Positions 1 through 64,000 of a DNA stretch of 64,000 bases are shown piece after piece; positions within the stretch are counted from its first letter, which is position 1, and every line of letters starts with the position of its first letter. The DNA comes from a virus, in IMG/VR virus record IMGVR_UViG_3300009684_000032, positions 1-64,000 of that record. One strand, given 5' to 3'. The position numbers were made by a program, and so were the translations under genes. Below the pieces are notes generated by a model. The model saw nothing but the letters and a program-made list of their open reading frames with translations. It ran no database searches and had not been told where the DNA came from.

Positions 1-1709
1 AGGCAAGCACCTTTGGTACGTGCAAGATCCACAGATGCTTTGATGAGATAATAACTCATTGCTTCCATATACTCGTCGACCAGTGCCAGTGCAGCAGGAT
101 CGCTGTAGCTTACGCCATTTTTAGCCAGCCAATATGCAAAGTTGATAATACCAATACCCAGCGGACGACGGTTCATTGTGCTAACCTTGCCAGCTTTGAC
201 AGGGTAATCTTGATAGTCTAACAGGTTATCCAACGCCATTACTGCTAGACGGCATGGCTTTTCAAAGTCTGCTGGACTTTTAATGTTGCCCCAGTTAATT
301 GCACTCAATGTGCAAAGGCTGATTTCGCCTTCTTCGTCGTTGATATCAACAAGAGGTTTGGTAGGCAGGTCGATTTCTGCACAGAGATTACTTTGGCGAA
401 TAGGAGCAAGATGTTCAATAAATGAACCGTGCGAGTTGGCGTTGTCTACGTTTTGAAGGTATACTCGACCTGTGTTTTTACGCTCTTCCATAAAGCTGCT
501 GAACAGATCAATTGCCTTCACAGTTTTTTTGCGAAGCTTTTTATTGCGTTCTGCTGCTTCGTACAGTGTTCTAAACAGGTCTTGATTTGCAAAGAATGCG
601 TCATACAGTCCGGGTACATCGCTGGGAGAGAACAGTGTAATATCACCACCCGCAATCAGTCGTTCATAAAACAATTTGCTAAACTGAACACCGTAGTCCA
701 TGTGACGCACACGATTGTCGTCAATACCTCGGTTATTTTTCAACACCAATAGGTTTTCTACTTCCAAATGCCAAATTGGATAATACAGTGTAGCAGCGCC
801 ATTGCGCACACCGCCCTGACTGCAACTGCGAACGGCAGCTTGGAACATTTTATAGAAACTGATAACACCCGTGTGACTCGCATCGCCATTGCGGATAGGA
901 CTGCCAATTGCACGAATGCTACCTGCACCAATACCAATACCTGCTTTTTGGCTAACATATTTTACAATTGCACTGGTTGTTGCATTGATACTGTCTAAAC
1001 TATCACCAGTTTCAATCAGCACACATGAGCTGAATTGACGTTGAGGTGTGCGTACACCTGCCATAATGGGAGTTGGCAAGCTGATATCGTGCTTGCTAAT
1101 AGCATCGTAATATTCTTTCACATGTTGCATACGAGTGTTGCGGTCATGGTTGATGAATAGGGTTGCTGCAATCAATGCATACGTTATCTGAGGAGTTTCT
1201 TTTTTCTCGCCTGTTACACGATTTTGTACTAGGTATTTGCCACGCATCTGTTCCATGGCAACATAAGTCAGTGTCATATCGCGATCATGGTCGATGAAGC
1301 GGTTGATGGCGTCCCATTCGCTGTCGTTGTATTTTTCAAGTAATTCCTTGTCGTAAAATCCATCTGCTACGTTTTTATCAACTAGCTTTTTGATATGCCA
1401 TGGTTGATATTGACCATATACATCTTTGCGAAGGTGATAGTTTACAAGGCGACCTGCAACATATTGGTAATTGGGATTTTCTTCACTAATCAAATCTGCT
1501 GCTGCTTTGATCAGGGTCTCTTGCATTTCAACAGTTTTGATATCCTGATAAAATTGTATTTGGCTACGAATTTCTACTTCGCTAGCACTAACGCTATTAA
1601 TGCCATCTGTTGCCCAGAATACAACTTTGTGCATCTTGTCAAGGTCCAGTGGTTCTTTTCGCCCGTCTCGTTTAATTACCATTATGTCTGATCTATGTGC
1701 GGCTGCCAT
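1..1709 (-). CDS. nrdA: Ribonucleotide reductase class I alpha subunit, C-terminus cut by window edge
   Basis: This is the large catalytic subunit of aerobic class I ribonucleotide reductase, which makes dNTPs for phage replication. About 569 residues are in the window; the C-terminal tail, with its redox-active cysteine pair, lies beyond position 1. An N-terminal ATP-cone-like start (MVIKRDGRKEPLDLDKM) is followed by the catalytic barrel. Conserved features are visible: FSSCVLIETGDS carries the first active-site cysteine, SNLCAEIDLPT carries the Asn-Cys-Glu triad, and LCTLSAINWGN carries the second cysteine. The ATG at 1709 is preceded by GGGGAG. No intron or intein interrupts the visible part. 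A sigma70-like promoter lies upstream. The beta subunit is not in the window. Confidence 0.95.
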   Translation of the reverse strand, partial: MAAAHRSDIMVIKRDGRKEPLDLDKMHKVVFWATDGINSVSASEVEIRSQIQFYQDIKTVEMQETLIKAAADLISEENPNYQYVAGRLVNYHLRKDVYGQYQPWHIKKLVDKNVADGFYDKELLEKYNDSEWDAINRFIDHDRDMTLTYVAMEQMRGKYLVQNRVTGEKKETPQITYALIAATLFINHDRNTRMQHVKEYYDAISKHDISLPTPIMAGVRTPQRQFSSCVLIETGDSLDSINATTSAIVKYVSQKAGIGIGAGSIRAIGSPIRNGDASHTGVISFYKMFQAAVRSCSQGGVRNGAATLYYPIWHLEVENLLVLKNNRGIDDNRVRHMDYGVQFSKLFYERLIAGGDITLFSPSDVPGLYDAFFANQDLFRTLYEAAERNKKLRKKTVKAIDLFSSFMEERKNTGRVYLQNVDNANSHGSFIEHLAPIRQSNLCAEIDLPTKPLVDINDEEGEISLCTLSAINWGNIKSPADFEKPCRLAVMALDNLLDYQDYPVKAGKVSTMNRRPLGIGIINFAYWLAKNGVSYSDPAALALVDEYMEAMSYYLIKASVDLARTKGAC

Positions 1710-1817
1710 GTTTATTATTCTCCCCTGAACGTATGTATTGTCGCTTGGCCAGCGATAGGTTATTTAACACCGGTTGCCCGGTTTATGCGTTGCAATATAT
1801 GCAATAATGAGTTGCAA

Positions 1818-1845
1818 ATTCTAACATAACACCTGCGTACATCAA
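1818..1845 (-). promoter_or_regulatory. Sigma70-like promoter for nrdA
   Basis: On the minus strand TTGATG and TAGAAT are separated by 16 bases, about 110 bases before the nrdA start. The leader also holds a small dyad, TTGCA-ATATA-TGCAA, around 1792-1806. This fits early transcription by host polymerase. It is a motif match only. Confidence 0.4.
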
Positions 1846-1873
1846 CACACACAGTTGTTATCGAGCAGTAATT

Positions 1874-1919
1874 AAACTATTGAAATGCATAGTTAAAATT
1901 ATGCATTTCGCTATAGTTT
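1874..1919 (-). terminator. AT-rich stem-loop directly after the 1918-2427 gene
   Basis: AAACTAT and ATAGTTT flank a perfect 10-base inner stem (GAAATGCATA with TATGCATTTC) around an 8-base loop. The hairpin begins at the stop codon of the gene to its right and precedes the nrdA promoter. It is AT-rich and lacks a clean U-tract, so it could be a weak terminator, an mRNA end stabiliser or a protein site. Confidence 0.4.
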
Positions 1920-2427
1920 ATAGCTCTACTGACTCTACAGTGTTATTAAAATTCCATATTGTGGTTTCCTCTATACACCGTAGACTGGAGTTGTAATTAT
2001 ATATCTGCCGGTACTCAAAGTCACTCTGGTCTTTGACATTTATCAGGCGAGAATGGTGATAACCCAATAACCATTCACCATCAACAATGCATACCAAGTG
2101 TTCAGTACTGTGCTTGCGGTTTACAACAACTGCCAATGACAATCGTTTAGAGTTCCATTTGCCACCTGGCGCAAATAACAACGTATAAAACATGCATAAC
2201 GATACACTATTGACATCAAATTCTTTACGGTCTATCATATTCCAAGGATCTGGCCACGCTGCACAGTTTGTGTAATCAAGGTACTGTTTACTGAGCGGCG
2301 CACGGCTCCACCAGTCTATTACAGTTTGATAGTGTACTGTGTTGTCTGCATCTGTTGTAATTTGTTTACGCAGTTCTTGCCATTCATGCCGTAGTTCGGT
2401 CGGGTGTAGAAGGAAATTATTATGCAT
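1918..2427 (-). CDS. Hypothetical protein, 169 residues
   Basis: I do not recognise this protein. It is soluble in appearance, rich in aromatic residues and has no membrane segment. A Cys (in SLCMFYTLLFAPGG) precedes a His-containing strand (EHLVCIVDGEWLL), an order loosely like transglutaminase-type cysteine peptidases, but no convincing catalytic triad can be assigned. It starts with ATG at 2427, about 30 bases after the tail-spike stop, and ends in an AT-rich hairpin. Its position after the tail spike suggests a late gene. Function unknown. Confidence 0.7.
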   Translation of the reverse strand: MHNNFLLHPTELRHEWQELRKQITTDADNTVHYQTVIDWWSRAPLSKQYLDYTNCAAWPDPWNMIDRKEFDVNSVSLCMFYTLLFAPGGKWNSKRLSLAVVVNRKHSTEHLVCIVDGEWLLGYHHSRLINVKDQSDFEYRQIYNYNSSLRCIEETTIWNFNNTVESVEL

Positions 2428-2457
2428 AGTGGTTGTGCATCCATTTTAGATGTTTAT

Positions 2458-3996
2458 TTAAGTGGTCCAATTTGTTTGGATATACGTTATTGTACCCGAT
2501 GTTGTGCCGGTACTTGTATAATAAATTGTAATCACTGCACCACTAATTCCTGCACTGAATACCACAGACGCATCTGTGTTTAATTCTGTATTAGTATCGG
2601 ATAGCTTTACAGTTACCGTATCTGATATTACGGATAATCTACCATTTCTACGATACGTGCCCAGTACTATAGCATAATCTACCCATGCAGTTAACAGATT
2701 GGTTGCAGTAGCAACATCAAATGCAATACCCGTTGAGGTGTTCACTTGATTTGTGAGTATACTGTGACTTAACGGTGTAGGAGTATTGTTTACCAACTCT
2801 GTGGATTGTGTATTGTATACAGCATTGCGTGCAGGTGCACCGTTGTATATTTGTAAACTGCGTGTTATTTGGCTAAACACATCTCCCATACTGGAACAGC
2901 CTGTTGACAATGTATCCCAATATATTGCAGGCACCGAGTATACAGTACCCACTGTGTTATAAGTGTTGTTAAGACTAGTAACACCTCTGCGTCTAGTTGT
3001 TACACGCAACCCATATGATGCAATATTGTCAAACGTGTTATTGCTTATTTTGGTATATTGCGGTCCGCCGTCGCTGCTATGCAATAAACCTATGCCATAG
3101 TAACTATCGGTTAACACTGAACCGTCTACAGTTATGTAATCAATGGGATCGGCTGAATATATACCATAAACTACATTTGTGGCAGTAATGTCATTGAATG
3201 ACAAATATTCGGTTGTAACAGCAGTGCCAAGACTTTCTATTGTAATGCCATTGCCAGCAGATGTATTAGTACCGCCTTGTACCCATCCACCTATTAATTT
3301 GCACGATGCTATAGATATGTTATTGCAACGTTGTAATAGCACAACAGGATTTATTACATCAACACTGCCATCGAGGCTAAAACCGTCTACAGAAATACTT
3401 GTGGGAATTATACCACCATTGGTACCTATGTTGGCACCAACTTGTCCAAGACTATCAGCAGTTCGCAATATGGGACCCACAAAGCCGGACTGCAATTGTA
3501 TAATGGATCTGTCTACACCGTCGCCTATCAATGTGACATAGGGATAGAGATTTATGCTTGCTGATATTAGATACGTGCCTGCTGGAAAATAAATTGAATT
3601 CCTACTTTGTGTGTATCCATAGGGATTTGCAGAAATCCTTGCCCATTCATCGTCGATAGCAGCTTGAATTGCAGCGGTATCATCTGTCACACCGTCGCCC
3701 ACTGCGCTATAGTCCTTGACGCATAGTGTATCGTCTAATATGCTGCCCAACGTGCGATAAGTAGGACCGGTTGATGCAGTGATACCGGTGTCACCCATAT
3801 ATGCATGCTTGATAAGCTGATCATTGGGTCCCCACTGTGTCAATACCTGACTGTTACCTGTATAGGTATTACCATTACCTATAAACAATTCACGTGTGTC
3901 TAAACACCAACCTAACTCAGCTTCGTTTAAGTTAGTGGGCAAATCTGCCCGTAGACCTCTGCGATGTTGAATTCTACTAATTGATATGATAGCCAT
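2458..3996 (-). CDS. Tail spike/fibre protein with pectate-lyase-like beta-helix
   Basis: This 512-residue protein is a probable host-recognition spike, perhaps with polysaccharide-degrading activity. Residues 1-45 (ISISRIQHRRG, then ELGWCLDTRELFIGNG) resemble the N-terminal attachment modules of phage tail-fibre and tropism proteins. From about residue 90, VKDYSAVGDGVTDDTAAIQAAI followed by IYFPAGTYLIS and VTLIGDG is the classic opening of the Pectate_lyase_3 right-handed beta-helix family. Many short parallel-helix rungs follow, and the C-terminus is beta-rich. Catalytic residues cannot be assigned by eye, so it could bind rather than cleave. A GATAAATA late promoter lies 25 bases upstream, with AGGA before the ATG. 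Confidence 0.85.
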   Translation of the reverse strand: MAIISISRIQHRRGLRADLPTNLNEAELGWCLDTRELFIGNGNTYTGNSQVLTQWGPNDQLIKHAYMGDTGITASTGPTYRTLGSILDDTLCVKDYSAVGDGVTDDTAAIQAAIDDEWARISANPYGYTQSRNSIYFPAGTYLISASINLYPYVTLIGDGVDRSIIQLQSGFVGPILRTADSLGQVGANIGTNGGIIPTSISVDGFSLDGSVDVINPVVLLQRCNNISIASCKLIGGWVQGGTNTSAGNGITIESLGTAVTTEYLSFNDITATNVVYGIYSADPIDYITVDGSVLTDSYYGIGLLHSSDGGPQYTKISNNTFDNIASYGLRVTTRRRGVTSLNNTYNTVGTVYSVPAIYWDTLSTGCSSMGDVFSQITRSLQIYNGAPARNAVYNTQSTELVNNTPTPLSHSILTNQVNTSTGIAFDVATATNLLTAWVDYAIVLGTYRRNGRLSVISDTVTVKLSDTNTELNTDASVVFSAGISGAVITIYYTSTGTTSGTITYIQTNWTT

Positions 3997-4020
3997 GCTG
4001 ACATCCTAATACTTGCTGAG

Positions 4021-4028
4021 TATTTATC
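4021..4028 (-). promoter_or_regulatory. T4-like late promoter, GATAAATA
   Basis: GATAAATA on the minus strand sits 25 bases before the tail-spike ATG at 3996, leaving a leader of about 18 bases that includes AGGA. It matches the T4 late consensus TATAAATA at seven of eight positions. Confidence 0.65.
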
Positions 4029-4040
4029 GGGATGTCTATG

Positions 4041-4736
4041 TCAAGTTGCAGTGCTGTCGAATACATGGTTGTTGTAGTATTGTTCAACACGTTTGCTCCA
4101 TAGCAATGTGCTTTCTTCAAATTCTATACCGGTCCACACAAACTTTTGGAATTCACATTCTCTGCTGCACATGAGAACCACTGTGGTTTTAATATCAGTG
4201 CCATGTAACAGATTATGAGACATTGCATATGCTGCAAGCTGCAAGCGGTAGTCTTCAACCCATTCTCGTTTTTTGGGTTTGATAGTTGTTTTGAAGTCTA
4301 TAATTGCAGGCTGTCCTTGCCACATGCCAACCAAGTCAGTAGTACCGGCCCACAAGTTATGATAATGCAAGTGTGCTTCTACGCCCCAAACTTCATCTAC
4401 ATGTACCAGACCTTCCGTGATGATAGTGTCTGCCATCTTTTTGGCCATAACTCTACCATAATTGGTACCACCGGGCCGTGCTTGTCCCAGAACATATGCT
4501 TCTAAGTGAGCATGCATGGTAGTACCCAGTCCAGCACTTTCTGCTGAAATTCTATTTGCGTTGTCCTCACCTTTACGCTTTCGCCAAGCAATAAGGTGTT
4601 CCATGTCTTTGGTAGCACTGAGTATTGTTGTAACGCTGGGCATACCATTGCCAGCTTCATCTACATAGACACGGCCTTGTGCGCCGCCGTCTTGTCTGTC
4701 TAACTTTTTATATGTGTATATGGGATTGTACTGCAT
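4041..4736 (-). CDS. PD-(D/E)XK exonuclease, MGME1/RecB-like
   Basis: This 231-residue protein has the core of a RecB/MGME1-type PD-(D/E)XK nuclease. PSVTTILSATKD near the N-terminus and GTTMHAHLEAYV supply the helical DNA-binding entry. VEAHLHYHNLWAGTTDLVG gives the first acidic motif, QPAIIDFKTT gives the D-x-K motif, and YRLQLAAYAMSHN gives the trailing Q-x3-Y motif. Such nucleases are common in marine T4-like phages and are thought to act in recombination or breakdown of host DNA. It starts with ATG at 4736. The substrate is inferred from the family. Confidence 0.8.
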   Translation of the reverse strand: MQYNPIYTYKKLDRQDGGAQGRVYVDEAGNGMPSVTTILSATKDMEHLIAWRKRKGEDNANRISAESAGLGTTMHAHLEAYVLGQARPGGTNYGRVMAKKMADTIITEGLVHVDEVWGVEAHLHYHNLWAGTTDLVGMWQGQPAIIDFKTTIKPKKREWVEDYRLQLAAYAMSHNLLHGTDIKTTVVLMCSRECEFQKFVWTGIEFEESTLLWSKRVEQYYNNHVFDSTAT

Positions 4737-4783
4737 GTAGCAATTATATCACATGTGTAAATCAGTGTCTAATGAATAATTTA

Positions 4784-5278
4784 TTATTGTGTAATCGAAG
4801 CTTCGAGACTTTGCCAGTTATCCTGACCTGCCATTTTTTTAGCAACTGATTTTTGTTTTGATATTTTTTCAGGTTGTCCAGTACCGCTTTCGTCATGAGT
4901 GAGTACAGCATACAATTTAATAACCCGTGGATTTGAACCAGATATGGTGTACCATAATGATATATCAAATGTTAAATGTACTTTGCGCATACCGGGTATT
5001 TCAGTAGCAAACGGCCTGTTAATTGTTGATATTTTGTCAGTAGGGCCGGCAGGTTTGATACCGTTTTCAACTTTAAAATTTAAAAATGTATCAATTTTAG
5101 ATTCTAATTCAGGATATTTGTCAATATGAGTGCTGCTGGTATCCAAATACATAGGACACATTTTAATTATAGTAGAAGGTGTATCTGCTTGCTTGTTATC
5201 GCTAACCAATGGCAGCTTTTGCACATTTGGTTTTTTTATCGATTCAACTGCCGCACCGATTAATTCATATAATCTCAT
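4784..5278 (-). CDS. Hypothetical protein with possible capsid-targeting-like start
   Basis: The 164-residue product begins MRLYELIGAAVESI, a short amphipathic N-terminus loosely like the T4 internal-protein signal, though no clean L/I-x-E cleavage site follows. The middle (VHLTFDISLWYTISGSNPRVIKLYAVLTHDESGTGQP) looks like a beta-rich domain. The C-terminus is basic, with lysine clusters. It is 3 bases from the next upstream gene and probably co-transcribed with it. Function unknown. Confidence 0.65.
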   Translation of the reverse strand: MRLYELIGAAVESIKKPNVQKLPLVSDNKQADTPSTIIKMCPMYLDTSSTHIDKYPELESKIDTFLNFKVENGIKPAGPTDKISTINRPFATEIPGMRKVHLTFDISLWYTISGSNPRVIKLYAVLTHDESGTGQPEKISKQKSVAKKMAGQDNWQSLEASITQ

Positions 5279-5281
5279 ACG

Positions 5282-5479
5282 TTATTTTGTCCTATTTTTA
5301 CGGTAATTGCGCATCGCATCCATTGCATCTTTCACCGAAGTGACAGTCTGCCAATTATCGGAGTTATGCGAATTAACCATTTCAACAAGATCATCGGTAC
5401 TGACACCGGATTGATTGTCAGTGTCAATCGCTTCATACAGAGCGTTATCATTGTAATTGGTAACATCGTTGCGTTTCAT
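5282..5479 (-). CDS. Small hypothetical protein, 65 residues
   Basis: A small polar protein (MKRNDVTNYNDNALYEAID...) with an acidic middle and a basic tail (RNYRKNRTK). The ATG at 5479 is chosen over the adjacent upstream GTG. A late-promoter match lies about 25 bases upstream and AAGGA lies in the leader. It leads a two-gene unit with the gene to its left. No family is recognised. Confidence 0.65.
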   Translation of the reverse strand: MKRNDVTNYNDNALYEAIDTDNQSGVSTDDLVEMVNSHNSDNWQTVTSVKDAMDAMRNYRKNRTK

Positions 5480-5501
5480 CACAGTGGTCCTTGTGCTGCT
5501 G

Positions 5502-5509
5502 TATTTATT
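5502..5509 (-). promoter_or_regulatory. T4-like late promoter, AATAAATA
   Basis: AATAAATA on the minus strand, 23 bases before the ATG at 5479, with AAGGA between them. Confidence 0.55.
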
Positions 5510-5539
5510 ATAGTCAACATAACAGATTATGACACGTTG

Positions 5540-5794
5540 TCAACCGGATAATTTATCCGGATGGTGTAATCGTGTCATCATATCTGCCAGGACTTCTGCA
5601 CGACTTGCAGACTCTGCATTCATCTTTAGTTGTTTAATATTAAGTAGACCTTTGATGATGTTGGGCTTTTCATTAAGTGCTCGAATTTCATCGTCTGTCA
5701 TGTTGTAACATGCAGCGACCAATGCCTGCTCTCTAGGCTTTTTGCTTTTGAGCAGATAAGTCTCTGGACCGTACAGGGTACTGCGCATATTCAT
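5540..5794 (-). CDS. Small hypothetical protein, 84 residues
   Basis: The protein starts MNMRSTLYGPETYLLKSKKPREQALVAACYNMTDDEIRALNE and is predicted to be mostly helical. It has one Cys, no membrane segment and no recognised domain. It lies 16 bases after the B12-type radical SAM gene and is probably transcribed with it. Function unknown. Confidence 0.6.
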   Translation of the reverse strand: MNMRSTLYGPETYLLKSKKPREQALVAACYNMTDDEIRALNEKPNIIKGLLNIKQLKMNAESASRAEVLADMMTRLHHPDKLSG

Positions 5795-5809
5795 TGTGAT
5801 TGTCCTTTG

Positions 5810-7273
5810 TTATCCCAACCATGAATCATTTGGCAATGATCCTTCTAATTTTTTATCGTAGTTTTTCAATGCTTTTTCTGTCAACCACGACTGTACATCT
5901 ATATTCTGTAGTTCTTTAATGAGACTGTTGACTTCTTTAATTCGGCGTATACGGGTATTGAGATCATTATCTCGGTATTTCCAGTCTATATTGCTATGGT
6001 AGTACTCTAATTCATCTTCAATCAGTGGGAATAGCGGCTGACTGCGATGCAACATTAGCGTATTGCCAAAACTGAACCTTGTGTTTTTTTGCCAGCCCAG
6101 TTTGAAAATATGCCTGATACAAGCTAGAGTATGCTGATGGTCAGCTTCTGTTTCAGTGGGATACCCTACAATCATCAACAACACATGCGGTATATCATAG
6201 TTGTTTAGCATCGCCAAACAATGCCACATGTCATCGTCGGTGAACTTTTTACCCATGTGGTATCGTATATCCTGACTGAAACTTTCCAGTCCGATTTCAA
6301 GCATGGAGCAGCCACTGGCTTTCATGCTTTGATAATCTTCCTCGGGGCTTTGATGTTTAGGACGTATGATCCATTGACTTACCCAACTGAAATCACTATT
6401 GGTTTGTCTATAGTTGATCAACGACTTCATTAAATTTCTAAATGCTTTCATGCTGCCGTTAATCAAGCTGTCTGTGAACAGGAATGTTTTTCTGTCGTAT
6501 TTTTCTTTTATCTCGATAATTTCTTGTGCAATGTATTCACCATCTCTGAAATAATAGTCAGGCCATATCCTGTATACATTGCAAAATGTACAACGTTTAA
6601 CACAGCCTCTACTGCCTGTAATATATACAGGATGCGGATGACCTTCATTTTGATATTCAGACCAATCTATATCATCATAGTTTGGTATCATGACACTGTT
6701 GAGGTCAGTGACTTGGTTGGGATCTAATGAGTTGATACCTTTACCAGTAAAGTTGCCTTTTAAGTAATCGATAATGCTGGCTTCACCGTCGCCGTAAATG
6801 TAATCATCACAGTAGCCCAGTTCTTGAAACACATGTATACCGTATTCAATGGCTGCGCCGCCCCATAGTATTCGTATGTGAGGACAATGAATTTTAAGCA
6901 GCACTCCCAGTTTGGCTGCAACTGCCACGCTGTGTGCAGACAACAAACTCATACCAATGATACGGGGATTTTTTTGTTTTATAAACTCAATCCAGTCTAA
7001 GAACACATACTCCAGTGTGTTGTAGAATTTGACAAAGTCCGGATGTAGCTCTGGATGATCATGTTCCAATGCAAAAATGTAATCATCTTCAAAATAGTAA
7101 TTTTGTAAATTGTGTTGTTTTGCTGCATTGAACAGCTTCACATTGAAGTCTACAACTTCGCAGGTCATGCCGTGGGCTTCGATATGCGATTTTAACACTG
7201 CTGGACCAACTGTGGGTGCATCGGGATTTATCTTTGGGATAATGCCTATCAGTATATCTAGCTGTGCGGTCAT
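5810..7273 (-). CDS. B12-binding-domain radical SAM enzyme (paralog of the gene at 59027)
   Basis: This 487-residue enzyme has an N-terminal cobalamin-binding-type Rossmann domain (residues about 1-190; GMSLLS and ILWGGAAIEYG are its SxL and GG motifs; a DxHxxG His ligand is not evident, as in many radical SAM relatives). A radical SAM barrel follows, with GCVKRCTFCNVY supplying the CxxxCxxC ligands of the 4Fe-4S cluster. Members of this class methylate unactivated carbon or rearrange rings; the substrate here is unknown. By eye it is about half identical to the protein encoded at 59027-60535, and nearly identical around the cluster motif. Here it stands alone among structural genes. Confidence 0.9.
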   Translation of the reverse strand: MTAQLDILIGIIPKINPDAPTVGPAVLKSHIEAHGMTCEVVDFNVKLFNAAKQHNLQNYYFEDDYIFALEHDHPELHPDFVKFYNTLEYVFLDWIEFIKQKNPRIIGMSLLSAHSVAVAAKLGVLLKIHCPHIRILWGGAAIEYGIHVFQELGYCDDYIYGDGEASIIDYLKGNFTGKGINSLDPNQVTDLNSVMIPNYDDIDWSEYQNEGHPHPVYITGSRGCVKRCTFCNVYRIWPDYYFRDGEYIAQEIIEIKEKYDRKTFLFTDSLINGSMKAFRNLMKSLINYRQTNSDFSWVSQWIIRPKHQSPEEDYQSMKASGCSMLEIGLESFSQDIRYHMGKKFTDDDMWHCLAMLNNYDIPHVLLMIVGYPTETEADHQHTLACIRHIFKLGWQKNTRFSFGNTLMLHRSQPLFPLIEDELEYYHSNIDWKYRDNDLNTRIRRIKEVNSLIKELQNIDVQSWLTEKALKNYDKKLEGSLPNDSWLG

Positions 7274-7361
7274 TGTACTACTTTCGATAACGTGCCTAAC
7301 ATGCTATTATACAGTATCCAGTGCACCTTCAAAATTAATAGTTGTAGATACGTTGGATGTA

Positions 7362-8189
7362 TTAATTGAGTTTTTGCCAGTCTACGCCGCTTCTATGTCT
7401 ACTATTAGGACCTTTAAGACGTTGGTTGTCGCCGATGCCACCGCGAGTTTTAGTTGTTGTTACGGCAACTGACGGTTTAGATTGTCTATTAATCAAATGT
7501 TCTGTTCGTAGTTCTATCCAATTTGGTAATCTTCTAAGGTGATAATCAACTGTAGAGTTTTGTACATTTAAACCAAGCATCTTAGGAATACTACTTGCAA
7601 CATATCCTTTACGATACAGATCTGCCATCTGTTGCACTTGCTCTGGAGTTGTACCAACTGTCAACCCCTGCTGCCCGTATCGTAATTTTTTTATTTCTTT
7701 ATATTTGTCAATACCAATCAATCTATACAACAGTTTAGGTATAGTACTAATATCTATTCCGAATTGATTGGCAATGTCAGTTGCAGATGCACCATTTAAG
7801 AATGAATCTTTAATTTTTTCCATATCTTCGTCGGTTAATGCTCGTCCCAACATTAAATTTTTATTTTGACGTTCTGGATATTTAAGTTCTAGTATTCTAT
7901 TAACTTGTCTAAGAGAAATACCAAGATCTTTAGAAATTGCAGTAGGACCTTTACCTTCATCCCACAACATTTTTACTAGCTCAATAGTATCGTTATCTAT
8001 AGGCTGTTGTAGTCTTACTCTGTCTGTATAATGTCGTTTTATTATGTGTTGAACCTGGCTTACACTTAATCCAATTTCATTTGCAATTTTACTTGCACTA
8101 TCACCGTTATCTCGTTTTGTTTTTATTAGATCAATAGTTTGCTGATCGTATTTGGTAGAGGCTTCTGTTATAAATTCACTTGCTCTCAC
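7362..8189 (-). CDS. Four-repeat HTH DNA-binding protein with capsid-targeting-like N-terminus
   Basis: The 275-residue protein begins (V/M)RASEFITE-AS, close to the T4 internal-protein signal (MKTYQEFIAE, cut after Glu by the gp21 prohead protease). Four homeodomain/resolvase-type helix-turn-helix repeats follow, at about residues 12-52, 64-105, 117-155 and 178-218. Each has the pattern of a short helix, 'A..IA...G.S..QV..I', then basic residues. The C-terminus is basic. The GTG start at 8189 lies four bases after the upstream stop (TGA), so the two genes are probably coupled. I infer that it is packaged in the head and may be injected with the DNA. Confidence 0.75.
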   Translation of the reverse strand: MRASEFITEASTKYDQQTIDLIKTKRDNGDSASKIANEIGLSVSQVQHIIKRHYTDRVRLQQPIDNDTIELVKMLWDEGKGPTAISKDLGISLRQVNRILELKYPERQNKNLMLGRALTDEDMEKIKDSFLNGASATDIANQFGIDISTIPKLLYRLIGIDKYKEIKKLRYGQQGLTVGTTPEQVQQMADLYRKGYVASSIPKMLGLNVQNSTVDYHLRRLPNWIELRTEHLINRQSKPSVAVTTTKTRGGIGDNQRLKGPNSRHRSGVDWQKLN

Positions 8190-8193
8190 AGCA

Positions 8194-10686
8194 TCACCAC
8201 TTTACATTCCACTGCAAGGTATTACCAGTTGCAGGATTAGTTTGTCGATTGATAGTGTAACCCAAATTGGTAAAGTAGGCAATCACAGTGTCCATACGTT
8301 CTGCATATGGGCGTGTTAAGTTGGGATCGCTTGGCGTTTGATTCTGCCAAATTAACCAATAATCCCTACTAGAAGCATAGGGTTGTATAGTCATTGTGCC
8401 AGTGCCGTAGCCTATGGTAGCAGTTGCAGTTGCAGCGTTACCAATCAAGTTATGCGGCGCACTGATGGCAACTGTGGGCGCAGCAGTGTATCCGTCACCT
8501 GAGCTTGTTATCACTATGCTGTCTATGCTAAAACCACGTGTAACTGTGGTAGTTGGTTGAATAGGTGCAGCAGTCTCACCTGCACCTGGTATGACATTGA
8601 CCTGAGGCGCACTGGTGTATTTGCTGCCGCCGTTGGTTACTACAATTTGCGATACGCTTGTGCTATACAGGCTGACATTGGCAGTTGCAGCACCGCCAAT
8701 TGAAACAGTGGGAATGCTGGTATAGTTTTGTCCATAGTCAGTAATGCTGAGATAATCCACAGTTGTAGGTCGCAATTCTGCATAAGCTGCGGCATCGTGA
8801 CCGTCGCCGTCAATAATAACAGTGGGTGCTAATATGTAACCACTACCTTCGAAAGTGACATCTATACTAACAATTTGCCCACCAACAATCACTGGTACCG
8901 CAGTTGCATTAACACCATGCTCTGTTACGAAAATAACAGTTGCAGTTGTATAGCCAGAGCCAGTGTTGCTGACATTTACATATTGTACACCGGTTGCAGA
9001 TAATGTAGAGGAAATTGCCGCACCACTACCGCTGGTTATGGTAACAGTTGGAATTGCAGTGTAATTTGTACCAGGTGCAGTAATTACCACACTGCTTACA
9101 GAACTTGCAGACATTGTGGCATATGCACTAGCACCGTAGCCTGTTAGATCATTTGGTGTTATAAGAACTGTAGGGGGCGCAGTGTAACCTGTGCCACCCG
9201 ACGACACTATGATATTGCCAATTCCTGCTGTTAGATTAAAACTTGCTGCCTGGCCAGTGCCGCCATAGACTGCATTATAATCCATAACTGGTAATATGCT
9301 GTAAGATCCGCTGGTTTGCAATGTGTACAGCACAATCTGTCCTTGCAATCCCACTTCGTCAACCATAATTGTTGCAGAATCAGTCCCAGAGCCGCCTGCA
9401 ATAATCAGCACATCACCTTTGCTATATTGGCTACCGGCGCCTCCTGTGGCAAGCACAGCAGATATTATATCCATGTATACTGCTGATACAGTTGCACCTG
9501 CACCAGCAGATGTTATACCCACACCTGGTGGGCTGATATATGTTGCACCGCCATTGTTTAACAGCGTTACGTTACCTATACCTGTTGGCACCAAATATGG
9601 AACAGCAGTTGCACCACTGCCGCTTGATATTGTTATAGTTGGTGCAAATGTATAGTTGCTACCTGTGCTTGTGACAGGTATGCTGGATATAACACCGCCG
9701 GCCAAAACTGTAGTTGCAGTAGCCCCTGTGCCACCGCCGCCAGTAATAGTCACAATAGGCGGTGCAGTGTATTGTCCGCCAACGTTTGCAACTGCAATAG
9801 AAGCAATTCCCATATTAAGTGTTAAGGTACAGCCAGTTCCGCCGCCAGGCGATACTGTAGTAGACACACCTGATAGTGTTGGCAATGCAGAATAATTACC
9901 ATATCCATACAATCTCACTGTTGCCACTATGCCGCCACTGCCTATAGATGTAACTAATGCAGTGGTTGCACTGCCTGTGCCGCCCACTACAGTAAGAAGA
10001 TCGTTTACGCGATAATTAACGCCGCCGGCTGCAACAACTACTGATATAGCTTGGAATGTCACTGCACCTGCTGCTGCGCCAGATCCCTGTGCAACAACTG
10101 TTACACTTGGCACATAGTGATATCCACTACCTTGATAACTAACTGAAATGTAAGATATATCGCCGTATGGTGCAAGTATGGCCTGTGCAGTTGCTTGTAC
10201 AGTTGCATTTCCGCCTGTTAACACAACAGTTGGAGTATAGGTATAGCCTGTGCCTTGATTGGTCAATGTGATGCTGTTAACACCAGATACCAAATCAATA
10301 CTGATAGGACGTTTTGCTAACGCATCTTGTTTTGATGTTGCAAGCTTAACAGTATTTGTGTCTACATATATGATGTAATATATAGTATCGGTAGTTAGAG
10401 GACTTGGCAATTGTCCAGAACTGTAAACCAATACTTCGTCGCCTGTATTATAACCGTGCCCTGCCACTTCAAATGTGTTTGCAGTGTTATCTATACTGTA
10501 AACAGGAGTACTGATAGCAACAGTCTGTGTCATAGGCGAATCGCCATTTACCAATGCATTATAATAACCAGTGCGTACTGCTTCTAATATAGAGCTACTA
10601 ACCGCAGTACCTTCATCGAATACCACACGTTCTCGTATTGGATTTTGTCTAGCTTCTGCCGCAGTAATGAATATGCTATTAGCCAT
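8194..10686 (-). CDS. Large virion protein with many 'GSGYT-AP-V-I' beta repeats
   Basis: The 830-residue protein opens with MANSIFITAAEARQNP and a short helical region, then contains well over a dozen degenerate units of about 35-45 residues ending in patterns such as GSGYTAAPTVAI or GTNYTAIPTVTI, separated by Ala/Gly/Thr-rich strands. Its C-terminus (SSRDYWLIWQNQTPSDPNLTRPYAERM...) is a distinct domain. Similar repeat proteins in marine T4-like phages are annotated as structural; this one is likely a fibre or baseplate protein. Residues 75-115 (GHGYNTGDEVLVYSS) resemble a separate fibre module. The plus-strand protein at 26835-27950 carries related repeats. Confidence 0.75.
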   Translation of the reverse strand: MANSIFITAAEARQNPIRERVVFDEGTAVSSSILEAVRTGYYNALVNGDSPMTQTVAISTPVYSIDNTANTFEVAGHGYNTGDEVLVYSSGQLPSPLTTDTIYYIIYVDTNTVKLATSKQDALAKRPISIDLVSGVNSITLTNQGTGYTYTPTVVLTGGNATVQATAQAILAPYGDISYISVSYQGSGYHYVPSVTVVAQGSGAAAGAVTFQAISVVVAAGGVNYRVNDLLTVVGGTGSATTALVTSIGSGGIVATVRLYGYGNYSALPTLSGVSTTVSPGGGTGCTLTLNMGIASIAVANVGGQYTAPPIVTITGGGGTGATATTVLAGGVISSIPVTSTGSNYTFAPTITISSGSGATAVPYLVPTGIGNVTLLNNGGATYISPPGVGITSAGAGATVSAVYMDIISAVLATGGAGSQYSKGDVLIIAGGSGTDSATIMVDEVGLQGQIVLYTLQTSGSYSILPVMDYNAVYGGTGQAASFNLTAGIGNIIVSSGGTGYTAPPTVLITPNDLTGYGASAYATMSASSVSSVVITAPGTNYTAIPTVTITSGSGAAISSTLSATGVQYVNVSNTGSGYTTATVIFVTEHGVNATAVPVIVGGQIVSIDVTFEGSGYILAPTVIIDGDGHDAAAYAELRPTTVDYLSITDYGQNYTSIPTVSIGGAATANVSLYSTSVSQIVVTNGGSKYTSAPQVNVIPGAGETAAPIQPTTTVTRGFSIDSIVITSSGDGYTAAPTVAISAPHNLIGNAATATATIGYGTGTMTIQPYASSRDYWLIWQNQTPSDPNLTRPYAERMDTVIAYFTNLGYTINRQTNPATGNTLQWNVKW

Positions 10687-11017
10687 TTTTCACGCTCTTC
10701 TTTGCTGCACTAGATGCCATTTGGGAAACTTTTTGTTTGCTGAAATCTGCTTCTACATCAGACGCTGTTTCAGGCGGTTCTTCTTGTTGTAATATAACTT
10801 GATCTGGTGCAATGCGTACAATGCCTGCTTGGTCCTTGAGTGTGTCCATAACCCAACGCCTGTCAGCGTCAAAACCTTGATTATGGAGCACACTCAGTAT
10901 TTCTGTCATAGGTATACTAGCCGCATCCTTGCTTCTGTAGACTGTAACAAGATCCATAATGGCATTTTGTGCCTCTTCTGGTGTACTTGGCAGGCTTGCA
11001 ATTTCCTTATAACGCAC
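10679..11017 (-). CDS. Conserved T4-like phage hypothetical, 112 residues
   Basis: I chose the GTG at 11017, which gives the N-terminus (M)RYKEIASLPSTPEEAQNAIMDLV. AAAAGG lies 8 bases upstream and the neighbouring gene ends just before it at 11031. An in-frame TTG at 11053 would add 12 residues but lacks a good ribosome site. The folded part (IPMTEILSVLHNQGFDADRRWVMDTLKD) looks like a small winged or helical domain. The tail is Lys/Ala-rich. Related proteins occur in other marine T4-like phages without a known role. The gene overlaps the next one by 8 bases. Confidence 0.7.
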   Translation of the reverse strand: MRYKEIASLPSTPEEAQNAIMDLVTVYRSKDAASIPMTEILSVLHNQGFDADRRWVMDTLKDQAGIVRIAPDQVILQQEEPPETASDVEADFSKQKVSQMASSAAKKSVKNG

Positions 11018-11030
11018 TGTATTAACCTTT

Positions 11031-14000
11031 TCAGTTAGATGCTGCTCTATCAAAATGTGCAGGACCTATTAGTTTTGCCTTTACATTACTGTTGAGTTGT
11101 ACCCAATAATCACGTGCTTGCTGATCCTTAAAGAACTTGTAATCACGGTTGCCGTTTGCACTTTCAACCATTACACCCCATGGATTAGCAGCTTTGGCCT
11201 GTGCAAATCTATAAGCTTTACGTTCTTGTGCAATTGCTTCTTTCATTTGACGACGGCTGTCCGCATTGTATGCATCAATTTGATCTTCAAGCTTTGTTAT
11301 CATGTTTGCGGTTTCGTTGATCTTATTTTGAAGTACATCACCTTCGAGACCTTGTCCCTGCATCAACACATCGTTGCCACGTCCTTCATTTACCATAGCA
11401 GCAAATTCTGTTCGGTGTGCAGCCAAGAATGACTCCAATTGCAGTTTGCCCTTGCGTGCTGTTTCCAGCATGCCACTTAGACGTGCAATACTTTCGTCTG
11501 TCTTGTCTATACCACGTGCAATTCGATGTCCACGGGTGATAACTTTCTTAGGTAGATCTTTTGCAGGCTTGTCTGGATTCATACCAGCTTCTTTCTTAGC
11601 TTGCCACATACCTATTGCATAGGGACTTTTGGCTTTGGCTTCTGCAACTTTCTTTTTGTCGGCTGCTGCTTTCTTCATTGGCTCTTTCTTGTTGCCGTCC
11701 TTGTCAAGATCAAGGAAGTCTGGCTTGGCTTTTTTAGCTTCAGCAACCTTTTTAACAGGTGCTTTTGCTTTGTCGGCTGCTGCTTTCTTCATTGGCTCTT
11801 TCTTGTTGCCGTCTTTGTCAAGGTCAAGAAAGTCTGGCTTGGCGCTTTTAGCTTCGTTTACCTTTTCATCATGCTCTATGTCTTTGGCAACTCTGCGGCC
11901 AGCACGTTCTGCTTTGCTATCTTCTGCACCACGCTTGGCACCATGTATGCCGTCTTTTTTGCGCTCGTCGTATTCGATGTCTTTGGCTACTTTGCGACCT
12001 GCACGTTCGGCGCGGTTATCTTTAGTATTAGTGCCTTCGTTTACAGGGGGAGTAGTACCTGCGTCATTGAGATATGTGTCTCTGAGATTTTGTAGCTGTT
12101 GAAAGTTTCCTACATCGGCGTAACCATCTAGTTGGCTAAGTTCATGGGCAGCATACTGGTCGCCCTTGGCCGCCGCCGCAGCTAGAGCTTGGCCAAGCGG
12201 AGTGTCCTTAACAGAGGACAGGCTGGCATATCCAACACCACCTGCTACACCAAGTGCTGCAAGCAACTTAACTATGGAACCCAGCGCACCTTCATTGACA
12301 TTTTCTTTGATCTTGCCGAACTTGTCTTTTTGTTTAGCACGAATTGCAAAGTTGATTTGCTTTACTTCTGTTTGTTCAGCAGCAGTACGAGTGGCTTTAT
12401 CCATTAGTGTTTTATGACGAGCTTTGAGTTTAGCCAATGTCCAGCCATCCCACTTGCCTTTGTCCTTTTCAGCAGTTTTCATGTCGGTGTCCCACTTTTC
12501 GCCAAGTCTACGACGACGTGCTTCTGCCAATTCAGCAGGTGCGCCCCCTGGTGCAGGAGGTGCAGTCTTTTTAGCACGACCCAATGGTTCCCCACCGCCT
12601 GCTGCCGACGGAGTTGTACCTAGTCCATCCGACTCTTCATCTTCGGGTGCTTCGACACCTGCTTCTTCACCGGGTTCAACTTCTGCTGGCAGATTTTCAA
12701 TATCTGTTGCACCGGCGCCGGGTACGCCGCCGTTTTGCAATGCAAGCACTGCATCATCGCTTTGATCTTTAGCTTCTTGAGTAGCTGTTAACAATGTATC
12801 CAGCTGAGCTTTCATAACAGTATTATACGCATCTGCTACTTCTGGACCAAACTGAGTTTTCATAGTATCTACAAGAGGCATCAATTCGTCCACGCCCATA
12901 CGTGCAACTTTTTCTGCCATAGTTTGTAAATCGTCACTGATGCTCTTTGCAGCAATCAACGTTTCTGCTTGCTGTAAATCCTGCTCGGCATTGTCAAATG
13001 ATTCTTTTACTGTTTTCTTTTTTTGCTTGCTGCTGAATGGATGTGCATCCGCATTCTTATGCTGCTCTTTGGCATTGGCTGCGGTAAAGAACATACCACG
13101 ATTGAATTTTGGATCCATTTTTGCAAACACGTCTGCATGATGTTTTGCCATGTGATGTCTTGCTCCCGCATCTGAATGTCGTTTAATTAAATCTGCTACC
13201 AATTTAAAGTCTTTACGTGCAACTGCTTCACGCAATCCGTATCTGCGACTTTCTGCAAGGTCAAAATGCTCAGCAGCATGTCGTTCAAAGTTCTTATAAT
13301 CCAAATAGTGCTTGGCTGAACTAATACCTTCACTGGCAGTTGTCAGCTTCATTGCTACCCAGCCTTCAAGCTTGTCACCTGGCTGGATCATATGGAATAG
13401 TTTCACACTGTATTCAAAAATTTCAACCAAGTTAGCACGGGCTGTACTGCCAGTTGCTTCTTCCATCTCCATGTCATCTTCGGCAAGTTCTGTAAAATCA
13501 GGCTGCTCACTGCGACCTGGTAATTGATCAGGTTCAAACTTAGTGTAATAATCCAAGTAATGATATATCTTGTCTAGATACATGGCATCGGTTGTCAATG
13601 CTGCTGCGATCCACGGCTCTACATCTTCATCTGGACGTATCATTTTAAGCATGTCCATTGCATATTTTGCATTGCGATAGAGTTCGCTTCTTGCCATGCT
13701 GGCTTGGTAATCGTGATTTTGCATATGACTTTCAGCAATACGCTTGCTTGCAGACTCTCTAACTGTATATTGCTTGTTTCTCACTGTAAATTTGTCCTTG
13801 TGTGCTGATCTTGCGGCTGCTAATGCCCCTGAAAATTCATTTCCCTCGTCTGTAACAACAGTATCATGTGCGGATGAATCGCCGCCTATTCCATACTTTT
13901 TTGCCAATTCAACTAATTCCGGGAATCGTTGTGCGAATTCTGGGTCTACATCTGACATGCCGTCATCTGTTTCTGTCATTTCATCTGATGCTGACATGTC

Positions 14001-14600
14001 TAATTCGTCGTCGGCGTGATGTTTTTTGTATAATTTAATTCCAACTCGCAGTGCGTGTATGTCTTCTTTAGCATGTCTACGATCTGTATCATCATTCATT
14101 GAATCATTTGCACGAGTTTCGTAATGATCTATCAGATCATTGATTGTTTGGTAACTGCCTTCTTCTCCAACACGGGTTAGTTCGTTACCCACACGACTGA
14201 AACTGTTTAAAATTTTAAGCTGTGTTTCATCATCAGTTGATGCAGTTTCGGCAAAGTTCATCAGCCAATATCCCACATTGGCTGGAACAATTTCCTCTTC
14301 TATATCAAAACTCTCGTTTAACTTACGAGGACGTCTGCGTGGTGCGATTTCTTTTAGGTACAAGCGTGTTGCTTCTACTATCAACATATGCTTGGCATAA
14401 TCTGGATTTGAATGCCAATTATTAAATGCACCTTCTTGCACGATGTTGGTTTTTAAAACTTCGCTGATATTCTGTATCGTTGTTATTTCATCCACAGATG
14501 ACTCATCGAGCTTTAAATCAAAACTATGCACATGCTTCAACGTATGTAGTATTTGATTTAATCTGTGCCTCGATGATGTACTAACGTCGTCTACGAACAT
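11031..14600 (-). CDS. Giant modular virion-associated protein, 1189 residues
   Basis: A long, polar, multi-module protein. The N-terminus is a helical domain (residues 1-110). Several LNE-SF, VNE-GA and LGE-K sites resemble gp21-type prohead-protease cleavage sites. Residues about 600-680 are acidic and Pro/Gly-rich. A basic helical module follows (TLAKLKARHKTLMDKATR). Two copies of PDFLDLDKDGNKKEPMKKAA, with a D-x-D-x-D-G calcium-loop-like motif, and two copies of 'RAERAGR-VAKDIE' come next. The C-terminus is helical. ATG at 14600 has AGGAGAGG upstream. A CTAAATA late-promoter variant lies near 14652. I infer an internal or scaffold-associated head protein that is cut during maturation. Function unproven. 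Confidence 0.7.
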   Translation of the reverse strand: MFVDDVSTSSRHRLNQILHTLKHVHSFDLKLDESSVDEITTIQNISEVLKTNIVQEGAFNNWHSNPDYAKHMLIVEATRLYLKEIAPRRRPRKLNESFDIEEEIVPANVGYWLMNFAETASTDDETQLKILNSFSRVGNELTRVGEEGSYQTINDLIDHYETRANDSMNDDTDRRHAKEDIHALRVGIKLYKKHHADDELDMSASDEMTETDDGMSDVDPEFAQRFPELVELAKKYGIGGDSSAHDTVVTDEGNEFSGALAAARSAHKDKFTVRNKQYTVRESASKRIAESHMQNHDYQASMARSELYRNAKYAMDMLKMIRPDEDVEPWIAAALTTDAMYLDKIYHYLDYYTKFEPDQLPGRSEQPDFTELAEDDMEMEEATGSTARANLVEIFEYSVKLFHMIQPGDKLEGWVAMKLTTASEGISSAKHYLDYKNFERHAAEHFDLAESRRYGLREAVARKDFKLVADLIKRHSDAGARHHMAKHHADVFAKMDPKFNRGMFFTAANAKEQHKNADAHPFSSKQKKKTVKESFDNAEQDLQQAETLIAAKSISDDLQTMAEKVARMGVDELMPLVDTMKTQFGPEVADAYNTVMKAQLDTLLTATQEAKDQSDDAVLALQNGGVPGAGATDIENLPAEVEPGEEAGVEAPEDEESDGLGTTPSAAGGGEPLGRAKKTAPPAPGGAPAELAEARRRRLGEKWDTDMKTAEKDKGKWDGWTLAKLKARHKTLMDKATRTAAEQTEVKQINFAIRAKQKDKFGKIKENVNEGALGSIVKLLAALGVAGGVGYASLSSVKDTPLGQALAAAAAKGDQYAAHELSQLDGYADVGNFQQLQNLRDTYLNDAGTTPPVNEGTNTKDNRAERAGRKVAKDIEYDERKKDGIHGAKRGAEDSKAERAGRRVAKDIEHDEKVNEAKSAKPDFLDLDKDGNKKEPMKKAAADKAKAPVKKVAEAKKAKPDFLDLDKDGNKKEPMKKAAADKKKVAEAKAKSPYAIGMWQAKKEAGMNPDKPAKDLPKKVITRGHRIARGIDKTDESIARLSGMLETARKGKLQLESFLAAHRTEFAAMVNEGRGNDVLMQGQGLEGDVLQNKINETANMITKLEDQIDAYNADSRRQMKEAIAQERKAYRFAQAKAANPWGVMVESANGNRDYKFFKDQQARDYWVQLNSNVKAKLIGPAHFDRAASN
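11660..11845 (-). repeat. In-frame tandem duplication, offset 114 bp
   Basis: Two near-identical stretches of about 65 bases, 114 bases (38 codons) apart, encode the duplicated DLDKDGNKKEPMKKAAADK segment of the 1189-residue protein. They differ mostly at third codon positions. Confidence 0.8.
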
Positions 14601-14651
14601 GATAAACCTCTCCTGGCTGGGAACGCCGTATTATATAGATTGCTAGGTTTA

Positions 14652-14658
14652 TTTAGCG
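14652..14658 (-). promoter_or_regulatory. Possible late promoter variant, CTAAATA
   Basis: GCTAAATAA on the minus strand lies about 52 bases before the ATG at 14600. CTAAATA variants occur in front of other genes in this window (near 18317 and 44212). Confidence 0.35.
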
Positions 14659-14684
14659 GAATCTAGGAGATATGTTAGACGATA

Positions 14685-15002
14685 TCAAAGACTAAAACTA
14701 GTACCACAGCCACAAGTGCTTGTTGCCTCTGGTATTTCTATTGTGAAATAGGATCCCGCCAAGTCTAATTTGTAATCAACCGTAGCAGTATCCAACAATT
14801 GGTAACTCATGCTGTCGATGACAACTGGACCTTTTGCAGTATCTACAACTATATCATCGTTTTCAACCACAGTTGTCCAGCTAAATGTTTTTTCAAATCC
14901 GTTACATCCACCTGCACGAATTTCGATGCGAGGATTACCTGCTACAGTTGTACGCAATTCTGCGAAACGATTAACGGCCCGTTCTGTTATATTAATTGCC
15001 AT
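14685..15002 (-). CDS. A-type Fe-S cluster carrier (IscA/ErpA/HesB-like)
   Basis: The 105-residue protein has the size and all three conserved cysteines of A-type iron-sulfur carriers. One is in IRAGGCNGFEKTF, and two are in the C-terminal STCGCGTSFSL. Between them, VVIDSMSYQLLDTATVDYKLDLAGSYFTI is the typical central segment. Such proteins deliver Fe-S clusters to client enzymes. The window encodes at least five radical SAM enzymes that need 4Fe-4S clusters, which makes this an apt accessory gene. It overlaps the upstream gene by 11 bases. Which of IscA, ErpA or SufA it is closest to cannot be told by eye. Confidence 0.9.
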   Translation of the reverse strand: MAINITERAVNRFAELRTTVAGNPRIEIRAGGCNGFEKTFSWTTVVENDDIVVDTAKGPVVIDSMSYQLLDTATVDYKLDLAGSYFTIEIPEATSTCGCGTSFSL

Positions 15003-15651
15003 TTATCAATATCCGTTTCAATTCAGATTTAACATTCATTGCTTGGTCTAGGGCTTTTTGATACTTGGTTGCATAGATATCTTCTTTTATCATGTCGCCT
15101 GCACGTTCTGCTTTACGATGTCTTATTTTAGCAGACATTGCATCTACTCTATGACTTGTATAACGGCTGTCTACTTCAAACAATTTGTTAACTCGCGGAT
15201 CATTGACAAATTTGTTATCATTTAACAATTTTACTACACCTAGTGCAACTTCGTACAGTGTAATATCATCTGCAATCACAGTACCAGATGCTGCATGTTC
15301 TATACAATAATATTGTTTACCTGCAATTCTGCGTTCGTTTGTTAATATGCCTATTTTATAACCGCCTACATTAACTGCACGATCTGTACGGCTGGTCATT
15401 ATGTCCATTTTTGTTTCCACATCGCCATTGCTTTCCAGCATTACCTGATGTGTAACTTTGTTGAGTTTTTCTAAAACATTGGCCATTGCATTGATTTCGC
15501 CCTGTGTAATAACACCCGGACCACTTATTTCAATAGCTTCGTTCATCTGTTTCGAATTGCCGTAACTAACAGCCGGTGGCGGTGTTTCGCCATTCATTAT
15601 GGCCATCATTCTGGCCATTGCTTCGCGTTCTGCATCAGTGACGTTTGCCAT
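14992..15651 (-). CDS. Hypothetical protein, 219 residues
   Basis: Not recognised. The N-terminal third is helical and Met-rich (DAEREAMARMMAIMNG). The middle (VGGYKIGILTNERRIAGKQYYCIEHAASGTVIADDITLYEVALGVVKLLNDN) looks like a small alpha/beta domain. The C-terminus is basic and helical with RHRKAERAGDMI, which echoes the RAERAGR repeat of the 1189-residue protein. The ATG at 15651 overlaps the upstream TGA by one base; a TTG just before it is less likely. The coupling and shared motif suggest a head-associated role, but this is inference. Confidence 0.65.
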   Translation of the reverse strand: MANVTDAEREAMARMMAIMNGETPPPAVSYGNSKQMNEAIEISGPGVITQGEINAMANVLEKLNKVTHQVMLESNGDVETKMDIMTSRTDRAVNVGGYKIGILTNERRIAGKQYYCIEHAASGTVIADDITLYEVALGVVKLLNDNKFVNDPRVNKLFEVDSRYTSHRVDAMSAKIRHRKAERAGDMIKEDIYATKYQKALDQAMNVKSELKRILINGN

Positions 15652-15881
15652 CAATCTCTCTCCGCATATCCTACATCATTAAAGGAATAATATACTTTAC
15701 CCTCAATTACTGCGCGATCCAAAACTCCTCTAAACACTAATTGTCTAGCAAGTTCGCGTTCACGCTCATTTAGTTCTTTACGAAGTAACGGTTCATTGTG
15801 TCCTCTAACACGTTCCATTACAAGCATTTCATCATTGCTAACTGGTACCATTAGTCCACCAGTTATCTCTATAAATTTCAT
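15651..15881 (-). CDS. Small hypothetical protein, 76 residues
   Basis: Starts MKFIEITGGLMVPVSNDEMLVMERVRGHNEPLLRKELNERERELARQLVFRGVLDR and looks like a compact winged-helix-type fold, with a strand, charged helices, then VIEGKVYYSF as a hairpin. The ATG overlaps the upstream stop as TAATG, and its stop overlaps the next start. No family name can be given. Confidence 0.65.
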   Translation of the reverse strand: MKFIEITGGLMVPVSNDEMLVMERVRGHNEPLLRKELNERERELARQLVFRGVLDRAVIEGKVYYSFNDVGYAERD

Positions 15882-16627
15882 TACAATGCTCCTGGTGTAC
15901 CAGGAGTTCCTGGATTTGCAGGCACCGCTGCGGGATTTGCACTGGTCATAGTCTGTGCAGTTTTAATTAAATCTGCACCCATCACTGCCAGTGTGTTTAG
16001 AGTTTGAAGTTTTTGACGACCTACAACTGTCTGTGGTGGGTTAGCACTTACAGTTTTACCTATAGTAGCAAGCAACGCACCGATTGTGTATAATCTTGCA
16101 GCTTCCTCGTTGCCTTTGTATTGCGGTAGATTAACTGCTTGTTGTACCATTCTGTCTAGCATATCATCACTGGCAGCTTCTGTTACCGCAGACTGTTCAA
16201 CAATAGTAGAACCTGTTTGTTCTAATCCTGCAAGTTGCATCATACGATTTATGGCAGGCATTCCTATAACACTGCCCATTGCTCCGCCCATTGCACCTTC
16301 TGCGACTAACTTATTCAATTTGTTTTCATTTACCATTGTTAAATGCCCATTAAGCATGATGCCGACCGATTTATGAGGCCCTTGCGGAATCTTGACTATT
16401 GTTTCTATGTTTTCGTATAGTACCCTGTCGCCCACTTCAAACATGGGTTGATCGCCTGCATTTGCTAATTCAGTATGACTCAATGGATGTTTAGCTCGTC
16501 GGCTAAATCGGTCTATTGTAGTTTCATAAAGACCTTCGGCACCTGTAAGATCAACCTGCGTGTATTTCTTAGGTTTTTTCATGGTATCCTCCTCTGACAC
16601 AATATAATCAGCCAATCGAAATCTCAT
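15881..16627 (-). CDS. Hypothetical protein with capsid-targeting-like start, 248 residues
   Basis: The N-terminus MRFRLADYIVSE-ED resembles a T4-like capsid-targeting peptide, although V-S-E is not an ideal gp21 site. A small SH3/KOW-like beta region follows (MFEVGDRVLYENIETIVKIPQGPHKSVGIML). Then come a Gly/Met-rich segment and a helical domain, ending in a Pro/Gly tail (PANPGTPGTPGAL). The ATG lies one base after the stop of the small upstream gene. It is probably a minor internal head protein. Function unknown. Confidence 0.65.
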   Translation of the reverse strand: MRFRLADYIVSEEDTMKKPKKYTQVDLTGAEGLYETTIDRFSRRAKHPLSHTELANAGDQPMFEVGDRVLYENIETIVKIPQGPHKSVGIMLNGHLTMVNENKLNKLVAEGAMGGAMGSVIGMPAINRMMQLAGLEQTGSTIVEQSAVTEAASDDMLDRMVQQAVNLPQYKGNEEAARLYTIGALLATIGKTVSANPPQTVVGRQKLQTLNTLAVMGADLIKTAQTMTSANPAAVPANPGTPGTPGAL

Positions 16628-16628
16628 G

Positions 16629-16790
16629 TTATTCGTACCTCGGCGATTTGATTGGGAACATGGGTTTTGCCTGCGAGTGCATATCCACCGGCGGCGGTAG
16701 GTCTTTGGTGACCTTTTTCAGTGTACCATCTTTGCGAACCCAAACTTTTTTGGTTCTAGCAATATTATTGAATACTTCATCTAGCAGCAT
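16629..16790 (-). CDS. Small basic protein, 53 residues
   Basis: Sequence MLLDEVFNNIARTKKVWVRKDG... through to FPIKSPRYE. AAGGAG lies 7 bases before the ATG, and an AATAAATA late promoter lies about 20 bases upstream. The stop is one base from the next start (TAACATG), a tight coupling that supports real translation. It is basic, with a Pro-rich middle. No family recognised. Confidence 0.65.
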   Translation of the reverse strand: MLLDEVFNNIARTKKVWVRKDGTLKKVTKDLPPPVDMHSQAKPMFPIKSPRYE

Positions 16791-16808
16791 GTGATGCTCC
16801 TTATTTGA

Positions 16809-16816
16809 TATTTATT
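16809..16816 (-). promoter_or_regulatory. T4-like late promoter, AATAAATA
   Basis: Minus-strand AATAAATA with AAGGAG and the ATG of the 53-residue gene following within 27 bases. It probably starts a transcript that runs through the coupled genes down to 14685. Confidence 0.6.
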
Positions 16817-16867
16817 GGAAATGTCGCATATTTTGTCATTGTATTGATAAAATGTATCATGCAAAGA

Positions 16868-16893
16868 AAAAGGGCACCAAACGGTGCCCTTTT
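16868..16893 (-). terminator. Rho-independent terminator
   Basis: A perfect 11-base stem (AAAAGGGCACC with GGTGCCCTTTT) around an AAAC loop, followed on the minus strand by TTTC. It sits 24 bases after the stop of the 16917-17705 gene and isolates that gene from the one below. Confidence 0.9.
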
Positions 16894-16916
16894 CTCAGTG
16901 TATAAGCTGTCGACTA

Positions 16917-17705
16917 TTATACGACTAATGTACCTGCAAGCATGGTGCTCATCGCAACCATAGTGTTGGTCAATGATGCGCTTGAAGTGTTCCAAGTGCT
17001 TACATATGGTGCAACAGTGTTGGTTGTTGCATACTGGCTGTTAGTTGCAGCAGCACTGCTGTTGCTTGAACCACTAAGAACCTGTGCGCTCTGAGTATCG
17101 TATGCCAGCAAGCCGTCAAGACCGCCGTACAATGTGTTGTTACCAAGGATCAGATAACCATTGTTGTTGGTGTTGTCGGCGGTAACAGTGGTGCTGTAGT
17201 TGCTGTTACCGTATGTTTCCCACTCGTTGTTCTTTTCAGTGCTGATGTTAACAATAGTGATCACACTGCCAGTGGTGTATGCGCTACCGAATACGCTGCT
17301 AACGCTGGCATTGTTATTGTAGTAGCCAGCTTGTGCGAAGTATACGCTGGTGTTGGCATTGATAGTTGCACCGTTGATGCTGCTTGGCAATACTTTGAGG
17401 CCGATTTGAACTGGGTTACCACGACCAGCAAAAGTGCCAATCAAAAGGTCCATGTTACGTTGCTTGTAGAACGCATCAAGGTAAGTGTTCAAAGTGCTGT
17501 AGGTTACAGCAGTGCCTGCACCGTTGGTTACAGTTACGTTAGTCCAAATGCCAAGTGTAGCATATGTTTGGTAACCTGGCAAGTCTACTACAGGTGTGTC
17601 AACGTTGGTTTGTGACAACGGTACGATTGTGGCGAACGAGAACCATTGTGGTTGTCCGCTAAGGAACGAACCGGCCTTTCTGTTGCCATTTACTTGATCT
17701 GTCAT
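16917..17705 (-). CDS. Probable abundant virion structural protein, 262 residues
   Basis: The protein is rich in Asn, Ser and Thr with few charges, as for a beta-rich capsid-decoration or tail protein. The N-terminus (MTDQVNGNRKAGSFLSGQPQWFSF) resembles structural proteins of marine T4-like phages, but I cannot assign a T4 gene. No Cys is seen. It forms a single-gene transcription unit, with a CATAAATA late promoter, AGGAGA before the ATG and a strong terminator after it. This arrangement suggests high late expression. Confidence 0.7.
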   Translation of the reverse strand: MTDQVNGNRKAGSFLSGQPQWFSFATIVPLSQTNVDTPVVDLPGYQTYATLGIWTNVTVTNGAGTAVTYSTLNTYLDAFYKQRNMDLLIGTFAGRGNPVQIGLKVLPSSINGATINANTSVYFAQAGYYNNNASVSSVFGSAYTTGSVITIVNISTEKNNEWETYGNSNYSTTVTADNTNNNGYLILGNNTLYGGLDGLLAYDTQSAQVLSGSSNSSAAATNSQYATTNTVAPYVSTWNTSSASLTNTMVAMSTMLAGTLVV

Positions 17706-17747
17706 TTTGTCTCTCCTAAGAGTTTATGCAAAACTGCTTTGCTGAAA

Positions 17748-17755
17748 TATTTATG
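17748..17755 (-). promoter_or_regulatory. T4-like late promoter, CATAAATA
   Basis: CATAAATA on the minus strand, 43 bases before the ATG at 17705, whose leader holds AGGAGA. Confidence 0.65.
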
Positions 17756-17767
17756 CCGCGCGACAAA

Positions 17768-17974
17768 TTATGTGGTTTTGCGGCTCTTTTTACGCTTAGC
17801 TGGTGCAGGCGCATCAGCAGGGATATATCCAAACAAACTGGGACGACGATTTATTGCACCCATTGGATTGGCAACACTGGCAATACTGCCCGCAGCAGTG
17901 CTACCTGCAGATGCACTTTCAATAATATCTAAAAATGGCTTGTCTTTTTTATTAGCAATATCTTTAAGTTTCAT
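17768..17974 (-). CDS. Small basic phage protein with possible prohead-protease site
   Basis: The 68 residues run MKLKDIANKKDKPFLDIIE-SASAGSTAAGSIASVANPMGAINRR... to a strongly basic tail (APAKRKKSRKTT). The ASVANPMGAINRR segment resembles a short motif (ASVA-PLGG-RR) that I recall from marine T4-like phages. I-I-E-S could be cut by a gp21-type protease. AAGGAT precedes the ATG. It could bind DNA inside the head. That is inference. Confidence 0.65.
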   Translation of the reverse strand: MKLKDIANKKDKPFLDIIESASAGSTAAGSIASVANPMGAINRRPSLFGYIPADAPAPAKRKKSRKTT

Positions 17975-18045
17975 AGCGTTATATCCTTACGCATAAAATG
18001 AGGTCTGTTATTTAATTTTGTCGATCTGTGTAGACGAATATGTCA

Positions 18046-18294
18046 CTATTTTTGACCTTTGATTTCTTTAATCTTTCTAAGAAACTTTTTATTATCTTCG
18101 CTTATAATGCTTCTGTGCAGTCGCTTTATTAAATCTTGTGCATCTTCATCTGAATAGCTTTCTCTGATAAGTTGAACAAGATTAATTGCACTGGCAATAA
18201 TATGACTAGCACGGCTTTCTATAACCGTGTGTTTGCTTTTTGCTGGTACAAATTTATCTAACTCATCAAGTAGACTGTTGATCTTATCAGCCAT
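18046..18294 (-). CDS. Small conserved helical protein, 82 residues
   Basis: MADKINSLLDELDKFVP... is all-helical, with VIESRASHIIASAINLVQLIRESY in the middle and a very basic C-terminus (KKFLRKIKEIKGQK). I prefer the ATG at 18294, which has GAGG 8 bases upstream, to the in-frame ATG four codons earlier. A CTAAATAA late-promoter variant lies about 23 bases upstream. Homologs without function are expected in related phages. Confidence 0.65.
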   Translation of the reverse strand: MADKINSLLDELDKFVPAKSKHTVIESRASHIIASAINLVQLIRESYSDEDAQDLIKRLHRSIISEDNKKFLRKIKEIKGQK

Positions 18295-18316
18295 GTTAGT
18301 CCTCATCTTCCGTTAA

Positions 18317-18324
18317 TTATTTAG
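18317..18324 (-). promoter_or_regulatory. Late promoter variant, CTAAATAA
   Basis: Minus-strand CTAAATAA upstream of the gene starting at 18294. It lies 17 bases from a plus-strand GATAAATA, so the two form a divergent pair. Confidence 0.4.
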
Positions 18325-18340
18325 CTACTAGTTGCAATAA

Positions 18341-18348
18341 GATAAATA
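18341..18348 (+). promoter_or_regulatory. T4-like late promoter, GATAAATA
   Basis: Plus-strand GATAAATA, 23 bases before the ATG at 18371, with AGAGG in the leader. It explains expression of the lone plus-strand gene that follows. Confidence 0.65.
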
Positions 18349-18370
18349 CCATTATCAGAGGTATAACATC

Positions 18371-18847
18371 ATGGACAATATTTCATCAATACAAAACTAC
18401 AGAAACTTGATTCGACAGCTAACAGAAGCCGGCGACGAACCAGCTGTGGCACCAGATGAAGAAGATGCGGAACCGGCTGTAACACCGGATGAAGAAGATG
18501 CAGAACCTGCTGTATCGCCAGACGACGAGACCGAAGCAGGATCTGTAGATCAAGCCGTCGACGACCGCGACATAGAAGACGTGATGACTGATCCAAAAAC
18601 ATCTGAAACTCAAAAAATATCTATATCTACTTTAGCGAATGATCTAGGCGTTAGCAATCCCGATGTATTTAAAATTGCATTTAATCAGTTACGTACTGGT
18701 ACAATACCAGATGACCCAGACAGTCAGCGTGAATTAAGCGATGCATTTTTACGAGTATTAACAGCAGACGCATCAACTACACAACGAGTAGTTAACCGTC
18801 TGCGTGCTATATACCGCAAGTCGGCATCAGGCGCTACTAGCGCCTGA
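18371..18847 (+). CDS. Acidic repeat protein with prohead-protease-like N-terminal site
   Basis: The 158-residue protein begins MDNISSIQNYRNLIRQLTE-AG, where L-T-E-A fits a gp21-type cleavage site. Next come three copies of a 10-residue acidic repeat (EPAVAPDEEDA type), then a helical domain (ISTLANDLGVSNPDVFKIAFNQLRTG) ending with basic helices. Acidic, cleavable small proteins of this kind are typical T4 prohead core or internal proteins. It is transcribed convergently with the helicase gene, and their 3' ends overlap by 11 bases inside a shared hairpin. Confidence 0.7.
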   Translation: MDNISSIQNYRNLIRQLTEAGDEPAVAPDEEDAEPAVTPDEEDAEPAVSPDDETEAGSVDQAVDDRDIEDVMTDPKTSETQKISISTLANDLGVSNPDVFKIAFNQLRTGTIPDDPDSQRELSDAFLRVLTADASTTQRVVNRLRAIYRKSASGATSA

Positions 18848-18849
18848 TG
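18825..18849. terminator. Bidirectional terminator overlapping two stop codons
   Basis: A 12-base perfect palindromic stem (CATCAGGCGCTA with TAGCGCCTGATG) centred on one base. Both the plus-strand TGA (18845-18847) and the minus-strand TAG (18837-18839) lie inside it. Neither side has a strong U-tract. Confidence 0.6.
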
Positions 18850-20261
18850 AGATTAGTTAAACTAGACAATGTTTGTAGATTTTTAGTTGCATCTGGTACA
18901 GGTACTCTTGCTGCGGCAGGTGTATCTGTTTGACTTGCTGCATTCTTTCTGCGTAATTGATCAAATACCTCAGAACCGCCTGCGCCATTTTGAAGTTGAT
19001 TTTGTTGATCTTCGTCCAAGTCAAAAATCTTCAATGTGCTTTGATCAAATCCCAAATACACTTTGCTACCTACACCGCTACTGCTTCGCGTCTTAAGAAA
19101 CTGTACCTGATATTGCCCACGTTCTTTCATAGCTGCACTTGCAAAGATAGAAATAACATTGTCAGCCGTTTGAATTTTGCTCAAGCCACCTGCAATCATA
19201 CTATGGTTATGTTCCTGTTCCTCAACTGCACTTCTGTTTAACTGCGATGCTGTTACACATACCATGTTGCGCTCAACAGCTAATCCTCTAAGTTCTTCGG
19301 TTACAGCTCTGTCTTTTGTGTTTATGTTGTTTGTATCAACATCTTTACTGTTAGGGTACAACAAGTCCAAATAGTCAACTACCAATACATCACAACGCTT
19401 TTTGGTTTCAATCTCATAGTTTTTAAGATATGCTTTGATATCATTACAAGTACTACCTTGTGGCAATTGTCGCACATGTAACTCGCCACTATTGCGCTGT
19501 GCCTGCTTGATCTTTATTTCAACAGTATCAAGATTCCTGAAAATCTCCTTGCTGTTAATCTCAGTAAGCATACTGTCCATACGCATACTTGTCAGACCTT
19601 CGCTGAGTTCCAGCGTGATATACACTACATTCAGCCGTTGCTTAACCATGTTTAAACTCATGTTTTGCAAGAACAAACTCTTACCTACACCAGATCCTGC
19701 ACACCATATGGAAATTTCACCTCTGTTAATACCACCATAGAGTTTTTCATCTACAGTTTTCCAACCAGTTGTAACTTGACCGTTTCTGTCTTTGATTTTC
19801 AGCAGTCGTTCACGAGGATCCGCAAAGTAGTTTGTACCCAAGTCGCTTTGCAAGCTGACCATAATTGCATCGCGTACAAGTTTTTCAACTTCACCGTAAT
19901 TGCCTTTGTCAATTAATTCAGCACTTGCCAGTACTGCATCTGCCAATGCGCGATTTTTGCAAAACTCTTCAATTTCATCTAAAAATGCTTCTTGATGCCC
20001 ATCTGTGATGTCGTCAAGTTTAAAAAAGTCCATGCTGGTTTCTGCATTAACATGTTCAATTTTAGGTAATACTCTATAGTCTTCTGCATGTTTCAGTATG
20101 AATCTAATAGCAGGTCTAAACTTGTTTACAAAGTATTTGGGATTGATAATATTGACACAGCGAGTAAAGATGTCTTCACTGCTTAATAGAATACAAATCA
20201 GCAGTCGCTGCTTTTCTTCGCCGTATTCTTTACTGTCCTCTGGTTCTTTTTTTCTTACCAT
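18837..20261 (-). CDS. 41: Replicative DNA helicase, gp41/DnaB family
   Basis: At 474 residues it matches T4 gp41 in length. The N-terminal helical domain is followed by the RecA-like motor: GAGSGVGKSLFLQNMSLNM carries Walker A, VVYITLELSEGLTSMRMDSM the helicase motif 1a, CDVLVVDYLDLLYP Walker B, and VTASQLNRSA the sensor motif. It unwinds DNA 5' to 3' at the phage fork together with primase, encoded two genes upstream on the same transcript. The ATG overlaps the stop of the nucleotidyltransferase-cupin gene (TAATG). Confidence 0.95.
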   Translation of the reverse strand: MVRKKEPEDSKEYGEEKQRLLICILLSSEDIFTRCVNIINPKYFVNKFRPAIRFILKHAEDYRVLPKIEHVNAETSMDFFKLDDITDGHQEAFLDEIEEFCKNRALADAVLASAELIDKGNYGEVEKLVRDAIMVSLQSDLGTNYFADPRERLLKIKDRNGQVTTGWKTVDEKLYGGINRGEISIWCAGSGVGKSLFLQNMSLNMVKQRLNVVYITLELSEGLTSMRMDSMLTEINSKEIFRNLDTVEIKIKQAQRNSGELHVRQLPQGSTCNDIKAYLKNYEIETKKRCDVLVVDYLDLLYPNSKDVDTNNINTKDRAVTEELRGLAVERNMVCVTASQLNRSAVEEQEHNHSMIAGGLSKIQTADNVISIFASAAMKERGQYQVQFLKTRSSSGVGSKVYLGFDQSTLKIFDLDEDQQNQLQNGAGGSEVFDQLRRKNAASQTDTPAAARVPVPDATKNLQTLSSLTNLIRR

Positions 20262-21028
20262 TACTTCCTCACAATGTCCTCTTCAACGCAATCATCGCCG
20301 TACTGTATTTCAATCATTCGCAGTTCTTCAGTGCCTTCATTTGACAGTTGATGCCACTTTCCACATTGGATCCACAAATGTTCATGCTTGCCAAAAACAC
20401 CAGACAGTTCTATATCACTACTGACATCTAGAGTATACACGGTGGCAACACCGGATGTCACAAACCAAAACTCAGAGCGTTTTTCGTGCTTCTGCATGCT
20501 TAGTTTTTGCCCGGGAGCAACAGTAAGTTCTTTTAGCTTTACTTGTTTACCGTCTTGATGTAGCACTCTGTAATATCCCCATGTTCTATCTGTTTTAGCA
20601 TTTTTCCAATCTTCCAGTAACCACGAGCTTGAATTTGCTTTGCTGTCGCCGCCGATTGAATATGCAAATCGCAAGTCGTCATCGTGGTATGACATACGCA
20701 TTTCTGGCGTGTTGTTACTGGTTCTGTCGCCGCCATTCGCAAAAATTATCCTAGCATCTGGATACATATCTCTAACTTTAGCAATAGCATTGCATGCAGA
20801 ACCGTCATTATCATTAAAATCAATGACGTCATCAACTACACCAATACTGGCAAGTACACTTTTGCGTTCATCAAATGGCATAAAAGGTCTAGATTTCTTT
20901 CTAGTTAACCATGCGTCTGAATTTAATCCAACTATCAGCTTATCGCCCAGTGCTTTTGCCGATGTTAGATAGTTAATGTGACCGCTGTGAATTGGGTCAA
21001 ATCCACCCGAAACAAGAACTATTATCAC
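20261..21028 (-). CDS. Cytidylyltransferase-like + cupin (mannose-6-P isomerase type II-like) fusion
   Basis: Residues 1-140 are a nucleotidylyltransferase of the RfaE/TagD class: GGFDPIHSGHINYL carries the HxGH nucleotide-binding motif. Residues about 150-255 are a cupin like the C-terminal isomerase part of ManC (RVLHQDG, then KLKELTVAPGQKLSMQKHEKRSEFWFVTSG, WHQLSNEG and MIEIQYGDDCVEEDI). The domains suggest activation of a sugar or polyol phosphate as a CDP derivative, for surface glycan or DNA decoration; the substrate is unknown. The GTG start overlaps the primase stop by four bases. Lying between helicase and primase, it must be expressed with replication genes. Confidence 0.8.
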   Translation of the reverse strand: MIIVLVSGGFDPIHSGHINYLTSAKALGDKLIVGLNSDAWLTRKKSRPFMPFDERKSVLASIGVVDDVIDFNDNDGSACNAIAKVRDMYPDARIIFANGGDRTSNNTPEMRMSYHDDDLRFAYSIGGDSKANSSSWLLEDWKNAKTDRTWGYYRVLHQDGKQVKLKELTVAPGQKLSMQKHEKRSEFWFVTSGVATVYTLDVSSDIELSGVFGKHEHLWIQCGKWHQLSNEGTEELRMIEIQYGDDCVEEDIVRK

Positions 21029-22047
21029 GATCTAAACATCCTCCGTTTAACATTAATTTGTAACTCATTTTTAGTACGACTATCGATTATAGTTTGCAGC
21101 GTAAACAGCTTACCATATCTACAAGATGCATCTGCGGCGTCTTTTATATCATCGTCCCAGTCAGGAAAGCTTACTGCCCACCCGTGTTCCAATGCTATAT
21201 CTATCAAGCCTTGATTTTTTCTTTGTCTGTCAGGCAACACTATTATTTCTTTATCGCTGCCCTTTAACCATGCCAACTGCTGTTTGCTGAGCTTGCTGCC
21301 AAGTGCTGCAACTCCATCAATCGCAATAGCATCAAACGGTCCTTCTACAAGTATCACATATTTACGCCCATGTTTTATTATAGCGTCGCAGTTAAACAAA
21401 TACCCAGTTTGCAAATCACTGTTATAATATCTAGGTATTCCGTCCGGTGGCGTGCCTGCATATCTAGCAGTCCATCCAACTATTTTGTTCTTGTGATAAA
21501 ACGGAACAATTAATCTATGATTCAAATCCCATTTACTGCTAGAACTCCAATGGTAATCCCATCCACCTGCAACAGCAGATCCTCTGCTTGCAATGTAATT
21601 GCAGCATTTGACAAAATTATCATCTAATTCGTCATCTTCCATCACAGCTTGGATGGGTCGTGCATTTTCTGGTAATTTAACTTCTGTAAAATCACCGACG
21701 ATATATGCATCCGTGTCATTGGGTGTTGCAGTGATGCCGTTGATTTTATTATGTAATAGTTCTAACTTTACAAGTTTTACATCATCTTCTGGCACGTTTA
21801 ACCATGACAGTAGATTGTTAAAATTTCTGCCAATATTTAAATTATCATATACAGTTTTAAAGCCGCAGTTATAACAGTTGTATGCTACCTGACCTTCTTC
21901 TGTTATAAGCATGTTACCGCGCATGCGTGTATCTTGCTTATGCCCCCTGTGATGGCAGCACGGTGCATTAAACATCATCCAGCCACGAGGGCTGGTTTTA
22001 CGTTTATGCGGTAGATGTTCTACTATCAATTGATGTATAAGTGCCAT
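21025..22047 (-). CDS. 61: DNA primase, gp61-like
   Basis: The 340-residue protein has an N-terminal zinc-binding region (APCCHHRGHKQ ... YNCYNCGF), a linker, and a TOPRIM domain (KYVILVEGPFDAIAIDGVAALG with the catalytic Glu, then IIVLPDRQRKNQG with the D-x-D-like acidic site). This matches T4 gp61, which makes RNA primers at the fork with gp41. The gene lies upstream of helicase on the same transcript. ATG at 22047. Confidence 0.92.
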   Translation of the reverse strand: MALIHQLIVEHLPHKRKTSPRGWMMFNAPCCHHRGHKQDTRMRGNMLITEEGQVAYNCYNCGFKTVYDNLNIGRNFNNLLSWLNVPEDDVKLVKLELLHNKINGITATPNDTDAYIVGDFTEVKLPENARPIQAVMEDDELDDNFVKCCNYIASRGSAVAGGWDYHWSSSSKWDLNHRLIVPFYHKNKIVGWTARYAGTPPDGIPRYYNSDLQTGYLFNCDAIIKHGRKYVILVEGPFDAIAIDGVAALGSKLSKQQLAWLKGSDKEIIVLPDRQRKNQGLIDIALEHGWAVSFPDWDDDIKDAADASCRYGKLFTLQTIIDSRTKNELQINVKRRMFRS

Positions 22048-22069
22048 CTACCATTATACACTCTACCCG

Positions 22070-22942
22070 TTAGTTTTTATAGAGTACTTTGTGGAAAACG
22101 CCATCGTTAACTATTAACGTACCAAGGGCTCGTACACTAATTGGATTTTGATCACCTGCCCATACAGGTATGAATCCAAATCTTACCCAATATGCATTAC
22201 AGCTAAAATTAAACAGTGTTGGGCCTTCATCACCGTTGTTTGTATGATCAAATATGTAAAATGGGCTGCTTGGAGTTAAAGGAATATAAAACCATTCTTG
22301 TGGCAAGGGTGAATCATTTTGCAAACTAGCCTGTACAAAAAATGATCCTATCCACTTGGTTTGATATACAGCAACCGTATGCAATCCTCCGGCTTTTTGC
22401 ACTTGTGCATCACCTGGGTATGCGCCGCTGAGGAACATAATATCGTCTGCTAGCCCCAATGGCGTCTGTGTAAACTGTGCTGCTAATATTTCTGTAGCAG
22501 GAACTTCGGCACGCAATACACCGTCAAACAATTGAAAATTGCCAGTTGCAGTTTTATTGATATCAGTATAGAATAACTGTTGAACGCCGTTGACGTTTGT
22601 TACTCGTACTGTGTAATCATAATAGTTTGCAGTCCAATCTTCTATGTCACCCGGATCAAGTGTGAGTCGAGCTTTGCCTTGCAATGGAACTGTTACTTCC
22701 ACTGGTTTGGTTATCATAATTTGACCGTTGTTTTGATTCTGGATAACGCATTCCATTTCCAATCCAACTAGATTTACCGGTCGACGCTCGTTATTTCTAA
22801 TTACGAAATCCAGCGTATTGGTTACACCTTTGTAACATTTTATATCATACTGTATCATAGGCCAATTCACATATGCCGGGTTTGCATCCCACGATACCAG
22901 CTGTATGTATTCCTTGAAACTGAATAGGAAGACTGTCGGCAT
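22070..22942 (-). CDS. Probable baseplate/tail structural protein (BppU-like N-terminus)
   Basis: The 290-residue protein has an Ig-like N-terminal domain (YDIKCYKGVTNTLDFVIRNNE ... MECVIQN ... LTLDPGDIEDW ... YDYTVRVTNVNG) resembling the N-terminal domain of BppU-type upper baseplate proteins. A Trp/Phe-rich C-terminal domain follows. It is late-expressed from the palindromic promoter at 22971-22984. The start is uncertain: MPTV at 22942 has no clear ribosome site, and MIQYD further in is possible. The exact T4 counterpart is not identified. Confidence 0.65.
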   Translation of the reverse strand: MPTVFLFSFKEYIQLVSWDANPAYVNWPMIQYDIKCYKGVTNTLDFVIRNNERRPVNLVGLEMECVIQNQNNGQIMITKPVEVTVPLQGKARLTLDPGDIEDWTANYYDYTVRVTNVNGVQQLFYTDINKTATGNFQLFDGVLRAEVPATEILAAQFTQTPLGLADDIMFLSGAYPGDAQVQKAGGLHTVAVYQTKWIGSFFVQASLQNDSPLPQEWFYIPLTPSSPFYIFDHTNNGDEGPTLFNFSCNAYWVRFGFIPVWAGDQNPISVRALGTLIVNDGVFHKVLYKN

Positions 22943-22970
22943 GGCATTCCATTTTATATATACCCTGTAA

Positions 22971-22984
22971 GTATTTATAAATAC
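22971..22984. promoter_or_regulatory. Palindromic bidirectional late promoter GTATTTATAAATAC
   Basis: The 14-base perfect palindrome contains TATAAATA on both strands (22975-22982 plus; 22973-22980 minus). The plus-strand ATG is 25 bases downstream at 23007. The minus-strand ATG is 31 bases away at 22942. One site can therefore fire either divergent gene. Confidence 0.75.
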
Positions 22985-23006
22985 CTATGAGCAGGGCATA
23001 GCACAC

Positions 23007-23381
23007 ATGATAGATACCAAACACGTATTGCAGGAAAAGTTTCCATTTCTTACAATTATACGACATCTCAACAATGAATACCTCGGCATTATACAAAATG
23101 CAGATCAATTATTTGTCAGTATGTATATCATGGATAATACATTCACTGAGCAAATGAAGAAAAACTTTATGGAATGCGGAGACACATGGTGGTGGGAAAG
23201 CAATCGTCAAATTCCCATAAACATGTTCATCAAAGAACGTTTTGCAGAATTCAAGCCCAATCTGCGAGTGTTTGCCAGTAAAGACACGGAAATAGTGCAA
23301 GGGCCCATCGTTAATCTCAAAGACACTATGAACAAGCGTGTCAAACGTAGAACTATACAGCTGGTGAGAATAACTCAATGA
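23007..23381 (+). CDS. Conserved T4-like phage hypothetical, 124 residues
   Basis: The product starts MIDTKHVLQEKFPFLTIIRHLNNEYLGIIQN and contains CGDTWWWESNRQIPINMFIKERF, followed by NLKDTMNKRVKRRTIQLVR. I recall this pattern in other marine T4-like phages with no known role. No membrane segment or enzymatic motif is visible. It has a late promoter and overlaps the next start (ATGA) by four bases, so the pair is co-translated. Confidence 0.7.
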   Translation: MIDTKHVLQEKFPFLTIIRHLNNEYLGIIQNADQLFVSMYIMDNTFTEQMKKNFMECGDTWWWESNRQIPINMFIKERFAEFKPNLRVFASKDTEIVQGPIVNLKDTMNKRVKRRTIQLVRITQ

Positions 23382-23710
23382 ATCAAGCTGATATAGAACA
23401 GGTTCGAGAATATACCCACGCCATGAGAAGTTTTATACGGCTTAACGATCCGGGTGCAATAATGTGGGCAATCAATAATATGCCGCGTCATCTTGTACCA
23501 CATGTTAAACATATAGTAGAAGACAATAAAAAGATGATTATGCGGTATATTGCCGCTAAAGTCGAACGTTATGGATTTTTAGATAACTTGGTGATAAACT
23601 CTATTAACGCATTAGATACGGCCAGAATTAACTGGCCGGATATCGCTATTATTAAACAAAGTATACACGATGCAGAATTACAGCTTCTTGCAGATTTACA
23701 AGAACCATAA
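23378..23710 (+). CDS. Small helical protein, 110 residues
   Basis: All-helical, starting MNQADIEQVREYTHAMRSFIRLNDPGAIMWAINNMP. It is coupled to the preceding gene through ATGA. No family recognised; its genomic pairing suggests that it acts with the 124-residue partner. It ends 16 bases before the convergent gene at 23726. Confidence 0.65.
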   Translation: MNQADIEQVREYTHAMRSFIRLNDPGAIMWAINNMPRHLVPHVKHIVEDNKKMIMRYIAAKVERYGFLDNLVINSINALDTARINWPDIAIIKQSIHDAELQLLADLQEP

Positions 23711-23725
23711 TACAGTCTAACCGCA

Positions 23726-24196
23726 TCAATCTTTCAGCGTAGTGCCTTCGACAGTAATGCGAACTGTACCGTCTGCATTGACAGTTACCATATCTTTGGG
23801 TTCTTCGTCGCGTTTTGCAGCATCCTCTGCTTCTTTCTCATCGCTCCATTTTTCAAACGTGCTGTGAGCATAGGCAAACATAGTGGCTTCGCTGCGATCA
23901 AAGATACGAGCAAATGCAGTCAACTCTACATTGTCGTCTTTTTTGTCTTCTGCTTCTACCCAAACGTTAAACGGGAATTCAAACTGTTCAACAGTTTCCC
24001 AAATATCAGCCAACCTATCAGGGTGTGCAGAAGGACTGCGGAATAGGTAACCCATACCAAGACTGGGATCCAAGCGTTCAAGTGGATTGTATTCCAATCC
24101 AGAACCCATAGGCCATTGTTCTTTCTTGTATTTCAATTTTACATCTTGCCCAAACATATTGCCGGTGCAAGTGAGTTTACATTTAGTACGAGCCAT
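23726..24196 (-). CDS. Hypothetical protein, 156 residues
   Basis: I choose ATG 24196 (MARTKCKLTCTG...), which has AGGAGA upstream, over an in-frame start 8 codons earlier. The protein contains LDPSLGMGYLFRSPSAHPDRLADIWETVEQFEFPFNVWVEAE and an acidic charged stretch (DEKEAEDAAKRDEEPKD) followed by a short beta hairpin (VTVNADGTVRITVEG). No family recognised. It overlaps the end of the DnaE-like gene by 14 bases, which suggests a replication-region role. Confidence 0.65.
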   Translation of the reverse strand: MARTKCKLTCTGNMFGQDVKLKYKKEQWPMGSGLEYNPLERLDPSLGMGYLFRSPSAHPDRLADIWETVEQFEFPFNVWVEAEDKKDDNVELTAFARIFDRSEATMFAYAHSTFEKWSDEKEAEDAAKRDEEPKDMVTVNADGTVRITVEGTTLKD

Positions 24197-24827
24197 GTGT
24201 GTCTCCTGATTTCGATTCATCTACTGTAACAGATTCTGCCAATTGGTCAAGCAGTAAATTTGCATGAACATATACCAACATTGCATAAGACACAGCATGC
24301 GCTTTCTTAAACTCGTATCCTGCTTCGCCTTTTGTCCATATCTCGTCGCGAATACTGTCGAAGCCGCGACGTTCACACTGTTTTTGTAAATGTCGCTTGC
24401 CCGGTCGTATCAGCGCAAGTATCATTGCAATATGCTCTATACTTTTAGGCTTTAACCTAGCAGTAAGGTCGCCGTAGTTACCCAAATGAAATAGTTGCGA
24501 TACAAACGCAGGAATGCCGAATACTTCCCAATCAATGGGTCTATGCATGAGATCCAACAAATGCGCTTCATCTCGTACCTGCTCATAAACACCTACATTT
24601 AAAAAGTCCAGCTTGAAGAATCCTCGAGACTCTGCTGCTTCATAATCCACACTGCATAGCCCAGTAATGGGATCTTGTGGCACATCATGAAAATAAACAC
24701 CTGTGTTGTGTTTTGTAATTTTACCATCTTTGATAATGCTAGCAGGCACATAATTCATACCAGCAAGCGCACGATCTCTGTTTGCGAAATCAATGTCAAT
24801 ATCGCCTCTGTTATGAATACGTTCCAC
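24183..24827 (-). CDS. Short DnaE-like (DNA polymerase III alpha palm-like) protein
   Basis: In 214 residues this protein keeps landmarks of the DnaE (C-family) polymerase palm. RGDIDIDFANRDRA aligns with PDFDVDF of DnaE, supplying two catalytic aspartates (D11, D13). GFFKLDFLNV aligns with the KFDFLGL motif and its third aspartate (D74). MILALIRPGK and FKKAHAVSYAMLVYVHANL match the fingers-side motifs of DnaE. The stretch between the aspartates is far shorter than in bacterial DnaE, and there is no PHP or OB domain. Similar short proteins occur in marine T4-like phages. GTG start at 24827. Whether it polymerises DNA or has been repurposed is open. Confidence 0.7.
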   Translation of the reverse strand: MERIHNRGDIDIDFANRDRALAGMNYVPASIIKDGKITKHNTGVYFHDVPQDPITGLCSVDYEAAESRGFFKLDFLNVGVYEQVRDEAHLLDLMHRPIDWEVFGIPAFVSQLFHLGNYGDLTARLKPKSIEHIAMILALIRPGKRHLQKQCERRGFDSIRDEIWTKGEAGYEFKKAHAVSYAMLVYVHANLLLDQLAESVTVDESKSGDTHGSY

Positions 24828-24829
24828 AA

Positions 24830-25132
24830 TTAGCCTCTGTCAACTTTGTTGTTTATCATAGACCGTAGTCGTTCTATGTCACGAGTACGCTGACGCAAGT
24901 GTTCTTCCATTCTACTCATATCTGTTCGCATGTCTGTGATCATGCGTTCTGTTGTACGCAGTCGTTGTTCTAACAGTGTAACATATTCAGGATCAATAAT
25001 CTTTAGTACATGCCCATCTATTGTAACTTGTTTGTGTACAGGTTTGGCAATCAGTGATATTTTCTTGGAAAGTGATTGCGGTTCATCATCTTGACTATCG
25101 TCACTACCGTACATGTTGTTAAGCTCGTTCAT
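24830..25132 (-). CDS. Small coiled-coil protein, 100 residues
   Basis: The N-terminus is acidic (MNELNNMYGSDDSQDDEPQ). A short beta segment follows (VTIDGHVLKIIDPEYV), then a clear heptad-rich coiled coil to the end (LEQRLRTTERMITDMRTDMSRM...). The ATG directly follows the TAA of the upstream gene. It probably oligomerises. No family recognised. Confidence 0.65.
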   Translation of the reverse strand: MNELNNMYGSDDSQDDEPQSLSKKISLIAKPVHKQVTIDGHVLKIIDPEYVTLLEQRLRTTERMITDMRTDMSRMEEHLRQRTRDIERLRSMINNKVDRG

Positions 25133-25843
25133 TTACATTCCTGCTTTCTTTAAAGTGTCTTTGATAAATGTTGCACTTTCTTTATCAGATTTGAATCTCA
25201 AGGTCCACTGTGCAATAGGTGCAAATTCTACAATCATACTTACTTGTTCAGGTGTGCATCTTGCCAGCATGTCTGCTGCACTGTTTGCATTATATATCAC
25301 CCAGGGACTGACTCTGCCAGTTTTTACCCAATGTACAAGTTGATTTGTGTTTACTTCTCTAAAAAAATCTATCCACGACTTTTCATGTTGCTGTCCCCAT
25401 TCTCGCATCAGCACTATTGCACGTTCCAATGCCTGTTCCGGACTTTCAGTACGAATGAGATCTTTTACATACTCTGCATACACTGCATCGTGTGTCCATT
25501 TGTCAATTGGCAAATTGTTCTTGATAACATAGTCTATGAATCTTTCGGGTTCTGGTGCAGCAGTATCTAGCAAATGCCTAGAAAATTTACTGAATGCAAG
25601 ATAATACCTGCTATCAATAAACTCTCTGTACGAACGTTTTTTCTTAGCACTGCCAAATTGTTTAGATAGTTCATAGAACCGTGTCCATGCAAGAAACGCA
25701 ATCCTGCCTTGTGGCAAATCTTTTTGAAACCATCGCCGTTTCTTCTCACAAACATGGTTAATCAACCGTAACTCGCTAGAGAATTCTCTATTACAGAATT
25801 CACACTTGTGCAAATTAGGAAGCACGCTCCATTTTTTTGGCAT
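25133..25843 (-). CDS. Zinc-finger phage protein, 236 residues
   Basis: Residues 14-35 (CEFCNREFSSELRLINHVC) form a CxxC-x12-HxxC zinc finger of the C2H2/C2HC kind. A long helical domain follows, rich in Trp and Tyr (FLAWTRFYELSKQFG ... WGQQHEKSWIDFFREVN). I recall this architecture from marine T4-like phages without an assigned role. The finger suggests DNA or RNA binding. It overlaps the end of the upstream gene by 29 bases and lies in a replication-gene operon. Confidence 0.7.
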   Translation of the reverse strand: MPKKWSVLPNLHKCEFCNREFSSELRLINHVCEKKRRWFQKDLPQGRIAFLAWTRFYELSKQFGSAKKKRSYREFIDSRYYLAFSKFSRHLLDTAAPEPERFIDYVIKNNLPIDKWTHDAVYAEYVKDLIRTESPEQALERAIVLMREWGQQHEKSWIDFFREVNTNQLVHWVKTGRVSPWVIYNANSAADMLARCTPEQVSMIVEFAPIAQWTLRFKSDKESATFIKDTLKKAGM

Positions 25844-26336
25844 CTTCTACTAATTCCTTGATTTCTGCTTTGCTAAGTCCGGCATCTTCTCCGAGTTCAC
25901 GCAGTGTATTCTTATCATGACGGCTCTTTAATATAGCCAACTCTGTTGCATTTATACCAGGATACAGTGATATGAAAAAATCATCAACTACTTTAGTACT
26001 ACTGCCAACATTGGTTCTGGTATTTTTTGCACCAAGATATGGTCGATATTGTTTGGTAATCAATCCAGTTAAACACAACAGCATATGCTGTAATTCTGGA
26101 TGTTTGCCAAGATCAAATAGCGATTTATTTACTAACTCGTTGGTAGCAATCACTGCATACGCAGCGTGTTTACTTTGCGGTCCTGCACTGGCCATGAATC
26201 GCATAAGAACGAAAGGAACATATTCCTTTTTCTCTTCAACTGTTAAGCCGTCATAATATTTGAGATCTTGCCTATCCAGTGCTTGGAGAACTGAATTCAA
26301 GTTTAGTTTTTGTGTACCTGTAGATGCTTTTGCCAT
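25815..26336 (-). CDS. Helical protein, possible clamp-loader small subunit (gp62-like)
   Basis: The 173-residue protein has the pattern LQALDRQDLKYYDGLT, EYVPFVLMRFMAS, ATNELVNKSLFDLGKHPELQHMLL. I recall this from marine T4-like proteins sometimes annotated as the clamp-loader small subunit. The gp62 assignment is weak because its classical motifs are not evident. Its C-terminus (LRELGEDAGLSKAEIKELV) forms a small helical domain. It heads the replication-region operon that contains the DnaE-like gene. Confidence 0.45.
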   Translation of the reverse strand: MAKASTGTQKLNLNSVLQALDRQDLKYYDGLTVEEKKEYVPFVLMRFMASAGPQSKHAAYAVIATNELVNKSLFDLGKHPELQHMLLCLTGLITKQYRPYLGAKNTRTNVGSSTKVVDDFFISLYPGINATELAILKSRHDKNTLRELGEDAGLSKAEIKELVEDAKKMERAS

Positions 26337-26398
26337 ATTGTATTGTACCAGATACTGTTAAATTTATCAAGTACAAGATTTGAACACATACTAGACAT

Positions 26399-26764
26399 AT
26401 GGGCAGACCACTTACTGATAAATGGACAGGCACCACACACGGTGTTAACCCGTTGCTGTATCCATTGTTACGGATAAACGGCATTGTTTCTCGCGGTTAT
26501 ATACTAAAGCAAGTGGGTGCAGACAGATTTTTAGTAGAATCAACTTCTGGCATGAAAAACATATGCAAGCTGGTTAATACAGATCAGTTGCAAATAGACG
26601 GGCAAATGTGTTTGAGATTCACTGGAGTTGCAAATGGATTTGTCAAAAACTTAACAGACAACAAACTGCGAGACTTCCACGGTAATAGTTTTTTATGGAA
26701 TATCTACACACCTACAGATTTTGAAGTGTATGTGTACGATAATAGTGGCCATGCTGATAAATAA
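26399..26764 (+). CDS. 'MGRPL' virion protein, 121 residues
   Basis: The N-terminus MGRPLTDKW is shared with the next gene (MGRPLKKQYFGN) and with a family of structural proteins in marine T4-like phages. A small beta-rich domain follows (ILKQVGADRFLVES ... KLVNTDQLQIDGQMCLRFTG). No ribosome site is evident before the ATG, so the start rests on the family motif. Its stop overlaps a GATAAATA late promoter for the next gene. It is probably a minor virion component. Confidence 0.65.
   Translation: MGRPLTDKWTGTTHGVNPLLYPLLRINGIVSRGYILKQVGADRFLVESTSGMKNICKLVNTDQLQIDGQMCLRFTGVANGFVKNLTDNKLRDFHGNSFLWNIYTPTDFEVYVYDNSGHADK
26756..26763 (+). promoter_or_regulatory. T4-like late promoter, GATAAATA
   Basis: GATAAATA spans the last codons of the preceding gene and drives the gene at 26835 with a leader of about 65 bases. 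The leader ends in AAGGAG and includes a small GC hairpin (GCGG-CCGC) near 26784-26797. Confidence 0.55.
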
Positions 26765-26834
26765 AAGTCAACAGCTATGATTATGCGGTTACCCGCCGCG
26801 TAGCCTTAGAACGGCACAAACAAGGAGTAAACAA

Positions 26835-27950
26835 ATGGGACGCCCGCTTAAAAAGCAATATTTTGGCAACGTCACAGCATCCGGCCAAGCAGTTATCGGT
26901 AACGCTTGGGTCAACGGTGACACTGTGGCGAGACCATGCTGGATTTTCAAACAGCTAACATCTAACAGCTACTACTGGTTCTCAGTAGATGGCCAAGGCC
27001 CTGCAAGTGGTGGCCAAGCATATTTGGTAAACGGCGCTATCACTGGACCAGGTCAGGCCAACATCGCTGTATATCCATACGGTTCACAAGGTGGCGGCGC
27101 AACTGGTAGTGCAAACCTGGGTGTATACAGTGGCACAGCCATTGTAAGTGGTACAGGTACAGTTACCGCAGACTACGGTGTAGGTAACATATTACAAGTA
27201 TCAGGTGGTACATATACTGGTAACCAACAAGCAAACGTGACAGTAGCTTCTGTAAAAGTTCGCACAACTGCTGCGGCAGTAGGTGGTTCAAACTACACAG
27301 TAGGTGATACTTTCACATTCAGCACCGCTGGTTTTACTACCAATGCTATACTAACAGTGGCCGCAGCAGACGCCACTGGCGCAGTAACAGGCATAACCAT
27401 TACCAATGCGGGTGTATACACAGGCGCAGCATTACCAGCAGATCCTGTATCACCCACATCTACAGTAAAGACCAACGTGAGTGCAACTGGCGCAACATTC
27501 AATATTGGTTGGGGTCTTAACACATTCACTATTGCGAATATCGGTGACTACACTGTTCTTCCTGCAAATCCTGTAACACTTGCAGGCGGTGTATCAGGCA
27601 CTGGTGCAACTGCTAACTTGGTATATCAAGTAAGTAGCGTAAAAGTTACAAATGGCGGATCGGCATTTGATCAGGGTGTTGAAGCAGCAGTAACATTTAC
27701 CCCTGCTAACGGTGCAGCAGCTACTGGTACTGCAAACGCAGCAGGTTCTATTACTAGTGTAACTATAACCACAGCAGGATCTGGCTTTACAGCTATTCCA
27801 ACAGTTGCTATTAATCCTATTGCCAGTGCATCATCTGCTGCACAGATATTCGATAACACTGTAACTAACTTTGCAGGACAAAACTACAAGTGGCTGACAC
27901 AGGCTAACACCTTGCCAGATCCAACATGGGCACACTTGAACACTGAATAA
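26835..27950 (+). CDS. 'MGRPL' structural protein with Gly/Ala/Thr beta repeats, 371 residues
   Basis: MGRPLKKQYFGNVTASGQAVIGNAWVNGD opens a low-charge beta-rich protein. Later repeats (GSNYTVGDTFTFSTAGF, GSGFTAIPTVAIN) are of the same kind as those in the 830-residue protein at 8194-10686. The C-terminus (NYKWLTQANTLPDPTWAHLNTE) is a conserved-looking cap. AAGGAG precedes the ATG, and the unit has its own late promoter and two terminators. This suggests an abundant virion surface or decoration protein. Confidence 0.75.
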   Translation: MGRPLKKQYFGNVTASGQAVIGNAWVNGDTVARPCWIFKQLTSNSYYWFSVDGQGPASGGQAYLVNGAITGPGQANIAVYPYGSQGGGATGSANLGVYSGTAIVSGTGTVTADYGVGNILQVSGGTYTGNQQANVTVASVKVRTTAAAVGGSNYTVGDTFTFSTAGFTTNAILTVAAADATGAVTGITITNAGVYTGAALPADPVSPTSTVKTNVSATGATFNIGWGLNTFTIANIGDYTVLPANPVTLAGGVSGTGATANLVYQVSSVKVTNGGSAFDQGVEAAVTFTPANGAAATGTANAAGSITSVTITTAGSGFTAIPTVAINPIASASSAAQIFDNTVTNFAGQNYKWLTQANTLPDPTWAHLNTE

Positions 27951-27982
27951 CTATTTGCCGGCGGTAAGCGGGCAGACTCAGG

Positions 27983-28020
27983 CAAAACCCTTAGAAAGCT
28001 GGAGCGATCTAAGGGTTTTG
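27983..28020 (+). terminator. Terminator, 13-base stem
   Basis: CAAAACCCTTAGA pairs perfectly with TCTAAGGGTTTTG around a 12-base loop, followed by TTTTGG. It lies 32 bases after the plus-strand stop. Confidence 0.8.
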
Positions 28021-28051
28021 TTTTGGCTAAACATTCTATAGCAAAGACGAC

Positions 28052-28074
28052 GACACCGGCATTTAGCCGGTGTC
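28052..28074 (+). terminator. Second terminator in tandem
   Basis: GACACCGGC and GCCGGTGTC form a 9-base GC-rich stem with an ATTTA loop, followed by TTTTATT on the plus strand. It backs up the hairpin just before it and faces the convergent glutaredoxin-like gene. Confidence 0.8.
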
Positions 28075-28102
28075 TTTTATTCTAACAACTGTAATTAAGC
28101 TA

Positions 28103-28351
28103 TTAAGCTAGCTTTTCCTGCAATGCCTTTAGCCCGCATACAATGCTGCTATCTTCCATAACTGTAACAGGACCGCGCTGCCAATCTGGTGCAATTTTCT
28201 TCAAATCTTCACTGCTGATTTCGTTATCAGCATTTACAGTGCCCCAGCGTTTAACAGTTGTTTCAGTGAAAGCAATATTCTTCTCAGTTAGCAATGCTTT
28301 AGCGCGATTGCTATATGGGTCTTGCTTGAATGTATAAATGGTAGTTGCCAT
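28103..28351 (-). CDS. Glutaredoxin-like protein lacking both active-site cysteines
   Basis: The 82 residues follow the glutaredoxin fold: MATTIYTF (first strand), then the helix RAKALLTEKN, an RGPVTVMEDSS segment where a cis-Pro turn is usual, and GLKALQEKLA at the end. The position of the CPYC active site reads DPYS (residues 11-14), so both redox cysteines are missing. It cannot do normal dithiol chemistry. A binding, regulatory or structural role is likely. It has a TATAAATA late promoter and AGGATAA before the ATG. Confidence 0.75.
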   Translation of the reverse strand: MATTIYTFKQDPYSNRAKALLTEKNIAFTETTVKRWGTVNADNEISSEDLKKIAPDWQRGPVTVMEDSSIVCGLKALQEKLA

Positions 28352-28379
28352 GTTTTATCCTACTGGATGAGTGTGATAT

Positions 28380-28387
28380 TATTTATA
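28380..28387 (-). promoter_or_regulatory. T4-like late promoter, TATAAATA
   Basis: An exact TATAAATA on the minus strand, 28 bases before the glutaredoxin-like ATG at 28351. Confidence 0.7.
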
Positions 28388-28393
28388 CGGTGA

Positions 28394-28903
28394 TTAAACT
28401 AGTTTACGTATATCCAAGCTCTCGGGAATCTTACCGATATCCTTGAGGAAATATGCACACAATGGTGCAGGACTGTCACTTAATGGCACAGCTAATATCT
28501 GTCCATTTTTAAGTTTAGGGAAATACCAATTAACGTCGGGCCACAGATTAAGCACTTCCAGCTTTAAGAAGTGCGGCATGAAACCGTTTATTGGATTGTA
28601 GCAAAATACATCAAAGTCTTTATCATTGAGATAGATAAGCGGCATGATTTCCATCTCGCCGCTGTTTTTATCTCCAATAATAACACTCCAGTCTAATGGC
28701 ATTTGTATATTCAAATTACCTATACGCAAGTCCACACAGGGACTATTGAAACTTTCAAGAAATATCAATGGTATGAAATAGTAATCTACATTGGCTTGGT
28801 CAGAATAATCTAGAACACCGAAGCGTATATCTTCGGCGTTGTCTGGTATCTGGTTCAAGTTGAACGTTGTGTTATAATTTGTGAGTATTTTCATTTGCAT
28901 CAT
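28394..28903 (-). CDS. Conserved T4-like phage hypothetical, 169 residues
   Basis: The protein contains VDYYFIPLIFLESFNSPCVDLRIGNLNIQMPLDWSVIIGD, then VNWYFPKLKNGQILAVPLSD and CAYFLKDIGKIPE. This pattern is familiar from marine T4-like phages near uvsW, with no known role. Three in-frame ATGs (28903, 28900, 28894) compete; none has a good ribosome site. It is probably soluble and beta-rich. Confidence 0.65.
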   Translation of the reverse strand: MMQMKILTNYNTTFNLNQIPDNAEDIRFGVLDYSDQANVDYYFIPLIFLESFNSPCVDLRIGNLNIQMPLDWSVIIGDKNSGEMEIMPLIYLNDKDFDVFCYNPINGFMPHFLKLEVLNLWPDVNWYFPKLKNGQILAVPLSDSPAPLCAYFLKDIGKIPESLDIRKLV

Positions 28904-28939
28904 TACTTATTGGTAATAATGCATTGCTACTAATAATTA

Positions 28940-30400
28940 TTAAGTTAATCTGTCTATTTTTTCAATGGAAAACGGATATTTTGCCTGTTTATAGAACTGC
29001 TTACGTTTTGTAAGGTGCTTTGCACTAAATTTGCAAGTACTGGTCATATCCCATATTTGTACAAAGTCTTTGTCCTCTGCTTTACGTAGCCCACGACCGA
29101 TACTTTGTATAACACGAACGAAACTTTTACCCGGTTCTATCAATACCAAATTAAACAATCTGGGTACGTTGATACCCACAGCAGCAACACCATACGTTGC
29201 AATCAGTGTTTGGTCATCGCTAACAGCAATGTTATCATATTCTACTTTGCGGTCTTTGGACTTGACTGCTCCACTGATAAACGTACTGCCTTCTATGAGC
29301 TGTTCCAATGCTTTGCCTGTTTCAAGTCTATCACATAACACAAGTGTATTACCTCCTGCGGAAATAGCAGCAATCATATCTGCCATCCATTTGATACGAT
29401 CCTTGTCAGTAGTTAAGAATTTAAGTTCTTCCTGATAGTTGTTGTACTTGACAACTTCTTTGGTTTGCAATACGTTCACATGACAATTAGCAAGCACACC
29501 TTTGGCTTGCAAGTCGCTTGCAAACAAATCACCCACGTTAGGACCAACACTGACCAGCAAACTGAGTTTATCTTGATCTTCTTCTGGTATAGTACCAGTC
29601 ATGCCCCAACGTATGGGTACATGGCGAAACGTATCGGTCATCAATCGTGTTACAACATCTGCTTTGAGAATATGACATTCGTCTACAATTACGCATATGA
29701 GATTCTGCATGAATATTTCATGTTGATGTTCATCTAATGCATCCTTGCTGTTCTTATCAAGCACATTAAGACTTTGCCAGGTACAAATAGTATGTGTTCG
29801 GTCATACTCTTTGCGGTCACCATATAGAACGCCGACATCCAGTCCTAGATTTTTATAGTCAACTTCTGTTTGTTCAACAAGACTCTTGCTAGGTACAATG
29901 ACAATACTACGCCCATAGGGCTCTATTATTCTGCTTAGAGTAGCAGTGAGCAGAGTCTTACCTGCGCCGGTTGCAATTTGTTGAATACATTGAAGATTTT
30001 CTACGTATGTGTTAACTAATTCAACTTGGTAGTCTCGCAGTACAATTGGCTGATCTGCACGTTCATGGCCCTTTGGCCACACTTTTGGCGCATGATAGTC
30101 TGCGCCAACTCCGCCCAAGCTGATATCGTACTGTAAGCGATTATCTTCCAGCTCAAATTCAAAACCATTGTCTGTAATTACAGGCAACATTCTGTCTAGT
30201 AGATTCAAATATGTTCTGCCACCTAATGTGCAAAAGCTTTTGGTACCATCCCAGCGTCCAAGTTTGAATGCTGCGCTATAACGTGCACCAGGCTGGAAAT
30301 ATTTCACAGCATCCACACAGGCTTTGCGTGTGCTTAAATCAAGACCTGCCATCTTGATATTAACTTCGTCTTCTATTGTTATTACACATTGTTTTGTCAT
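28940..30400 (-). CDS. uvsW: UvsW-type RNA-DNA/recombination helicase
   Basis: At 486 residues it is close to T4 UvsW (503). After an N-terminal domain come the SF2 helicase motifs: QIATGAGKTLLTATLS (Walker A), VIVDECHILKAD (DEAH-type motif II), WGMTGTIP (motif III), then in the second core FISGAVKSKDR and LIATYGVAAVGINVPR (motifs IV-V) and VIQSIGRGLRK (motif VI). UvsW remodels branched DNA and removes R-loops as phages switch to recombination-dependent replication. ATG at 30400. Confidence 0.93.
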   Translation of the reverse strand: MTKQCVITIEDEVNIKMAGLDLSTRKACVDAVKYFQPGARYSAAFKLGRWDGTKSFCTLGGRTYLNLLDRMLPVITDNGFEFELEDNRLQYDISLGGVGADYHAPKVWPKGHERADQPIVLRDYQVELVNTYVENLQCIQQIATGAGKTLLTATLSRIIEPYGRSIVIVPSKSLVEQTEVDYKNLGLDVGVLYGDRKEYDRTHTICTWQSLNVLDKNSKDALDEHQHEIFMQNLICVIVDECHILKADVVTRLMTDTFRHVPIRWGMTGTIPEEDQDKLSLLVSVGPNVGDLFASDLQAKGVLANCHVNVLQTKEVVKYNNYQEELKFLTTDKDRIKWMADMIAAISAGGNTLVLCDRLETGKALEQLIEGSTFISGAVKSKDRKVEYDNIAVSDDQTLIATYGVAAVGINVPRLFNLVLIEPGKSFVRVIQSIGRGLRKAEDKDFVQIWDMTSTCKFSAKHLTKRKQFYKQAKYPFSIEKIDRLT

Positions 30401-30436
30401 TTATAATTTTACCATATGTACTGCTCATATACAAGC

Positions 30437-30468
30437 AAAAAGAGGAGGGATTTCTCCCTCCTCTTTTT
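30437..30468 (-). terminator. Terminator after groEL
   Basis: A perfect 14-base stem (AAAAAGAGGAGGGA with TCCCTCCTCTTTTT) with a four-base loop, 24 bases after the groEL stop and before the uvsW start. The A- and T-tracts make it work in either direction. Confidence 0.92.
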
Positions 30469-30491
30469 AATTAGCACAATGTAAGCGCGGT

Positions 30492-32117
<1,626 letters not shown>

Positions 32118-32131
32118 TTATACTCCTACCA

Positions 32132-32422
32132 TTAGTTAAAAACTGCGAAGATTTCATCTTCTTTTAACACCAAAAGGTCTTCGCCTTGGTGTTTAATTTG
32201 AGTACCTGCATGTTTGCCAAAAAGTACTCTGTCTGCCACTTTAACTTCCAGTGGGATGTAATCGCCGTTGCGGTTCTTTTTACCCTTGCCAACTGCTAGC
32301 ACAATACCCTGATCAGGTTTTTCTGCAACAGTGTCTGGGATAACGAGACCACCTTTGGTGACAGTATCACTGTCCACCCGTTTGACTACGACCCTATCAT
32401 TAAGCGGTCTTAGCTCTGTCAT
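32132..32422 (-). CDS. groS: Co-chaperonin GroES
   Basis: A 96-residue Cpn10: [33 protein letters not shown] includes the mobile loop, and [23 protein letters not shown] is the standard C-terminus. It looks like a bacterial GroES and not the diverged T4 gp31. It caps GroEL and is the first gene of a two-gene operon with a sigma70-like promoter. AGGAG precedes the ATG. Confidence 0.97.
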
Positions 32423-32476
32423 CGTATTCTCCTATGATTAATATCAAGCACCAAGCATTGCCTGGCCTCTAATAAA

Positions 32477-32505
32477 ACTATAATCGGCAAATGGCTGTAT
32501 ATCAA
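32477..32505 (-). promoter_or_regulatory. Sigma70-like promoter for groES-groEL
   Basis: TTGATA, a 17-base spacer and TATAGT on the minus strand, about 55 bases before the groES ATG. No CIRCE element was found, so control is probably phage-early and not heat-shock. Confidence 0.6.
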
Positions 32506-32534
32506 GTTTTATCAGTAAATTTGTGCAGATACTG

Positions 32535-32999
32535 TTATCCACGGGTATCCAAGTGCGCGTCTTCCATACCTTGAATACGCAAGCGTACAATGTTGCTTAT
32601 TTGAAACTGTTTGACATCAAGGCCTTTTATCAAAGCCAAATACTTGTTACGTACCAATGCAACTTCGTTTATTAATATACACATGGATACAACACCGTCT
32701 TCACCATCTATGTATTTTTCAATACTGCGGTCGGACAACTCTCGCTGATATCGTTCAAGATATTTACGATAATGATCCGACCGCATTTTATCGTAGCGTA
32801 TGTTTACCAACTTCAATATTGCTTCAATTTCTTGAAGTTGCCCAAATCTATAAGCCATTATACCGCTTAGTTCTTGAGAATTCTTTTCTACGCTGCCAAT
32901 AATCTTTGTTTCTACCCAGGCTGTTTCTAGTTGACGTTGGAACCAATCTATAGCATCAGGTAATTTACTCAAATCTGTAGCTACTTGACTGTACCACAT
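32535..32999 (-). CDS. uvsY: UvsY-like recombination mediator
   Basis: The 154-residue helical protein contains HYRKYLERYQRELSDRSIEKYIDGEDGVV, then a helix and LIKGLDVKQFQISNIVRLRIQGMEDA. The layout (an N-terminal helix, the 'S-R-x-I-x-K-Y' segment and a C-terminal helix with an F-x-I-x-N pattern) resembles UvsY proteins of T4-like phages, which load UvsX on gp32-coated DNA. Its place just downstream of uvsX on the same strand supports this. T4 UvsY is 137 residues. Similarity by eye is modest. Confidence 0.55.
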   Translation of the reverse strand: MWYSQVATDLSKLPDAIDWFQRQLETAWVETKIIGSVEKNSQELSGIMAYRFGQLQEIEAILKLVNIRYDKMRSDHYRKYLERYQRELSDRSIEKYIDGEDGVVSMCILINEVALVRNKYLALIKGLDVKQFQISNIVRLRIQGMEDAHLDTRG

Positions 33000-33006
33000 T
33001 GTGTCT

Positions 33007-33258
33007 TTACTTTCCTAGCCTGTTATAAAACTCCCAAAGTTTCCAGTCTATTTTATTAAGCTGTGTAACCATAGCAAGTGACAATTTCAACTGAGCTTTG
33101 GCGATTGCCATTGCATCGTTGCTGTCCAATGCTGCTGCTACTTCGCGTTCTAATACCACATGTGAACTATCAAGTTCTGTAGTAGCCGCAGTATTAGCAG
33201 TTACCGCTGCATTGGAATTTGGATTTATTCGAACAATTTTAGATATTTTGGTTGTCAT
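33007..33258 (-). CDS. Small hypothetical protein, 83 residues
   Basis: Starts MTTKISKIVRINPNSNAAVTANTAATTE, then a helical part (VVLEREVAAALDSNDAMAIAKAQLKLSLAMVTQLNKIDWKLWEFYNRLGK). It lies 8 bases before the UvsY-like gene and 8 bases after its upstream neighbour. The helical C-terminus may mediate oligomerisation. Not recognised. Confidence 0.6.
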   Translation of the reverse strand: MTTKISKIVRINPNSNAAVTANTAATTELDSSHVVLEREVAAALDSNDAMAIAKAQLKLSLAMVTQLNKIDWKLWEFYNRLGK

Positions 33259-33266
33259 ATTAACTG

Positions 33267-33512
33267 TTACTCATCTATATCGTCATCGTAGTCTATTACG
33301 AATTCGTCTAGCGATTCGCCGGTATATTGTGCATCCATTGCAATGTCAAGGTGGTCATCTTCACCTCGCAGAACTTCAAATTCTTCTCTATCCATACCGT
33401 TATCTGCAAAAATATGTACTAGCTTTCGCGCCATATCTTCTCGCTTGTTGTTAGGAAGCAGTTCTGACACTGCTTCCCATACTTCCAACAACAAATTAGC
33501 CCCAATACTCAT
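33267..33512 (-). CDS. Small acidic protein coupled to uvsX, 81 residues
   Basis: MSIGANLLLEVWEAVSELLPNNKREDMARKLVHIFADNGMD is a helical domain, and the C-terminus is strongly acidic (DEFVIDYDDDIDE). The pattern recurs in marine T4-like phages without a named function. ATG overlaps the uvsX stop (ATGA). Coupling to the recombinase suggests that it acts on DNA metabolism, perhaps as a mimic of DNA or a regulator; this is inference. Confidence 0.65.
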   Translation of the reverse strand: MSIGANLLLEVWEAVSELLPNNKREDMARKLVHIFADNGMDREEFEVLRGEDDHLDIAMDAQYTGESLDEFVIDYDDDIDE

Positions 33513-34594
33513 TCATCATCTCCATTTATATTATCAACTGTATCGTCTGATTCTGCTACACTGTCCATAACAATTTTAGACTCGTCCCACTCTGACATAA
33601 TCAAGTCTAGCAGGTCATCGCTGATCCCAGAACGGAAGTACTTATGTTCCTTGCCAGTCTTGTCCATGTACTTTAATTTGTTCCCGTCTTTGGCAAGTAC
33701 GCCTTTTTTCTCAAAAAGGTCGATAAGACCACTGTATTCATCCATACCAGTATCCCACGGAATCTTTAGTTCTACAGATTCAAATGGCTTGTTGTAACGA
33801 GTTTTCATAATCTTACATGCAGCACGGATACCGCGAACGTCTGTTACCTTCTTGCCGTCTTCATCTTCTTTGAGTTTAAGCTTACGCATTGCAACCACAA
33901 TACTGCTTGCATAGATAAAGCCTTGTCCACCGCTGATCTTATCATCAGGATCAAACATATCCTGACTTGCATAGCTATGGTTAGTAACGACCAAACCAAC
34001 ATCATATTCTCCAAACATGTTTACGCAGTTGCGCACAAGTGCAGCAAGTGCTTTGGGTTTACGACCCATGTCGCCTTTCATGTCACCTGCTTCAAACTGA
34101 TTAACATCAGTGGGTGTAAGCAACATGCCCAAGCTGTCCAATACAAACAGCACTTTAGGTCGATCTTCTGGATCTGATTTTTCGTATTTGCTCTTGTAAT
34201 CTTTCATAAAGTCGCTGATAAGTCTAGCAACATCATCAATCATAGCAAGATTGCATTTAAGCAACTTGTCTTCGCTGGTATCAACACCTAGAGGTTTCAA
34301 CCAGTTTTCGTCTAGTGCGTTTTCGGTATCAATAACAATAGGGAAGATACCTTGCTTCTGTGCATTGCGCACAATGTTACCACTGCAAATATAACTTTTG
34401 CCAGAACCACTTTGTCCTGCAAACATTGTTACTTTACCAAGCGGGATACCATTTTTGAAGTTACCGCTGATACAGTAGTTAAGTGCATAGTTACCACTGT
34501 GGATCCAAGTACTGGGATCGTGGAAGCCCATGCTTAGTGTAGGGATAGATTTTGTAATGTCTTTACGAAATTTGCTTATGTCAAACGGCTTCAT
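33509..34594 (-). CDS. uvsX: UvsX recombinase (RecA-like)
   Basis: The 361-residue recombinase has Walker A (MFAGQSGSGKSYICSGN), Walker B (VLFVLDSLGMLLT), a DNA-binding loop region (GGQGFIYASSIVVAMR) and an acidic C-terminus (SVAESDDTVDNINGDDE), as in T4 UvsX (391). It catalyses strand exchange for recombination-dependent replication. ATG at 34594 lies just after the gp32 terminator. Confidence 0.95.
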   Translation of the reverse strand: MKPFDISKFRKDITKSIPTLSMGFHDPSTWIHSGNYALNYCISGNFKNGIPLGKVTMFAGQSGSGKSYICSGNIVRNAQKQGIFPIVIDTENALDENWLKPLGVDTSEDKLLKCNLAMIDDVARLISDFMKDYKSKYEKSDPEDRPKVLFVLDSLGMLLTPTDVNQFEAGDMKGDMGRKPKALAALVRNCVNMFGEYDVGLVVTNHSYASQDMFDPDDKISGGQGFIYASSIVVAMRKLKLKEDEDGKKVTDVRGIRAACKIMKTRYNKPFESVELKIPWDTGMDEYSGLIDLFEKKGVLAKDGNKLKYMDKTGKEHKYFRSGISDDLLDLIMSEWDESKIVMDSVAESDDTVDNINGDDE

Positions 34595-34621
34595 TCACTG
34601 CTCCAGTGTTGTTTAAAAATT

Positions 34622-34647
34622 AGCAGAGGAGCGTTAACTCCTCTGCT
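34622..34647 (-). terminator. Terminator after gp32
   Basis: AGCAGAGGAG pairs with CTCCTCTGCT around a 6-base loop, followed on the minus strand by AATTTTTAA. It would allow high gp32 expression with partial read-through to uvsX. Confidence 0.8.
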
Positions 34648-34662
34648 GTTATCATTTAGATA

Positions 34663-35694
34663 TTAGCTTTGGCCAAGCTTGCGACGACGGATAGCTTCAA
34701 GAATATCTTCTGGCGAGGACATCTTAGGCTTATCACTTGCAGGTGCAGCAGTAGGAGTTGGATCTTTCCAACCACTATCTTGTACAGCAGCAGTCTTTGA
34801 AGCAGCAGCACGTTCGAGAATGCTGTTTGCAGTCACAGGCTTAGTAACTGGTGCAGATGGTGCAGCTTCACTGGCCTCAACACCTTCCATACGCATGCCG
34901 CTAGGACGATAGAATTGACCCCAACGTTCTGCATCATACAGTTCTTCGTTTACGCTAGCATGGAACATTTCAACAATTGCGTTAAGATGTTCGTCGTCTG
35001 GCTTCTTGGGCAAGAACTGATTCAAGCTGTACAACCCAAACTTTTCAACTGCACCCAGTTCATCTTCATGCAGCGCACGTTCTTTCATTGACCAGCTAGA
35101 GCTAGCATAGTTGGCATAGCCACCTTTGGTAGTCTTGGACAGATAGAAGTCGCGTCCGTTTGCGTAGTCAGTTGGGCTGTTCTCAAGATCCTGACGCATA
35201 AGAATGCCTTTAACAACATCAAACACGCTGGGATTGATAATGAATCGACGAATAGGATTCTCAGGAGTGTTGTCATCTTTGTTGGGATTCTGAGGAACGA
35301 AGCCTTGGAACAGATAGCTTTTCTTACGCCAGTATTTGCGTGCCATATCTTCCAATGACGGATCTTTCCACCACGGACGAGTCTCTGCTGCGATCGGGCA
35401 GCTATTGGGCTTCCACATGTCCATGCAAGGTACTTGCACTTCAACTGGTTTTGCATCAGTGCTGCCTTTAACACCAGGGAATGGGATTTTGATAATCAAA
35501 CGCTCTTCCCAAAAGAAGTCGTTCGAGTCGTTGCCATCTGGGAGAAAACGTAGTGTTGCGGTGCTACCTTCTGGGTTATTCCAGAACGGATAAATGCTGT
35601 TGTCGCCTGTAAAGCTACCGCCTTTACCGCGTTGATCTTTGCGAGCCTGTTGCTCTAACAGCTTAGCTTGGATTTCTTTAAGATTCAATGCCAT
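34663..35694 (-). CDS. 32: Single-stranded DNA-binding protein gp32
   Basis: The 343-residue protein starts MALNLKEIQAKLLEQQARKD, the basic N-terminal B-region. The OB-fold core contains STATLRFLPDGNDSNDFFWEERL, and VPCMDMWKPNSCPIAAETRPWW includes the zinc-region cysteines. The C-terminal linker is Ala/Pro-rich, but the end is basic (EAIRRRKLGQS), unlike the acidic tail of T4 gp32. It coats single-stranded DNA during replication and recombination. A composite promoter and a palindrome precede it; a terminator follows. Confidence 0.92.
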   Translation of the reverse strand: MALNLKEIQAKLLEQQARKDQRGKGGSFTGDNSIYPFWNNPEGSTATLRFLPDGNDSNDFFWEERLIIKIPFPGVKGSTDAKPVEVQVPCMDMWKPNSCPIAAETRPWWKDPSLEDMARKYWRKKSYLFQGFVPQNPNKDDNTPENPIRRFIINPSVFDVVKGILMRQDLENSPTDYANGRDFYLSKTTKGGYANYASSSWSMKERALHEDELGAVEKFGLYSLNQFLPKKPDDEHLNAIVEMFHASVNEELYDAERWGQFYRPSGMRMEGVEASEAAPSAPVTKPVTANSILERAAASKTAAVQDSGWKDPTPTAAPASDKPKMSSPEDILEAIRRRKLGQS

Positions 35695-35744
35695 GATAAT
35701 GTGCCTCCTATATGTGCTTTCATGTGCCTAATATGGTATTAAGA

Positions 35745-35763
35745 CAACATACAATGTATGTTG
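35745..35763. promoter_or_regulatory. Palindrome in the gp32 leader
   Basis: CAACATAC-AAT-GTATGTTG is an 8-base perfect dyad between the promoter and the gp32 ATG. It could be an operator, or an RNA hairpin used for gp32 autoregulation. Confidence 0.5.
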
Positions 35764-35770
35764 ACAGTAT

Positions 35771-35801
35771 TATTTATGCCACAGCAACCATCAAAAGTCA
35801 A
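35771..35801 (-). promoter_or_regulatory. Composite gp32 promoter (sigma70-like -35, late-like -10)
   Basis: TTGACT lies 17 bases from CATAAA, which is also part of CATAAATA, a T4-like late motif. Either host or late phage-modified polymerase could use it, fitting the need for gp32 throughout infection. Confidence 0.5.
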
Positions 35802-35845
35802 ATTTACTATTGATAATTACTGTATCGCATGCTAGTGTGATTGGT

Positions 35846-35883
35846 TATCTAACTGCGACTAAGCAGTATGCCGCAGTTAGATA
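35846..35883 (-). other. 12-base stem-loop after the CGNC gene
   Basis: TATCTAACTGCG pairs perfectly with CGCAGTTAGATA around a 14-base loop, 20 bases after the stop at 35903. It lacks a U-tract, so it may be a weak terminator or mRNA-end structure. Confidence 0.5.
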
Positions 35884-35902
35884 TGTATAGCAAGAGTAGA
35901 TG

Positions 35903-37444
35903 TTAAAAATCGTGCGATGTTAATCCGGCCAATTCACCAAGACGAATAATGTCTATATCGCCATCATCATCGTCGTCTGTGAATTCGTCGTCTAATACAT
36001 CCAATTCAATTGGTGCATCCAAGGAGTTGTGCGGCGACTGTACAATATATTTTGCAGCAGTGTTCATTGCACCAACTGCATCTGTGTCATCGTGCGAGCA
36101 ACCACAGTGTTCTATCAGATCATTTGCAAGATCTAGGTATGCTTGTTGATCTACTTCAGAAAGTTGATTGAGATCTGTTATACCGATACCGTAACCTCGG
36201 TTACCACTTAGTCGCTTACTGTCCTTGCTTAACTTGCGAATCGCATCTTTTACTATAAAACTGCGATCATCCCCGGCATGTTTGAGCATTTTATTGGCGT
36301 GTTTGAGTTGTATATAGTCTTCACTCATTCGCAGAATTGCGCCGCCAATATCATCATTTAACCTGCCATTATTGGCTAGGTGTCGTGCCATTGCTCTTGC
36401 ACCTGCAATGTGCGGATGTGGATATGCAAAACGTTCGCCTAATTTGGTTTCGATGAATATGTTGCGTATACGACGCCAGCGACTTCCTTGCTTGGATTCA
36501 TCTACTGGATCTGTATGACGAATAATAAGTTTACTGTTGCCTATCTGTTGATAGCTGCTTTTTGTACTACCATATGGCTTACTGATATCTTTGCTTTCAT
36601 TGACTTGTTTTGAATCTGTCAATGGCCCACCTGTTACCCATGCATCACAAGTACGACGACTGGCACATTTGAATTTCAAGAAACGGCAGTAGCCCAGATC
36701 ACCCGCATCAATGGTAGGATCATCTGCTCCGAGATCTGAACCTATGCCCTGGGCAATACAGTCCAGTGTTTCTGTACGTTGATCAAATGCTGCACAATTG
36801 CCACATAAACTAGATTTAGCTTCTTTTGTGCTGTCTAAATTCCACTCGTCTACTTTTTTCATCCAAAACTTGTTGTTGGGTAAATCTGGATTTAATGGGC
36901 CATAACCATATTCATCTATGGCCTTTTGTCTATTTTTGAGATTGAGTGTGATATTCTGTGTGGCAGGTGGGCATTTTTTAGAATCTTCATCTATTGATTT
37001 TGGTTTTTTGCCAGCTTTTTTCATAGAAATAGCAATTGCTGCTTGCTGTGCAGATGCCTTGCTTTCTTCTATGTTGTTCACCGCATCTTCACGAGGATCA
37101 ATATCGTGATCAAACTTGTACCAATTGATACTAAGTCCTTCTGCATCACCGACGTTGTTTTCCATACTCTTTTTAAGATTAATGATTGTATTAAAATCAC
37201 CGTCATTTTGCAATGTTGGAGTTTTAATATCCATATGACTACTGCTGTCTTCGTTGTGCAAACTCAGCAGTATGTTGAAGTTTTTAAGTGATGGATCCTG
37301 GCTAGGCACAGCGGCGAAGAATCTGGTAGCCTCGTGTGGATCCATGGTTTTGTTTCCAGCTTTATCAAACATCTGCAAGCGATAGCCTCGCCCACGCAGA
37401 ATGCCAAAAACTTTGTCGCCTATGATGTCCCAGTTGTAATTCAT
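35903..37444 (-). CDS. Cys-rich modular phage protein downstream of terminase, 513 residues
   Basis: I choose ATG 37444 (MNYNWDIIGDKVFGILRGRGY), because the longer frame to 37513 only overlaps the terminase C-terminus. The central module (about residues 205-260 counted from this start) has the ordered cysteines CGNCAAFD, LDCIAQG, LGYCRFLKFKC and RTCDAW. That is a possible Fe-S or zinc site resembling high-potential iron-sulfur proteins. A helical domain follows (IAGARAMARHLANNGRLNDDIGGAILRM) and a very acidic tail. I recall both modules from marine T4-like phages with unknown role. GATAAATA lies only seven bases before the ATG, so the late mRNA would be almost leaderless. Confidence 0.65.
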   Translation of the reverse strand: MNYNWDIIGDKVFGILRGRGYRLQMFDKAGNKTMDPHEATRFFAAVPSQDPSLKNFNILLSLHNEDSSSHMDIKTPTLQNDGDFNTIINLKKSMENNVGDAEGLSINWYKFDHDIDPREDAVNNIEESKASAQQAAIAISMKKAGKKPKSIDEDSKKCPPATQNITLNLKNRQKAIDEYGYGPLNPDLPNNKFWMKKVDEWNLDSTKEAKSSLCGNCAAFDQRTETLDCIAQGIGSDLGADDPTIDAGDLGYCRFLKFKCASRRTCDAWVTGGPLTDSKQVNESKDISKPYGSTKSSYQQIGNSKLIIRHTDPVDESKQGSRWRRIRNIFIETKLGERFAYPHPHIAGARAMARHLANNGRLNDDIGGAILRMSEDYIQLKHANKMLKHAGDDRSFIVKDAIRKLSKDSKRLSGNRGYGIGITDLNQLSEVDQQAYLDLANDLIEHCGCSHDDTDAVGAMNTAAKYIVQSPHNSLDAPIELDVLDDEFTDDDDDGDIDIIRLGELAGLTSHDF

Positions 37445-37451
37445 TGTGAAA

Positions 37452-37459
37452 TATTTATC
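37452..37459 (-). promoter_or_regulatory. T4-like late promoter seven bases from the ATG, GATAAATA
   Basis: GATAAATA sits at 37452-37459 inside the 3' end of the terminase gene region. With T4 spacing, transcription would begin about two bases before the ATG at 37444. Confidence 0.5.
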
Positions 37460-37460
37460 A

Positions 37461-39044
37461 TCAGAAGCCCATACTGAACGGCATAGGCTCAGACCCTTCG
37501 TCGTCAAAGTCATCTTTCATAAGATTACTCATACTTTCATCCCACGATGTTACCAATTGCATCATTCTAATACACAGCAATGCAGCCATTACACAGTCGT
37601 CATTCTCGCCGCTCTTACCTGCAAAGCTATTGCCTTTGGCAACAAAGAACTTGGTCTGTCTTACCAATGGCTTACTCAAAAACGTCAACTTACCGCCTTC
37701 GATTAAACCTTTCATTTTCATACAGGCCAGTGCTTTGCTGCGAGTATTTGTATTAAGTCCGCGACGTAAACGGCTAACACCTCTAACTTTGGGTTCATGT
37801 AACCACATGCCTGCAAAATGTTCTTCGCCTATGTCATCTATTGTAACAATGGCAGCTTCGCCCCAACTGTTGTTTTCCAATGTAAAATACAGTTCAGGCT
37901 CTGTGCGTTGTTCCCTGTGTTTTTTCATTTCATCATATATGTAACGCAGTATTCCCTGCATGGTTTTTACCTGCTGTGGTATACTAGTGCGGTTATGACT
38001 CCATTCGGCCACTTGTCGCATATCTGGTAAACTGAATACTTCTATAGCAGAGTAATCCTGCCCTACACCTGCACTGGGATCAAGTGCTACCAAATATGTT
38101 TTGTTAGGTTGAATGACATCGTACCATCTAACGTTACCCATTTTGTATATGGGTTCTACACCCTGCATTTTCAGCAGTGTTACAGCATTGATAAGTGTTT
38201 CATCCGCAGTTAAGAATTCGCAACCATATTCACGACGGAATCTGTCTGCACCTATTTTAGCAGATTCCTTCACTGCCCATGCTTCATCGCGACCCGGAAC
38301 TTCGGTATAGCTTGCTGTGAATCCATAGAATCCATTAATACCAACACCGCCTGGTATAGTGTCGCCATGTTCGTCAACGGTTTTGTTGGCACCATACCAT
38401 ATTTCAGCAAACTTATCTTCGTCGCTGTTTGGTGTGCTGGTAATAATGCATTTACCGCCAGTTGCCAATGTTGGCGCCATGGCTGTCCAAAATTCTTCTG
38501 CAATACGCGGTTTAACGAATGCAAATTCGTCCAAGTACAGCAGGGAAATTGACATGCCCCGTCCGCTGTCTGGCGTAGTTGTTGTGGCTTTTATACGACT
38601 ACCGTTGTCAAACTTAACGTCCTGTACGTTGTAGGTGCTTACACCTGCACGTAACCAGTCAGGTAATTCTTCATAGGCAAACTTAACACGATCCATAATT
38701 TCGTTCGCAGCGCGGAATTTGTTAGCTGCAATCAGTATGGTAACGTCTTTATTGAACATTGCGTACCACAACATAAATCCTGCTGCTGTAGTAGTCTTAC
38801 CACTTTGACGAGGCAACAGCGCAATAGTACTGATATTGTGATGATATGCATCTACCAAACGTTTTTGATAATCATACGCTTCAAATTGCATCTTACCACG
38901 AGTGGGGTGTTGGATCCACATGTAGTTTTCCATAAAGTACAATGGGTCAGTACTGCATCTGGCCATTTCTTTTATTTGCTTAGGTGTGTAAGTGGTTTTC
39001 GCACCTGCTGCTTTAACCAGTTTAAAATCTAAATCAGTTGACAT
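37461..39044 (-). CDS. 17: Terminase large subunit gp17
   Basis: The 527-residue packaging motor has the ATPase Walker A (ALLPRQSGKTTTAAGF), Walker B (SLLYLDEFAFV) and coupling motif (CIITSTPNSDEDKF). The RNase H-like nuclease domain shows LVALDPSAGVGQDYSAIEVF and the late ENDDCVMAALL acidic motif. T4 gp17 is 610 residues. It cuts and pumps concatemeric DNA into the prohead with gp16, which is encoded upstream beyond the 1409-residue gene. GAGGAT precedes the ATG. Confidence 0.95.
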   Translation of the reverse strand: MSTDLDFKLVKAAGAKTTYTPKQIKEMARCSTDPLYFMENYMWIQHPTRGKMQFEAYDYQKRLVDAYHHNISTIALLPRQSGKTTTAAGFMLWYAMFNKDVTILIAANKFRAANEIMDRVKFAYEELPDWLRAGVSTYNVQDVKFDNGSRIKATTTTPDSGRGMSISLLYLDEFAFVKPRIAEEFWTAMAPTLATGGKCIITSTPNSDEDKFAEIWYGANKTVDEHGDTIPGGVGINGFYGFTASYTEVPGRDEAWAVKESAKIGADRFRREYGCEFLTADETLINAVTLLKMQGVEPIYKMGNVRWYDVIQPNKTYLVALDPSAGVGQDYSAIEVFSLPDMRQVAEWSHNRTSIPQQVKTMQGILRYIYDEMKKHREQRTEPELYFTLENNSWGEAAIVTIDDIGEEHFAGMWLHEPKVRGVSRLRRGLNTNTRSKALACMKMKGLIEGGKLTFLSKPLVRQTKFFVAKGNSFAGKSGENDDCVMAALLCIRMMQLVTSWDESMSNLMKDDFDDEGSEPMPFSMGF

Positions 39045-39060
39045 CGTATCCTCAGATGAA

Positions 39061-39087
39061 AAAAGCAGCGCATAATGCGCTGCTTTT
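39061..39087 (-). terminator. Terminator between the 1409-residue gene and terminase
   Basis: A perfect 12-base stem (AAAAGCAGCGCA with TGCGCTGCTTTT) with a three-base loop, followed by TTC on the minus strand. It lies 50 bases after the stop at 39138 and 17 bases before the terminase ATG. Confidence 0.88.
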
Positions 39088-39137
39088 ACTTATTCTTGTA
39101 AATTACAAATCAACGTAGTTCATTACGCATTTGTATC

Positions 39138-42100
39138 TTAGTTAGCCGGTACCCACACTTTATTATTTTGATCATTGACATCTCTAACATATAGTTGTCC
39201 TGCAATCATTGCTTCTTCACCCGGCTGGTAATAATTAACCTTGGCATTGGCAGCACCCATACTTGGGAAAGTTGTCATTTCTGGATTGCCAGCGTCATCG
39301 GTATCAGGTTCTGCATATGTCCAACCCATTGATTCTGGATCTGACATTTGGTTAGCATATATGTCATTTTGTGCTTGTCGTGCAGCAGATTGATTAGGCG
39401 CATTAAGCGCAGATTGATATGCCTTTTGTGCATTACGTTTGGCAATCTGAGCGTCCAACGCTGCTGAGTTTTCATCAGCTAGACTGGAATCTGCAGGTTC
39501 GTCATTATTGTTATATGCAGGTTCTGCACTGTTCAATGCAGCATCAAGTTGCGATGTTGTATCTGCATCCAATACACCAGTTACAGGAATCCCGGCTTTA
39601 GACTGGAAATTGGAAATAGCTTGTGATAGTGCATCGGCATCCTGTTTAGTTACAGCTTCTGACAACACTTTTATTCTGTAAAGTGTTTGTGTGGTTTCCA
39701 ATATCTTTGCCAACTTGCGTATTTGTTCCATTACGTCTTGACGCTTGACAGTACTAAGTGGGCTGCGACTTCCGTCATCTACAGGAGTTTCATCAACAAA
39801 AGGATCTTTGTCAAATTCATCACGACTGTTAGCAGTCAACGGACTATCAAATCCAGCATTGCTGGGATCTAAATCAGCTTCTTCAAGCATTTGAGTATAT
39901 TGATCACTGTAGTTTTTAAACAGTGTTATTGCACGCTCTGCCATCAGTGTATTATCGCCGATTTTACCAAAGCGTTGATTCAAGTGTGGGCCATCCCATA
40001 CGTATTCTTCTACGTCTAATGGTTCGCCTATTTCACTTTTCTCATCATGCCCATAATCATGGTCTGCATTTTCCATGGTCATACCACAAGTGCAGCTTTC
40101 AGAACCACAACCGCAATCATCTGATTCGTCGCCACAAGTGCAATCTTCTAACGGGCGATCACATGCATCGCACATTGCAGTTTGATTCATACCGCATGTG
40201 CAACGATCTTCTGGCATACCACAATCGTCGCAGACATTGGAATGGTTGTTTACATCCATGCGACTGCCCATGCCAGCATTACGTAGCATGGTTGCCAGTG
40301 TGTCGACATCATCGTCTGTTGCGTTAATAGTCAGTGATTTAGTAGCTTTTCCATCAGTAACTACCATGTTACTATTAATGGTAAATCCTTCTTTTAACTG
40401 TTTGCTTTCATTGAAGTTATTTGTGTTAGTTCCCCCGGTTACTACCATACCCCACTCCTCTGGGCCATTGTTTGTAGCGCCCAAGCTTGTGAATGGCATA
40501 CCTACCAATGGTGCATCTTCATTTACTTCATCTTCTACGCCATACTTGCGCATAAGGTCTTCAATGGTCATGCCATGTGTTGAATCGTCGTCATGTTTGA
40601 CCATTTCGTCTACAGCATCAGCAGACATATCTGCTGCCATATCGTCTACTTTGGCCTGGTCGTCGCTGTCACCTGTCATTTCACTAAGACCTGCGAGTTC
40701 GCGCATTCTGTTTACAGATTCGTCCATGCTATTGTTATCCTTTACCACTGAATTATGCTGCCTTACACCTGCAAGTGTCGATATCTGCTCACCAACTGAC
40801 TGTTGTGTACGACCATTTGATCGGGTCATGACGCTATTATCTTTGTTAAGACCCAATGCACCAGTTATACCATTTGATATTTGGGTTGCAAGTTGTTTTG
40901 CAATTTCTTGTATAAGACCATCTGCTACGTATTCTAAATCTGCATCTGTAAAATCACTAAGATCCATACCTAGAACATCACCGTAATATAGTTTTACTAT
41001 ATCACCCCTGTTAACATACAAGTTACCTGCAATATCTGCTATTGTTGCAGCAACACCAGGTGCACCAGCTGCTAGATAACCGAATACCTGTGCTACATTA
41101 ACACCTGCGATACCAAGGTCTACAAATGCGTTGCGCCAATTGCCGTTTTTTACTTGATCTAATGCATCTCTTCCTTGTAGATATGCACCTAGTCCTGGTA
41201 TCGCTCTCCATAATACCTTTTTAATAATTGGCATCATGACTGGAGATTTTATCAATTTCGCAACTTTTTCAGCATCCGCAATAGGTAATTTTTTTTCAAA
41301 TTTACTAAACGTAGGATATACATCGTTTGCAGTGCTGGCTGATACGCCACGCAATGGTTTCATAATATCTTTCATAATATCATCGCGTCTTGCAACTTCT
41401 TTTGCAATTTCAGGCCAATCCTTGCCCCAGGTTTTAGCTGCTTGATCTAACTCTTCATTGCTTAGCCCAATAATCTCGTATTTCAACTCGCGTGCATCGC
41501 TGGCGGTGCCGAATCGCAACTTTGCCAATTTGCTGGCAATGCCTGTTAAATTAGAACGACCGAATGTACCACCAGATATGCCGCCGCCTATACCGCCTGC
41601 TTCATTTATTCTAACTGACTTTTTTTTATGCTTTGCAGATTCTAGTGTAGGTATATTCAATTCTTTAGGTGCTGTTTTCAAAATCTTGTTTAATTCTCTC
41701 GCCAGTGTAGTGCTCATCAAGTTATCGAGCATTTTTTGTTCACGTGCAGACACGGGTTGCCCTGCTTTTACTTTTGCAACAGCAGCTTCCATGTCCTTCA
41801 CAAGATTCGGTGTAATAGCAATGCCAGGTTTAAATGCATTACGTATATCACCGACGAGATTTCCTAAAAAATTTTCGTTTATTTTTGCCTCCGCTACAGT
41901 AGCAGATTTCATTTTACGGCCGGTTGATTCAGATGTTGGCCAACCATTGCCAACTTTTTTAAGGTCTGGACTGTTCCACGGTTTGGCTTGCTCGCCTTTG
42001 ACGTTGGTTTGGTATGGCTTACCCTTCCACATAAACACACCACCAGCACCACCTGCTGCTTTACGTGCTGCACGGAATGCATCTTTAAATGATGTTGGTG

Positions 42101-43367
42101 CAGGTACAGAGGATGATGGTGCGGGTATAGCAGTTTTAGGTGCAGCAGGCATTCCCGCAGCAGGACCTGCTGGTCTTGCTCCACCTACAGCAGGCGGGTA
42201 TGCAGTTTTTGGCATGTAAGTCGGGTCACTTGTTACTCCACCACTTGTATCAGCAGGTGGATATGCAGTTTTTGGCATGTAAGTCGAGTCACGTGTTACA
42301 CCACCACTTGTATCAGCAGGCGGATATGCAGTTTTTGGCATGTAAGTCGAGTCACGTGTCACACCTTTTGTTGCGGGTAGTTTCATTCCGAATTTACCGC
42401 CGCTGATACCGCCGCCGATACCGCCTGCTTCGTTTACGCGAGTAGTTTTCATTCTACGGCCAACTGATTCGGATGTTGGCCATCCACTGCCTACTTTCTT
42501 AAGATCTGGACTGTTCCATGCTTTAGCTGGTTCGCCTTTGACGTTGGTTTGGTATGGCTTGCCTTTCCACATGAACACGCCACTTGCACCGCCCGCTGCT
42601 TTACGAGCAGCACGGAATGCATCTTTAAATGTAGCAGGTTCTGGCACATATGATGTTGGTGCAGGTATAGCAGTTTTAGGTGCAGCAGGCATTCCCGCAG
42701 CAGGACCTGCTGGTCTTGCTCCACCTACAGCAAGCGGGTATGCAGTTTTTGGCATGTAAGTCGGGTCACTTGTTACTCCACCACTTGTATCAGCAGGCGC
42801 ATATGCAGTTTTTGCGCGGCGAGCTTTGACATCTGCCAAGTTTTGGTCGTAGTTTGGTATACCGTACTTTGTAGTGTTGGCTGGGTTGTTGTTGAGCGGT
42901 GTAACAGTGATTGTTTCTGGTTTTCCAACCGGTGTTACTGGCGCATCAAACGCAGTATTTGTGGAAGAGGCTACTGTAGGGCGGGGCTGTGGACGCGGAA
43001 TAGTTGTAAGGCCCATAGACTTGGCAGTTGCGGCATTTGTTGCATCATCTTCTGCTTTATCAGCATTATCTATCGCCCCTTTGGCCATGTCAGTAAAAGC
43101 TTTATTCGCTTCATAGTCTGCCATAGTGTCAGCTTCTGCAATTTGTCCAGAGTTTTTTAGCATGTTGGCCAATGCAGCCGCATCGCCTTCTTCCATGGGT
43201 GCAGACCAGCACTCTTCCATGCCATGTACGGGGCAAGATTTGCCTTCCGCTGTCATATTGCATTTACCAGCCATTGCCGATTCCGGTGCGTCTTCTGCTA
43301 CGTATTCCTGTCTTTCGCCTAGGCTTTCAATCGCCCTGAGCTTGCCGATCATGTTATGAAAATCCAT
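39138..43367 (-). CDS. Giant modular virion protein with WKGK modules and peptidoglycan-binding-like domain, 1409 residues
   Basis: Its modules, in order, are: an N-terminal region with VAE-DA and CNMTAEGKSCPVHGMEEC; two copies of an 'FKDAFRAARKA...VFMWKGKPYQTN' module separated by 20-residue tandem repeats (TYMPKTAYPPADTSGGV); NEAGGIGGGISGG cleavage-like motifs, also repeated; and a Gly/Ala-rich, partly hydrophobic segment (YLAAGAPGVAATIADIAGN). A cluster of more than a dozen cysteines follows (CDDCGMPEDRCTCG, CDACDRPLEDCTCG, CGCGSESCTCG), probably binding zinc. The C-terminal half has DALSQAISNFQSKAGIPVTGVLDADT, like a PG_binding_1 domain. It may be an internal head or ejected protein; the role is unproven. 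Confidence 0.7.
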   Translation of the reverse strand: MDFHNMIGKLRAIESLGERQEYVAEDAPESAMAGKCNMTAEGKSCPVHGMEECWSAPMEEGDAAALANMLKNSGQIAEADTMADYEANKAFTDMAKGAIDNADKAEDDATNAATAKSMGLTTIPRPQPRPTVASSTNTAFDAPVTPVGKPETITVTPLNNNPANTTKYGIPNYDQNLADVKARRAKTAYAPADTSGGVTSDPTYMPKTAYPLAVGGARPAGPAAGMPAAPKTAIPAPTSYVPEPATFKDAFRAARKAAGGASGVFMWKGKPYQTNVKGEPAKAWNSPDLKKVGSGWPTSESVGRRMKTTRVNEAGGIGGGISGGKFGMKLPATKGVTRDSTYMPKTAYPPADTSGGVTRDSTYMPKTAYPPADTSGGVTSDPTYMPKTAYPPAVGGARPAGPAAGMPAAPKTAIPAPSSSVPAPTSFKDAFRAARKAAGGAGGVFMWKGKPYQTNVKGEQAKPWNSPDLKKVGNGWPTSESTGRKMKSATVAEAKINENFLGNLVGDIRNAFKPGIAITPNLVKDMEAAVAKVKAGQPVSAREQKMLDNLMSTTLARELNKILKTAPKELNIPTLESAKHKKKSVRINEAGGIGGGISGGTFGRSNLTGIASKLAKLRFGTASDARELKYEIIGLSNEELDQAAKTWGKDWPEIAKEVARRDDIMKDIMKPLRGVSASTANDVYPTFSKFEKKLPIADAEKVAKLIKSPVMMPIIKKVLWRAIPGLGAYLQGRDALDQVKNGNWRNAFVDLGIAGVNVAQVFGYLAAGAPGVAATIADIAGNLYVNRGDIVKLYYGDVLGMDLSDFTDADLEYVADGLIQEIAKQLATQISNGITGALGLNKDNSVMTRSNGRTQQSVGEQISTLAGVRQHNSVVKDNNSMDESVNRMRELAGLSEMTGDSDDQAKVDDMAADMSADAVDEMVKHDDDSTHGMTIEDLMRKYGVEDEVNEDAPLVGMPFTSLGATNNGPEEWGMVVTGGTNTNNFNESKQLKEGFTINSNMVVTDGKATKSLTINATDDDVDTLATMLRNAGMGSRMDVNNHSNVCDDCGMPEDRCTCGMNQTAMCDACDRPLEDCTCGDESDDCGCGSESCTCGMTMENADHDYGHDEKSEIGEPLDVEEYVWDGPHLNQRFGKIGDNTLMAERAITLFKNYSDQYTQMLEEADLDPSNAGFDSPLTANSRDEFDKDPFVDETPVDDGSRSPLSTVKRQDVMEQIRKLAKILETTQTLYRIKVLSEAVTKQDADALSQAISNFQSKAGIPVTGVLDADTTSQLDAALNSAEPAYNNNDEPADSSLADENSAALDAQIAKRNAQKAYQSALNAPNQSAARQAQNDIYANQMSDPESMGWTYAEPDTDDAGNPEMTTFPSMGAANAKVNYYQPGEEAMIAGQLYVRDVNDQNNKVWVPAN
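41990..42800 (-). repeat. Segmental duplication, 540 bp offset, in the 1409-residue gene
   Basis: The stretch from about 41990 to 42258 recurs at about 42530 to 42798. The last 130 bases of each copy (from about 42128 and 42668) are nearly identical at DNA level, so the duplication is recent or maintained by recombination. Confidence 0.85.
42178..42362 (-). repeat. 60-bp tandem repeats, three copies
   Basis: Three consecutive 60-base units encode the 20-residue repeat YMPKTAYPPADTSGGVT-D-T. A further copy sits at about 42718-42800 as part of the larger duplication. Confidence 0.88.
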
Positions 43368-43372
43368 TGGCG

Positions 43373-44188
43373 TTATCCTTTTTTTACAAATTCTGGTTTA
43401 TTTGGTGCCCGCGGAGAGGAAAAGTTGACACGTTTGCCGTTGGCATCTTGATAGAATTTATACAAGTGTGCTGCACCGTCATCGAAATTGCCTTCTGCTC
43501 CCAATCCACTGCGCGGCGTAGGATTGGGGACATTACCTGCAACCTTTGTCACAGGCTTAGGTGTATCGTATCTTGCATTAAAATCTGCCATATCTTGTAC
43601 AGGCTCTAATGGTTTTACTTTGTTCATATCCAACCAAGTAAACAATGGCGCTGGCGCATTGTATTCGTCAGTTGGTCTAGTTTGTTTTATAGATGCTAGA
43701 TAATCTAAGAAACGTTTGTTATAAGCATCGCCGTATATATCTGTAGTAACCGGCTGCTCTACATCCTGATACATTCTATCAGTGCTTAGACGAGGTGCAG
43801 CTTTTAAATCCATGTCTGCTGCTTTTTTTCTAAACCCAAGATCAATTATGTGACGATCCACATTTGTTTCTACAGGTTCCGTTGCAGTACGCACAACTAT
43901 TAGTTTTTCAGCAACGTTTAACACATCGCGCAGGCCTTGCATAGTAACATAACTGCTAAGCGGCTGTCCTGTTATGAAATTGATTTGATATACAGTGTGA
44001 TTTTGCACATCTATGAAATCCATATTGTCGCCTGCTAGCAGTTGCGGTGCAGTAATGTCCATCAAATTAAATTGCTGTAGATAATTTGCTAATGACGTGC
44101 ATTGTTCTTCAGTTGGTTCTACAACCAACTTAATTACATAGCCGTATTCTCTAGCATTTTCTGCTAGATATTGCTTAAATGACTTCAT
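43373..44188 (-). CDS. Probable internal/prohead protein with T4-like capsid-targeting sequence
   Basis: MKSFKQYLAE-NAREYGY matches the T4 internal-protein signal MKTYQEFIAE in length and pattern, and L-A-E is a good gp21-type cleavage site. The following domain (YVIKLVVEPTEEQCTSLANYLQQFNLMDITAPQLL, HTVYQINFITGQPLSSYVTMQGLRDVLN, LIVVRTATEPVE) resembles small head proteins of T4-like phages. The C-terminal half is disordered and Pro-rich. A CTAAATAA promoter variant lies 25 bases upstream, with GGAG before the ATG. Confidence 0.75.
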   Translation of the reverse strand: MKSFKQYLAENAREYGYVIKLVVEPTEEQCTSLANYLQQFNLMDITAPQLLAGDNMDFIDVQNHTVYQINFITGQPLSSYVTMQGLRDVLNVAEKLIVVRTATEPVETNVDRHIIDLGFRKKAADMDLKAAPRLSTDRMYQDVEQPVTTDIYGDAYNKRFLDYLASIKQTRPTDEYNAPAPLFTWLDMNKVKPLEPVQDMADFNARYDTPKPVTKVAGNVPNPTPRSGLGAEGNFDDGAAHLYKFYQDANGKRVNFSSPRAPNKPEFVKKG

Positions 44189-44211
44189 GGTATGAGAAGC
44201 TCCAATGTGAG

Positions 44212-44219
44212 TTATTTAG
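44212..44219 (-). promoter_or_regulatory. Late promoter variant, CTAAATAA
   Basis: CTAAATAA overlaps the stop codon of the small-terminase gene and lies 24 bases before the ATG at 44188. Confidence 0.45.
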
Positions 44220-44748
44220 TCCCATCTTGTATTTCACCTAGCTGTTTCAACAACTCATTGCGATCGAGCATTGTGGCTTTGCCTTCTACAGCAGGGTTTG
44301 CAGTAGCAGGTTTGTATGCTCTATCCATTTTCAGTTTGTCCAGTTGCAGTTTTAGCATTTTGAGTTTTTTATCTACTTTGCTATTTTTAGCATCTACGGC
44401 AATTTTTAACATTTGACTGCTGCTGCTGAATATCTCACCAGCATGACGAATTTCCACATTCATACCTAGATCTTGTAAATCTTTGTGTGCTTGTATTGCA
44501 AGACCGGCTAATTCGTCCATTTCATCGTCGTGTACATCTCTGCCACGAGCAGCACTCAATTGCTTATCAATTTGTTCTGCTAGTTCCAGTGCAGATTTCA
44601 TAGCAGTATTAGATACCAGCTGTGAATCATCTACGACATTGTCTGCTATATCTTCATCTAATGTGCCGTCTTCGATGTCAACTTCTACTTCAGTTGACAT
44701 ACTATCAATATCAAATGTATTTTCAAGTGTTCTAAAACGTTTGCTCAT
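44212..44748 (-). CDS. 16: Terminase small subunit, gp16-like
   Basis: The 178-residue protein has an acidic N-terminus and a helical core: MKSALELAEQIDKQLSAARGRDVHDDEMDELAGLAIQAHKDLQDLGMNVE, then GEIFSSSSQMLKIAVDAKNSKVDKKLKMLKLQLDKLKMD. This pattern matches the small terminase (gp16) of marine T4-like phages; T4 gp16 is 164 residues. It forms rings that regulate gp17 during packaging. It overlaps the gp4-type gene (ATGA). Confidence 0.78.
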   Translation of the reverse strand: MSKRFRTLENTFDIDSMSTEVEVDIEDGTLDEDIADNVVDDSQLVSNTAMKSALELAEQIDKQLSAARGRDVHDDEMDELAGLAIQAHKDLQDLGMNVEIRHAGEIFSSSSQMLKIAVDAKNSKVDKKLKMLKLQLDKLKMDRAYKPATANPAVEGKATMLDRNELLKQLGEIQDGTK

Positions 44749-45188
44749 TTACGACCTGCCTTTGGTTTAGTTATGTAAATATCGTTCTCGGTTAGAACTC
44801 TAAATGTCATTCCGTTTTTCTTACACCATAACATGGCAGCAGACCATTTAGCAGTGTTTATCAATATAACTGCCTGATCTCTCTTATTTTTTGCACTTTC
44901 CATCAGTGCTTCTTTCATTGGTTTAACTTCTACAATTTCTGCTCTACGCTGCCCGTTTTTGTCTTGATACAGCACCATAAAGTCTGGTATATATCTACGT
45001 TGCTCACCTGTTAAAGGATTAACATAAGGTATGCTTATACTTTCGCTTGCCCATTGCAATACACTAGGATGAGTATCCAAGAAGTTCATAACTGTTAATT
45101 CCCAACTGGATCTGAATGTGGGTTTTGAATTACCTACTAGCTTGGCTGGGTTTTTTGGAACAAATAATCCCTGACTGTATTTTGCCAT
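44745..45188 (-). CDS. 4: Head-completion nuclease, gp4 family
   Basis: The start at 45188 (MAKYSQGLFVPKNPAKLVG) follows the stop of the upstream gene by one base. SSWELTVMNFLDTHP, then IPYVNPLTGEQRRYIPDFMVLYQD and AEIVEVKP, is the characteristic TnsA/PD-(D/E)XK-like core of the T4 gp4 head-completion family; Glu, PDF and ExK residues are present. In T4 gp4 acts after packaging so that tails can join. The length of 147 residues is close to T4 gp4 (150). Confidence 0.88.
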   Translation of the reverse strand: MAKYSQGLFVPKNPAKLVGNSKPTFRSSWELTVMNFLDTHPSVLQWASESISIPYVNPLTGEQRRYIPDFMVLYQDKNGQRRAEIVEVKPMKEALMESAKNKRDQAVILINTAKWSAAMLWCKKNGMTFRVLTENDIYITKPKAGRK

Positions 45189-45189
45189 A

Positions 45190-45666
45190 TCATACACCCA
45201 TTGCTGCGATAATAGTAGGACCAAGTGTGGGATTATTACTCCAGTTTGGACTGAGATTTAAACCAACGTAACCTATTTGACTACTGGGATCTCGTACACT
45301 GTTTATTGTGTAAAGAAAGTCGTTTAACAATATTCCCTGTTTAAATAGATTCTGTATAGGCTGTCCTGTTTGATTTGCATAATATGTTGCAAGGTTCGCT
45401 AATACTTCTATTAGTTCGTCTGGCACACCTTGCCCGCCAAATAGACCTTTAGCAAGATTGTAAGTCTGTGATTGCATACCTGCTACATAGCGTGCAGGTG
45501 CTTGTGATAAACCATAGTTAGTTGCATCATTTGTTGCAGATATTGGATTGCCTGCACCGTTGGCAAATTGCCAGTTACCGCTACGATTTACAACTTGTAA
45601 CTGGCCACTGTTGAGTGCCAGTTGTTTACGTATGCTGTTTAGTATTATATCTTTATTAACAGCCAT
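45190..45666 (-). CDS. Conserved baseplate-region protein, 158 residues
   Basis: MAVNKDIILNSIRKQLALNSGQLQVVNRSGNWQFANG begins a protein with a clear relative in many marine T4-like phages (GLSQAPARYVAGMQSQTYNLAKGLFGG, then LATYYANQTGQPIQNLFKQG). It sits between the tube-like protein and the gp4 gene. Its T4 equivalent may be a baseplate wedge protein such as gp53, but I cannot show that. Start overlaps the upstream stop (TAATG). Confidence 0.65.
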   Translation of the reverse strand: MAVNKDIILNSIRKQLALNSGQLQVVNRSGNWQFANGAGNPISATNDATNYGLSQAPARYVAGMQSQTYNLAKGLFGGQGVPDELIEVLANLATYYANQTGQPIQNLFKQGILLNDFLYTINSVRDPSSQIGYVGLNLSPNWSNNPTLGPTIIAAMGV

Positions 45667-46946
45667 TAATATGTTCCCTGTGGTGTATACGGTGCACCAG
45701 CACCGCCACTGTTGCCGCTATTACCAAATGTAATACCTCTAACTGGTGGTGTTTGTAATCCACCACCGCCAAAGTTGTGACTGCCGAACGACCCCAATGT
45801 GCTGTTATTAGGATTATTAACCACACTAAAGCTAGATAAAAACGATTCAGCTATAGCAGTTGTAGTTTTAGGCAATTTGCCAAATGGCAGTCCAGATAAC
45901 ACATTACCGAGCACTTGACCTACTATATTGTCACTATAAGACGAGCTTAACGAATTTGTTGAATATACATTGTCAAATGCATCTGATGCATTGCTATACG
46001 TAATTGCACTAGGGGTACCAAGTGTGGTACCCAGTCCATTTTGTATGCCGCCGCCTGTACGAGTAAATGCGTTATAACTTACTTGAGACAATCCAAAATT
46101 AGCAATAGCACTTGCAGCCGTACCCAATATACTACCAGGCGATTGCTGCCCGGCAATAAACTGGCTTAGTACATTGTCTACTATGCCGTTTAATGAATCT
46201 TGTATAACTCCGGATGTTCCCACATCCGGTTCCACTGCCGGCGGGCCCACATCAAATCCAAATTGTGCAGCAATGGCAGGCGTTATTATTGCACTTGGAT
46301 CATAATTTATTGTTTCGTATGCAATTTGCATATCAATATCAGAAAGTTGCTCGCCGTCACTTTGATATGATTTAAAATTAACAGATGTAATTTTAGGATT
46401 AAGATAACTTACCCTAGTATATCGTTTACCAAATATTGCATAAACATCCAACCTTGTAAAGAAATTAACTTCTTCTGTTAATGGTCTAAGACCCCATCCT
46501 GTATCATCGCTGAATGTAGGAGAAACCGTGCTTTGCGACATTGTATACGGAGTTTTTTGTCTACCATCACCGAAATAATAAGTGAAATATTGACGCCACA
46601 TATCTAATGGTTTGTTATCAACTGTATCCCATAGTGTAACATTGACAGGCCTGTAATCAGTATTGGTATATATTACTCGTTTACGATTGTATTGATTCAA
46701 CGTCTTGGTTTTTAATTCAACGTTGGGTTTATCTATCTTTTTAATTTTAAAACTAATGCCATCAACACCTCCCAATGCACGTAGCCACGGGTATATGATT
46801 GCTGCTTGGCTATTAACTACAAAATTAGCATAGTACATCCACTGATAACGTGGAACAGCATACATGTACTGGCCTGGGCTTTGAGCCCCGAATAACCAGT
46901 CTGCATATTGTTTATTACGGAATGTGGTAATTTGTGATTGAGCCAT
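45666..46946 (-). CDS. Tail-tube-like baseplate protein (gp48/gp54-like?), 426 residues
   Basis: The N-terminal half reads as a tail-tube-type beta barrel: VDGISFKIKKIDKPNVELKTKTLNQYNRKRVIYTNTDYRPVNVTLWDTVDN, then MWRQYFTYYFGDGRQKT and RLDVYAIFGKRYTRVSYLNPKITSV. The C-terminal half is Ser/Gly/Asn-rich and low complexity. Position between gp19 and gp4 suggests a baseplate-tube junction protein of the gp48/gp54 kind. A terminator isolates it from gp19, and a TATAAATA sits only five bases before the ATG, with no Shine-Dalgarno sequence. Its late mRNA may be leaderless. Confidence 0.65.
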   Translation of the reverse strand: MAQSQITTFRNKQYADWLFGAQSPGQYMYAVPRYQWMYYANFVVNSQAAIIYPWLRALGGVDGISFKIKKIDKPNVELKTKTLNQYNRKRVIYTNTDYRPVNVTLWDTVDNKPLDMWRQYFTYYFGDGRQKTPYTMSQSTVSPTFSDDTGWGLRPLTEEVNFFTRLDVYAIFGKRYTRVSYLNPKITSVNFKSYQSDGEQLSDIDMQIAYETINYDPSAIITPAIAAQFGFDVGPPAVEPDVGTSGVIQDSLNGIVDNVLSQFIAGQQSPGSILGTAASAIANFGLSQVSYNAFTRTGGGIQNGLGTTLGTPSAITYSNASDAFDNVYSTNSLSSSYSDNIVGQVLGNVLSGLPFGKLPKTTTAIAESFLSSFSVVNNPNNSTLGSFGSHNFGGGGLQTPPVRGITFGNSGNSGGAGAPYTPQGTY

Positions 46947-46951
46947 GAAAA

Positions 46952-46959
46952 TATTTATA
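46952..46959 (-). promoter_or_regulatory. T4-like late promoter abutting the ATG, TATAAATA
   Basis: An exact TATAAATA separated from the ATG at 46946 by TTTTC. With the T4 spacing of about six bases from the motif to +1, the transcript would start at the A of the ATG. Confidence 0.65.
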
Positions 46960-46964
46960 CAAAT

Positions 46965-46993
46965 AAAAAAGCTGCCCGAAAGGCAGCTTTTTT
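46965..46993 (-). terminator. Terminator after the tail-tube gene
   Basis: A perfect 12-base stem (AAAAAAGCTGCC with GGCAGCTTTTTT) and a five-base loop, followed on the minus strand by ATTTG. It is 25 bases after the gp19 stop. Confidence 0.93.
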
Positions 46994-47017
46994 AAATCTG
47001 TATTTTAGTAAAGTATA

Positions 47018-47614
47018 TTAGCCTACTTGTATACCAACACCTGTGTTAGGCGCAGTCTGAGGCATAATGGTATTGTCCTGTGTTGCGTTGTCATAACGAA
47101 TAGTCATGGTAATCATCATACTATCGCTGTTTTCATAGTTAAAGCTGTCATATCCTACTTTTTCTAAGAAACAACCTTCTAAATACCAATTTTCTAATAC
47201 ACCGCTATTGCTACCATCAAGAGTTTCAATCTGTGTGGTAAATTTGTAGTTAATACCTGCAAGCGCACTGGTTTGATCAAAGTGGTTCATTTGTTTTTGT
47301 AATTGAGTCGCCACTAGTCTACTAGCACTGCTGTTTACATCATCGCGCAATTTAAGTTCAATGGAATCCCATTCAGGTTTACCGGACATATACATAATGT
47401 TGTTATAACTGTGAACTTTGGTGGGAGTCGATGTGATTGACGGTCTACCGCATTCTGATACTTGTCTTGTTAGTTCGATAGCAGCACCTGTCGGGCCAAA
47501 ACTTTGCATACTAACTCTAAAGCGATATTTCAGCTTAGGCATTAATATACCAAGGCCACTAGTACCAGGTACTATAGGTACGCCAAACTTGCTTAGTGTG
47601 GGCTGAAATGCCAT
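47018..47614 (-). CDS. 19: Tail tube protein gp19
   Basis: The 198-residue protein follows the T4 gp19 pattern: KLKYRFRVSMQSFGPTG, LTRQVSECGRPSITSTPTKVHSYNNIMYMSGKPEWDSIELKLRDDV, VATQLQKQMNHFDQTSA, YKFTTQIETLDG, and a final MTIRYDNATQDN. T4 gp19 is 163 residues. Hexameric rings form the inner tube of the contractile tail. It has its own TATAAATA promoter, AAGGAG ribosome site and terminator, which fits high late expression. The sheath gene (gp18), usually its neighbour, is not in the window. Confidence 0.93.
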   Translation of the reverse strand: MAFQPTLSKFGVPIVPGTSGLGILMPKLKYRFRVSMQSFGPTGAAIELTRQVSECGRPSITSTPTKVHSYNNIMYMSGKPEWDSIELKLRDDVNSSASRLVATQLQKQMNHFDQTSALAGINYKFTTQIETLDGSNSGVLENWYLEGCFLEKVGYDSFNYENSDSMMITMTIRYDNATQDNTIMPQTAPNTGVGIQVG

Positions 47615-47640
47615 GGAATAAATCTCCTTCTTTGCATTAG

Positions 47641-47648
47641 TATTTATA
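47641..47648 (-). promoter_or_regulatory. T4-like late promoter, TATAAATA
   Basis: An exact TATAAATA, 27 bases before the gp19 ATG, with AAGGAG in the leader. Confidence 0.75.
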
Positions 47649-47685
47649 TCAACGACGTCTTTATAAAACTACAGGTGTGTTGAAG

Positions 47686-48273
47686 TTAAATATTATGATT
47701 ATACAGTACCACTGCTACCAGATGTATACGATCTTCTTTACTAGCATTTACAGCGGTATGCAATGGTAGTGTGTTTGTTTCCCACCATGTAGATGCAGTC
47801 AAATGTTGTACTTCATTTTCAATTATCATAAAACAACCTTCTTGGGTTTTAATTGGATAATGTATACGTATATTAGCGTCTGTATGCCAACTCAGACAAG
47901 TTTTAGGTTTGGATTTCATAATGCGAACTCTGCCTAATTTATAACGTTTAGCAAGTTCATTATATACATGTTCAAATAACGTATGTTTAAATTGAGAACA
48001 CATTGTAGAGAAATCAGATTCAGTATAAGGGGTGTCATATTTTTTGACTTCTATACGCTCATTACCAAACTGATCTATAATTTGTTTAGATGCAGACCAA
48101 TCATGTGTTAAACTGCCGCAGCCTTTTAAAAAATCGTCGGGTGCATCTACTGTAGTATTAAGACAAATTTGATTGTCATTACTCCACTTAATTGCATTAT
48201 TATGCAGCATTGAATTTAATTCACTATACAAATCGTAAATAGGCAAGCCTGTTAATTTACTAAAATTAGTCAC
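47686..48273 (-). CDS. Aspartyl/asparaginyl beta-hydroxylase-like Fe(II)/2OG oxygenase
   Basis: The C-terminal half (from about residue 110) reads KPKTCLSWHTDANIRIHYPIKTQEGCFMIIENEVQHL, then LPLHTAVNASKEDRIHLVAVVL. The HTD, distal His and following Arg fit the iron and 2-oxoglutarate sites of the aspartyl/asparaginyl hydroxylase family. The N-terminal half is not recognised. The GTG start (48273) overlaps the SDR gene by eight bases. Substrate unknown. It is the first gene of the accessory island after the tail genes. Confidence 0.7.
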   Translation of the reverse strand: MTNFSKLTGLPIYDLYSELNSMLHNNAIKWSNDNQICLNTTVDAPDDFLKGCGSLTHDWSASKQIIDQFGNERIEVKKYDTPYTESDFSTMCSQFKHTLFEHVYNELAKRYKLGRVRIMKSKPKTCLSWHTDANIRIHYPIKTQEGCFMIIENEVQHLTASTWWETNTLPLHTAVNASKEDRIHLVAVVLYNHNI

Positions 48274-48772
48274 TTAAAATTATCTCCACTGCGTCGTTAA
48301 TAGATATGTAATCACTTTCGGTAAATTGTGTATATTTTGCTAATATTTTAGGAGTTCCTACATATCCAAACCATTTGTATTTAACTTGAACAGCAGTTGT
48401 AATACGAGACAGATCGTCTGATAATGTACGCAATGCACGTTTATGCATGCTATATTCTAATAAATGCGAACGATTGTAATCTAGCACAATGTTATTTTCT
48501 GCAATTCTGCTACCGACATTAATAATTACTTTATGCTGGTCTCTCCATGCATGCCACAATTCTAGACACATCTCAGACTGCCCGAAGCCTGCCGGCGCAT
48601 TGTTAATAAACACGTCGCAGTTGTATACCTCTTGTATTATTTGTTTACGAATACTGCGTAGCGATATATCGTATCCAGTGGATTTGCTAAAACCAATGGC
48701 ATTAGGCGATAGCTTATCATATAGCGCAGCGCCTATACCATAAGTGTGTCCTGTAATAGCATATGTTGTCAT
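48266..48772 (-). CDS. Short-chain dehydrogenase/reductase-like protein
   Basis: The 168-residue protein is a short SDR. TYAITGHTYGIGAALYDKL is the NAD(P)-binding glycine motif, CDVFINNAPAGFGQ is the NNAG-like motif, and YSMHKRALRTL has the catalytic Y-x3-K. Typical SDRs are about 250 residues, so it lacks most of the substrate-binding C-terminus. ATG 48772 directly follows a small open frame (TAACATG). It may reduce or oxidise an intermediate of the neighbouring pathway; that is inference. Confidence 0.75.
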   Translation of the reverse strand: MTTYAITGHTYGIGAALYDKLSPNAIGFSKSTGYDISLRSIRKQIIQEVYNCDVFINNAPAGFGQSEMCLELWHAWRDQHKVIINVGSRIAENNIVLDYNRSHLLEYSMHKRALRTLSDDLSRITTAVQVKYKWFGYVGTPKILAKYTQFTESDYISINDAVEIILSD

Positions 48773-48773
48773 G

Positions 48774-48860
48774 TTATAATCTACCAAATTTCAATTGTTG
48801 ATGCACCAATGTAGTGTTATTATGCAACTGACATACGGGCATCTCTGTCATAATTATCAT
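48774..48860 (-). CDS. 28-residue small open frame coupled to the SDR gene
   Basis: MIIMTEMPVCQLHNNTTLVHQ... ends one base before the SDR ATG. AAGGA lies 8 bases before its own ATG. It could be a leader peptide for translational coupling, a small protein, or chance. It has one Cys and two His. Confidence 0.4.
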   Translation of the reverse strand: MIIMTEMPVCQLHNNTTLVHQQLKFGRL

Positions 48861-48985
48861 TTTAAAATCCTTGTTATAGAACATAAAACATTACATATAT
48901 TTGTAAGCAACGTGTTTATAACGTACTAACTTTTATAGTATACAGCGCAGAATTCATCGATGTCATTATTCAAATTACCGTCAAC
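48861..48985. other. AT-rich divergent intergenic region
   Basis: About 125 bases between the minus-strand unit (28-residue frame and SDR) and the tandem promoter of the plus operon. No T4-like late motif and no hairpin with a U-tract were seen. A minus-strand promoter for the SDR and hydroxylase genes should lie here, but none matches clearly. Confidence 0.5.
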
Positions 48986-49063
48986 GCGACATAGTTTTAA
49001 ACAGTACATATACTTGTTCATATATTGACGTAGTTTCAAGTGGCACATATACTTGTTTATATT
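48986..49063 (+). promoter_or_regulatory. Tandem 39-bp repeats each carrying a sigma70-like promoter
   Basis: Two adjacent 39-base units share TATACTTGTT and spacing. Unit 1 (48986-49024) has GCGACA, 17 bases, TATACT. Unit 2 (49025-49063) has TTGACG, 17 bases, TATACT. The second is a near-consensus sigma70 promoter, 34 bases before the ATG at 49087. Confidence 0.65.
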
Positions 49064-49086
49064 GAAACATGTAAGGCAGACTTTTC

Positions 49087-50295
49087 ATGACATCAGACCT
49101 AAAAAAGAATTTAGATCCAATTGCACGAGTTCAGGCAAAATTACCAGGCATGAACGTGCCAATGACAGGTGTTCCTGAGAACGACAATATAACACTTCTA
49201 CCGGACCGTCCACCTATTTTTCATAATGTTCCAAATTATGATATTGAAAAGAATCCGTTTTCGTTTCTTTATTTAGATATGACATACAAGTGCAATATGG
49301 AATGTGGATTTTGCGATACTCCTATCAGGCATTACAAAGACATGCCTATTGATATTTTTGAAGACTTGTGTCGAAGATTGCCACGCCCGGTAAACATGCG
49401 ATTTGTGGGTGCTGAACCGACCCTTTATAAAAATTTACACAAAGCAATTGAAATCGGTACAAAATATGGACATCAGCTTGCTATTGTTACCAACGGAATA
49501 CGTCTTTCAAATAAAAACTTTGTAAAAGATTTAAAAAATACCATTGATAACTGTGCAGACCCTAAATTAGTAAATTTATCGGTTTCCCTTAACGGTGGAT
49601 TTGTGAGAGACGATTGGTACGAAACGATTGATCATGATATTAGTCACCGCAAGAAAAAGGTACAAGGACTTGAAAATCTCATTGAAGCCGGATTTAAACG
49701 TATTTGTATTAATGCAATCATTATTAAAAATTTAAATGAGGGTGTTGTACAAGAGTTCTATGACAAAGCTAATAGCTTGCCGCCGGGTGTTATCACCAAT
49801 ATACGATTCCGGTGTGCTGCAAAGCAAGGGCGTTATGTAGAAGGATTGTATGAAAATGAAGATGATCACACATCTTATACCGGAGTTGAACTCAACAACT
49901 ACATTAAGACAATTATTCCAGAGGCAAATGATCCAATCAAATGGATTCGCGATGGTATAAACCCGTCAGACGGTGCAGGCAATCACTTGAACAATCCAAA
50001 GTTGAAGTGCAATCAATGCTGCTTGATGTATTATATCAAACCTAAGCTATGGGTTGCAACTGTTGAATTTGGATCACACAATTCGGCATTATGCTGGAGA
50101 CGTGGACAGTTCGTTACAAGTACGCAAACTATTCAACCTGCACACCACTACATAGATGAACTAAGCAGATATATTAACACCTATATACCAGATGGTATGA
50201 AAACATATTCAGAACATCAGCTTAAGAAAAAGATGTATGATGATTTTCAAGACAAAGGTATCAATCCACTTATATCAACTAACTGGCAAGAATAA
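49087..50295 (+). CDS. Radical SAM enzyme, first gene of plus-strand biosynthetic operon
   Basis: The 402-residue enzyme has TYKCNMECGFCDTPI (C69, C73, C76) as the CxxxCxxC cluster, then MRFVGAEPTLYKNL (the GGEP-like SAM motif) and IVTNGIRLSN. The C-terminus has more cysteines (LKCNQCCLMYY and SALCWRRG), which could hold an auxiliary Fe-S cluster as in SPASM/Twitch enzymes. Such enzymes often modify peptides or small substrates. AAGG is present 12 bases before the ATG. It leads a seven-gene, mostly overlapping operon. Substrate unknown. Confidence 0.88.
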   Translation: MTSDLKKNLDPIARVQAKLPGMNVPMTGVPENDNITLLPDRPPIFHNVPNYDIEKNPFSFLYLDMTYKCNMECGFCDTPIRHYKDMPIDIFEDLCRRLPRPVNMRFVGAEPTLYKNLHKAIEIGTKYGHQLAIVTNGIRLSNKNFVKDLKNTIDNCADPKLVNLSVSLNGGFVRDDWYETIDHDISHRKKKVQGLENLIEAGFKRICINAIIIKNLNEGVVQEFYDKANSLPPGVITNIRFRCAAKQGRYVEGLYENEDDHTSYTGVELNNYIKTIIPEANDPIKWIRDGINPSDGAGNHLNNPKLKCNQCCLMYYIKPKLWVATVEFGSHNSALCWRRGQFVTSTQTIQPAHHYIDELSRYINTYIPDGMKTYSEHQLKKKMYDDFQDKGINPLISTNWQE

Positions 50296-50296
50296 T

Positions 50297-50530
50297 ATGA
50301 AAATAATAGACGTGTATCATCTATCGAATGTCGGTGAATCATATTGGCAACATCTTAAATGGTGTGCATATTCTACCGTTATATTTTCTATAATGCTGGT
50401 ATTAGCAATAATACATGGAATTTTTCCATTCTTGTTGGCTGACATCCCAGATAAAGTTATGATAAATTATGTGAAAAATTTTAAATTACGTAGGGTAGTT
50501 ACCGGACAGGAAGAAAGAAACCCAGAATAA
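50297..50530 (+). CDS. DUF6356-like small membrane protein, 77 residues
   Basis: MKIIDVYHLSNVGESYWQHLKWCAYSTVIFSIMLVLAIIHGIFPFLLADI has the pattern of DUF6356: H-x2-S/N-V-GESY-x2-H, then one or two hydrophobic segments with IHG-x-FPF. The family is typical of alphaproteobacteria, sometimes with capsule or aromatic-compound genes. One membrane helix (about residues 27-47) is visible. The ATG follows the previous stop by one base, and the stop overlaps the next start. A membrane anchor or transport helper for the pathway is possible. Confidence 0.75.
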   Translation: MKIIDVYHLSNVGESYWQHLKWCAYSTVIFSIMLVLAIIHGIFPFLLADIPDKVMINYVKNFKLRRVVTGQEERNPE

Positions 50531-51648
50531 TGTTTTCAAAAGCATATATTCCATATAGAGGTTACTATACTTCGCCGTTTGTTAGATATGGAAAAAGTTT
50601 TAAAGATTATAACTCGATAGAGCTCAGTGCAACTACTACAAAAGAATGGATGGGTCATAATAAAATTGACCCATCCATTATTGATTTTGTGCTATATGGA
50701 ACGTCTGTGCATCAACACAGAGGATTTTGGGCAGGGCCATGGGCCGCTGCACTAATAGGCGCATCGCATACTACAGGGGCTATGTTAAGCCAAGCATGTA
50801 CCACTGCTGCGACTGCTCTATATCAAGCTGCTGCAAATACTGAATTGGGGTTGTGCAGGACAACATACTGCCTAGTATCAGACAGAACCTCTAATGGTCC
50901 TATCATAAATTGGCCGGAGTACGATATAACCGAAGATTGGGTGAATGATAATTTTGAATATGATCCGTGGGGCAAAACCTCCATGTTACAAACTGCTGAA
51001 AATGTTGTTACATTTAACAATATAAGCAGACAACAACTAGACGACGTAACAGCACATCGATACGCACAATATAACACTATTGTAGAAAAACCTTACATGT
51101 TCAAAACTGCCGATGTTGTCAATGATCAGGGTGTAAAACAAGTAGATATTAAAAGACTCACACGATTAAAATCAATAAATCCAAATAGTGTTCATACATT
51201 GGGCAATGTAACATATCCAGCCGACGGTCATTGCGGAATCATAGTAACAGACATTAATACTGCCATGTTGTTTAGCGATATAAAAATACAAATATTGTCA
51301 TATGGATATTCCAGGTGCGATACATCGTTTATGCCGTTAGCCTCTATAACTGCAACATCCATGGCATTAAAAAAAGCAAATCTTTCTATCAGAGATATGA
51401 CTGTTATCAATCAACATAATGCATTTGTAGTTAACGATATTGCATTTGCTAATTATTTTGGAAACGATGTTTACAATATGAATAACTATGGCAGTCCGTT
51501 AGTGTACGGACATCCACAAAGCCCTGTACTCGGCCGGCTTGCTATTGAAGGCATAGAAGAATGCATCAACAAAGGTGGCGGTTATGTATTAGTAACTGGT
51601 GCAGCCGGCGGCGACACGGGAGCAGCATTAATATTGAAAGTAAATTAA
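50530..51648 (+). CDS. Thiolase-like condensing enzyme lacking the C-terminal cysteine
   Basis: The 372-residue protein has thiolase-fold features. MLSQACTTAATAL carries the nucleophilic Cys (about residue 90), VINQHNAFVVNDI stands where thiolases have NEAFA, and NNYGSPLVYGHPQSPVLGRL is the GHP motif. At the C-terminus, where thiolases have CxGxG, this reads VTGAAGGDTGAAL, so the second active-site Cys is Ala. Such proteins may condense without normal thiolase acid-base chemistry, as in SCP-x-like or KAS-like relatives. It starts at the last base of the preceding gene. Confidence 0.8.
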   Translation: MFSKAYIPYRGYYTSPFVRYGKSFKDYNSIELSATTTKEWMGHNKIDPSIIDFVLYGTSVHQHRGFWAGPWAAALIGASHTTGAMLSQACTTAATALYQAAANTELGLCRTTYCLVSDRTSNGPIINWPEYDITEDWVNDNFEYDPWGKTSMLQTAENVVTFNNISRQQLDDVTAHRYAQYNTIVEKPYMFKTADVVNDQGVKQVDIKRLTRLKSINPNSVHTLGNVTYPADGHCGIIVTDINTAMLFSDIKIQILSYGYSRCDTSFMPLASITATSMALKKANLSIRDMTVINQHNAFVVNDIAFANYFGNDVYNMNNYGSPLVYGHPQSPVLGRLAIEGIEECINKGGGYVLVTGAAGGDTGAALILKVN

Positions 51649-52262
51649 TGTCATTTGACGTACCATGGCCCAATTGGAAAGGACAAAAGTTTTTAGGAGA
51701 GATTGATTTATCAACTCCATCTCTTATAGATTATTTAGATTGTCCACAGGCAGAACCTTTAAAAGAAAACATTTTAAAAATCATAGAACGAAACAACTGT
51801 AAAAACATAGTTGATGTGGGCTGCGGCGATGGTAAATTCACTGAACGTCTAATATTAGACAATTATTTGGGGTTTGATGCAGAGCATCGTATGATAAAAC
51901 GAGCGAACAGACGTTATAAGCATAGAACAAATTTCGAATTTAGACATTGTACATGGGACGACGACATAACAGTTGAGTTCGAGGTAGACTGCTTGATGTT
52001 TGTAGGCACGCTAAGTTATAATGTAAATCACATTGTTGGATTTGAAAAACTATGCAAACTCTATAATCCTAGAATAGTAATAATACAAGAAATTTTACAA
52101 GATCAAACATATATAGCAGAAACAAATAAGTTAAAAGCTATGCCATTAGACTATTATTTGAGTTATAAACACAATTACTATGAATTTGATTTACCCGTTT
52201 GGTGCGGGCACAGGGCACAACTGGAGATTTTCTATAATGGCACAATTTACAAAACAAGTTAA
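51648..52262 (+). CDS. Class I SAM-dependent methyltransferase
   Basis: The ATG at 51648 overlaps the thiolase-like stop (TAATG) and yields MSFDVPWPNWKGQKFLGE, 204 residues. NIVDVGCGDGKFTERLI is the SAM-binding motif I, LGFDAEHRMIKRANRRY has the acidic motif II, and DCLMFVGTLSYN is near motif IV. It transfers a methyl group to an unknown acceptor, presumably an intermediate of the operon's product. It overlaps the next gene by 26 bases. Confidence 0.85.
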   Translation: MSFDVPWPNWKGQKFLGEIDLSTPSLIDYLDCPQAEPLKENILKIIERNNCKNIVDVGCGDGKFTERLILDNYLGFDAEHRMIKRANRRYKHRTNFEFRHCTWDDDITVEFEVDCLMFVGTLSYNVNHIVGFEKLCKLYNPRIVIIQEILQDQTYIAETNKLKAMPLDYYLSYKHNYYEFDLPVWCGHRAQLEIFYNGTIYKTS

Positions 52263-53016
52263 GGCACCAGTTTTACCTGAAGTCGCATCAGTTATAAGCA
52301 GTATTAATTTAAATATACTGTCAAATGATACACCATATACCACTACAATTAAAGAGTGGCTTAAACCTGTCATAGATTTATCTGATTTTTGGGTTTACCC
52401 TATTAACGGAATATCAGAAGGTCTTAACTATTGGATGGGCAACGAAACAAGAGCAATATACAAAGATCTGGGTGATTACGAATGGGTAGACGGCGATTTT
52501 AGTAATGGTGCTATAAAATACGTATCGATACCCAGTTCTATAGATGGAAATTTTAGAGAAATCCCACAAGACATACCAGTTGCGTTAGATATTGCATATG
52601 TTGGCACAACTGCTATACAAAAGATAGACATAGGCAAAAATGTAGAAAAAGTATTTTTCAGTTTGAGTAAACCGTTTGGTCTTAAAAATGTAAGGACTGG
52701 CTGGTATTTTACTAGAAAAGTAGATGTTAAATTGCAACGACTGCATATCAAATCAAACTATTACAATTATTATGCACATACTATAGCCGAGTCAGTTATA
52801 CAGTCGTTTCCAGTAGACTATGTATATAACAAATTTTGGAAACTACAAACAGAGGTATGTGCTGCACATATGCTAACCCCTAGTAATAGCGTGTGGCTTG
52901 CAACTTCAATTGATCACAAATACAAAGATTTTAGAAGAAATAACGGCAGGCTTTATGTAAAACACACCGAAAAAGCAAGACTATGCATTACGGAATTTTT
53001 AAATGATCAATGTTAG
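52237..53016 (+). CDS. Short PLP-dependent aminotransferase-like protein
   Basis: From ATG 52237 (MAQFTKQVKAPVLPE), 259 residues. Fold-type I aminotransferase motifs are visible: YPINGISEGLNYWMGNETRA, VALDIAYVGTT (the Asp that binds the PLP pyridine, with Tyr), and FFSLSKPFGLKNVRTGWYF (Schiff-base Lys and carboxylate-binding Arg). It is about 100 residues shorter than typical class I enzymes. The chemistry could still be intact. The partial gene at the right edge has the same motif order. Confidence 0.78.
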   Translation: MAQFTKQVKAPVLPEVASVISSINLNILSNDTPYTTTIKEWLKPVIDLSDFWVYPINGISEGLNYWMGNETRAIYKDLGDYEWVDGDFSNGAIKYVSIPSSIDGNFREIPQDIPVALDIAYVGTTAIQKIDIGKNVEKVFFSLSKPFGLKNVRTGWYFTRKVDVKLQRLHIKSNYYNYYAHTIAESVIQSFPVDYVYNKFWKLQTEVCAAHMLTPSNSVWLATSIDHKYKDFRRNNGRLYVKHTEKARLCITEFLNDQC

Positions 53017-53914
53017 AATCGCAGTGTTATTGTCTGGCAGTCCCAGATTTGTAAAAGAAGGATCAGAGTGGTGGCATATCAAATCAATGCCCAAAAATGC
53101 AACAATTGATTATTATGGGCATTCTTGGGACGCACACGATCATATTGGCAAAACTAGATACTATAATGCCGACAACAAAGTAATAAATTATGAATATTTC
53201 AAATGCTGGAATTTTACAGACTTTTTATTAACACCGTATTCAGTTGATATACCAGAGTTTGAAACAATTAAAAATTCTAACAGCCCTATAGCTAATTTCT
53301 TTCTATGGAACGATCGTCGGGATCATATATTAAGTGTTATAAAGGCAAACGAACTACTTGTTAAATCTAAAAAACAATATGACATAGTTATTGTGATGAG
53401 ATATGACACTATAATTTATCAAGACAGTCTTGATAAAGCCATACCATTTATATTAGATTTTAAAAACAGCCATACATCAAAATTTCACAGAGGCTATGAC
53501 AAAGCACTATACTGGAACGGTAACAATCCCACAATATTCACACCATGGGTACAAGTACGTCAGGGGTTGCCTGTAATGCAAGATTATATGTTTATAAGCA
53601 CATATAATGATTGGGCAACATATTCATATAATTTAAAAGAAAAATATCATAACCTATTGAATAAAGATATTAAAATATTAGAACCGCTGCATCACGTAGT
53701 AACAGAGGCCACATACATACCACATGTTATGTGGGCATTCATTGGTCTGTATACTAATGCAAATTTCATACAACAAGACGATTTAAAAGTTTGCGTAATA
53801 CGATCAGAAAAAAATAATATTGCAAACATGAATTATTTAGATTTAGAGTTAGAACACGATAATAATTTTAATGAGCTGTGCGAACAATATAAAAAAGAAG
53901 GTATTAAAAAATGA
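53003..53914 (+). CDS. Probable glycosyltransferase-like protein, 303 residues
   Basis: The start MINVRIAVLLSGSPRFVKEGSEWW and the internal YDIVIVMRYDTIIYQDSL resemble viral and bacterial glycosyltransferase-like proteins with an 'SG-PR' opening and an R-x-D acidic motif. Further motifs (DHILSVIKANELL, HVMWAFIGLYTN) are not recognised. No membrane segment is evident. If it is a glycosyltransferase, the operon would decorate its product with a sugar. It overlaps both neighbours by a few bases. Confidence 0.45.
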   Translation: MINVRIAVLLSGSPRFVKEGSEWWHIKSMPKNATIDYYGHSWDAHDHIGKTRYYNADNKVINYEYFKCWNFTDFLLTPYSVDIPEFETIKNSNSPIANFFLWNDRRDHILSVIKANELLVKSKKQYDIVIVMRYDTIIYQDSLDKAIPFILDFKNSHTSKFHRGYDKALYWNGNNPTIFTPWVQVRQGLPVMQDYMFISTYNDWATYSYNLKEKYHNLLNKDIKILEPLHHVVTEATYIPHVMWAFIGLYTNANFIQQDDLKVCVIRSEKNNIANMNYLDLELEHDNNFNELCEQYKKEGIKK

Positions 53915-55326
53915 TGTATAATGCAGTAACAGATTTTATACGTCGCAATAATAAAATTGCCATATATTACAAAGATACAACAGTGTCATACGACGAGTTG
54001 TATACAAACGTTTGCAGGTATGCAAATGCAATTAAGTTGCAATTTAATATTGGCGATAAAATACTTATTAATATGTCTGACAGACCTGAATACATTTACA
54101 TGTTTTGGGGTGCAGTTAAGTCTGGTATCGTTCCTGTACTAGTTAATACCATGCTAACAAAAAAAGAATATGATTCCATACACAATACTAGCAATCCGGT
54201 TTACGAATTTAACGACACAAACATTGGCAAGTTTGATAGCGAAGCAACTGATTTAACAGATTTTGCTGCTGCAACTACTACCAAGGATGATATATGTGTT
54301 ATTATGTATTCGTCTGGTACCACAGGATACTTAAAAGAAATATCGCATAAACATAAAGACATTGCCGTAACATGCAAAAATTATGCGGCAAATATATTAA
54401 ACATATCAGACGATGATATTTTGTATAGTGCTGCAAAATTGTTTTTTGCATATGGATTTGGAAATAGCATGTCATTTCCATTTTATTTTGGTGCATCTAC
54501 TGTGTTAATTTCAGAGACGTCTAGTGCTAAGATTGTATTAGACACTATTGAAAAATACCGCCCAACTATATATTTTGGTGTACCATCTATATATGCACAA
54601 CAAATTAAATCAATAAAAGCAAATAGCTACGACACGTCGTCATTAAAGCTGTGTGTCTCAGCTGGAGAGCCGTTGCCTGGAAAACTACTAGATGAATGGA
54701 TGCAACTTACCAATACTATAATACTTGACGGTATAGGTAGCACCGAAGCTCTTCATATTTTTATATCTAATACAAAAGATATGTTCGAACACAATTGCTC
54801 CGGACAAATTGTTCCTGGCTATACTGCAAAAATACTAGATCCAATCACTAATATGCTAACAGTAGACGGCGACATAGGCGATCTATACATATTCGGAGAT
54901 AGTATCAGTACTATTGGCATTGATTGGTTAAAAACTGGTGATATGTATATTAAACGAGGAGAGAAATATTACTATCAAGGCAGATCAAACGATATGTTAA
55001 AAGTTGGTGGTGTTTGGGTGTCACCCGCTGAAATTGAAGCTAAAATTATAGAACACGATGGAGTGTTAGAAGCAGGTGTAGTTATAGGTACAAATCTATC
55101 AGGATTATTAAAACCAAAAGCATTTGTTGTTTTGACAGATCCCAATAATGCCACAATAGCAACCAAGAATAGCATTAAACGAAAATGTATGAGTGAATTG
55201 CCAGCGAATCATTATCCGTATTGGGTAGACTTTGTTACAACCCTACCTAAAACTGCTACTGGAAAAATACGTAGACATATACTTAGAACCTATGATGTTT
55301 TTAGCCCACCCAACTTAAATGATTGA
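53911..55326 (+). CDS. AMP-forming acyl/aryl-CoA ligase (ANL superfamily)
   Basis: A complete 471-residue adenylating enzyme. ICVIMYSSGTTGYLKEI is the ATP-binding P-loop (about residues 130-145), LDGIGSTEALHIF is the A5 motif, DWLKTGDMYIK is A7, YYYQGRSNDMLKVGGVWVSPAEIE is A8 and LPKTATGKIRRHIL is A10 with the catalytic Lys (about 452). It activates a carboxylic acid as an AMP ester and passes it to CoA or a carrier thiol. Its length fits benzoate-CoA-ligase-like members. It overlaps the preceding stop (ATGA), and its 3' end overlaps the convergent oxygenase gene by 12 bases. Confidence 0.93.
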   Translation: MMYNAVTDFIRRNNKIAIYYKDTTVSYDELYTNVCRYANAIKLQFNIGDKILINMSDRPEYIYMFWGAVKSGIVPVLVNTMLTKKEYDSIHNTSNPVYEFNDTNIGKFDSEATDLTDFAAATTTKDDICVIMYSSGTTGYLKEISHKHKDIAVTCKNYAANILNISDDDILYSAAKLFFAYGFGNSMSFPFYFGASTVLISETSSAKIVLDTIEKYRPTIYFGVPSIYAQQIKSIKANSYDTSSLKLCVSAGEPLPGKLLDEWMQLTNTIILDGIGSTEALHIFISNTKDMFEHNCSGQIVPGYTAKILDPITNMLTVDGDIGDLYIFGDSISTIGIDWLKTGDMYIKRGEKYYYQGRSNDMLKVGGVWVSPAEIEAKIIEHDGVLEAGVVIGTNLSGLLKPKAFVVLTDPNNATIATKNSIKRKCMSELPANHYPYWVDFVTTLPKTATGKIRRHILRTYDVFSPPNLND

Positions 55327-55950
55327 TCCCCAATCGCAATAACCGCTAAAATTAATAAAAACTCTAACTATATCTGAATTTCTAACTCCATGAATTACCT
55401 TGCTTGCATTTAGTACAGTCGGGTGTGCTGTGCTATAAATGTGTGTTCCCAACAAATAGTTGTCATTGTGTTCAACTGTTTTATACGCACCTTTATCAAC
55501 TATTGGCAAATCATTGTTATATAAATGCACAGTTGCCCCGCCCTCTGCTGGCAATATAGGAACCATAATACTGCAAGACCTAGCAAAGTCTTTATGGGGC
55601 GGTAATTCAAATCCAGGCCCATATATCCACATTACAGGAAAATTAGGTACATCTGTTTTAGTGATGTATTCCAATTCTTTTATTAGACTATTAATTTCTG
55701 GATTATCAAATCTTTCTAAATGTCTAATAAATTTGTGTTTATCGCCGGAATGTTCATGTTTGCCGTTTGGCAAACACTTTGAGCAAATACATCTAAAATA
55801 TGGGCTGTGTTCTGCACCATGCTCTATATATGAGGTATGACGTTCTATATAACTAATTGCTTTGTATTCTATGCTATAATAAAACTGTTCTAGTGCAGAC
55901 CTGTCATATGTAATAGATTTTAATTCTTTTATGTGATCAGACGTTATCAT
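55315..55950 (-). CDS. Fe(II)/2OG oxygenase-like protein with Cys-rich region
   Basis: The 211-residue protein has GFELPPHKDFARSCSIMVPILPAEGGATVHLYNN, then HPTVLNASKVIHGVRNSDIVRVFINFSG. The HxD and distal His with Arg fit the iron and 2-oxoglutarate ligands. Residues 45-70 carry CICSKCLPNGKHEHSGDKHK, a CxCxxC with histidines that may bind a metal. It overlaps the end of the upstream gene by 14 bases. Probably an oxidative tailoring enzyme. Substrate unknown. Confidence 0.7.
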   Translation of the reverse strand: MITSDHIKELKSITYDRSALEQFYYSIEYKAISYIERHTSYIEHGAEHSPYFRCICSKCLPNGKHEHSGDKHKFIRHLERFDNPEINSLIKELEYITKTDVPNFPVMWIYGPGFELPPHKDFARSCSIMVPILPAEGGATVHLYNNDLPIVDKGAYKTVEHNDNYLLGTHIYSTAHPTVLNASKVIHGVRNSDIVRVFINFSGYCDWGSII

Positions 55951-56476
55951 TTTGAGTCCGTTTTTTATATGCCGGTATATCCAATTTCCAAACAGCTTGC
56001 AATGTATTAAACAACGTCATTTCGCAAACTTTATGAATGTACGCATCTGGTAATTTGGATTCTAATTCAAGTGATCGATTATAACGTAATATGTTACGAT
56101 ATGAAGTATTTTCTATATTGGTAGTAACATATAATTCCTCACTCGGGCATAATTTAATAAAGCTATCAATATACATTCTACCCCTAGGTCCAGTGCCGCG
56201 ATGCAATCCTGTATTTACTACTTTACCAGGTAAGGTTGCACTACGATAAAATATCTTATATGCTCCTGCATGTATTTCCGGAAATGTAGTATATCCTGCA
56301 ACTGAAATTAATGTATTGTGTTCAATTATACCTAAATATGCACCACCGTTGGAATATACTTCGTCAAATTTCATTTCAGAAATAGATCTGTTATTTTTCC
56401 AACCTAGCTTGTTACATTCGGCACAAAAAGTCGCTAATAATGGCAAATGGTTTATTGTTAAAACTGTTATTGTCAT
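55937..56476 (-). CDS. GNAT-like acyltransferase candidate, 179 residues
   Basis: VYSNGGAYLGIIEHNTLISVAGYTTFPEIHAGAYKIFYRSATLPG, then SFIKLCPSEELYVTTNIENTSYRNILRYNRSLEL resembles the strand-helix plan of a GNAT acetyltransferase family that I recall from marine phages. The CoA-binding Q/R-x2-G-x-G/A loop is not clean (GTGPRGRMYID), so the call is cautious. It ends inside the start of the oxygenase gene. The acceptor is unknown. Confidence 0.5.
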   Translation of the reverse strand: MTITVLTINHLPLLATFCAECNKLGWKNNRSISEMKFDEVYSNGGAYLGIIEHNTLISVAGYTTFPEIHAGAYKIFYRSATLPGKVVNTGLHRGTGPRGRMYIDSFIKLCPSEELYVTTNIENTSYRNILRYNRSLELESKLPDAYIHKVCEMTLFNTLQAVWKLDIPAYKKRTQNDNV

Positions 56477-56530
56477 ACTATATGTATTCTATCTAACTTG
56501 TGGCCAGTAATAGCATATCTAAGTGTCATA

Positions 56531-57166
56531 TTAAAGTTTTCCAAATCCCCACAGTCGTTCTTCACACCACCAACACTTTCCGCAATGCCCATTACCGGGA
56601 TCAGGCCATTCGTGATTGATCCATTCGCAACTTCTAGTTATAGGATACAATGTATCCAACAAATTATGTTGCTTATATATAAAATACAAATCTTGTTTAT
56701 CTAAGTTAGTCCAAGGTATATACAAGTTGCCTATTTTAACAGGTCGCACAACAGCAGGATCGCGTTCAACGTTTTCTGTATTTTCTAATGTAAACGTATC
56801 TATCACATCAACTGGTGGATTTTTAGTAACGCCCGTGTATATGGTTGATAGTGTGTTATCTGCAAGGTATTGCAAAGGTAAAATGAATAGATTTTCTTTT
56901 GTCTGTGACACTTCATATTTAATATGATGAACAAAATTGTAATTGCCAGTCAGTTCTGCACACTTGCTAATAACGTTTAGAGCTGCATGCATATTTCTCA
57001 ACCATTTCTGTTGATTTGCTGATGAAAATATGTGAATTGTAGAAGTAGAATATTTCAATGCAAAATATAACATAAGCGCACTATCTACACCGCCACTGAC
57101 ACATATACCTATTTTACCAGGATAAACATTAAATTCAACTGTATCTGTTATATTATAAGATTTCAT
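56531..57166 (-). CDS. QueC-like PP-loop ATPase (first copy)
   Basis: GKIGICVSGGVDSALMLYFALKY is the PP-loop motif SGGxDS (residues 24-29). The C-terminus reads LYPITRSCEWINHEW, GHCGKCWWCEERLWGFGKL, with the cysteine-rich zinc site and R-x2-F ending typical of QueC/ExsB-like enzymes. These adenylate a carboxylate or amide and add nitrogen, as in 7-cyano-7-deazaguanine synthesis. At 211 residues it is near QueC size. ATG overlaps the radical SAM stop by four bases. The second copy at 58314 shares all motifs. QueD and QueE cannot be assigned here, so the substrate may differ. Confidence 0.82.
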   Translation of the reverse strand: MKSYNITDTVEFNVYPGKIGICVSGGVDSALMLYFALKYSTSTIHIFSSANQQKWLRNMHAALNVISKCAELTGNYNFVHHIKYEVSQTKENLFILPLQYLADNTLSTIYTGVTKNPPVDVIDTFTLENTENVERDPAVVRPVKIGNLYIPWTNLDKQDLYFIYKQHNLLDTLYPITRSCEWINHEWPDPGNGHCGKCWWCEERLWGFGKL

Positions 57167-58290
57167 ATTGACCTGCTTTTAGGTATTTTACTATCGGCAG
57201 AACTAACACATGCATTGGATATGCATGGCATTGGTCTGTCAAACAGTTTAAAACCAGTTTCTATATAACCCAACGGTTTATCACTACAGCTATAGCTGCG
57301 TTTAATAGCACCATCCGGTTCCCGTATTATAATACTTCTATAACCGCTTTCGCAATTCCACCCTTTAAATTGATTAAAATTAAAAGCATTAAATCGTTCT
57401 GCTTGATCCATATACCATTTTTTGCCAGTATTATCTTCAAACTCTACTTGCATAATTTGCGGAACCGTGGCATCATCCCCGTTAGTTATGCTCATCATTT
57501 GCATACCAACGTTCGGCTTAGGACGAGTTACAATACTTTTTACAGAGGTAAAATCACGCTGCGGCATACCGTTGTGCAGCACCGACAATTGCGCAGTAGT
57601 ATACCCTTCTACTATACGGCTAGCAGTAGGGTCGCTTTGAGGCTTCAATGTTACATTTATACCCCTACTCAAGAAATATTCTGCTTCTTCGTATAGTGTA
57701 TCAAACCACTCAGGAACCATCACTGTATTAACAGTTACTTGCACAGCATTCTCTTGCAAGTATACCAGCTTGTCTGCAAACTTTTCAGTGTGTCCTTTAA
57801 GATCGCCTTGCTTGATACCTTGCTCACGATGCCAACTAGCAGTTACACTTACCCTATGTAAATCACGTGTTACATTTACATATTTTTCAAACCAAAGTAG
57901 ATTTTGACTAATATTGCTAGTCATATGAACACTTTGATAATTGCAATTCGCAGTATCTGCACTGTAATGTTCTAATAATCTAAGATAATCAGGATAAACT
58001 GTTGGTTCGCCGCCACTAAAACTAAAGTGAAAACTGTTGAAATTGCGTTCGCGGCTTTGACGCTTAATCTCATCTACGGTTAACACATTTAGTTCATATG
58101 GTCTATAATCTTTAGTATCGCTACGAGCATACGGCCAACAGTAACTACATTTGTAGTTGCAAAAACGTCCAAGTAACCAGCTTACACAGAATATATCTCT
58201 ATACAACAGTGTACGTTGACCGAAGCGTGTTATATCATCAAATGGTATTTTTGTGAAGTCGTATTGACTCCATTCTATTTTATTATCCAT
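57163..58290 (-). CDS. Radical SAM enzyme with extra C-terminal cysteines, between two PP-loop ATPases
   Basis: The 375-residue enzyme has GRFCNYKCSYCWPYAR (C44, C48, C51) as the SAM cluster and FHFSFSGGEPTVYPDYL as the GGEP motif. Later residues include KGWNCESGYRSIII, RSYSCSDKPLG and MPCISNACVSS, which could ligate an auxiliary cluster (SPASM/Twitch-like). It is flanked by the two QueC-like genes and overlaps one of them. A coupled radical SAM plus PP-loop reaction series is likely; the substrate is unknown. Confidence 0.9.
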   Translation of the reverse strand: MDNKIEWSQYDFTKIPFDDITRFGQRTLLYRDIFCVSWLLGRFCNYKCSYCWPYARSDTKDYRPYELNVLTVDEIKRQSRERNFNSFHFSFSGGEPTVYPDYLRLLEHYSADTANCNYQSVHMTSNISQNLLWFEKYVNVTRDLHRVSVTASWHREQGIKQGDLKGHTEKFADKLVYLQENAVQVTVNTVMVPEWFDTLYEEAEYFLSRGINVTLKPQSDPTASRIVEGYTTAQLSVLHNGMPQRDFTSVKSIVTRPKPNVGMQMMSITNGDDATVPQIMQVEFEDNTGKKWYMDQAERFNAFNFNQFKGWNCESGYRSIIIREPDGAIKRSYSCSDKPLGYIETGFKLFDRPMPCISNACVSSADSKIPKSRSI

Positions 58291-58313
58291 AAAACCAACT
58301 AACTAGTGAAAAT

Positions 58314-59030
58314 TTATAACTTTCCAAATGCATATAACCGTTCTAGACAAAAATAGCATGTACCACAATGTGCAGGGTCTGTATACTGTGCTTGCATATC
58401 ATTTTCGCAAGACCAAGTATACGGATACAACTCGTCTAATACATTATAATCGTTATATATGCCATACACAACTCTTTTATCGTGTTCTGCAAATGGCAAA
58501 TACAGTGCAGTATTGCCTATATTAGAAATAGTAGGCGCAGTAGCGACATCGCGAGATATATCGCGTGTTTCTAAAGATTTTAAACATGCAATTTTGTCTA
58601 CATCGTCTGACATAGCTGCTATCATTTGCATCATGTCATATTCAGGACAGTTGACCGACATACCTGCATATCTTGCGTCAATCTCAAGTTCATCAAACAC
58701 AACAGCTTCTAAATCTTCTTGCCCTTTGGTATATTCATAGGAATTGATATCCCATGCATTTTGTGCATTATGACTGTCGTGGAATAGTGTATAGTGTTGA
58801 GTAGCCATCCTGCCCGTTAACCTGTTTACTATACGAATAACATCTTGTGCTTTACATATTGCATGCGGCCGCAATGGGCTAGCCATAGTATATGGATATA
58901 TGTTAACAGATGCATCGTTTTTATAAAATTCACATATAGCATGATATATAATTGCACTATCCGGACCACCAGATAGTCTTACTGCTATATTGCGATGATG
59001 ACGGTCGAGTGGTATTACAGTATCTATCAC
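58314..59030 (-). CDS. QueC-like PP-loop ATPase (second copy)
   Basis: RNIAVRLSGGPDSAIIYHAICEF carries SGGPDS. The C-terminal PYTWSCENDMQAQY, AHCGTCYFCLERLYAFGKL repeats the zinc-site pattern of the other copy. It has 238 residues. The GTG start overlaps the stop of the B12-type radical SAM gene (GTGA). Divergence between the two copies outside the motifs suggests different substrates or a heteromeric enzyme. Confidence 0.82.
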   Translation of the reverse strand: MIDTVIPLDRHHRNIAVRLSGGPDSAIIYHAICEFYKNDASVNIYPYTMASPLRPHAICKAQDVIRIVNRLTGRMATQHYTLFHDSHNAQNAWDINSYEYTKGQEDLEAVVFDELEIDARYAGMSVNCPEYDMMQMIAAMSDDVDKIACLKSLETRDISRDVATAPTISNIGNTALYLPFAEHDKRVVYGIYNDYNVLDELYPYTWSCENDMQAQYTDPAHCGTCYFCLERLYAFGKL

Positions 59031-60535
59031 AACTCTGTCCTATAATCTTTATCTGTTAGCACATTATCGTAGCGACGTAATTCTTTATCAATCATCCATC
59101 CAGAATTTGTTTTATTATTCAGCTGTTGAATAAGTTCATTTATTTCTTTAAAACGTCTTGCACGTACTGCGAGTGTATTGCCTTTATAATCCCATTCGAA
59201 TGCATTTTTAAAATTGGTTATGTCGTCTTTTACAAGATCCCACAACAAATGATCGTCTGACAACATTAATGTATTACCAAAACTTAAATATAATAATGTG
59301 TCACCGTTTTTGTTTGTTGCATCTGCATAACCCAAATTATACAATCGCCGTATAGTGTTTAACGTATGCTGATGGTCATCTTCAGTTTCAGTAGGGTAAC
59401 CTACTATCATTAATAATGTATGTTTAATCTGGTACTTGCGCAGCATATCAAAACACCACCACATATCGTCGTCTGTGAATTTTTTACCCATGTGATATCT
59501 CACATGTTGGCTAAAAGACTCAATGCCTATATCAAGCTCTGCACAACCACTATCTGCCATTAACTGATAATCTGTCTCCGGCGATTGTGATTTAGATCTA
59601 ACTATCCATTGACTCGCCCATTGGAAATTATTATCAGTTTTATGATAGTCTGCCAGTTCTGTTAATAATGATCTAAAAGATTTCATACTGCCGTTTATTA
59701 AACTGTCTGTAAATTTAAAGAATTGACGATTATATTGTTGTCTAACTGCAATAATTTCGTCTGCTATATGACGACCTGATCTAAATCTATATTCAGGCCA
59801 CAGTTGATATACATTACAGAATGTGCAGCGTTTTACACAGCCTCTGCTACCAGTTATATAAACAGGATTGGTATAATCTATAGTCTTATATTCATCCCAT
59901 TTGATATCATCGTAATTTGGAAGCATTACTGTGTTTAAATCGAGAACTTGATTTGGATTCAACGAATCTATACCGTTAGATGTCAAGTTACCTTTTAACA
60001 ATTCAACTATACTAAATTCACCGTCGCCGGAAATATAATGATCAAGTATACCTATGTCTTTAAATTTCTGTATACCATTTGCTATTTGAGCACCTCCCCA
60101 TACAATTTTAGTATTAGGTAAATGTTCTCTTATTAATATACTGAGTTGTATTGCAACAGAATTACTGTACATAGATAAAATACTTAAACCTATCCACGTT
60201 GGATTTCGAATCTTAAAGTCTTCTATCCATTCCATGAATATATGACGATTTTCTTCATAAAAATCTATAAAATCTTGACTAAAATAAATCAGATTTCGTT
60301 CTACATCTAGATCATTATGATGTGTACTAAAAAGACTGTCGTGCTCAAAAAAATAATAATCATGTTTGTTGATAGATTTTAAGCTATTATACAATCTAAT
60401 ATTTAGATCCATCACTTCGCAACTAAAACCTGCATACATTAAATGCGATTTCAATACAGCTGGTCCAACAGTGGGAGCATCAGGGTTTATTTTAGGTATT
60501 ATACAAATAATAATATCTGTCATTGCTACATCCAT
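59027..60535 (-). CDS. B12-binding-domain radical SAM enzyme (island copy)
   Basis: The 502-residue enzyme has the same layout as the 5810-7273 gene: a cobalamin-binding-type domain (IIPKINPDAPTVGPAVLKSH, GLSILSMYS, IVWGGAQIANG) and a radical SAM core with GCVKRCTFCNVY, then SDSGCAELDIGIESFSQ. It carries small insertions relative to its paralog. ATG 60535 overlaps the upstream stop (TAATG). It probably methylates or rearranges a carbon skeleton in the island's pathway. Confidence 0.92.
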   Translation of the reverse strand: MDVAMTDIIICIIPKINPDAPTVGPAVLKSHLMYAGFSCEVMDLNIRLYNSLKSINKHDYYFFEHDSLFSTHHNDLDVERNLIYFSQDFIDFYEENRHIFMEWIEDFKIRNPTWIGLSILSMYSNSVAIQLSILIREHLPNTKIVWGGAQIANGIQKFKDIGILDHYISGDGEFSIVELLKGNLTSNGIDSLNPNQVLDLNTVMLPNYDDIKWDEYKTIDYTNPVYITGSRGCVKRCTFCNVYQLWPEYRFRSGRHIADEIIAVRQQYNRQFFKFTDSLINGSMKSFRSLLTELADYHKTDNNFQWASQWIVRSKSQSPETDYQLMADSGCAELDIGIESFSQHVRYHMGKKFTDDDMWWCFDMLRKYQIKHTLLMIVGYPTETEDDHQHTLNTIRRLYNLGYADATNKNGDTLLYLSFGNTLMLSDDHLLWDLVKDDITNFKNAFEWDYKGNTLAVRARRFKEINELIQQLNNKTNSGWMIDKELRRYDNVLTDKDYRTEL

Positions 60536-61245
60536 TATACAATCCCACGAGGCGTTATGAGCAACTGCTCTACCGTACCTTCAAAATTAATATGCATACC
60601 CATTTTCCATGCACCTACAAGTTTACCAGTGCAATGTAAATTGTTGGCATTGAACAATATCATATTGCCGGGTTTGAATTCGTATGCAGTACCTGTTAAC
60701 CCTTTAAAGTGACTGGGTTTATGCTGTGGATAAGCGAGGTATTTGCCGTAAAATTCCGGATCTATGTCGTAGTCGGTTTTATCATATACTCTGGGATCGT
60801 TATAGGGTGTTAAATTGGTTTTTTTGTTAAAATCGAAATCGTAATTGGCAATGGTATCTACTCTGTCACCATACCATGTTTGTCCAAATCCGTTATCTAC
60901 CCATTGATCAAATACCACAAAATGCTGCGGAGCAACAGGTTCGTGTAGATATATTGGCAACAAACAGTTTATCAATTGATACGGCTCGCCAGAATCAACA
61001 TGTGTTGTATAAAGATTGGAATGTTTGTATATATTGCCACCCTGTCCTTTATTAGTAACAAAGTACTTTGAAAAAATAGGATTTAACACATCTCCCAAAT
61101 GTGTCCACGGCGAATTGATCTTTATCACATCAGGGTTGTTGGGTTTGCGCACATATAATGAATTATGCGTATCAAAGAAATTCTTAATATACTCGCACAC
61201 ATCCAATGGTATTGCATCTTCAACTACCATATGTCGTAATGTCAT
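60535..61245 (-). CDS. Fe(II)/2OG oxygenase-like protein, 236 residues
   Basis: HSNLYTTHVDSGEPYQLINCLLPIYLHEP carries an HxD iron motif. Further on, YEFKPGNMILFNANNLHCTGKLVGAWKMGMHINFEG carries the distal His and a basic residue, in the order expected for 2OG-Fe(II) oxygenases. The middle (NGFGQTWYGDR, then FNKKTNLTPYNDPRVYDKTDY) is an insert that I do not recognise. AGGAG precedes the ATG. Likely an oxidative tailoring enzyme. Confidence 0.7.
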   Translation of the reverse strand: MTLRHMVVEDAIPLDVCEYIKNFFDTHNSLYVRKPNNPDVIKINSPWTHLGDVLNPIFSKYFVTNKGQGGNIYKHSNLYTTHVDSGEPYQLINCLLPIYLHEPVAPQHFVVFDQWVDNGFGQTWYGDRVDTIANYDFDFNKKTNLTPYNDPRVYDKTDYDIDPEFYGKYLAYPQHKPSHFKGLTGTAYEFKPGNMILFNANNLHCTGKLVGAWKMGMHINFEGTVEQLLITPRGIV

Positions 61246-61266
61246 GTTATGCTCCTGTATACAGTG

Positions 61267-62409
61267 TTAATTAGCTAGAGATGTTAAAAATTTATGCAAC
61301 GCAGGATTATAATCTTCTAATCGTGTGTTGTAAAATTCGTCTAGCTGTTTAGTATAGTATACAAAATCTTGCCAATGTTTAGCATTATATTCGTTGACTT
61401 TTAAGAAATTAGTTACGAGTGTATGTGCCCATTGATTACCAGCATTACATTCTAAAATCCAGTCCACATACGCAGCAGGTGCATATAACAGTGACAAGCT
61501 ATAAGGGTATCTTACAAAGTCAACACTCATATGATATCCGTTGTCTACCACAAGAGTATTAACTGTGGATGCAAAATCATTGGCTGTCAACAACGACACT
61601 ACAGTGTGAAAGGATGTTATAACATTATCAAATATTTCACTGTAGAGTTTGGTATTGGCAAATATTTCCAAATACGAGCTACCGTACCGTTGATAATCAT
61701 TGGCTTTACTATAGCTGTCAAGGCTTACATGAATGTCCAGAGTTTGAAACTTATTGAGTTTATGTATAAGTTCCTGCGATGGTACAACTGTGCCATTTGT
61801 AGCAATTTCAATTGTAATTTTAGACGGATCTGCTCTGTCTATTAGATAGTCTATGAATTTTACAAAGTTGGGAGTCATAAATGGTTCACCTCCCAATACC
61901 TTAACCAATTCCAAATCTGTCAAGTCTGTATTATCGTATTTTCTAAAATTAGGTTCTAGTTTTTTATGAACTGGTTCTCCTAGAAATCTATCTCTATTAA
62001 CAAGCTTGGTACTGAATTTGCTATCACACATTTTGCATTGTAGATTACAAATATTGTCTATAGACATTTCTATATAACGTAATTTGTCAAATTGATCAGT
62101 GCAGTTTGCTTGCTGTATATTTGGAAATCTACTATTGATATATGTACGCAACGAACTGGCATTGTTGGCACCCTCTTGATCATAACATTTTGTGCAGCCG
62201 GGTGATTTAATACCGGCTAGCATATTTGAACGTAGCATAGTTAAGCTGGCAGTATTCATTACTGCAATACCCTGTGCTTCAAGATCATCTAATGCGATGT
62301 CAATACGTGTGTCATCTTTGGTATTTTGAAATCTGCAACAGGGTTTCAAACTGTTATCTGGTCGGACACACTGATGTATCCAAGGCAATACACACCATGT
62401 GTCTGTCAT
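61267..62409 (-). CDS. Radical SAM enzyme with N-terminal SPASM/Twitch-like cysteine cluster
   Basis: I choose ATG 62409 (MTDTWCVLPW), two bases after the upstream stop; a longer in-frame start inside that gene is unlikely. Before the core come C6, C14, C24, C25, C72 and C75 (CVLPWIHQCVRPDNSLKPCC and GCTKCYDQEG), an auxiliary-cluster arrangement placed at the N-terminus. The radical SAM motif is CNLQCKMC (C121, C125, C128), followed by VKVLGGEPFMTPNF and IEIATNGTVV. It has 380 residues. Such enzymes often act on peptides or nucleoside-like substrates. The substrate is unknown. Confidence 0.9.
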   Translation of the reverse strand: MTDTWCVLPWIHQCVRPDNSLKPCCRFQNTKDDTRIDIALDDLEAQGIAVMNTASLTMLRSNMLAGIKSPGCTKCYDQEGANNASSLRTYINSRFPNIQQANCTDQFDKLRYIEMSIDNICNLQCKMCDSKFSTKLVNRDRFLGEPVHKKLEPNFRKYDNTDLTDLELVKVLGGEPFMTPNFVKFIDYLIDRADPSKITIEIATNGTVVPSQELIHKLNKFQTLDIHVSLDSYSKANDYQRYGSSYLEIFANTKLYSEIFDNVITSFHTVVSLLTANDFASTVNTLVVDNGYHMSVDFVRYPYSLSLLYAPAAYVDWILECNAGNQWAHTLVTNFLKVNEYNAKHWQDFVYYTKQLDEFYNTRLEDYNPALHKFLTSLAN

Positions 62410-62411
62410 TG

Positions 62412-63539
62412 TTAACTTATCCCACGGTCTACATCTATAGAACCGAACCCAATGATAGATTGTTTGTATTCTGTAGATACTGATGGTAACTCGTTGCTCT
62501 GTAAGAACCACGATGAACTATGCCATCTTGCAGTATCAAATACCATCATAGTGTTACATCTCCATTCGTAAACACTATGTACATTCAAACATGCATATTC
62601 CTTACAGTACTGAGTATTTACAGGATTATAACGTAACACCTCGTCATCATACCACCAGTCCCGTATATCATCCGGTCTGTACTTAAACACTTCGTCGTTA
62701 TCCATATATCGCATTTCACCTTTGCGATAAATCAGCTTACGTGGTACATCGCTTACACAGTCATAGTTAACAGTATATGGTTGCTTGCATGTCCATTCCA
62801 ACGGTATAATGACACCTATTACAATATGACAATCATGAGTAATAAAATTGTTGTCTACTACTCGCCAAGTATTGGGCAATGACACATAGTCGGTATGCAA
62901 TCCTGCAGGTTCACCCGATTTGAAATATTCAAAATTCCAATCCATTTTTATGTTAAGATAGTTATTAACATATGCAGACAAGTATGTCTTGGTGTCAGCA
63001 GGCACGGACACAAACTTATTATGTCCCAACGATCCACTTATTTTAACATTTGCAGATTCCAGTGCTGACGTAGCATCCACACGATATTTAAGTATGTCTA
63101 AATCTATATTATTACTGCCATACTGTATCACATTGTTTTTTAATGCCACACACTGTTTGACTTCATCTAATTTAAAAAAGTTCAAATTCTTAACAGCCTG
63201 TTTAATAACAGATGCATGAATGGTATGACGTATATTACGTGCAATTAATATACCAGAATGAGAAAGAAACTGTTTAACATGTTTATACAATGCATGCCAA
63301 TCAACAGGTTCTTCTGTTACACCAATAGTAATGATATCATACTTTTTATGACTAGACATTTTTACAGCGTCGGGTGCATAAACTTCTCTATATGACCACT
63401 CTGGGAACTGTTGCTTTACAGTATCTATCAGCTGACAGTCAGCTTCTCCTATTTCTAACAACGACCCATGCTGACCAAACTGCGTCATTTGATCAACTAT
63501 TAACTGCATTTCCTCTGGAAATATCCAACCTTTTGTCAT
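62412..63539 (-). CDS. Methyltransferase-like + Fe(II)/2OG oxygenase-like fusion
   Basis: The first 150 residues look like a class I methyltransferase domain (GSLLEIGEADCQLIDTV, KYDIITIGVTEE, LYKHVKQFLSHSGILIARN) with a degenerate glycine motif. The rest looks like a 2OG-Fe(II) oxygenase (FKSGEPAGLHTDYVSLPNTWRVV, then NTMMVFDTARWHSSSWF) with an HxD and a distal His. A bifunctional hydroxylase-methylase or a scaffold-regulated oxygenase is possible. It overlaps its upstream neighbour by four bases. Confidence 0.7.
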   Translation of the reverse strand: MTKGWIFPEEMQLIVDQMTQFGQHGSLLEIGEADCQLIDTVKQQFPEWSYREVYAPDAVKMSSHKKYDIITIGVTEEPVDWHALYKHVKQFLSHSGILIARNIRHTIHASVIKQAVKNLNFFKLDEVKQCVALKNNVIQYGSNNIDLDILKYRVDATSALESANVKISGSLGHNKFVSVPADTKTYLSAYVNNYLNIKMDWNFEYFKSGEPAGLHTDYVSLPNTWRVVDNNFITHDCHIVIGVIIPLEWTCKQPYTVNYDCVSDVPRKLIYRKGEMRYMDNDEVFKYRPDDIRDWWYDDEVLRYNPVNTQYCKEYACLNVHSVYEWRCNTMMVFDTARWHSSSWFLQSNELPSVSTEYKQSIIGFGSIDVDRGIS

Positions 63540-64000
63540 CTTCGTTCTACTTTTTCAATCTCATTTAAACCCAAATCTGTTCCACGAGCATCAAATACCC
63601 CTTCTATTAAAAAGCGCAGTGGTGTGCGTATCCCATATTGTACAGGATTATCTGTAGAATTTCTTAATAATCCAACATGTATACTATTGCCTTCTTCTAA
63701 CCCAAAGTCTTTACACACTTTACTGTATAAGTCGCTATAATTGTTCCACCAGTAGTCTGGACCAAAATGACGCATCATCTCAGTACCTATCCACATATCA
63801 CTTACATTACAATATTCAAAGTCATTCATTATGGCAATGGGACCATTAACACGCTCACGACTATAGCGTATACCTATACGTTGACTACCCATACCAAATG
63901 CTTTGCTAAGACTAACACTAACACTGGCTATAGCAGGATGTGTTACATCTAATTCAAAGTTCCTGCATTGTCCAAACCATGCACCGTCTATATGTACGGG
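63536..64000 (-). CDS. PLP-dependent aminotransferase, N-terminus beyond window edge
   Basis: The open frame runs off the right edge; 154 C-terminal residues are present. HIDGAWFGQCRN carries the PLP-binding Asp. ASVSVSLSKAFGMGSQRIGIRYSR has the Schiff-base Lys and the substrate-binding Arg. A methionine inside the frame (63892) is not the true start, because the PLP motifs lie upstream of it. The motif order matches the short aminotransferase at 52237. It is the first visible gene of the minus operon. Confidence 0.82.
   Translation of the reverse strand, partial: PVHIDGAWFGQCRNFELDVTHPAIASVSVSLSKAFGMGSQRIGIRYSRERVNGPIAIMNDFEYCNVSDMWIGTEMMRHFGPDYWWNNYSDLYSKVCKDFGLEEGNSIHVGLLRNSTDNPVQYGIRTPLRFLIEGVFDARGTDLGLNEIEKVERR

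What the first reader, a model, noticed from the sequence alone, without database searches (positions are those of the whole stretch)
47686..64000. Phage-borne biosynthetic island of about 16 kb built from two opposed operons
Adjacent to tail genes lie at least four radical SAM enzymes, two PP-loop ATPases, up to four Fe(II)/2OG oxygenases, two PLP aminotransferases, two methyltransferase domains, a thiolase-like enzyme and an adenylating ligase. Most are coupled by 1-26 base overlaps. This is the composition of a specialised-metabolite or modification pathway, not of usual phage accessory genes. Possible products are a modified nucleoside for DNA protection, a decorated surface glycan, or a diffusible small molecule. 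The sequence does not decide among them.
Basis: partly seen in the sequence, partly recalled or inferred. Interest (0 to 1): 0.88.

Follow-up and report, generated by a model that had tools for sequence, protein, structure and literature searches.

The report
Radical-SAM biosynthetic island in giant phages
An uncultured large phage carries a real, tightly packed block of about twenty unusual metabolic enzymes between two tail genes; the same modules, anchored by one almost unchanging radical-SAM enzyme, recur in over two hundred uncultured phage sequences and in some predatory bacteria, most likely to build and decorate a sugar-type molecule whose identity is still unknown.

Summary
Window 47,686-64,000 holds 19 enzyme-like genes in coupled opposed operons, and a second contig of the same phage adds three radical-SAM (rSAM) genes beyond the window edge. 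The island lies between the tail-sheath and tail-tube genes. It consists of two conserved modules. The block g19-g16 followed by g13 recurs in 7 of 7 other contigs found with g16. The g03-g11 block recurs in one other phage contig. The key gene is g13, a single rSAM enzyme 62-88% identical in over two hundred viral stretches, often near the end of variable arrays of rSAM, PP-loop, SDR, PLP and 2OG genes. It is absent from 50,697 isolate phage records. Orthologues, usually with two companion rSAMs (rS360, rS470) and often a GT-A-like protein, sit in 17 of 291 Bdellovibrionota genomes, several near glycosyltransferases. Best reading: a modular tailoring pathway acting on a sugar-type molecule (surface or virion glycan). 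The chemistry is not shown. Protein modification, a diffusible metabolite and DNA-base modification remain open. Kindred clusters are known in cyanophages and pelagimyophages. The invariant rSAM core shared with Bdellovibrionota was not found in the papers searched.

The parts
47018..47614 (-). tail tube protein (flank, right after the island in reading direction)
   Evidence: phrog_4542 tail tube, E=1.3e-50
47686..48273 (-). g01 Asp/Asn beta-hydroxylase-family 2OG oxygenase
   Evidence: PF05118 38.8 bits, cut-off 22.6; HTD motif
48266..48787 (-). g02 mini SDR-like protein; its family lies directly upstream of g13 in 28 of 81 related loci
   Evidence: GxxxGxG and YxxxK, no Pfam hit; cluster c2
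49087..50295 (+). g03 radical SAM enzyme
   Evidence: PF04055 53.9 bits; 83% identical in L151
50297..50530 (+). g04 small membrane protein DUF6356
   Evidence: PF19883 36.3 bits, cut-off 24.4; relatives in other g13 arrays
50530..51648 (+). g05 thiolase-like enzyme
   Evidence: PF02803/PF00108 above cut-off; QAC and GHP motifs; 65% in L151
51648..52262 (+). g06 SAM methyltransferase
   Evidence: PF13649 32.3 bits
52237..53016 (+). g07 small PLP fold-type-I-like enzyme
   Evidence: SLSKPFG motif; no Pfam hit; 60% in L151
53003..53914 (+). g08 unknown, glycosyltransferase-like by eye only
   Evidence: phrog_13607 of unknown function; no significant PDB hit; 56% in L151
53911..55326 (+). g09 AMP-forming acyl/aryl-CoA ligase
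   Evidence: PF00501 189.6 bits; benzoate-CoA ligase family TIGR02262 above cut-off
55315..55950 (-). g10 2OG oxygenase-like
   Evidence: HKD motif, no Pfam hit; 69% in L151
55937..56476 (-). g11 GNAT-like by eye
   Evidence: no Pfam or PHROG hit; 46% in L151
56531..57166 (-). g12 QueC-like PP-loop ATPase
   Evidence: PF06508 25.6 bits, cut-off 22; SGGVDS, CxxCxxC
57163..58290 (-). g13 invariant core radical SAM enzyme of the whole system
   Evidence: PF04055 50.1 bits; 224 viral stretches; invariant C44/C48/C51 and CVSSADS tail
58314..59030 (-). g14 QueC-like PP-loop ATPase
   Evidence: SGGPDS, CxxCxxC; PF06508 21.3 bits, just under cut-off
59027..60535 (-). g15 B12-dependent-type radical SAM enzyme
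   Evidence: PF04055 60.2 bits, PF02310 below cut-off; best NCBIfam match PhpK family, far below cut-off
60535..61245 (-). g16 2OG oxygenase-like
   Evidence: HVD motif; 54-79% in 7 other phage contigs, all with g13
61267..62409 (-). g17 N-terminal-twitch radical SAM enzyme
   Evidence: NF033640 239 bits, cut-off 170
62412..63539 (-). g18 2OG oxygenase-like domain with an N-terminal extension
   Evidence: HTD motif; 46-79% in related modules, several with the C-terminal domain only
63536..64000 (-). g19 PLP enzyme (C-terminal half; full gene L126:5243-6172)
   Evidence: Lys188/Asp160 invariant in A3. Upstream on contig L126: rSAM386 4086-5246, rSAM303 3205-4095, rSAM468 1809-3215, then the sheath-family gene ending at 1726

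Best explanation
The island is one version of a modular, radical-SAM-centred tailoring system of large uncultured phages. A fixed core, g13 plus two companion rSAM enzymes often encoded together elsewhere in the genome (rS360, rS470), carries out a common step on a common substrate. Interchangeable modules add lineage-specific changes: amino groups (PLP enzymes), hydroxyls or desaturations (2OG enzymes), carbon-skeleton changes or methyl groups (rSAM, B12-rSAM), amide or nitrile groups (QueC-like PP-loop), carbamoyl, acyl and methyl groups. The most likely substrate is a sugar or sugar nucleotide that ends in a glycan on the virion or on the infected cell surface, made variable to escape receptors, defences or competing phages. 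Shown: gene content, motifs, block conservation, the invariant core, sharing with Bdellovibrionota. Inferred: substrate class, order of steps, final location, benefit.
For: g13 orthologues are 62-88% identical in phages whose other array members are mostly 20-50% identical, as expected for a fixed step with variable decoration. rS470 (53-67%) and rS360 (46-53%) occur in most large g13 phage records, adjacent in G297, G299 and G300. g13, rS360 and rS470 also sit together on Bdellovibrionota chromosomes, several near GT2 glycosyltransferases: 11 of 94 flanking proteins match GT2. A companion protein there has a GT-A-like predicted fold (pLDDT 84.6; sugar nucleotidyl- and glycosyltransferases lead Foldseek at modest E about 3e-4). 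UDP-glucose dehydrogenase and carbamoyltransferase families lie next to each other in several phage arrays. The window encodes a cytidylyltransferase-like + mannose-6-P-isomerase-type cupin fusion, also in the closest 518-kb relative at 77%; published phage polysaccharide clusters use such enzyme types (PMC7824862). g13's best structural neighbours are BlsE and viperin, which act on nucleoside or nucleotide substrates (low TM).
Against: No profile-supported glycosyltransferase lies inside the island itself. GT2 was found in only 5 of 15 related phage records and usually far from g13. SPASM/twitch rSAM enzymes often act on peptides. Foldseek TM-scores for g13 are only about 0.4. The window phage's own rS360/rS470 were not seen (fragment).
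Confidence: 0.42

Rival explanations
1. The core rSAM enzymes modify a protein or peptide, for example a virion tail protein or a surface protein, and the variable enzymes add further groups to it.
For: Twitch/SPASM rSAM enzymes with auxiliary clusters are typical of peptide modification; the sulfatase-maturating enzyme is among the best sequence matches of g13; AspH-family oxygenases are frequent; in this clade the island lies between tail sheath and tail tube.
Against: No conserved RiPP-like precursor ORF was found near g13. The position next to tail genes holds only for one clade. Bdellovibrionota with g13 have no virion proteins as substrate.
Confidence: 0.2
2. The pathway makes a diffusible small molecule (nucleoside- or aminoglycoside-like) that acts on host competitors, defence or other phages.
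For: g13's nearest fold neighbours are BlsE (blasticidin S) and viperin; carbamoyltransferase and an amidinotransferase-like protein (below cut-off) occur in related arrays; a cyanophage cluster with carbamoyltransferase, 2OG enzymes and halogenase was proposed to make a secondary metabolite or to decorate polysaccharide (PMC7824862).
Against: No exporter or resistance gene was recognised in the island. The very high conservation of one core enzyme with wide variation of the rest fits a displayed structure better.
Confidence: 0.18
3. The pathway makes a hypermodified DNA base (for example a decorated 7-deazaguanine) that protects phage DNA.
For: QueC-like PP-loop proteins, a QueE-like rSAM and QueD in 9 of 15 related phage records.
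Against: QueD occurs in many jumbo phages, including Phosso, while g13 has no match in any isolate phage; no TGT-family match over cut-off in any of 15 records (divergent DpdA could be missed); singleton QueC-like phage proteins are thought to be another subfamily (PMC6884629).
Confidence: 0.13
4. The array is largely neutral or 'stuffer' DNA, a graveyard of captured metabolic genes.
For: Gene content differs greatly between relatives.
Against: Catalytic motifs are intact, genes are closely packed or overlapping, modules are conserved between distant phages and g13 is under strong constraint.
Confidence: 0.04

Closest known systems
LPS/polysaccharide clusters of T4-like cyanophages (P-SSM2 type; PMC7824862, PMC3037559)
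   Same: Large, variable carbohydrate-type enzyme clusters in big T4-like phages; sugar nucleotidyltransferase/cupin enzymes in the genome
   Different: Those clusters are built on epimerases and several glycosyltransferases; this island is built on rSAM enzymes, has no profile-supported glycosyltransferase and has a fixed rSAM core
Sugar/amino-acid secondary-metabolite cluster of cyanophage S-SSM6a (PMC7824862)
   Same: 2OG oxygenases and methyltransferases; carbamoyltransferases in related g13 arrays
   Different: No halogenase seen here; rSAM enzymes, the core here, are not mentioned in that paper
Host-recognition hypervariable island of pelagimyophages (PMC7029224)
   Same: Hypervariable island inside the structural-gene region of T4-like phages; radical-SAM gene cassettes reported there
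   Different: There between VrlC and gp14, with tail fibres and glycosyltransferases; here between sheath and tube, with a g13-anchored module
7-deazaguanine DNA modification pathway (PMC6884629)
   Same: QueC-like and QueE-like enzymes
   Different: No complete pathway recognised; the island's enzymes are only distant QueC/QueE relatives and no transglycosylase was found in related records
Prokaryotic viperin (pVip) and BlsE
   Same: Nearest sequence and fold neighbours of g13
   Different: g13 scores 40 bits against a viperin cut-off of 180 and has a conserved extra C-terminal Cys region
rSAM array of isolate Vibrio phage K566
   Same: At least four twitch-type rSAM genes close together
   Different: No g13; its rSAM proteins are only 23-28% identical to those here

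Membership tests
N-terminal twitch rSAM family NF033640 (g17) | full-length match above curated cut-off | tested here: met
   239 bits vs 170, residues 25-396
Viperin (g13) | score above family cut-off | tested here: not met
   40 bits vs 180
P-SSM2-type phage polysaccharide cluster | glycosyltransferases inside the cluster | tested here: inconclusive
   g08 looks like one only by eye; no Pfam family over cut-off
P-SSM2-type phage polysaccharide cluster | NDP-sugar-making enzymes encoded by the phage | tested here: met
   cytidylyltransferase-like + mannose-6-P-isomerase cupin at 20261-21028, outside the island; UDP-Glc dehydrogenase family in related arrays; enzymatic role inferred
P-SSM2-type phage polysaccharide cluster | NAD-dependent epimerase/dehydratase in the cluster | tested here: not met
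   none in the island; present in 10 of 15 related phage records, generally away from g13
7-deazaguanine DNA modification | DpdA/TGT-type transglycosylase | tested here: not met
   no TGT match over cut-off in 15 related records; divergent DpdA could be missed and the window itself was not searched for it
7-deazaguanine DNA modification | QueD present and specific to the system | tested here: not met
   present in 9 of 15 records but also in 103 isolate phage records, none of which has g13
RiPP cluster | conserved short precursor peptide gene | tested here: not met
   small-ORF comparison found no array-wide precursor-like family
Any modified-glycan system | altered glycan in virion or cell | not testable with these tools
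   needs mass spectrometry

The most novel reading that the evidence does not exclude
A previously undescribed kind of phage modification system: a near-invariant radical-SAM core (g13, with rS360 and rS470) shared by giant phages and Bdellovibrionota, onto which phages bolt interchangeable rSAM/PP-loop/PLP/2OG modules, up to 23 rSAM enzymes per phage record, to make a hypervariable molecular coat or mark.
Probability: 0.35. Interest if true: 0.88.

Novelty: new variant of a known kind. Interest (0 to 1): 0.7.

Why it matters
It shows that uncultured giant phages carry radical-SAM chemistry in densities more usual for whole bacterial genomes, built around one enzyme conserved well enough to be purified and assayed. 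Finding the product would say what structure these phages vary so strongly, and why some Bdellovibrionota carry the same core. It also supplies many new rSAM and PP-loop enzymes for chemistry.

Tried and rejected
g13 in isolate phages: none of 50,697 records. 7-deazaguanine DNA modification as a specific link: QueD is general to jumbo phages and no TGT match passed the cut-off. RiPP precursor search: nothing conserved array-wide. Late-promoter motif TATAAATA inside the island: none; total matches no more than chance, though one lies just upstream of the tail tube gene. PDB profile search for the PLP enzyme: no hit. g08 fold or function: no significant hit. Chimaera or contamination rejected: independent contigs agree at 99.8% and phage tail genes flank both sides. 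Literature searches for rSAM clusters in jumbo phages or Bdellovibrio found no description of this system in the papers held. Some 'bacterial' g13 contigs look phage-like and were not counted as chromosomal (L084, L091, L101, L104, L106).

Full report
OBSERVATION. The window is nearly the whole of a 64,094-base linear virus record. Its terminase is 48-52% identical to those of the jumbo phages Phosso and Atu_ph07, and it encodes UvsX, SSB, GroEL and T4-like tail proteins, so it is probably a fragment of a large myophage. From 47,686 to 64,000 lie 19 enzyme-like genes. Pfam and NCBIfam confirm four rSAM enzymes, two PP-loop/QueC-like proteins (one just under cut-off), an AspH-family oxygenase, a methyltransferase, a thiolase-like enzyme and an AMP ligase. 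Three more 2OG oxygenases and two PLP enzymes rest on motifs, and the full g19 is supported by an alignment with invariant catalytic residues. The g18 methyltransferase domain, g08 and g11 have no profile support. Genes in each operon overlap by up to 26 bases or nearly abut, and the two operons converge with a 12-base overlap. GC falls from 42% to 35%.

EXTENT. Contig L126, 99.8% identical over 5.4 kb to the window's right end, continues the array: the full g19, rSAM386, rSAM303 (QueE-like), rSAM468, and then a gene of a family of about 1,360 residues (c23) that I take for the tail sheath by position and sequence reading. The island is therefore inserted between tail sheath and tail tube. Other close relatives have arrays in the same place; more distant relatives have them elsewhere.

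MODULES. A search with g16 alone found seven contigs from other phages; all seven carry g13 downstream, g19 (74-84%) and g18 (46-79%), and six carry g17 at 49% or more. A search with g05 found one other phage contig, in which g03, g05, g07, g08, g09, g10 and g11 are conserved at 46-83% in the same arrangement, including the convergent pair. So the island is two transferable modules joined around g12-g14.

THE ANCHOR. g13 gave 224 viral stretches (80 kept; the kept ones are 62-100% identical). In 81 loci the same-strand block around g13 has a median of 11 genes and about 37% of the proteins in such blocks carry CxxxCxxC; a mini-SDR (28) or twitch-type rSAM (22) is the usual gene upstream, mostly overlapping. 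Other rSAM proteins clustering with g13 are only 20-31% identical to it. Alignment of 24 orthologues shows an invariant CxxxCxxC and a strongly conserved C-terminal half ending in CVSSADS. None of 50,697 isolate phage records has g13. Fifteen g13 phage records carry 4 to 23 rSAM matches each.

BACTERIAL RELATIVES. g13 was found in 24 contigs of bacterial genome assemblies, mostly Bdellovibrionota, and in 17 of 291 genomes of that phylum. Flanking genes include, by sequence reading or Pfam, seryl-tRNA synthetase, RNase HII, phenylalanyl-tRNA synthetase and polyphosphate kinase genes, so these are chromosomal. They form one side of a well-supported branch (99/99) of the g13 tree, nearest the window's phage clade. 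The shared set is g13, rS470, rS360 and often a GT-A-like protein and c97. rS470 and rS360 are also present, adjacent in several, in most large g13 phage records. An AlphaFold model of the GT-A-like companion (pLDDT 84.6) matches sugar nucleotidyl- and glycosyltransferases at modest significance. Eleven of 94 flanking proteins are GT2 glycosyltransferases; no matched background was computed for that figure.

MECHANISM. A fixed core with variable surrounding modules suggests a common product or step that is then decorated. The sugar reading rests on the GT-A-like companion, nearby GT2 genes, UDP-glucose dehydrogenase and carbamoyltransferase in phage arrays, the phage's own cytidylyltransferase-like/mannose-isomerase cupin fusion, and BlsE/viperin as nearest folds of g13 (TM about 0.4, weak). 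None of this shows the product. Peptide modification is a serious rival because twitch/SPASM rSAM enzymes often act on peptides; no precursor was found. DNA modification is less likely. A diffusible metabolite cannot be excluded.

COMPARISON. Jumbo cyanophage polysaccharide clusters and a proposed secondary-metabolite cluster are published (PMC7824862), as is a hypervariable island in pelagimyophages with radical-SAM cassettes (PMC7029224). The present system works like those in being a variable biosynthetic island of large T4-like phages, but differs in its rSAM core and its Bdellovibrionota link, which I did not find described (limited to open-access papers). Hence 'new variant of a known kind', with a substantial chance that it deserves its own category.

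LIMITS. Most related records are fragments, so absences are weak. Many array members are named from clustering or by eye; only those cited to searches have profile support. Several IMG/VR records are near duplicates, so 224 is not a count of independent phages. Functions are predictions.

Noticed in passing
window 5810-7273 (-): Another B12-binding radical SAM enzyme far from the island (PF04055 68 bits, PF02310 above cut-off).
   Followed up: no
window 20261-21028 (-): Fusion of a cytidylyltransferase-like domain and a mannose-6-phosphate-isomerase-type cupin; 77% identical copy in the 518-kb relative and relatives in about 70 viral contigs.
   Followed up: partly
window 30492-32114 (-): Phage-encoded chaperonin GroEL (phrog_5725, 577 bits).
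   Followed up: no
window 39138-43367 (-): A 1,409-residue protein with no PHROG match between terminase and tail genes.
   Followed up: no
window 47641-47648 (-): T4-type late promoter motif TATAAATA just upstream of the tail tube gene, i.e. at the downstream edge of the island; the motif is not enriched in the window overall.
   Followed up: partly
L142-L148: A divergent QueD is encoded in all of the largest g13 phage records, outside the arrays.
   Followed up: partly
L149 (Vibrio phage K566) 9846-16588: An isolate phage with at least four twitch-type rSAM genes close together, near a gene annotated PagP (lipid A acylation) and a nicotinamide phosphoribosyltransferase.
   Followed up: partly
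L084, L025: A contig filed in a Rickettsiales genome assembly has the same length and match position as an IMG/VR viral contig, so phage contigs appear to sit in bacterial genome bins.
   Followed up: no
L043, L066, L129: The small membrane protein family DUF6356 (g04) recurs in other g13 arrays.
   Followed up: no
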